A DNA stretch of 22,425 nt from Utricularia gibba (lineage: Eukaryota > Streptophyta > Magnoliopsida > Lamiales > Lentibulariaceae), in the NCBI GenBank assembly GCA_002189035.1, contig NEEC01000183.1, forward strand, positions 1 to 22,425. The letters are read 5' to 3'. Of the stretch, positions 1-22,425 are shown piece after piece; position 1 is the first letter of the stretch, and the number at the start of each line of letters is the position of its first letter. The notes beneath the pieces are model-generated. The model was not told where the DNA came from, did not search any database, and saw only the letters and a program-made list of their open reading frames with translations. Made by a program: the position numbers and the translations under genes.

Positions 1-226
1 TCAACAAAATGTGTCACGATTTTCGCCGAGTGGGACCAGAGTGGGCTCATCAGCCAGACCGAACCCGGGGCCCAAGCCAAGGGCCCCTCGAGAGCGCCCC
101 CCCACAAAACTAGATGGTGTTCCACGAAAAAAAATTAGGCGGCTCGTGATAACCCAACGCTAAGAAATGCATCCCTTTTTTCGCCGGGCTAAAACTGACT
201 TTGGGCTCATGCCCGGCGCGACCCCC
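1..226 (+). repeat. Monomers A3 and truncated B3, left edge of window
   Basis: This is the end of a ~150 bp monomer block whose beginning lies outside the window. A3 runs from the edge to about 142. B3 (CGTGATAACCCAACGC and onward) loses similarity to the other B monomers after GCGACCCCC at 226. Confidence 0.85.
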
Positions 227-382
227 AGCCCGTGTGCATACGCAGCAGCACCACGAGGCCACATGGGCTTGGTTAATGCCCGCGTGCTCGAGCAGCAGCC
301 ACAAGGCCATACGGCCGTGGAAAAAAAGAAAAACAACCATAAAATACAATAAGCCAAAAATAAAAAATAAAATTGATAAACC
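227..382. other. Unrecognised segment: GC-rich, then A-rich
   Basis: Positions 227-320 are GC-rich with several CAGCAG steps. Positions 320-382 are A-rich (runs of A7, A5 and A6 and repeated AAAATAA-like steps). Neither part matches the ~150 bp monomers or the foldback element. No gene, RNA motif or known element is recognised. The same segment lies between the truncated B3 monomer and the hAT-like segment in every unit. Open frames of 60-100 codons cross it on both strands in more than one frame. None has a family resemblance, so I treat them as chance. Confidence 0.6.
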
Positions 383-536
383 CTTGGTTCGGTTCGGGCC
401 CAATCAAAACCCGTAGGGTTTAACCCGTTCGGGTTGAACAGAAAGACAACCCCATGGGTCATGCAAACTGTAATACCCAGAATTTCATCGGTTGGGTCCG
501 AACCTGAATGGATCCAACCCAGGCCCATCTCTAATC
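383..536 (-). mobile_element. Possible hAT transposon terminal fragment
   Basis: On the minus strand, inward from position 533, the sequence reads TAGAGATGGGCC. It is then rich in GGGTT, CGGGCC and AACCCG motifs, including GGGTTTAACCCG and GGTTCGGTTCGGGCCC. Many plant hAT elements begin with (C/T)AGAGATGG followed by subterminal GGGTTCGGGCC-type repeats, which is the basis for the call. I could not find a matching opposite terminus or an 8 bp target duplication, so it is at best an element end. It lies immediately left of the foldback in every unit. It could instead be a low-complexity GC-rich sequence of other origin. Confidence 0.3.
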
Positions 537-641
537 ATAATCATATGATATAGGTTTATTAAATTATAAATAATTGAAATACATTATTTATTAAACCGTA
601 GGATAACTGTGAAAGCTTCTTTGACTTAATTATTACCATTT

Positions 642-1013
642 GATCCTCAGTTGTACTTTGGATGGAGTGTGTATTTTTACTTTAGTCAATTTAATTAGCA
701 TTCGATCCTTGGTTATGATTCAGATCATATTTGCTATTTTTTTACTTTAAATATTTTTATTATCATTCGATCCTTAAGTATAATGCGGATCGAGCGCGTA
801 TTTTTTATTTTAATATTTTTATTAGCATTCGAACGTTAGGTATGCTGCGGATCGAGCGTATATTTTTCACTCTCATATTTTTATTAGCCTTAGATCCTTA
901 GGTATACTTTGGATCGAGTGCATATTCATTTATTTTAAATCTTAATTAGCGTTCCACCGTTAGGAGCAATTTAGAACGTGTATACATTACAATGCCATGC
1001 CACACGGGCGTGG
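642..1013 (+). repeat. Left-arm ~62 bp tandem subrepeats (six)
   Basis: The anchor GATCC or a variant (in the setting TTAGCATTCGATCCTTAGG) occurs at 642, 704, 769, 831 (GAACG), 893 and 955 (CACCG). Spacings are 62, 65, 62, 62 and 62 bp. Between anchors the pattern is TAT.ATGCGGATCGAGCG followed by an AT-rich tract. The sixth copy runs into the GC-rich tip. This series recurs in all ten units. Confidence 0.85.
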
Positions 1014-1074
1014 TTTACGCACAACCCACGCCCGTGTGCCCTTGCAATGTAAACACGCTCCACATTGCTCCTAA
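960..1074. repeat. GC-rich hairpin tip of the foldback
   Basis: The core stem CACACGGGCGTGG (1001-1013) pairs perfectly with CCACGCCCGTGTG (1026-1038) across a 12-base loop. Outward, the stem continues imperfectly through TACATT/AATGTA and ACGTGT/ACACGC to TTAGGAGCAAT (960-970) against ATTGCTCCTAA (1064-1074). It is the most GC-rich part of an otherwise AT-rich element and is present in all ten units. In unit 10 the left stem has an extra CA. Confidence 0.9.
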
Positions 1075-1330
1075 GGATCGAGCGTTAACACAAGTTTCAA
1101 GTAAACCATCTCCACTCGATCCGAATCATGTCTAAAGACCGAAAGCCAATAAAAATATTAAAATAAAAAATATACGCTCGATCCGCATCATATCTTAGAA
1201 TCGAATGCAAATAGAATCGTTCAAATAAAAAATATACACTCGATTGGAATCTTAACCAAGGATCGAATGCTAATTAAAATGATTAAAATAAAAATGCACA
1301 CTCCATCCAAAGTATAACTAAGGGTCGAAT
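1026..1330 (-). repeat. Right-arm ~62 bp tandem subrepeats (five, inverted)
   Basis: The reverse-complement anchors (GGATC or a variant) start at 1075, 1136 (AGACC), 1198 (GAATC), 1260 and 1322 (GGGTC). Spacings are 61, 62, 62 and 62 bp. The units read in the opposite direction to the left-arm units, so they pair with them. One left-arm unit has no partner. Confidence 0.85.
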
Positions 1331-1444
1331 GCTAATAAAATTAAAAACTAAGAAACTTTCACATGTAGTATATGCTTTAATAACTAACGTATTTACATTA
1401 TTTATATTTTAATAAACATATATCACATGATTATAAAAATATTT

Positions 1445-1700
1445 TTTTTGTCATTGTAGAAAGCTCATCACGCCACGCACACCACCCTGGAGAGGTTTCA
1501 ACAGCTGTTATGAACTCACAACCCCTTGCTCAGCAGATTCAGTAAAATTCTCTAACACTTGGGCTTCCAACGGATCATATCCCATATTCATTCATACGAA
1601 ATTGTGCAAGAATAATGTGACTTTGAGTTTGAACTAGATAGTAGGACGCTGATCGAAGAATGGCCCATCGAGTCTCTAAAATTGGCCGTCCTCGCTCAAC
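1445..1700 (-). pseudogene. PIF/Harbinger-type transposase, C-terminal fragment, copy 1
   Basis: Read on the minus strand from 1700, the translation begins VER, then ETRWAILRSASYYLVQTQ and HIILA. This fits the plant PIF/Harbinger (DDE_Tnp_4-like) nuclease pattern VERxFGxLKxRWxILR..SYYPxKTQ..IILACCxLHNF. At about 1605 the frame shifts; the CC-containing residues of that motif are missing, consistent with a ~10-11 base deletion. Reading continues as HNFV, an in-frame TGA at 1592-1594, then MNMGYDPLEAQVLENF. The TGA sits where Arg is usual. A second frame change near 1510-1530 restores the first frame, which reads ITAVETSPGW then CAWRDELSTM. This matches the family's usual C-terminal W..WRDxLAxxM motif. 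The fragment is cut on its 3' side next to the foldback and on its 5' side by satellite monomers. In known family members this is the last quarter or less of the protein. It is non-functional. The E in VER may be the third catalytic acid, but I am not certain. Confidence 0.78.
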
Positions 1701-1714
1701 AAATGTGGGGTGCA

Positions 1715-1861
1715 CGTGACATCCCAATTTCAACAAATGCATCATGATTTTCGTCGAGTGGGCCCATGAGCCCGTCCGAACCCGGGGCCCGGGCCAAGGG
1801 CCCCTCGAGAGCGCCCGCCTCAATACGAGGAGGTGTTCCTTCAAAAACCATATACGCGTCT
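1715..1861 (+). repeat. Monomer A1 (147 bp)
   Basis: Begins CGTGACATCCCAATTTC and holds a GC palindrome-rich core (CCCGGGGCCCGGGCC). It ends in an AAAAACCATATACGCGTCT tail. A CACGTG box overlaps its start (1713-1718). Confidence 0.85.
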
Positions 1862-2020
1862 CGTCACAACCCAACGTTAATAAATGCATCACTTTTTTTG
1901 GCGCGCTACTGCTGACTTTGGGCCTGAGTTCGGCACGACCTCCGGCTCGATCAGGGTGCCCCACCGAGAGCTCCTCCTTAAGTATAAAGTGTGTTGTTGA
2001 AAAAAACCGTGTGCGGTTCT
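1862..2020 (+). repeat. Monomer B1 (159 bp)
   Basis: Begins CGTCACAACCCAACG and contains TTTGGCGCGCTACTGCTGAC. Near its end it has GTATAAAG (1982-1989) followed by TGTGTTGTTGAAAAAAACC. The inserted A at 1963 lies inside it. Confidence 0.85.
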
Positions 2021-2164
2021 CGTGACATCCTAACTTCAACAAATGCATCACGATTTTCGTCGAGTCGGACGGGACCGGGCTCCCGGGGCCCGGACGAGGC
2101 GCAGCGCCCGCTCCCCTCCCCCCCAAAACTAGAAGGTGTTCCATGGAAAACCATTTAGGCGGCT
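2021..2164 (+). repeat. Monomer A2 (144 bp)
   Basis: Begins CGTGACATCCTAACTTC and contains GGGCTCCCGGGGCCCGG and a seven-C run. It ends AGGTGTTCCATGGAAAACC then ATTTAGGCGGCT. The C run is six long in the matching monomers at 4452 and 6785. Confidence 0.85.
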
Positions 2165-2320
2165 CGTGACAACCCAAAGTTAATAAATGCATCACTTTCT
2201 TTGCCGGGCTACAATGACTTTACGCTCGAGCCTGGTACGACGTATGGGAAGATTCGAGTGCCCCCCGAGAGCGTCTCCACAAGTATAAAGCGTGTTGTTG
2301 AAAAAACCGTGTTGGGTGCA
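2165..2320 (+). repeat. Monomer B2 (156 bp)
   Basis: Begins CGTGACAACCCAAAG and contains TTTCTTTGCCGGGCTACAA. It ends with GTATAAAG (2283-2290), CGTGTTGTTGAAAAAACC and a CACGTG box at the junction with A3 (2319-2324). Confidence 0.85.
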
Positions 2321-2477
2321 CGTGACATCCTAATTTCAACAAATGTGTCACGATTTTCGCCGAGTGGGACCAGAGTGGGCTCATCAGCCAGACCGAACCC
2401 GGGGCCCAAGCCAAGGGCCCCTCGAGAGCGCCCCCCACAAAACTAGATGGTGTTCCACGAAAAAAAATTAGGCGGCT
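2321..2477 (+). repeat. Monomer A3 (157 bp)
   Basis: Begins CGTGACATCCTAATTTC and carries AAATGTGTCA in place of AAATGCATCA. It contains AACCCGGGGCCCAAGCC and ends with GTGTTCCACGAAAAAAAA then TTAGGCGGCT. Confidence 0.85.
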
Positions 2478-2559
2478 CGTGATAACCCAACGCTAAGAAA
2501 TGCATCCCTTTTTTCGCCGGGCTAAAACTGACTTTGGGCTCATGCCCGGCGCGACCCCC
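2478..2559 (+). repeat. Monomer B3, truncated (82 bp)
   Basis: Begins CGTGATAACCCAACGC and matches B1 through GACTTTGGGCTCATGCCCG and GCGCGACCCCC. It then ends at the unrecognised GC-rich segment, losing roughly half of a monomer. This is a fixed breakpoint in all units. Confidence 0.8.
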
Positions 2560-2870
2560 AGCCCGTGTGCATACGCAGCAGCACCACGAGGCCACATGGG
2601 CTTGGTTAATGCCCGCGTGCTCGAGCAGCAGCCACAAGGCCATACGGCCGTGGAAAAAAAGAAAAACAACCATAAAATACAATAAGCCAAAAATAAAAAA
2701 TAAAATTGATAAACCCTTGGTTCGGTTCGGGCCCAATCAAAACCCGTAGGGTTTAACCCGTTCGGGTTGAACAGAAAGACAACCCCATGGGTCATGCAAA
2801 CTGTAATACCCAGAATTTCATCGGGTTGGGTCCGAACCTGAATGGATCCAACCCAGGCCCATCTCTAATC

Positions 2871-3769
2871 ATAATCATATGATATAGGTTTATTAAATTA
2901 TAAATAATTGAAATACATTATTTATTAAACCGTAGGATAACTGTGAAAGCTTCTTTGACTTAATTATTACCATTTGATCCTCAGTTGTACTTTGGATGGA
3001 GTGTGTATTTTTACTTTAGTCAATTTAATTAGCATTCGATCCTTGGTTATGATTCAGATCATATTTGCTATTTTTTTACTTTAAATATTTTTATTATCAT
3101 TCGATCCTTAAGTATAATGCGGATCGAGCGCGTATTTTTTATTTTAATATTTTTTATTAGCATTCGAACGTTAGGTATGCTGCGGATCGAGCGTATATTT
3201 TTCACTCTCATATTTTTATTAGCCTTAGATCCTTAGGTATACTTTGGATCGAGTGCATATTCATTTATTTTAAATCTTAATTAGCGTTCCACCGTTAGGA
3301 GCAATTTAGAACGTGTATACATTACAATGCCATGCCACACGGGCGTGGTTTACGCACAACCCACGCCCGTGTGCCCTTGCAATGTAAACACGCTCCACAT
3401 TGCTCCTAAGGATCGAGCGTTAACACAAGTTTCAAGTAAACCATCTCCACTCGATCCGAATCATGTCTAAAGACCGAAAGCCAATAAAAATATTAAAATA
3501 AAAAATATACGCTCGATCCGCATCATATCTTAGAATCGAATGCAAATAGAATCGTTCAAATAAAAAATATACACTCGATTGGAATCTTAACCAAGGATCG
3601 AATGCTAATTAAAATGATTAAAATAAAAATGCACACTCCATCCAAAGTATAACTAAGGGTCGAATGCTAATAAAATTAAAAACTAAGAAACTTTCACATG
3701 TAGTATATGCTTTAATAACTAACGTATTTACATTATTTATATTTTAATAAACATATATCACATGATTAT
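2871..3769. mobile_element. Foldback element, copy 2
   Basis: 899 bp, the consensus length, one T longer than copy 1 in a T run. Same outer ends (ATAATCATATGAT and CATGATTAT) and same tip. Confidence 0.85.
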
Positions 3770-3779
3770 AAAAATATTT

Positions 3780-4035
3780 TTTTTGTCATTGTAGAAAGCT
3801 CATCACGCCACGCACACCACCCTGGAGAGGTTTCAACAGCTGTTATGAACTCACAACCCCTTGCTCAGCAGATTCAGTAAAATTCTCTAACACTTGGGCT
3901 TCCAACGGATCATATCCCATATTCATTCATACGAAATTGTGCAAGAATAATGTGACTTTGAGTTTGAACTAGATAGTAGGACGCTGATCGAAGAATGGCC
4001 CATCGAGTCTCTAAAATTGGCCGTCCTCGCTCAAC
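3780..4035 (-). pseudogene. PIF/Harbinger-type transposase fragment, copy 2
   Basis: Same three lesions and same truncation points as copy 1. The first frame meets its TGA at 3910-3912. Confidence 0.75.
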
Positions 4036-4893
4036 AAATGTGGGGTGCACGTGACATCCCAATTTCAACAAATGCATCATGATTTTCGTCGAGTGGGCCC
4101 ATGAGCCCGTCCGAACCCGGGGCCCGGGCCAAGGGCCCCTCGAGAGCGCCCGCCTCAATACGAGGAGGTGTTCCTTCAAAAACCATATACGCGTCTCGTC
4201 ACAACCCAACGTTAATAAATGCATCACTTTTTTTGGCGCGCTACTGCTGACTTTGGGCCTGAGTTCGGCACGACCTCCGGCTCGATCAGGGTGCCCCCCG
4301 AGAGCTCCTCCTTAAGTATAAAGTGTGTTGTTGAAAAAAACCGTGTGCGGTTCTCGTGACATCCTAACTTCAACAAATGCATCACGATTTTCGTCGAGTC
4401 GGACGGGACCGGGCTCCCGGGGCCCGGACGAGGCGCAGCGCCCGCTCCCCTCCCCCCAAAACTAGAAGGTGTTCCATGGAAAACCATTTAGGCGGCTCGT
4501 GACAACCCAAAGTTAATAAATGCATCACTTTCTTTGCCGGGCTACAATGACTTTACGCTCGAGCCTGGTACGACGTATGGGAAGATTCGAGTGCCCCCCG
4601 AGAGCGTCTCCACAAGTATAAAGCGTGTTGTTGAAAAAACCGTGTTGGGTGCACGTGACATCCTAATTTCAACAAATGTGTCACGATTTTCGCCGAGTGG
4701 GACCAGAGTGGGCTCATCAGCCAGACCGAACCCGGGGCCCAAGCCAAGGGCCCCTCGAGAGCGCCCCCCCACAAAACTAGATGGTGTTCCACGAAAAAAA
4801 ATTAGGCGGCTCGTGATAACCCAACGCTAAGAAATGCATCCCTTTTTTCGCCGGGCTAAAACTGACTTTGGGCTCATGCCCGGCGCGACCCCC
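4036..4893 (+). repeat. Block 2 of A/B monomers
   Basis: Six monomers. The B1 C run lacks the inserted A and A2 has a six-C run, so the minus-strand frame is interrupted here compared with block 1. Confidence 0.88.
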
Positions 4894-5203
4894 AGCCCGT
4901 GTGCATACGCAGCAGCACCACGAGGCCACATGGGCTTGGTTAATGCCCGCGTGCTCGAGCAGCAGCCACAAGGCCATACGGCCGTGGAAAAAAAGAAAAC
5001 AACCATAAAATACAATAAGCCAAAAATAAAAAATAAAATTGATAAACCCTTGGTTCGGTTCGGGCCCAATCAAAACCCGTAGGGTTTAACCCGTTCGGGT
5101 TGAACAGAAAGACAACCCCATGGGTCATGCAAACTGTAATACCCAGAATTTCATCGGGTTGGGTCCGAACCTGAATGGATCCAACCCAGGCCCATCTCTA
5201 ATC

Positions 5204-6102
5204 ATAATCATATGATATAGGTTTATTAAATTATAAATAATTGAAATACATTATTTATTAAACCGTAGGATAACTGTGAAAGCTTCTTTGACTTAATTAT
5301 TACCATTTGATCCTCAGTTGTACTTTGGATGGAGTGTGTATTTTTACTTTAGTCAATTTAATTAGCATTCGATCCTTGGTTATGATTCAGATCATATTTG
5401 CTATTTTTTTACTTTAAATATTTTTATTATCATTCGATCCTTAAGTATAATGCGGATCGAGCGCGTATTTTTTATTTTAATATTTTTTATTAGCATTCGA
5501 ACGTTAGGTATGCTGCGGATCGAGCGTATATTTTTCACTCTCATATTTTTATTAGCCTTAGATCCTTAGGTATACTTTGGATCGAGTGCATATTCATTTA
5601 TTTTAAATCTTAATTAGCGTTCCACCGTTAGGAGCAATTTAGAACGTGTATACATTACAATGCCATGCCACACGGGCGTGGTTTACGCACAACCCACGCC
5701 CGTGTGCCCTTGCAATGTAAACACGCTCCACATTGCTCCTAAGGATCGAGCGTTAACACAAGTTTCAAGTAAACCATCTCCACTCGATCCGAATCATGTC
5801 TAAAGACCGAAAGCCAATAAAAATATTAAAATAAAAAATATACGCTCGATCCGCATCATATCTTAGAATCGAATGCAAATAGAATCGTTCAAATAAAAAA
5901 TATACACTCGATTGGAATCTTAACCAAGGATCGAATGCTAATTAAAATGATTAAAATAAAAATGCACACTCCATCCAAAGTATAACTAAGGGTCGAATGC
6001 TAATAAAATTAAAAACTAAGAAACTTTCACATGTAGTATATGCTTTAATAACTAACGTATTTACATTATTTATATTTTAATAAACATATATCACATGATT
6101 AT
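5204..6102. mobile_element. Foldback element, copy 3
   Basis: 899 bp with consensus ends and tip. No copy-specific change was noticed. Confidence 0.85.
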
Positions 6103-6112
6103 AAAAATATTT

Positions 6113-6368
6113 TTTTTGTCATTGTAGAAAGCTCATCACGCCACGCACACCACCCTGGAGAGGTTTCAACAGCTGTTATGAACTCACAACCCCTTGCTCA
6201 GCAGATTCAGTAAAATTCTCTAACACTTGGGCTTCCAACGGATCATATCCCATATTCATTCATACGAAATTGTGCAAGAATAATGTGACTTTGAGTTTGA
6301 ACTAGATAGTAGGACGCTGATCGAAGAATGGCCCATCGAGTCTCTAAAATTGGCCGTCCTCGCTCAAC
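6113..6368 (-). pseudogene. PIF/Harbinger-type transposase fragment, copy 3
   Basis: Lesions identical to copy 1. The first-frame stop is at 6243-6245. Confidence 0.75.
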
Positions 6369-7226
6369 AAATGTGGGGTGCACGTGACATCCCAATTTCA
6401 ACAAATGCATCATGATTTTCGTCGAGTGGGCCCATGAGCCCGTCCGAACCCGGGGCCCGGGCCAAGGGCCCCTCGAGAGCGCCCGCCTCAATACGAGGAG
6501 GTGTTCCTTCAAAAACCATATACGCGTCTCGTCACAACCCAACGTTAATAAATGCATCACTTTTTTTGGCGCGCTACTGCTGACTTTGGGCCTGAGTTCG
6601 GCACGACCTCCGGCTCGATCAGGGTGCCCCCCGAGAGCTCCTCCTTAAGTATAAAGTGTGTTGTTGAAAAAAACCGTGTGCGGTTCTCGTGACATCCTAA
6701 CTTCAACAAATGCATCACGATTTTCGTCGAGTCGGACGGGACCGGGCTCCCGGGGCCCGGACGAGGCGCAGCGCCCGCTCCCCTCCCCCCAAAACTAGAA
6801 GGTGTTCCATGGAAAACCATTTAGGCGGCTCGTGACAACCCAAAGTTAATAAATGCATCACTTTCTTTGCCGGGCTACAATGACTTTACGCTCGAGCCTG
6901 GTACGACGTATGGGAAGATTCGAGTGCCCCCCGAGAGCGTCTCCACAAGTATAAAGCGTGTTGTTGAAAAAACCGTGTTGGGTGCACGTGACATCCTAAT
7001 TTCAACAAATGTGTCACGATTTTCGCCGAGTGGGACCAGAGTGGGCTCATCAGCCAGACCGAACCCGGGGCCCAAGCCAAGGGCCCCTCGAGAGCGCCCC
7101 CCCACAAAACTAGATGGTGTTCCACGAAAAAAAATTAGGCGGCTCGTGATAACCCAACGCTAAGAAATGCATCCCTTTTTTCGCCGGGCTAAAACTGACT
7201 TTGGGCTCATGCCCGGCGCGACCCCC
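6369..7226 (+). repeat. Block 3 of A/B monomers
   Basis: Six monomers, with a six-C run in A2 at 6785-6790. Confidence 0.88.
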
Positions 7227-7537
7227 AGCCCGTGTGCATACGCAGCAGCACCACGAGGCCACATGGGCTTGGTTAATGCCCGCGTGCTCGAGCAGCAGCC
7301 ACAAGGCCATACGGCCGTGGAAAAAAAGAAAAACAACCATAAAATACAATAAGCCAAAAATAAAAAATAAAATTGATAAACCCTTGGTTCGGTTCGGGCC
7401 CAATCAAAACCCGTAGGGTTTAACCCGTTCGGGTTGAACAGAAAGACAACCCCATGGGTCATGCAAACTGTAATACCCAGAATTTCATCGGGTTGGGTCC
7501 GAACCTGAATGGATCCAACCCAGGCCCATCTCTAATC

Positions 7538-8436
7538 ATAATCATATGATATAGGTTTATTAAATTATAAATAATTGAAATACATTATTTATTAAACCGT
7601 AGGATAACTGTGAAAGCTTCTTTGACTTAATTATTACCATTTGATCCTCAGTTGTACTTTGGATGGAGTGTGTATTTTTACTTTAGTCAATTTAATTAGC
7701 ATTCGATCCTTGGTTATGATTCAGATCATATTTGCTATTTTTTTACTTTAAATATTTTTATTATCATTCGATCCTTAAGTATAATGCGGATCGAGCGCGT
7801 ATTTTTTATTTTAATATTTTTTATTAGCATTCGAACGTTAGGTATGCTGCGGATCGAGCGTATATTTTTCACTCTCATATTTTTATTAGCCTTAGATCCT
7901 TAGGTATACTTTGGATCGAGTGCATATTCATTTATTTTAAATCTTAATTAGCGTTCCACCGTTAGGAGCAATTTAGAACGTGTATACATTACAATGCCAT
8001 GCCACACGGGCGTGGTTTACGCACAACCCACGCCCGTGTGCCCTTGCAATGTAAACACGCTCCACATTGCTCCTAAGGATCGAGCGTTAACACAAGTTTC
8101 AAGTAAACCATCTCCACTCGATCCGAATCATGTCTAAAGACCGAAAGCCAATAAAAATATTAAAATAAAAAATATACGCTCGATCCGCATCATATCTTAG
8201 AATCGAATGCAAATAGAATCGTTCAAATAAAAAATATACACTCGATTGGAATCTTAACCAAGGATCGAATGCTAATTAAAATGATTAAAATAAAAATGCA
8301 CACTCCATCCAAAGTATAACTAAGGGTCGAATGCTAATAAAATTAAAAACTAAGAAACTTTCACATGTAGTATATGCTTTAATAACTAACGTATTTACAT
8401 TATTTATATTTTAATAAACATATATCACATGATTAT
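7538..8436. mobile_element. Foldback element, copy 4
   Basis: 899 bp, consensus copy. Confidence 0.85.
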
Positions 8437-8446
8437 AAAAATATTT

Positions 8447-8702
8447 TTTTTGTCATTGTAGAAAGCTCATCACGCCACGCACACCACCCTGGAGAGGTTT
8501 CAACAGCTGTTATGAACTCACAACCCCTTGCTCAGCAGATTCAGTAAAATTCTCTAACACTTGGGCTTCCAACGGATCATATCCCATATTCATTCATACG
8601 AAATTGTGCAAGAATAATGTGACTTTGAGTTTGAACTAGATAGTAGGACGCTGATCGAAGAATGGCCCATCGAGTCTCTAAAATTGGCCGTCCTCGCTCA
8701 AC
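8447..8702 (-). pseudogene. PIF/Harbinger-type transposase fragment, copy 4
   Basis: Lesions identical to copy 1. The first-frame stop is at 8577-8579. Confidence 0.75.
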
Positions 8703-9561
8703 AAATGTGGGGTGCACGTGACATCCCAATTTCAACAAATGCATCATGATTTTCGTCGAGTGGGCCCATGAGCCCGTCCGAACCCGGGGCCCGGGCCAAG
8801 GGCCCCTCGAGAGCGCCCGCCTCAATACGAGGAGGTGTTCCTTCAAAAACCATATACGCGTCTCGTCACAACCCAACGTTAATAAATGCATCACTTTTTT
8901 TGGCGCGCTACTGCTGACTTTGGGCCTGAGTTCGGCACGACCTCCGGCTCGATCAGGGTGCCCCCCGAGAGCTCCTCCTTAAGTATAAAGTGTGTTGTTG
9001 AAAAAAACCGTGTGCGGTTCTCGTGACATCCTAACTTCAACAAATGCATCACGATTTTCGTCGAGTCGGACGGGACCGGGCTCCCGGGGCCCGGACGAGG
9101 CGCAGCGCCCGCTCCCCTCCCCCCCAAAACTAGAAGGTGTTCCATGGAAAACCATTTAGGCGGCTCGTGACAACCCAAAGTTAATAAATGCATCACTTTC
9201 TTTGCCGGGCTACAATGACTTTACGCTCGAGCCTGGTACGACGTATGGGAAGATTCGAGTGCCCCCCGAGAGCGTCTCCACAAGTATAAAGCGTGTTGTT
9301 GAAAAAACCGTGTTGGGTGCACGTGACATCCTAATTTCAACAAATGTGTCACGATTTTCGCCGAGTGGGACCAGAGTGGGCTCATCAGCCAGACCGAACC
9401 CGGGGCCCAAGCCAAGGGCCCCTCGAGAGCGCCCCCCCACAAAACTAGATGGTGTTCCACGAAAAAAAATTAGGCGGCTCGTGATAACCCAACGCTAAGA
9501 AATGCATCCCTTTTTTCGCCGGGCTAAAACTGACTTTGGGCTCATGCCCGGCGCGACCCCC
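8703..9561 (+). repeat. Block 4 of A/B monomers
   Basis: Six monomers with consensus run lengths (six C in B1, seven C in A2, seven C in A3). Confidence 0.88.
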
Positions 9562-9872
9562 AGCCCGTGTGCATACGCAGCAGCACCACGAGGCCACATG
9601 GGCTTGGTTAATGCCCGCGTGCTCGAGCAGCAGCCACAAGGCCATACGGCCGTGGAAAAAAAGAAAAACAACCATAAAATACAATAAGCCAAAAATAAAA
9701 AATAAAATTGATAAACCCTTGGTTCGGTTCGGGCCCAATCAAAACCCGTAGGGTTTAACCCGTTCGGGTTGAACAGAAAGACAACCCCATGGGTCATGCA
9801 AACTGTAATACCCAGAATTTCATCGGGTTGGGTCCGAACCTGAATGGATCCAACCCAGGCCCATCTCTAATC

Positions 9873-10771
9873 ATAATCATATGATATAGGTTTATTAAAT
9901 TATAAATAATTGAAATACATTATTTATTAAACCGTAGGATAACTGTGAAAGCTTCTTTGACTTAATTATTACCATTTGATCCTCAGTTGTACTTTGGATG
10001 GAGTGTGTATTTTTACTTTAGTCAATTTAATTAGCATTCGATCCTTGGTTATGATTCAGATCATATTTGCTATTTTTTTACTTTAAATATTTTTATTATC
10101 ATTCGATCCTTAAGTATAATGCGGATCGAGCGCGTATTTTTTATTTTAATATTTTTTATTAGCATTCGAACGTTAGGTATGCTGCGGATCGAGCGTATAT
10201 TTTTCACTCTCATATTTTTATTAGCCTTAGATCCTTAGGTATACTTTGGATCGAGTGCATATTCATTTATTTTAAATCTTAATTAGCGTTCCACCGTTAG
10301 GAGCAATTTAGAACGTGTATACATTACAATGCCATGCCACACGGGCGTGGTTTACGCACAACCCACGCCCGTGTGCCCTTGCAATGTAAACACGCTCCAC
10401 ATTGCTCCTAAGGATCGAGCGTTAACACAAGTTTCAAGTAAACCATCTCCACTCGATCCGAATCATGTCTAAAGACCGAAAGCCAATAAAAATATTAAAA
10501 TAAAAAATATACGCTCGATCCGCATCATATCTTAGAATCGAATGCAAATAGAATCGTTCAAATAAAAAATATACACTCGATTGGAATCTTAACCAAGGAT
10601 CGAATGCTAATTAAAATGATTAAAATAAAAATGCACACTCCATCCAAAGTATAACTAAGGGTCGAATGCTAATAAAATTAAAAACTAAGAAACTTTCACA
10701 TGTAGTATATGCTTTAATAACTAACGTATTTACATTATTTATATTTTAATAAACATATATCACATGATTAT
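9873..10771. mobile_element. Foldback element, copy 5
   Basis: 899 bp, consensus copy. Confidence 0.85.
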
Positions 10772-10781
10772 AAAAATATTT

Positions 10782-11037
10782 TTTTTGTCATTGTAGAAAG
10801 CTCATCACGCCACGCACACCACCCTGGAGAGGTTTCAACAGCTGTTATGAACTCACAACCCCTTGCTCAGCAGATTCAGTAAAATTCTCTAACACTTGGG
10901 CTTCCAACGGATCATATCCCATATTCATTCATACGAAATTGTGCAAGAATAATGTGACTTTGAGTTTGAACTAGATAGTAGGACGCTGATCGAAGAATGG
11001 CCCATCGAGTCTCTAAAATTGGCCGTCCTCGCTCAAC
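10782..11037 (-). pseudogene. PIF/Harbinger-type transposase fragment, copy 5
   Basis: Lesions identical to copy 1. The first-frame stop is at 10912-10914. Confidence 0.75.
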
Positions 11038-11896
11038 AAATGTGGGGTGCACGTGACATCCCAATTTCAACAAATGCATCATGATTTTCGTCGAGTGGGC
11101 CCATGAGCCCGTCCGAACCCGGGGCCCGGGCCAAGGGCCCCTCGAGAGCGCCCGCCTCAATACGAGGAGGTGTTCCTTCAAAAACCATATACGCGTCTCG
11201 TCACAACCCAACGTTAATAAATGCATCACTTTTTTTGGCGCGCTACTGCTGACTTTGGGCCTGAGTTCGGCACGACCTCCGGCTCGATCAGGGTGCCCCC
11301 CGAGAGCTCCTCCTTAAGTATAAAGTGTGTTGTTGAAAAAAACCGTGTGCGGTTCTCGTGACATCCTAACTTCAACAAATGCATCACGATTTTCGTCGAG
11401 TCGGACGGGACCGGGCTCCCGGGGCCCGGACGAGGCGCAGCGCCCGCTCCCCTCCCCCCCAAAACTAGAAGGTGTTCCATGGAAAACCATTTAGGCGGCT
11501 CGTGACAACCCAAAGTTAATAAATGCATCACTTTCTTTGCCGGGCTACAATGACTTTACGCTCGAGCCTGGTACGACGTATGGGAAGATTCGAGTGCCCC
11601 CCGAGAGCGTCTCCACAAGTATAAAGCGTGTTGTTGAAAAAACCGTGTTGGGTGCACGTGACATCCTAATTTCAACAAATGTGTCACGATTTTCGCCGAG
11701 TGGGACCAGAGTGGGCTCATCAGCCAGACCGAACCCGGGGCCCAAGCCAAGGGCCCCTCGAGAGCGCCCCCCCACAAAACTAGATGGTGTTCCACGAAAA
11801 AAAATTAGGCGGCTCGTGATAACCCAACGCTAAGAAATGCATCCCTTTTTTCGCCGGGCTAAAACTGACTTTGGGCTCATGCCCGGCGCGACCCCC
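11038..11896 (+). repeat. Block 5 of A/B monomers
   Basis: Six monomers with consensus run lengths. Confidence 0.88.
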
Positions 11897-12207
11897 AGCC
11901 CGTGTGCATACGCAGCAGCACCACGAGGCCACATGGGCTTGGTTAATGCCCGCGTGCTCGAGCAGCAGCCACAAGGCCATACGGCCGTGGAAAAAAAGAA
12001 AAACAACCATAAAATACAATAAGCCAAAAATAAAAAATAAAATTGATAAACCCTTGGTTCGGTTCGGGCCCAATCAAAACCCGTAGGGTTTAACCCGTTC
12101 GGGTTGAACAGAAAGACAACCCCATGGGTCATGCAAACTGTAATACCCAGAATTTCATCGGGTTGGGTCCGAACCTGAATGGATCCAACCCAGGCCCATC
12201 TCTAATC

Positions 12208-13106
12208 ATAATCATATGATATAGGTTTATTAAATTATAAATAATTGAAATACATTATTTATTAAACCGTAGGATAACTGTGAAAGCTTCTTTGACTTAA
12301 TTATTACCATTTGATCCTCAGTTGTACTTTGGATGGAGTGTGTATTTTTACTTTAGTCAATTTAATTAGCATTCGATCCTTGGTTATGATTCAGATCATA
12401 TTTGCTATTTTTTTACTTTAAATATTTTTATTATCATTCGATCCTTAAGTATAATGCGGATCGAGCGCGTATTTTTTATTTTAATATTTTTTATTAGCAT
12501 TCGAACGTTAGGTATGCTGCGGATCGAGCGTATATTTTTCACTCTCATATTTTTATTAGCCTTAGATCCTTAGGTATACTTTGGATCGAGTGCATATTCA
12601 TTTATTTTAAATCTTAATTAGCGTTCCACCGTTAGGAGCAATTTAGAACGTGTATACATTACAATGCCATGCCACACGGGCGTGGTTTACGCACAACCCA
12701 CGCCCGTGTGCCCTTGCAATGTAAACACGCTCCACATTGCTCCTAAGGATCGAGCGTTAACACAAGTTTCAAGTAAACCATCTCCACTCGATCCGAATCA
12801 TGTCTAAAGACCGAAAGCCAATAAAAATATTAAAATAAAAAATATACGCTCGATCCGCATCATATCTTAGAATCGAATGCAAATAGAATCGTTCAAATAA
12901 AAAATATACACTCGATTGGAATCTTAACCAAGGATCGAATGCTAATTAAAATGATTAAAATAAAAATGCACACTCCATCCAAAGTATAACTAAGGGTCGA
13001 ATGCTAATAAAATTAAAAACTAAGAAACTTTCACATGTAGTATATGCTTTAATAACTAACGTATTTACATTATTTATATTTTAATAAACATATATCACAT
13101 GATTAT
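12208..13106. mobile_element. Foldback element, copy 6
   Basis: 899 bp, consensus copy. Confidence 0.85.
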
Positions 13107-13116
13107 AAAAATATTT

Positions 13117-13372
13117 TTTTTGTCATTGTAGAAAGCTCATCACGCCACGCACACCACCCTGGAGAGGTTTCAACAGCTGTTATGAACTCACAACCCCTTG
13201 CTCAGCAGATTCAGTAAAATTCTCTAACACTTGGGCTTCCAACGGATCATATCCCATATTCATTCATACGAAATTGTGCAAGAATAATGTGACTTTGAGT
13301 TTGAACTAGATAGTAGGACGCTGATCGAAGAATGGCCCATCGAGTCTCTAAAATTGGCCGTCCTCGCTCAAC
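13117..13372 (-). pseudogene. PIF/Harbinger-type transposase fragment, copy 6
   Basis: Lesions identical to copy 1. The first-frame stop is at 13247-13249. Confidence 0.75.
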
Positions 13373-14230
13373 AAATGTGGGGTGCACGTGACATCCCAAT
13401 TTCAACAAATGCATCATGATTTTCGTCGAGTGGGCCCATGAGCCCGTCCGAACCCGGGGCCCGGGCCAAGGGCCCCTCGAGAGCGCCCGCCTCAATACGA
13501 GGAGGTGTTCCTTCAAAAACCATATACGCGTCTCGTCACAACCCAACGTTAATAAATGCATCACTTTTTTTGGCGCGCTACTGCTGACTTTGGGCCTGAG
13601 TTCGGCACGACCTCCGGCTCGATCAGGGTGCCCCCCGAGAGCTCCTCCTTAAGTATAAAGTGTGTTGTTGAAAAAAACCGTGTGCGGTTCTCGTGACATC
13701 CTAACTTCAACAAATGCATCACGATTTTCGTCGAGTCGGACGGGACCGGGCTCCCGGGGCCCGGACGAGGCGCAGCGCCCGCTCCCCTCCCCCCCAAAAC
13801 TAGAAGGTGTTCCATGGAAAACCATTTAGGCGGCTCGTGACAACCCAAAGTTAATAAATGCATCACTTTCTTTGCCGGGCTACAATGACTTTACGCTCGA
13901 GCCTGGTACGACGTATGGGAAGATTCGAGTGCCCCCCGAGAGCGTCTCCACAAGTATAAAGCGTGTTGTTGAAAAAACCGTGTTGGGTGCACGTGACATC
14001 CTAATTTCAACAAATGTGTCACGATTTTCGCCGAGTGGGACCAGAGTGGGCTCATCAGCCAGACCGAACCCGGGGCCCAAGCCAAGGGCCCCTCGAGAGC
14101 GCCCCCCACAAAACTAGATGGTGTTCCACGAAAAAAAATTAGGCGGCTCGTGATAACCCAACGCTAAGAAATGCATCCCTTTTTTCGCCGGGCTAAAACT
14201 GACTTTGGGCTCATGCCCGGCGCGACCCCC
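13373..14230 (+). repeat. Block 6 of A/B monomers
   Basis: Six monomers. A3 has a six-C run at 14102-14107, as in block 1 at 2431-2436. Confidence 0.88.
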
Positions 14231-14541
14231 AGCCCGTGTGCATACGCAGCAGCACCACGAGGCCACATGGGCTTGGTTAATGCCCGCGTGCTCGAGCAGC
14301 AGCCACAAGGCCATACGGCCGTGGAAAAAAAGAAAAACAACCATAAAATACAATAAGCCAAAAATAAAAAATAAAATTGATAAACCCTTGGTTCGGTTCG
14401 GGCCCAATCAAAACCCGTAGGGTTTAACCCGTTCGGGTTGAACAGAAAGACAACCCCATGGGTCATGCAAACTGTAATACCCAGAATTTCATCGGGTTGG
14501 GTCCGAACCTGAATGGATCCAACCCAGGCCCATCTCTAATC

Positions 14542-15440
14542 ATAATCATATGATATAGGTTTATTAAATTATAAATAATTGAAATACATTATTTATTAAA
14601 CCGTAGGATAACTGTGAAAGCTTCTTTGACTTAATTATTACCATTTGATCCTCAGTTGTACTTTGGATGGAGTGTGTATTTTTACTTTAGTCAATTTAAT
14701 TAGCATTCGATCCTTGGTTATGATTCAGATCATATTTGCTATTTTTTTACTTTAAATATTTTTATTATCATTCGATCCTTAAGTATAATGCGGATCGAGC
14801 GCGTATTTTTTATTTTAATATTTTTTATTAGCATTCGAACGTTAGGTATGCTGCGGATCGAGCGTATATTTTTCACTCTCATATTTTTATTAGCCTTAGA
14901 TCCTTAGGTATACTTTGGATCGAGTGCATATTCATTTATTTTAAATCTTAATTAGCGTTCCACCGTTAGGAGCAATTTAGAACGTGTATACATTACAATG
15001 CCATGCCACACGGGCGTGGTTTACGCACAACCCACGCCCGTGTGCCCTTGCAATGTAAACACGCTCCACATTGCTCCTAAGGATCGAGCGTTAACACAAG
15101 TTTCAAGTAAACCATCTCCACTCGATCCGAATCATGTCTAAAGACCGAAAGCCAATAAAAATATTAAAATAAAAAATATACGCTCGATCCGCATCATATC
15201 TTAGAATCGAATGCAAATAGAATCGTTCAAATAAAAAATATACACTCGATTGGAATCTTAACCAAGGATCGAATGCTAATTAAAATGATTAAAATAAAAA
15301 TGCACACTCCATCCAAAGTATAACTAAGGGTCGAATGCTAATAAAATTAAAAACTAAGAAACTTTCACATGTAGTATATGCTTTAATAACTAACGTATTT
15401 ACATTATTTATATTTTAATAAACATATATCACATGATTAT
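14542..15440. mobile_element. Foldback element, copy 7
   Basis: 899 bp, consensus copy. Confidence 0.85.
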
Positions 15441-15450
15441 AAAAATATTT

Positions 15451-15706
15451 TTTTTGTCATTGTAGAAAGCTCATCACGCCACGCACACCACCCTGGAGAG
15501 GTTTCAACAGCTGTTATGAACTCACAACCCCTTGCTCAGCAGATTCAGTAAAATTCTCTAACACTTGGGCTTCCAACGGATCATATCCCATATTCATTCA
15601 TACGAAATTGTGCAAGAATAATGTGACTTTGAGTTTGAACTAGATAGTAGGACGCTGATCGAAGAATGGCCCATCGAGTCTCTAAAATTGGCCGTCCTCG
15701 CTCAAC
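15451..15706 (-). pseudogene. PIF/Harbinger-type transposase fragment, copy 7
   Basis: Lesions identical to copy 1. As in unit 1, the flanking monomers stay in frame with it, giving a 206-codon minus-strand open frame (15581-16201). Confidence 0.75.
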
Positions 15707-16566
15707 AAATGTGGGGTGCACGTGACATCCCAATTTCAACAAATGCATCATGATTTTCGTCGAGTGGGCCCATGAGCCCGTCCGAACCCGGGGCCCGGGC
15801 CAAGGGCCCCTCGAGAGCGCCCGCCTCAATACGAGGAGGTGTTCCTTCAAAAACCATATACGCGTCTCGTCACAACCCAACGTTAATAAATGCATCACTT
15901 TTTTTGGCGCGCTACTGCTGACTTTGGGCCTGAGTTCGGCACGACCTCCGGCTCGATCAGGGTGCCCCACCGAGAGCTCCTCCTTAAGTATAAAGTGTGT
16001 TGTTGAAAAAAACCGTGTGCGGTTCTCGTGACATCCTAACTTCAACAAATGCATCACGATTTTCGTCGAGTCGGACGGGACCGGGCTCCCGGGGCCCGGA
16101 CGAGGCGCAGCGCCCGCTCCCCTCCCCCCCAAAACTAGAAGGTGTTCCATGGAAAACCATTTAGGCGGCTCGTGACAACCCAAAGTTAATAAATGCATCA
16201 CTTTCTTTGCCGGGCTACAATGACTTTACGCTCGAGCCTGGTACGACGTATGGGAAGATTCGAGTGCCCCCCGAGAGCGTCTCCACAAGTATAAAGCGTG
16301 TTGTTGAAAAAACCGTGTTGGGTGCACGTGACATCCTAATTTCAACAAATGTGTCACGATTTTCGCCGAGTGGGACCAGAGTGGGCTCATCAGCCAGACC
16401 GAACCCGGGGCCCAAGCCAAGGGCCCCTCGAGAGCGCCCCCCCACAAAACTAGATGGTGTTCCACGAAAAAAAATTAGGCGGCTCGTGATAACCCAACGC
16501 TAAGAAATGCATCCCTTTTTTCGCCGGGCTAAAACTGACTTTGGGCTCATGCCCGGCGCGACCCCC
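15707..16566 (+). repeat. Block 7 of A/B monomers
   Basis: Six monomers. B1 has the inserted A at 15969, shared only with block 1. Confidence 0.88.
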
Positions 16567-16877
16567 AGCCCGTGTGCATACGCAGCAGCACCACGAGGCC
16601 ACATGGGCTTGGTTAATGCCCGCGTGCTCGAGCAGCAGCCACAAGGCCATACGGCCGTGGAAAAAAAGAAAAACAACCATAAAATACAATAAGCCAAAAA
16701 TAAAAAATAAAATTGATAAACCCTTGGTTCGGTTCGGGCCCAATCAAAACCCGTAGGGTTTAACCCGTTCGGGTTGAACAGAAAGACAACCCCATGGGTC
16801 ATGCAAACTGTAATACCCAGAATTTCATCGGGTTGGGTCCGAACCTGAATGGATCCAACCCAGGCCCATCTCTAATC

Positions 16878-17776
16878 ATAATCATATGATATAGGTTTAT
16901 TAAATTATAAATAATTGAAATACATTATTTATTAAACCGTAGGATAACTGTGAAAGCTTCTTTGACTTAATTATTACCATTTGATCCTCAGTTGTACTTT
17001 GGATGGAGTGTGTATTTTTACTTTAGTCAATTTAATTAGCATTCGATCCTTGGTTATGATTCAGATCATATTTGCTATTTTTTTACTTTAAATATTTTTA
17101 TTATCATTCGATCCTTAAGTATAATGCGGATCGAGCGCGTATTTTTTATTTTAATATTTTTTATTAGCATTCGAACGTTAGGTATGCTGCGGATCGAGCG
17201 TATATTTTTCACTCTCATATTTTTATTAGCCTTAGATCCTTAGGTATACTTTGGATCGAGTGCATATTCATTTATTTTAAATCTTAATTAGCGTTCCACC
17301 GTTAGGAGCAATTTAGAACGTGTATACATTACAATGCCATGCCACACGGGCGTGGTTTACGCACAACCCACGCCCGTGTGCCCTTGCAATGTAAACACGC
17401 TCCACATTGCTCCTAAGGATCGAGCGTTAACACAAGTTTCAAGTAAACCATCTCCACTCGATCCGAATCATGTCTAAAGACCGAAAGCCAATAAAAATAT
17501 TAAAATAAAAAATATACGCTCGATCCGCATCATATCTTAGAATCGAATGCAAATAGAATCGTTCAAATAAAAAATATACACTCGATTGGAATCTTAACCA
17601 AGGATCGAATGCTAATTAAAATGATTAAAATAAAAATGCACACTCCATCCAAAGTATAACTAAGGGTCGAATGCTAATAAAATTAAAAACTAAGAAACTT
17701 TCACATGTAGTATATGCTTTAATAACTAACGTATTTACATTATTTATATTTTAATAAACATATATCACATGATTAT
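16878..17776. mobile_element. Foldback element, copy 8
   Basis: 899 bp, consensus copy. Confidence 0.85.
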
Positions 17777-17786
17777 AAAAATATTT

Positions 17787-18042
17787 TTTTTGTCATTGTA
17801 GAAAGCTCATCACGCCACGCACACCACCCTGGAGAGGTTTCAACAGCTGTTATGAACTCACAACCCCTTGCTCAGCAGATTCAGTAAAATTCTCTAACAC
17901 TTGGGCTTCCAACGGATCATATCCCATATTCATTCATACGAAATTGTGCAAGAATAATGTGACTTTGAGTTTGAACTAGATAGTAGGACGCTGATCGAAG
18001 AATGGCCCATCGAGTCTCTAAAATTGGCCGTCCTCGCTCAAC
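17787..18042 (-). pseudogene. PIF/Harbinger-type transposase fragment, copy 8
   Basis: Lesions identical to copy 1. The first-frame stop is at 17917-17919. Confidence 0.75.
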
Positions 18043-18900
18043 AAATGTGGGGTGCACGTGACATCCCAATTTCAACAAATGCATCATGATTTTCGTCGAG
18101 TGGGCCCATGAGCCCGTCCGAACCCGGGGCCCGGGCCAAGGGCCCCTCGAGAGCGCCCGCCTCAATACGAGGAGGTGTTCCTTCAAAAACCATATACGCG
18201 TCTCGTCACAACCCAACGTTAATAAATGCATCACTTTTTTTGGCGCGCTACTGCTGACTTTGGGCCTGAGTTCGGCACGACCTCCGGCTCGATCAGGGTG
18301 CCCCCCGAGAGCTCCTCCTTAAGTATAAAGTGTGTTGTTGAAAAAAACGTGTGCGGTTCTCGTGACATCCTAACTTCAACAAATGCATCACGATTTTCGT
18401 CGAGTCGGACGGGACCGGGCTCCCGGGGCCCGGACGAGGCGCAGCGCCCGCTCCCCTCCCCCCCAAAACTAGAAGGTGTTCCATGGAAAACCATTTAGGC
18501 GGCTCGTGACAACCCAAAGTTAATAAATGCATCACTTTCTTTGCCGGGCTACAATGACTTTACGCTCGAGCCTGGTACGACGTATGGGAAGATTCGAGTG
18601 CCCCCCGAGAGCGTCTCCACAAGTATAAAGCGTGTTGTTGAAAAAACCGTGTTGGGTGCACGTGACATCCTAATTTCAACAAATGTGTCACGATTTTCGC
18701 CGAGTGGGACCAGAGTGGGCTCATCAGCCAGACCGAACCCGGGGCCCAAGCCAAGGGCCCCTCGAGAGCGCCCCCCCACAAAACTAGATGGTGTTCCACG
18801 AAAAAAAATTAGGCGGCTCGTGATAACCCAACGCTAAGAAATGCATCCCTTTTTTCGCCGGGCTAAAACTGACTTTGGGCTCATGCCCGGCGCGACCCCC
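18043..18900 (+). repeat. Block 8 of A/B monomers
   Basis: Six monomers, with one C missing at about 18348 at the end of B1. Confidence 0.88.
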
Positions 18901-19210
18901 AGCCCGTGTGCATACGCAGCAGCACCACGAGGCCACATGGGCTTGGTTAATGCCCGCGTGCTCGAGCAGCAGCCACAAGGCCATACGGCCGTGGAAAAAA
19001 AGAAAAACAACCATAAAATACAATAAGCCAAAAATAAAAATAAAATTGATAAACCCTTGGTTCGGTTCGGGCCCAATCAAAACCCGTAGGGTTTAACCCG
19101 TTCGGGTTGAACAGAAAGACAACCCCATGGGTCATGCAAACTGTAATACCCAGAATTTCATCGGGTTGGGTCCGAACCTGAATGGATCCAACCCAGGCCC
19201 ATCTCTAATC

Positions 19211-20109
19211 ATAATCATATGATATAGGTTTATTAAATTATAAATAATTGAAATACATTATTTATTAAACCGTAGGATAACTGTGAAAGCTTCTTTGACT
19301 TAATTATTACCATTTGATCCTCAGTTGTACTTTGGATGGAGTGTGTATTTTTACTTTAGTCAATTTAATTAGCATTCGATCCTTGGTTATGATTCAGATC
19401 ATATTTGCTATTTTTTTACTTTAAATATTTTTATTATCATTCGATCCTTAAGTATAATGCGGATCGAGCGCGTATTTTTTATTTTAATATTTTTTATTAG
19501 CATTCGAACGTTAGGTATGCTGCGGATCGAGCGTATATTTTTCACTCTCATATTTTTATTAGCCTTAGATCCTTAGGTATACTTTGGATCGAGTGCATAT
19601 TCATTTATTTTAAATCTTAATTAGCGTTCCACCGTTAGGAGCAATTTAGAACGTGTATACATTACAATGCCATGCCACACGGGCGTGGTTTACGCACAAC
19701 CCACGCCCGTGTGCCCTTGCAATGTAAACACGCTCCACATTGCTCCTAAGGATCGAGCGTTAACACAAGTTTCAAGTAAACCATCTCCACTCGATCCGAA
19801 TCATGTCTAAAGACCGAAAGCCAATAAAAATATTAAAATAAAAAATATACGCTCGATCCGCATCATATCTTAGAATCGAATGCAAATAGAATCGTTCAAA
19901 TAAAAAATATACACTCGATTGGAATCTTAACCAAGGATCGAATGCTAATTAAAATGATTAAAATAAAAATGCACACTCCATCCAAAGTATAACTAAGGGT
20001 CGAATGCTAATAAAATTAAAAACTAAGAAACTTTCACATGTAGTATATGCTTTAATAACTAACGTATTTACATTATTTATATTTTAATAAACATATATCA
20101 CATGATTAT
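19211..20109. mobile_element. Foldback element, copy 9
   Basis: 899 bp, consensus copy. Confidence 0.85.
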
Positions 20110-20119
20110 AAAAATATTT

Positions 20120-20375
20120 TTTTTGTCATTGTAGAAAGCTCATCACGCCACGCACACCACCCTGGAGAGGTTTCAACAGCTGTTATGAACTCACAACCCC
20201 TTGCTCAGCAGATTCAGTAAAATTCTCTAACACTTGGGCTTCCAACGGATCATATCCCATATTCATTCATACGAAATTGTGCAAGAATAATGTGACTTTG
20301 AGTTTGAACTAGATAGTAGGACGCTGATCGAAGAATGGCCCATCGAGTCTCTAAAATTGGCCGTCCTCGCTCAAC
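20120..20375 (-). pseudogene. PIF/Harbinger-type transposase fragment, copy 9
   Basis: Lesions identical to copy 1. The first-frame stop is at 20250-20252. This is the last copy in the window; unit 10 ends before this module. Confidence 0.75.
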
Positions 20376-21230
20376 AAATGTGGGGTGCACGTGACATCCC
20401 AATTTCAACAAATGCATCATGATTTTCGTCGAGTGGGCCCATGAGCCCGTCCGAACCCGGGGCCCGGGCCAAGGGCCCCTCGAGAGCGCCCGCCTCAATA
20501 CGAGGAGGTGTTCCTTCAAAAACCATATACGCGTCTCGTCACAACCCAACGTTAATAAATGCATCACTTTTTTTGGCGCGCTACTGCTGACTTTGGGCCT
20601 GAGTTCGGCACGACCTCCGGCTCGATCAGGGTGCCCCCCGAGAGCTCCTCCTTAAGTATAAAGTGTGTTGTTGAAAAAAACCGTGTGCGGTTCTCGTGAC
20701 ATCCTAACTTCAACAAATGCATCACGATTTTCGTCGAGTCGGACGGGACCGGGCTCCCGGGGCCCGGACGAGGCGCAGCGCCCGCTCCCCTCCCCCCCAA
20801 AACTAGAAGGTGTTCCATGGAAAACCATTTAGGCGGCTCGTGACAACCCAAAGTTAATAAATGCATCACTTTCTTTGCCGGGCTACAATGACTTTACGCT
20901 CGAGCCTGGTACGACGTATGGGAAGATTCGAGTGCCCCCGAGAGCGTCTCCACAAGTATAAAGCGTGTTGTTGAAAAAACCGTGTTGGGTGCACGTGACA
21001 TCCTAATTTCAACAAATGTGTCACGATTTTCGCCGAGTGGGACCAGAGTGGGCTCATCAGCCAGACCGAACCCGGGCCCAAGCCAAGGGCCCTCGAGAGC
21101 GCCCCCCCACAAAACTAGATGGTGTTCCACGAAAAAAAATTAGGCGGCTCGTGATAACCCAACGCTAAGAAATGCATCCCTTTTTTCGCCGGCTAAAACT
21201 GACTTTGGGCTCATGCCCGGCGCGACCCCC
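20376..21230 (+). repeat. Block 9 of A/B monomers
   Basis: Six monomers with four one-base deletions: a C at about 20935, a G at about 21074, a C at about 21090 and a G at about 21191. These lie at the start of the error-like cluster. Confidence 0.86.
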
Positions 21231-22425
21231 AGCCCGTGTGCATACGCAGCAGCACCACGAGGCCACATGGGCTTGGTTAATGCCCGCGTGCTCGAGCAGC
21301 AGCCACAAGGCCATACGGCCGTGGAAAAAAAGAAAAACAACCATAAAATACAATAAGCCAAAAAAAAAAATAAAATTGATAAACCCTTGGTTCGGTTCGG
21401 GCCCAATCAAACCCGTAGGGTTTAACCCGTTCGGGTTGAACAGAAAGACAACCCATGGGTCATGCAAACTGTAATACCCAGAATTTCATCGGGTTGGGTC
21501 CGAACCTGAATGGATCCAACCCAGGCCCATCTCTAATCATAATCATATGATATAGGTTTATTAAATTATAAATAATTGAAATACATTATTTATTAAACCG
21601 TAGGATAACTGTGAAAGCTTCTTTGACTTAATTATTACCATTTGATCCTCAGTTGTACTTTGGATGGAGTGTGTATTTTTACTTTAGTCAATTTAATTAG
21701 CATTCGATCCTTGGTTATGATTCAGATCATATTTGCTATTTTTTTACTTTAAATATTTTTATTATCATTCGATCCTTAAGTATAATGCGGATCGAGCGCG
21801 TATTTTTTATTTTAATATTTTTTATTAGCATTCGAACGTTAGGTATGCTGCGGATCGAGCGTATATTTTTCACACTCTCATATTTTTATTAGCCTTAGAT
21901 CCTTAGGTATACTTTGGATCGAGTGCATATTCATTTATTTTAAATCTTAATTAGCGTTCCACCGTTAGGAGCAATTTAGAACGTGTATACATTACAATGC
22001 CATGCCACACACGGGCGTGGTTTACGCACAACCCACGCCCGTGTGCCCTTGCAATGTAAACACGCTCCACATTGCTCCTAAGGATCGAGCGTTAACACAA
22101 GTTTCAAGTAAACCATCTCCACTCGATCCGAATCATGTCTAAAGACCGAAAGCCAATAAAATATTAAAATAAAAAATATATACGCTCGATCCGCATCATA
22201 TCTTAGAATCGAATGCAAATAGAATCGTTCAAATAAAAAATATACACTCGATTGGAATCTTAACCAAGGATCGAATGCTAATTAAAATGATTAAAATAAA
22301 AATGCACACTCCATCCAAAGTATAACTAAGGGTCGAATGCTAATAAAATTAAAAACTAAGAAACTTTCACATGTAGTATATGCTTTAATAACTAACGTAT
22401 TTACATTATTTATATTTTAATAAAC
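21009..22425 (+). repeat. Satellite unit 10, partial (1417 bp)
   Basis: The unit is cut by the window edge inside the right arm of the foldback element, about 16 bp before that arm's usual end. It carries about ten small indels, nearly all single-base changes in homopolymers or extra dinucleotides (CA, AC, TA). The full units carry none to four each. Confidence 0.93.
21539..22425. mobile_element. Foldback element, copy 10 (cut by window end)
   Basis: The left arm is complete and the right arm lacks about 16 bp. It carries an extra CA at about 21871, an extra CA at the tip at about 22007, one A fewer at about 22160, and an extra AT at about 22178. Confidence 0.83.

Follow-up and report, generated by a model that had tools for sequence, protein, structure and literature searches.

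A composite satellite of Utricularia gibba that probably joins an older tandem repeat to transposon debris

Results and discussion

We propose that the Utricularia gibba DNA analysed here, a stretch of 22,425 bp (the window), is a composite, or higher-order, satellite in which a run of A/B tandem repeats was combined with transposon debris before one segment of ~2.3 kb was amplified, a reading to which we give a probability of roughly two in three. A tandem array of 9.6 head-to-tail units of ~2,335 bp each fills the window on the plus strand (1..22425), both window ends lie inside the array, and all units share one fixed internal order, which bears out the initial annotation of a 2,335-bp repeat with constant parts. 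On this proposal, nested transposon debris, made up of a foldback, a truncated hAT-like end and a truncated PIF-like transposase piece, would have been linked by illegitimate breakage to an older run of ~150-bp A/B monomers, presumably a genomic satellite and not a tandem array carried within some other element. One ~2.3-kb segment of this mosaic would then have been copied head to tail, and the lack of substitutions among the copies would reflect how recently this took place. Amplification would most likely have proceeded through an excised circle with rolling replication, or through unequal exchange, and the array presumably lies on a chromosome. As for the transposon content of the unit, the foldback is named by its structure, and the hAT-like and PIF-like pieces are putative.

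The satellite-like block (1704..2565, plus strand; 55% GC) reads A1-B1-A2-B2-A3-B3, the last monomer being truncated, and the alternation runs without a phase break inside the unit. Full monomers measure 144-158 bp, an A/B dimer about 302 bp, and within a unit the monomers are 68-85% alike (15-32% diverged). All 15 monomer pairs outscore the best of 100 base shuffles made for each, and the ~150-bp monomers reported earlier are thus real. The CENP-B-box pattern has no occurrence on either strand of the window and, with one substitution allowed, none on either strand of the first 2,335 bases.

The four junctions between the parts are the same in every copy. Counting as places the 40-mer matches with at most two edits, the 40-mers across B3|hAT-like and hAT-like|foldback are each exact in 10 of 10 places, and those across foldback|PIF-like and PIF-like|A1 each in 9 of 9. 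Homology to the satellite ends in B3 at 232 when judged by B1 and at 222 when judged by B2, giving a B3|hAT-like junction zone at 222..232 (plus strand; 2555-2565 in the next copy), and A1 resumes at ~1704, with the PIF-like|A1 junction at 1703..1704 (plus strand). These re-derived positions fall within a few bases of the breakpoints that had been described as fixed in every unit, and the variation between copies that would have spoken against that description is absent from the window. Because the junctions are identical across units, they point to one founder, and amplification from a single founder is supported. The initial annotation had also placed rearrangement first and amplification of the finished mosaic second. 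The assembly of mosaic parts followed by single-founder amplification is supported; the mosaic may or may not have been complete beforehand. A tandem array needs one join, from unit end to unit start, and the junction that amplification created could be B3|hAT-like or PIF-like|A1, so that "rearrangement first" covers all but possibly one junction. Before amplification the mosaic would have been present once; the window consists of array only.

In one variant of this explanation, which is possible although we consider it rather unlikely, the transposon block lay within a regular A/B array and the segment was amplified through in-register recombination between dimers, which would make the join invisible and both satellite|debris junctions ancestral. 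The unbroken A-B order inside the unit is consistent with this course, as is the small loss of satellite from B3 to A1: calculated by hand from the monomer register, the block takes the place of only about 59 bp (judged by B1) or 68 bp (judged by B2) of one B monomer, and the flanking satellite is therefore close to register. However, with a period of ~302 bp, chance alone would not rarely leave a gap of 60-70 bp, no transposon terminus is recognised at either satellite junction, both of which look like illegitimate joins, and no more events are required if the array was closed at B3|hAT-like or PIF-like|A1.

The units are nearly identical. Unit 1 was taken as one full unit of arbitrary phase (452..2784, plus strand), and 2,335 bp is the length of both central copies (units 4 and 5), whose identity to each other could in part stem from consensus building. 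The nine full units measure 2,328-2,336 bp, and their alignment with MAFFT contains no mismatch in any of the 36 pairwise comparisons. When the whole window, with its partial end segments, is compared with the central unit, 0 substitutions appear, while 17 bases are deleted and 9 inserted; these 26 bases amount to 23 events, with three insertions two bases long. Of the 26 bases, 14 fall at the right end, in segments 9 and 10, and none in units 4 and 5. If plant DNA mutates at 7e-9 per site per year, a count below 3 substitutions over the 22.4 kb bounds the spread of the copies to at most about 19,000 years (10,000-21,000 years across the three rates tried), provided that copies were individually resolved and that no homogenisation took place. 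The array is thus apparently very young, and the data support greater age for the layers inside the unit, where monomers are 68-85% alike and the outer foldback arms 83%, against 0 substitutions between units.

The same uniformity would be produced by a small circle, either an extrachromosomal satellite circle or a rolling-circle product of the library, that was unrolled into the contig in place of a chromosomal array. Going round a 2,335-bp circle 9.6 times would yield copies that are identical and lie head to tail, and the lack of substitutions, the concentration of indels at the contig ends and the position of both contig ends inside the array agree with it; moreover, plant satellites do form circles whose sizes are multiples of a monomer or a higher-order repeat (PMC2543021). 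We nevertheless hold this origin to be unlikely: young chromosomal arrays would look identical, and no mark of a circle was seen in the window.

There is little chance that the unit belongs to a plant satellite already described or to the repeats of a ribosomal intergenic spacer. Its size would fit a spacer repeat, but a search of the whole window against Rfam at the gathering score gave 0 matches and hence no rRNA gene; ribosomal DNA, which had been named as an identity that would overturn the initial reading, was rejected for unit and spacer alike, as no rRNA family accompanies the repeat in the 22.4 kb. Against a known satellite, six short strings from the unit had no occurrence in the literature searched, which is weak evidence for novelty. 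Unit 1 had no blastn match among plasmid and phage records, DNA patterns for the A monomer, the B monomer, the PIF-like motif and the foldback subrepeat had 0 occurrences each in viral contigs, and the B monomer and the hAT-like end had 0 each in prokaryote genome contigs; these collections hold no plants, and their negatives therefore say little.

The minus strand of 1452..1706 is probably a degenerate C-terminal piece of a PIF/Harbinger transposase, scattered over three frames. It reads a collinear series of what we take to be PIF-like motifs, with RWAILRS...TQSHIILA coming from the translation and HNF..DPLE and WCAWRDELS read by eye, and 17 of 32 residues are identical to a plant peptide. 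The earlier name, a dead PIF/Harbinger transposase, was not confirmed by Pfam, which found no transposase family in nine peptides (six translated from portions of the piece, on its reading strand); the only family to appear, an EF-hand-associated one (E 0.14-0.17), lay below its cut-off. As a control, a 46-residue plant PIF-like peptide matched DDE_Tnp_4 (PF13359) at 7.6e-8; the piece itself would contain the end of this domain only, with a gap. Since no DDE transposase profile was matched, we label the piece PIF-like and do not file it as a PIF/Harbinger member. Nothing transposase-like was found in the PDB with a 43-residue piece (one match, E 4) or with the read-through peptide, which had 6 matches with E values of 10 or less. 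The top four of these 6 were repeat proteins of the pentatricopeptide type, the lowest E being 0.0004, although none of their single stretches passed. In viral contigs the read-through peptide had 7 pattern stretches, 0 of which were confirmed by tblastn.

Part of this piece, ~1610-1703, could alternatively be a B monomer (B0) that has diverged strongly and still keeps phase with A1, which would leave more satellite and less transposon in the unit; we find this quite improbable. Of 1000 shuffles, 21 equalled the score of the end-anchored alignment of 1600-1703 to B1 or did better, and 30 did so for B2; local alignments also extended from A1 into the PIF-like piece. However, free local alignments of 1600-1703 to the monomers stayed inside the shuffled range: in 28 comparisons (4 of them duplicates) each score was reached by at least 69 of 1000 shuffles, and in 28 comparisons of 1452-1703 by at least 129 of 1000. 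The presumed collinear motifs on the minus strand and the 17 shared residues also argue against a monomer.

The foldback (537..1434, unstranded) is an imperfect inverted repeat of 898 bp whose arms carry ~62-bp subrepeats, so that long terminal inverted repeats and internal tandem subrepeats, the marks of a foldback transposon, are both present. Its central stem has two 30-nt arms (987-1016 and 1023-1052), its outer arms are 83% identical over 188 aligned positions (17% diverged), and its folding energy is -213 kcal/mol versus -76 +/- 5.7 for 20 shuffles (z = -24). The inverted repeat announced at 537/1434 is therefore firm; its status as an inserted element is less so, there being no flanking direct repeat of at least 5 bp (longest exact match, 4 bp). 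In the absence of a target-site duplication the element is named foldback by structure only, and its flanks may have been lost during rearrangement. For comparison, the target-site duplication of Tetris is 8-10 bp long (PMC4079207). That the near-palindrome of the unit drives its own amplification, extruding in each unit a cruciform at which the DNA breaks and so feeding the excision of circles and their rolling replication, is highly improbable; if true, the array would be a self-propelling satellite with a dead transposon as its engine.

Composite satellites built from transposon fragments have been described before, and the comparisons that follow are made by description. In rye, the B-chromosome satellites E3900 and D1100 (PMC9659126) contain Ty3-gypsy element sequence and a rearranged MITE, respectively (PMC3648361), whereas the Utricularia gibba unit combines DNA-transposon-like debris with an older A/B tandem repeat. 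Sobo of wild potato, with a 4.7-kb unit similar to a retrotransposon LTR, a satellite repeat and genomic DNA (PMC3648361), likewise joins satellite and transposon in one unit, but its transposon is an LTR element and not a set of hAT-like, foldback and PIF-like pieces. Tetris/TIR-220 of Drosophila virilis is a foldback with long inverted repeats and internal tandem repeats that contributes to a satellite (PMC4079207); there, however, it is the internal repeats themselves that expand, whereas the present foldback enters a larger unit entire, as one of its modules. Maize CRM1TR and CRM4TR are likewise tandem repeats that arose by transposon rearrangement and have a characteristic new junction (PMC3648361), but they derive from centromeric retrotransposons, in contrast to the DNA-transposon-like pieces and older tandem repeat of the present unit.

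The 2,335-bp unit exemplifies an already known route of satellite birth, cleanly and apparently at a very young age. Satellite origins are hard to observe, their traces having vanished from arrays of greater age, whereas here the age layers stand cleanly apart (0 substitutions between units versus 15-32% between the monomers inside) and the parts are delimited to within a few bases. The birth seems so recent that the source or a sister species may still harbour the progenitor in single copy, which, if found, would make the join order and the amplification join directly readable. Function was looked for through the ORF list, Rfam, Pfam and the CENP-B-box pattern only; we propose none, and by default regard the array as neutral or parasitic.

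The remaining part, a putative hAT-like end (233..533, minus strand), carries at 523-533 of the minus strand the TIR-like sequence TAGAGATGGGC, which we take to resemble a hAT terminus; a hAT element is marked by two terminal inverted repeats and an 8-bp duplication, and by eye no second hAT-like end was recognised in the unit. Its G/C-rich start has a 17-nt module in common with the foldback centre, a match reached by 5 of 1000 shuffles. A 19-nt inverted match was reached by 20 of 1000 shuffles, and both matches are recorded as curiosities.

Uniformity of the array

The array takes up the whole window, with no other DNA at either end. Its nine full units range in length from 2,328 to 2,336 bp and show 0 mismatches in all 36 pairwise comparisons. 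Measured against the two central units, which are identical to each other, the whole window carries 0 substitutions, 17 deleted bases and 9 inserted bases, in 23 indel events that include three insertions of 2 bases each. The last two segments (19125-22425, 3.3 kb) hold 14 of these 26 indel bases and the central units none, a gradient that looks like consensus quality dropping toward the contig ends and that is relevant to any use of the contig's sequence. The initial annotation had proposed identical breakpoints in every unit, and this is borne out by the 40-mers at the four junctions, which are exact in 10/10, 10/10, 9/9 and 9/9 of the copies located with at most two edits.

Composition of the unit

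The A/B block, a series of satellite-like monomers, starts at ~1704 in unit 1 and follows the strict order A1-B1-A2-B2-A3-B3, with B3 truncated; homology of B3 ends at 232 as judged by B1 or at 222 as judged by B2 (unit 1 coordinates). Full monomers measure 144-158 bp, with identities of 82-85% (A-A), 79-80% (B-B) and 68-76% (A-B), and every one of the 15 monomer pairs outscores all of its 100 base shuffles. The satellite has a CpG observed/expected ratio of 1.03, hence no depletion.

The hAT-like segment (233-533), when read on the minus strand, terminates in TAGAGATGGGC, which we take to be similar to a hAT terminal repeat; no second hAT-like end was recognised within the unit. Its initial ~100 bp may be part of a different element. 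A 17-nt G/C-rich module near its start (258-274) matches the centre of the foldback (999-1015) at 15 of 17 positions, a score attained by 5 of 1000 shuffles.

The foldback (537-1434) is a single imperfect inverted repeat whose outer arms are 83% identical across 188 aligned positions, with subrepeats of ~62 bp in each arm and a folding energy of -213 kcal/mol, compared with -76 +/- 5.7 in shuffled sequence (n=20). No exact direct match longer than 4 bp links the regions around its two ends, and thus no target-site duplication was seen. CGATC motifs occur in the 62-bp subrepeats, and this A/T-rich element has a CpG observed/expected ratio of 1.67. CpG depletion is expected in old methylated plant repeats, and an undepleted foldback and satellite are unusual in this respect.

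The remaining segment (1452-1706, minus strand, three frames) is probably a PIF-like transposase piece, judging by motifs resembling the C-terminal region of transposases of plant PIF/Harbinger elements; one of these, the first stretch, comes from a computed translation, and the rest were identified by eye. Over 32 residues the fragment has 17 in common with a 46-residue peptide, presumably from an intact plant PIF-like protein, but the choice of this peptide was prompted by the window itself and the identity therefore counts as a lead. Used as a control, the same peptide matches DDE_Tnp_4 at 7.6e-8, indicating that the profile includes this transposase region. Pfam returned no transposase family for nine peptides, six of which are minus-strand translations of parts of this segment; the sole match, to an EF-hand-associated family, had E values of 0.14 and 0.17 and fell short of that family's cut-off. 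Searches of the PDB gave one match for a 43-residue piece (E 4) and six at E up to 10 for a read-through peptide, the best four being pentatricopeptide-type proteins (best E 0.0004), with no single stretch passing; we take these matches for chance. Positions 1600-1703 show a weak in-phase likeness to the B monomer in end-anchored alignment, where 21 and 30 shuffles out of 1000 do as well; in free local alignment the scores are within the shuffled range (attained by at least 69 of 1000 in each comparison).

Origin and age of the array

Monomers within a unit diverge by 15-32%, whereas units differ by 0 substitutions, and the parts therefore predate amplification. Most likely, a 2.3-kb segment would have formed a circle, by excision or copying, or have been multiplied through unequal exchange, with head-to-tail amplification. 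With fewer than three substitutions in 22.4 kb and an assumed plant mutation rate of 7e-9 per site and year, the units spread within about 19,000 years, if the copies are individually resolved and were not homogenised. The initial annotation also placed completion of the mosaic before amplification; the greater age of the parts does not imply a finished mosaic, because closure of a tandem array itself creates one junction. Either B3/hAT-like or PIF-like/A1, both of which join truncated parts, could be that junction. Alternatively, the transposon-like block may lie within a nearly continuous A/B array, with the amplification join concealed in the satellite, consistent with the block replacing only some 59-68 bp of a single B monomer (calculated by hand). 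The contig may also be an unrolled circle or a library artefact, since it has no flanks. In one study, all plant satellite families surveyed gave circles, with a preference for sizes that are multiples of the monomer or of the higher-order repeat (PMC2543021).

The window's array is a known kind of satellite, unusually clean and young. None of this make-up was found among the matches listed in the literature searched, most subscription papers lying outside it. The rye B chromosome carries satellites that, like the window's unit, are of kilobase size and seemingly pieced together from parts of mobile elements and of other elements (PMC6210368, PMC3648361); a 4.7-kb potato satellite similarly combines satellite and transposon similarity in one unit, resembling LTR, satellite and genomic DNA (PMC3648361); and a Drosophila virilis satellite shares the foldback contribution, having been seeded by such an element (PMC4079207).
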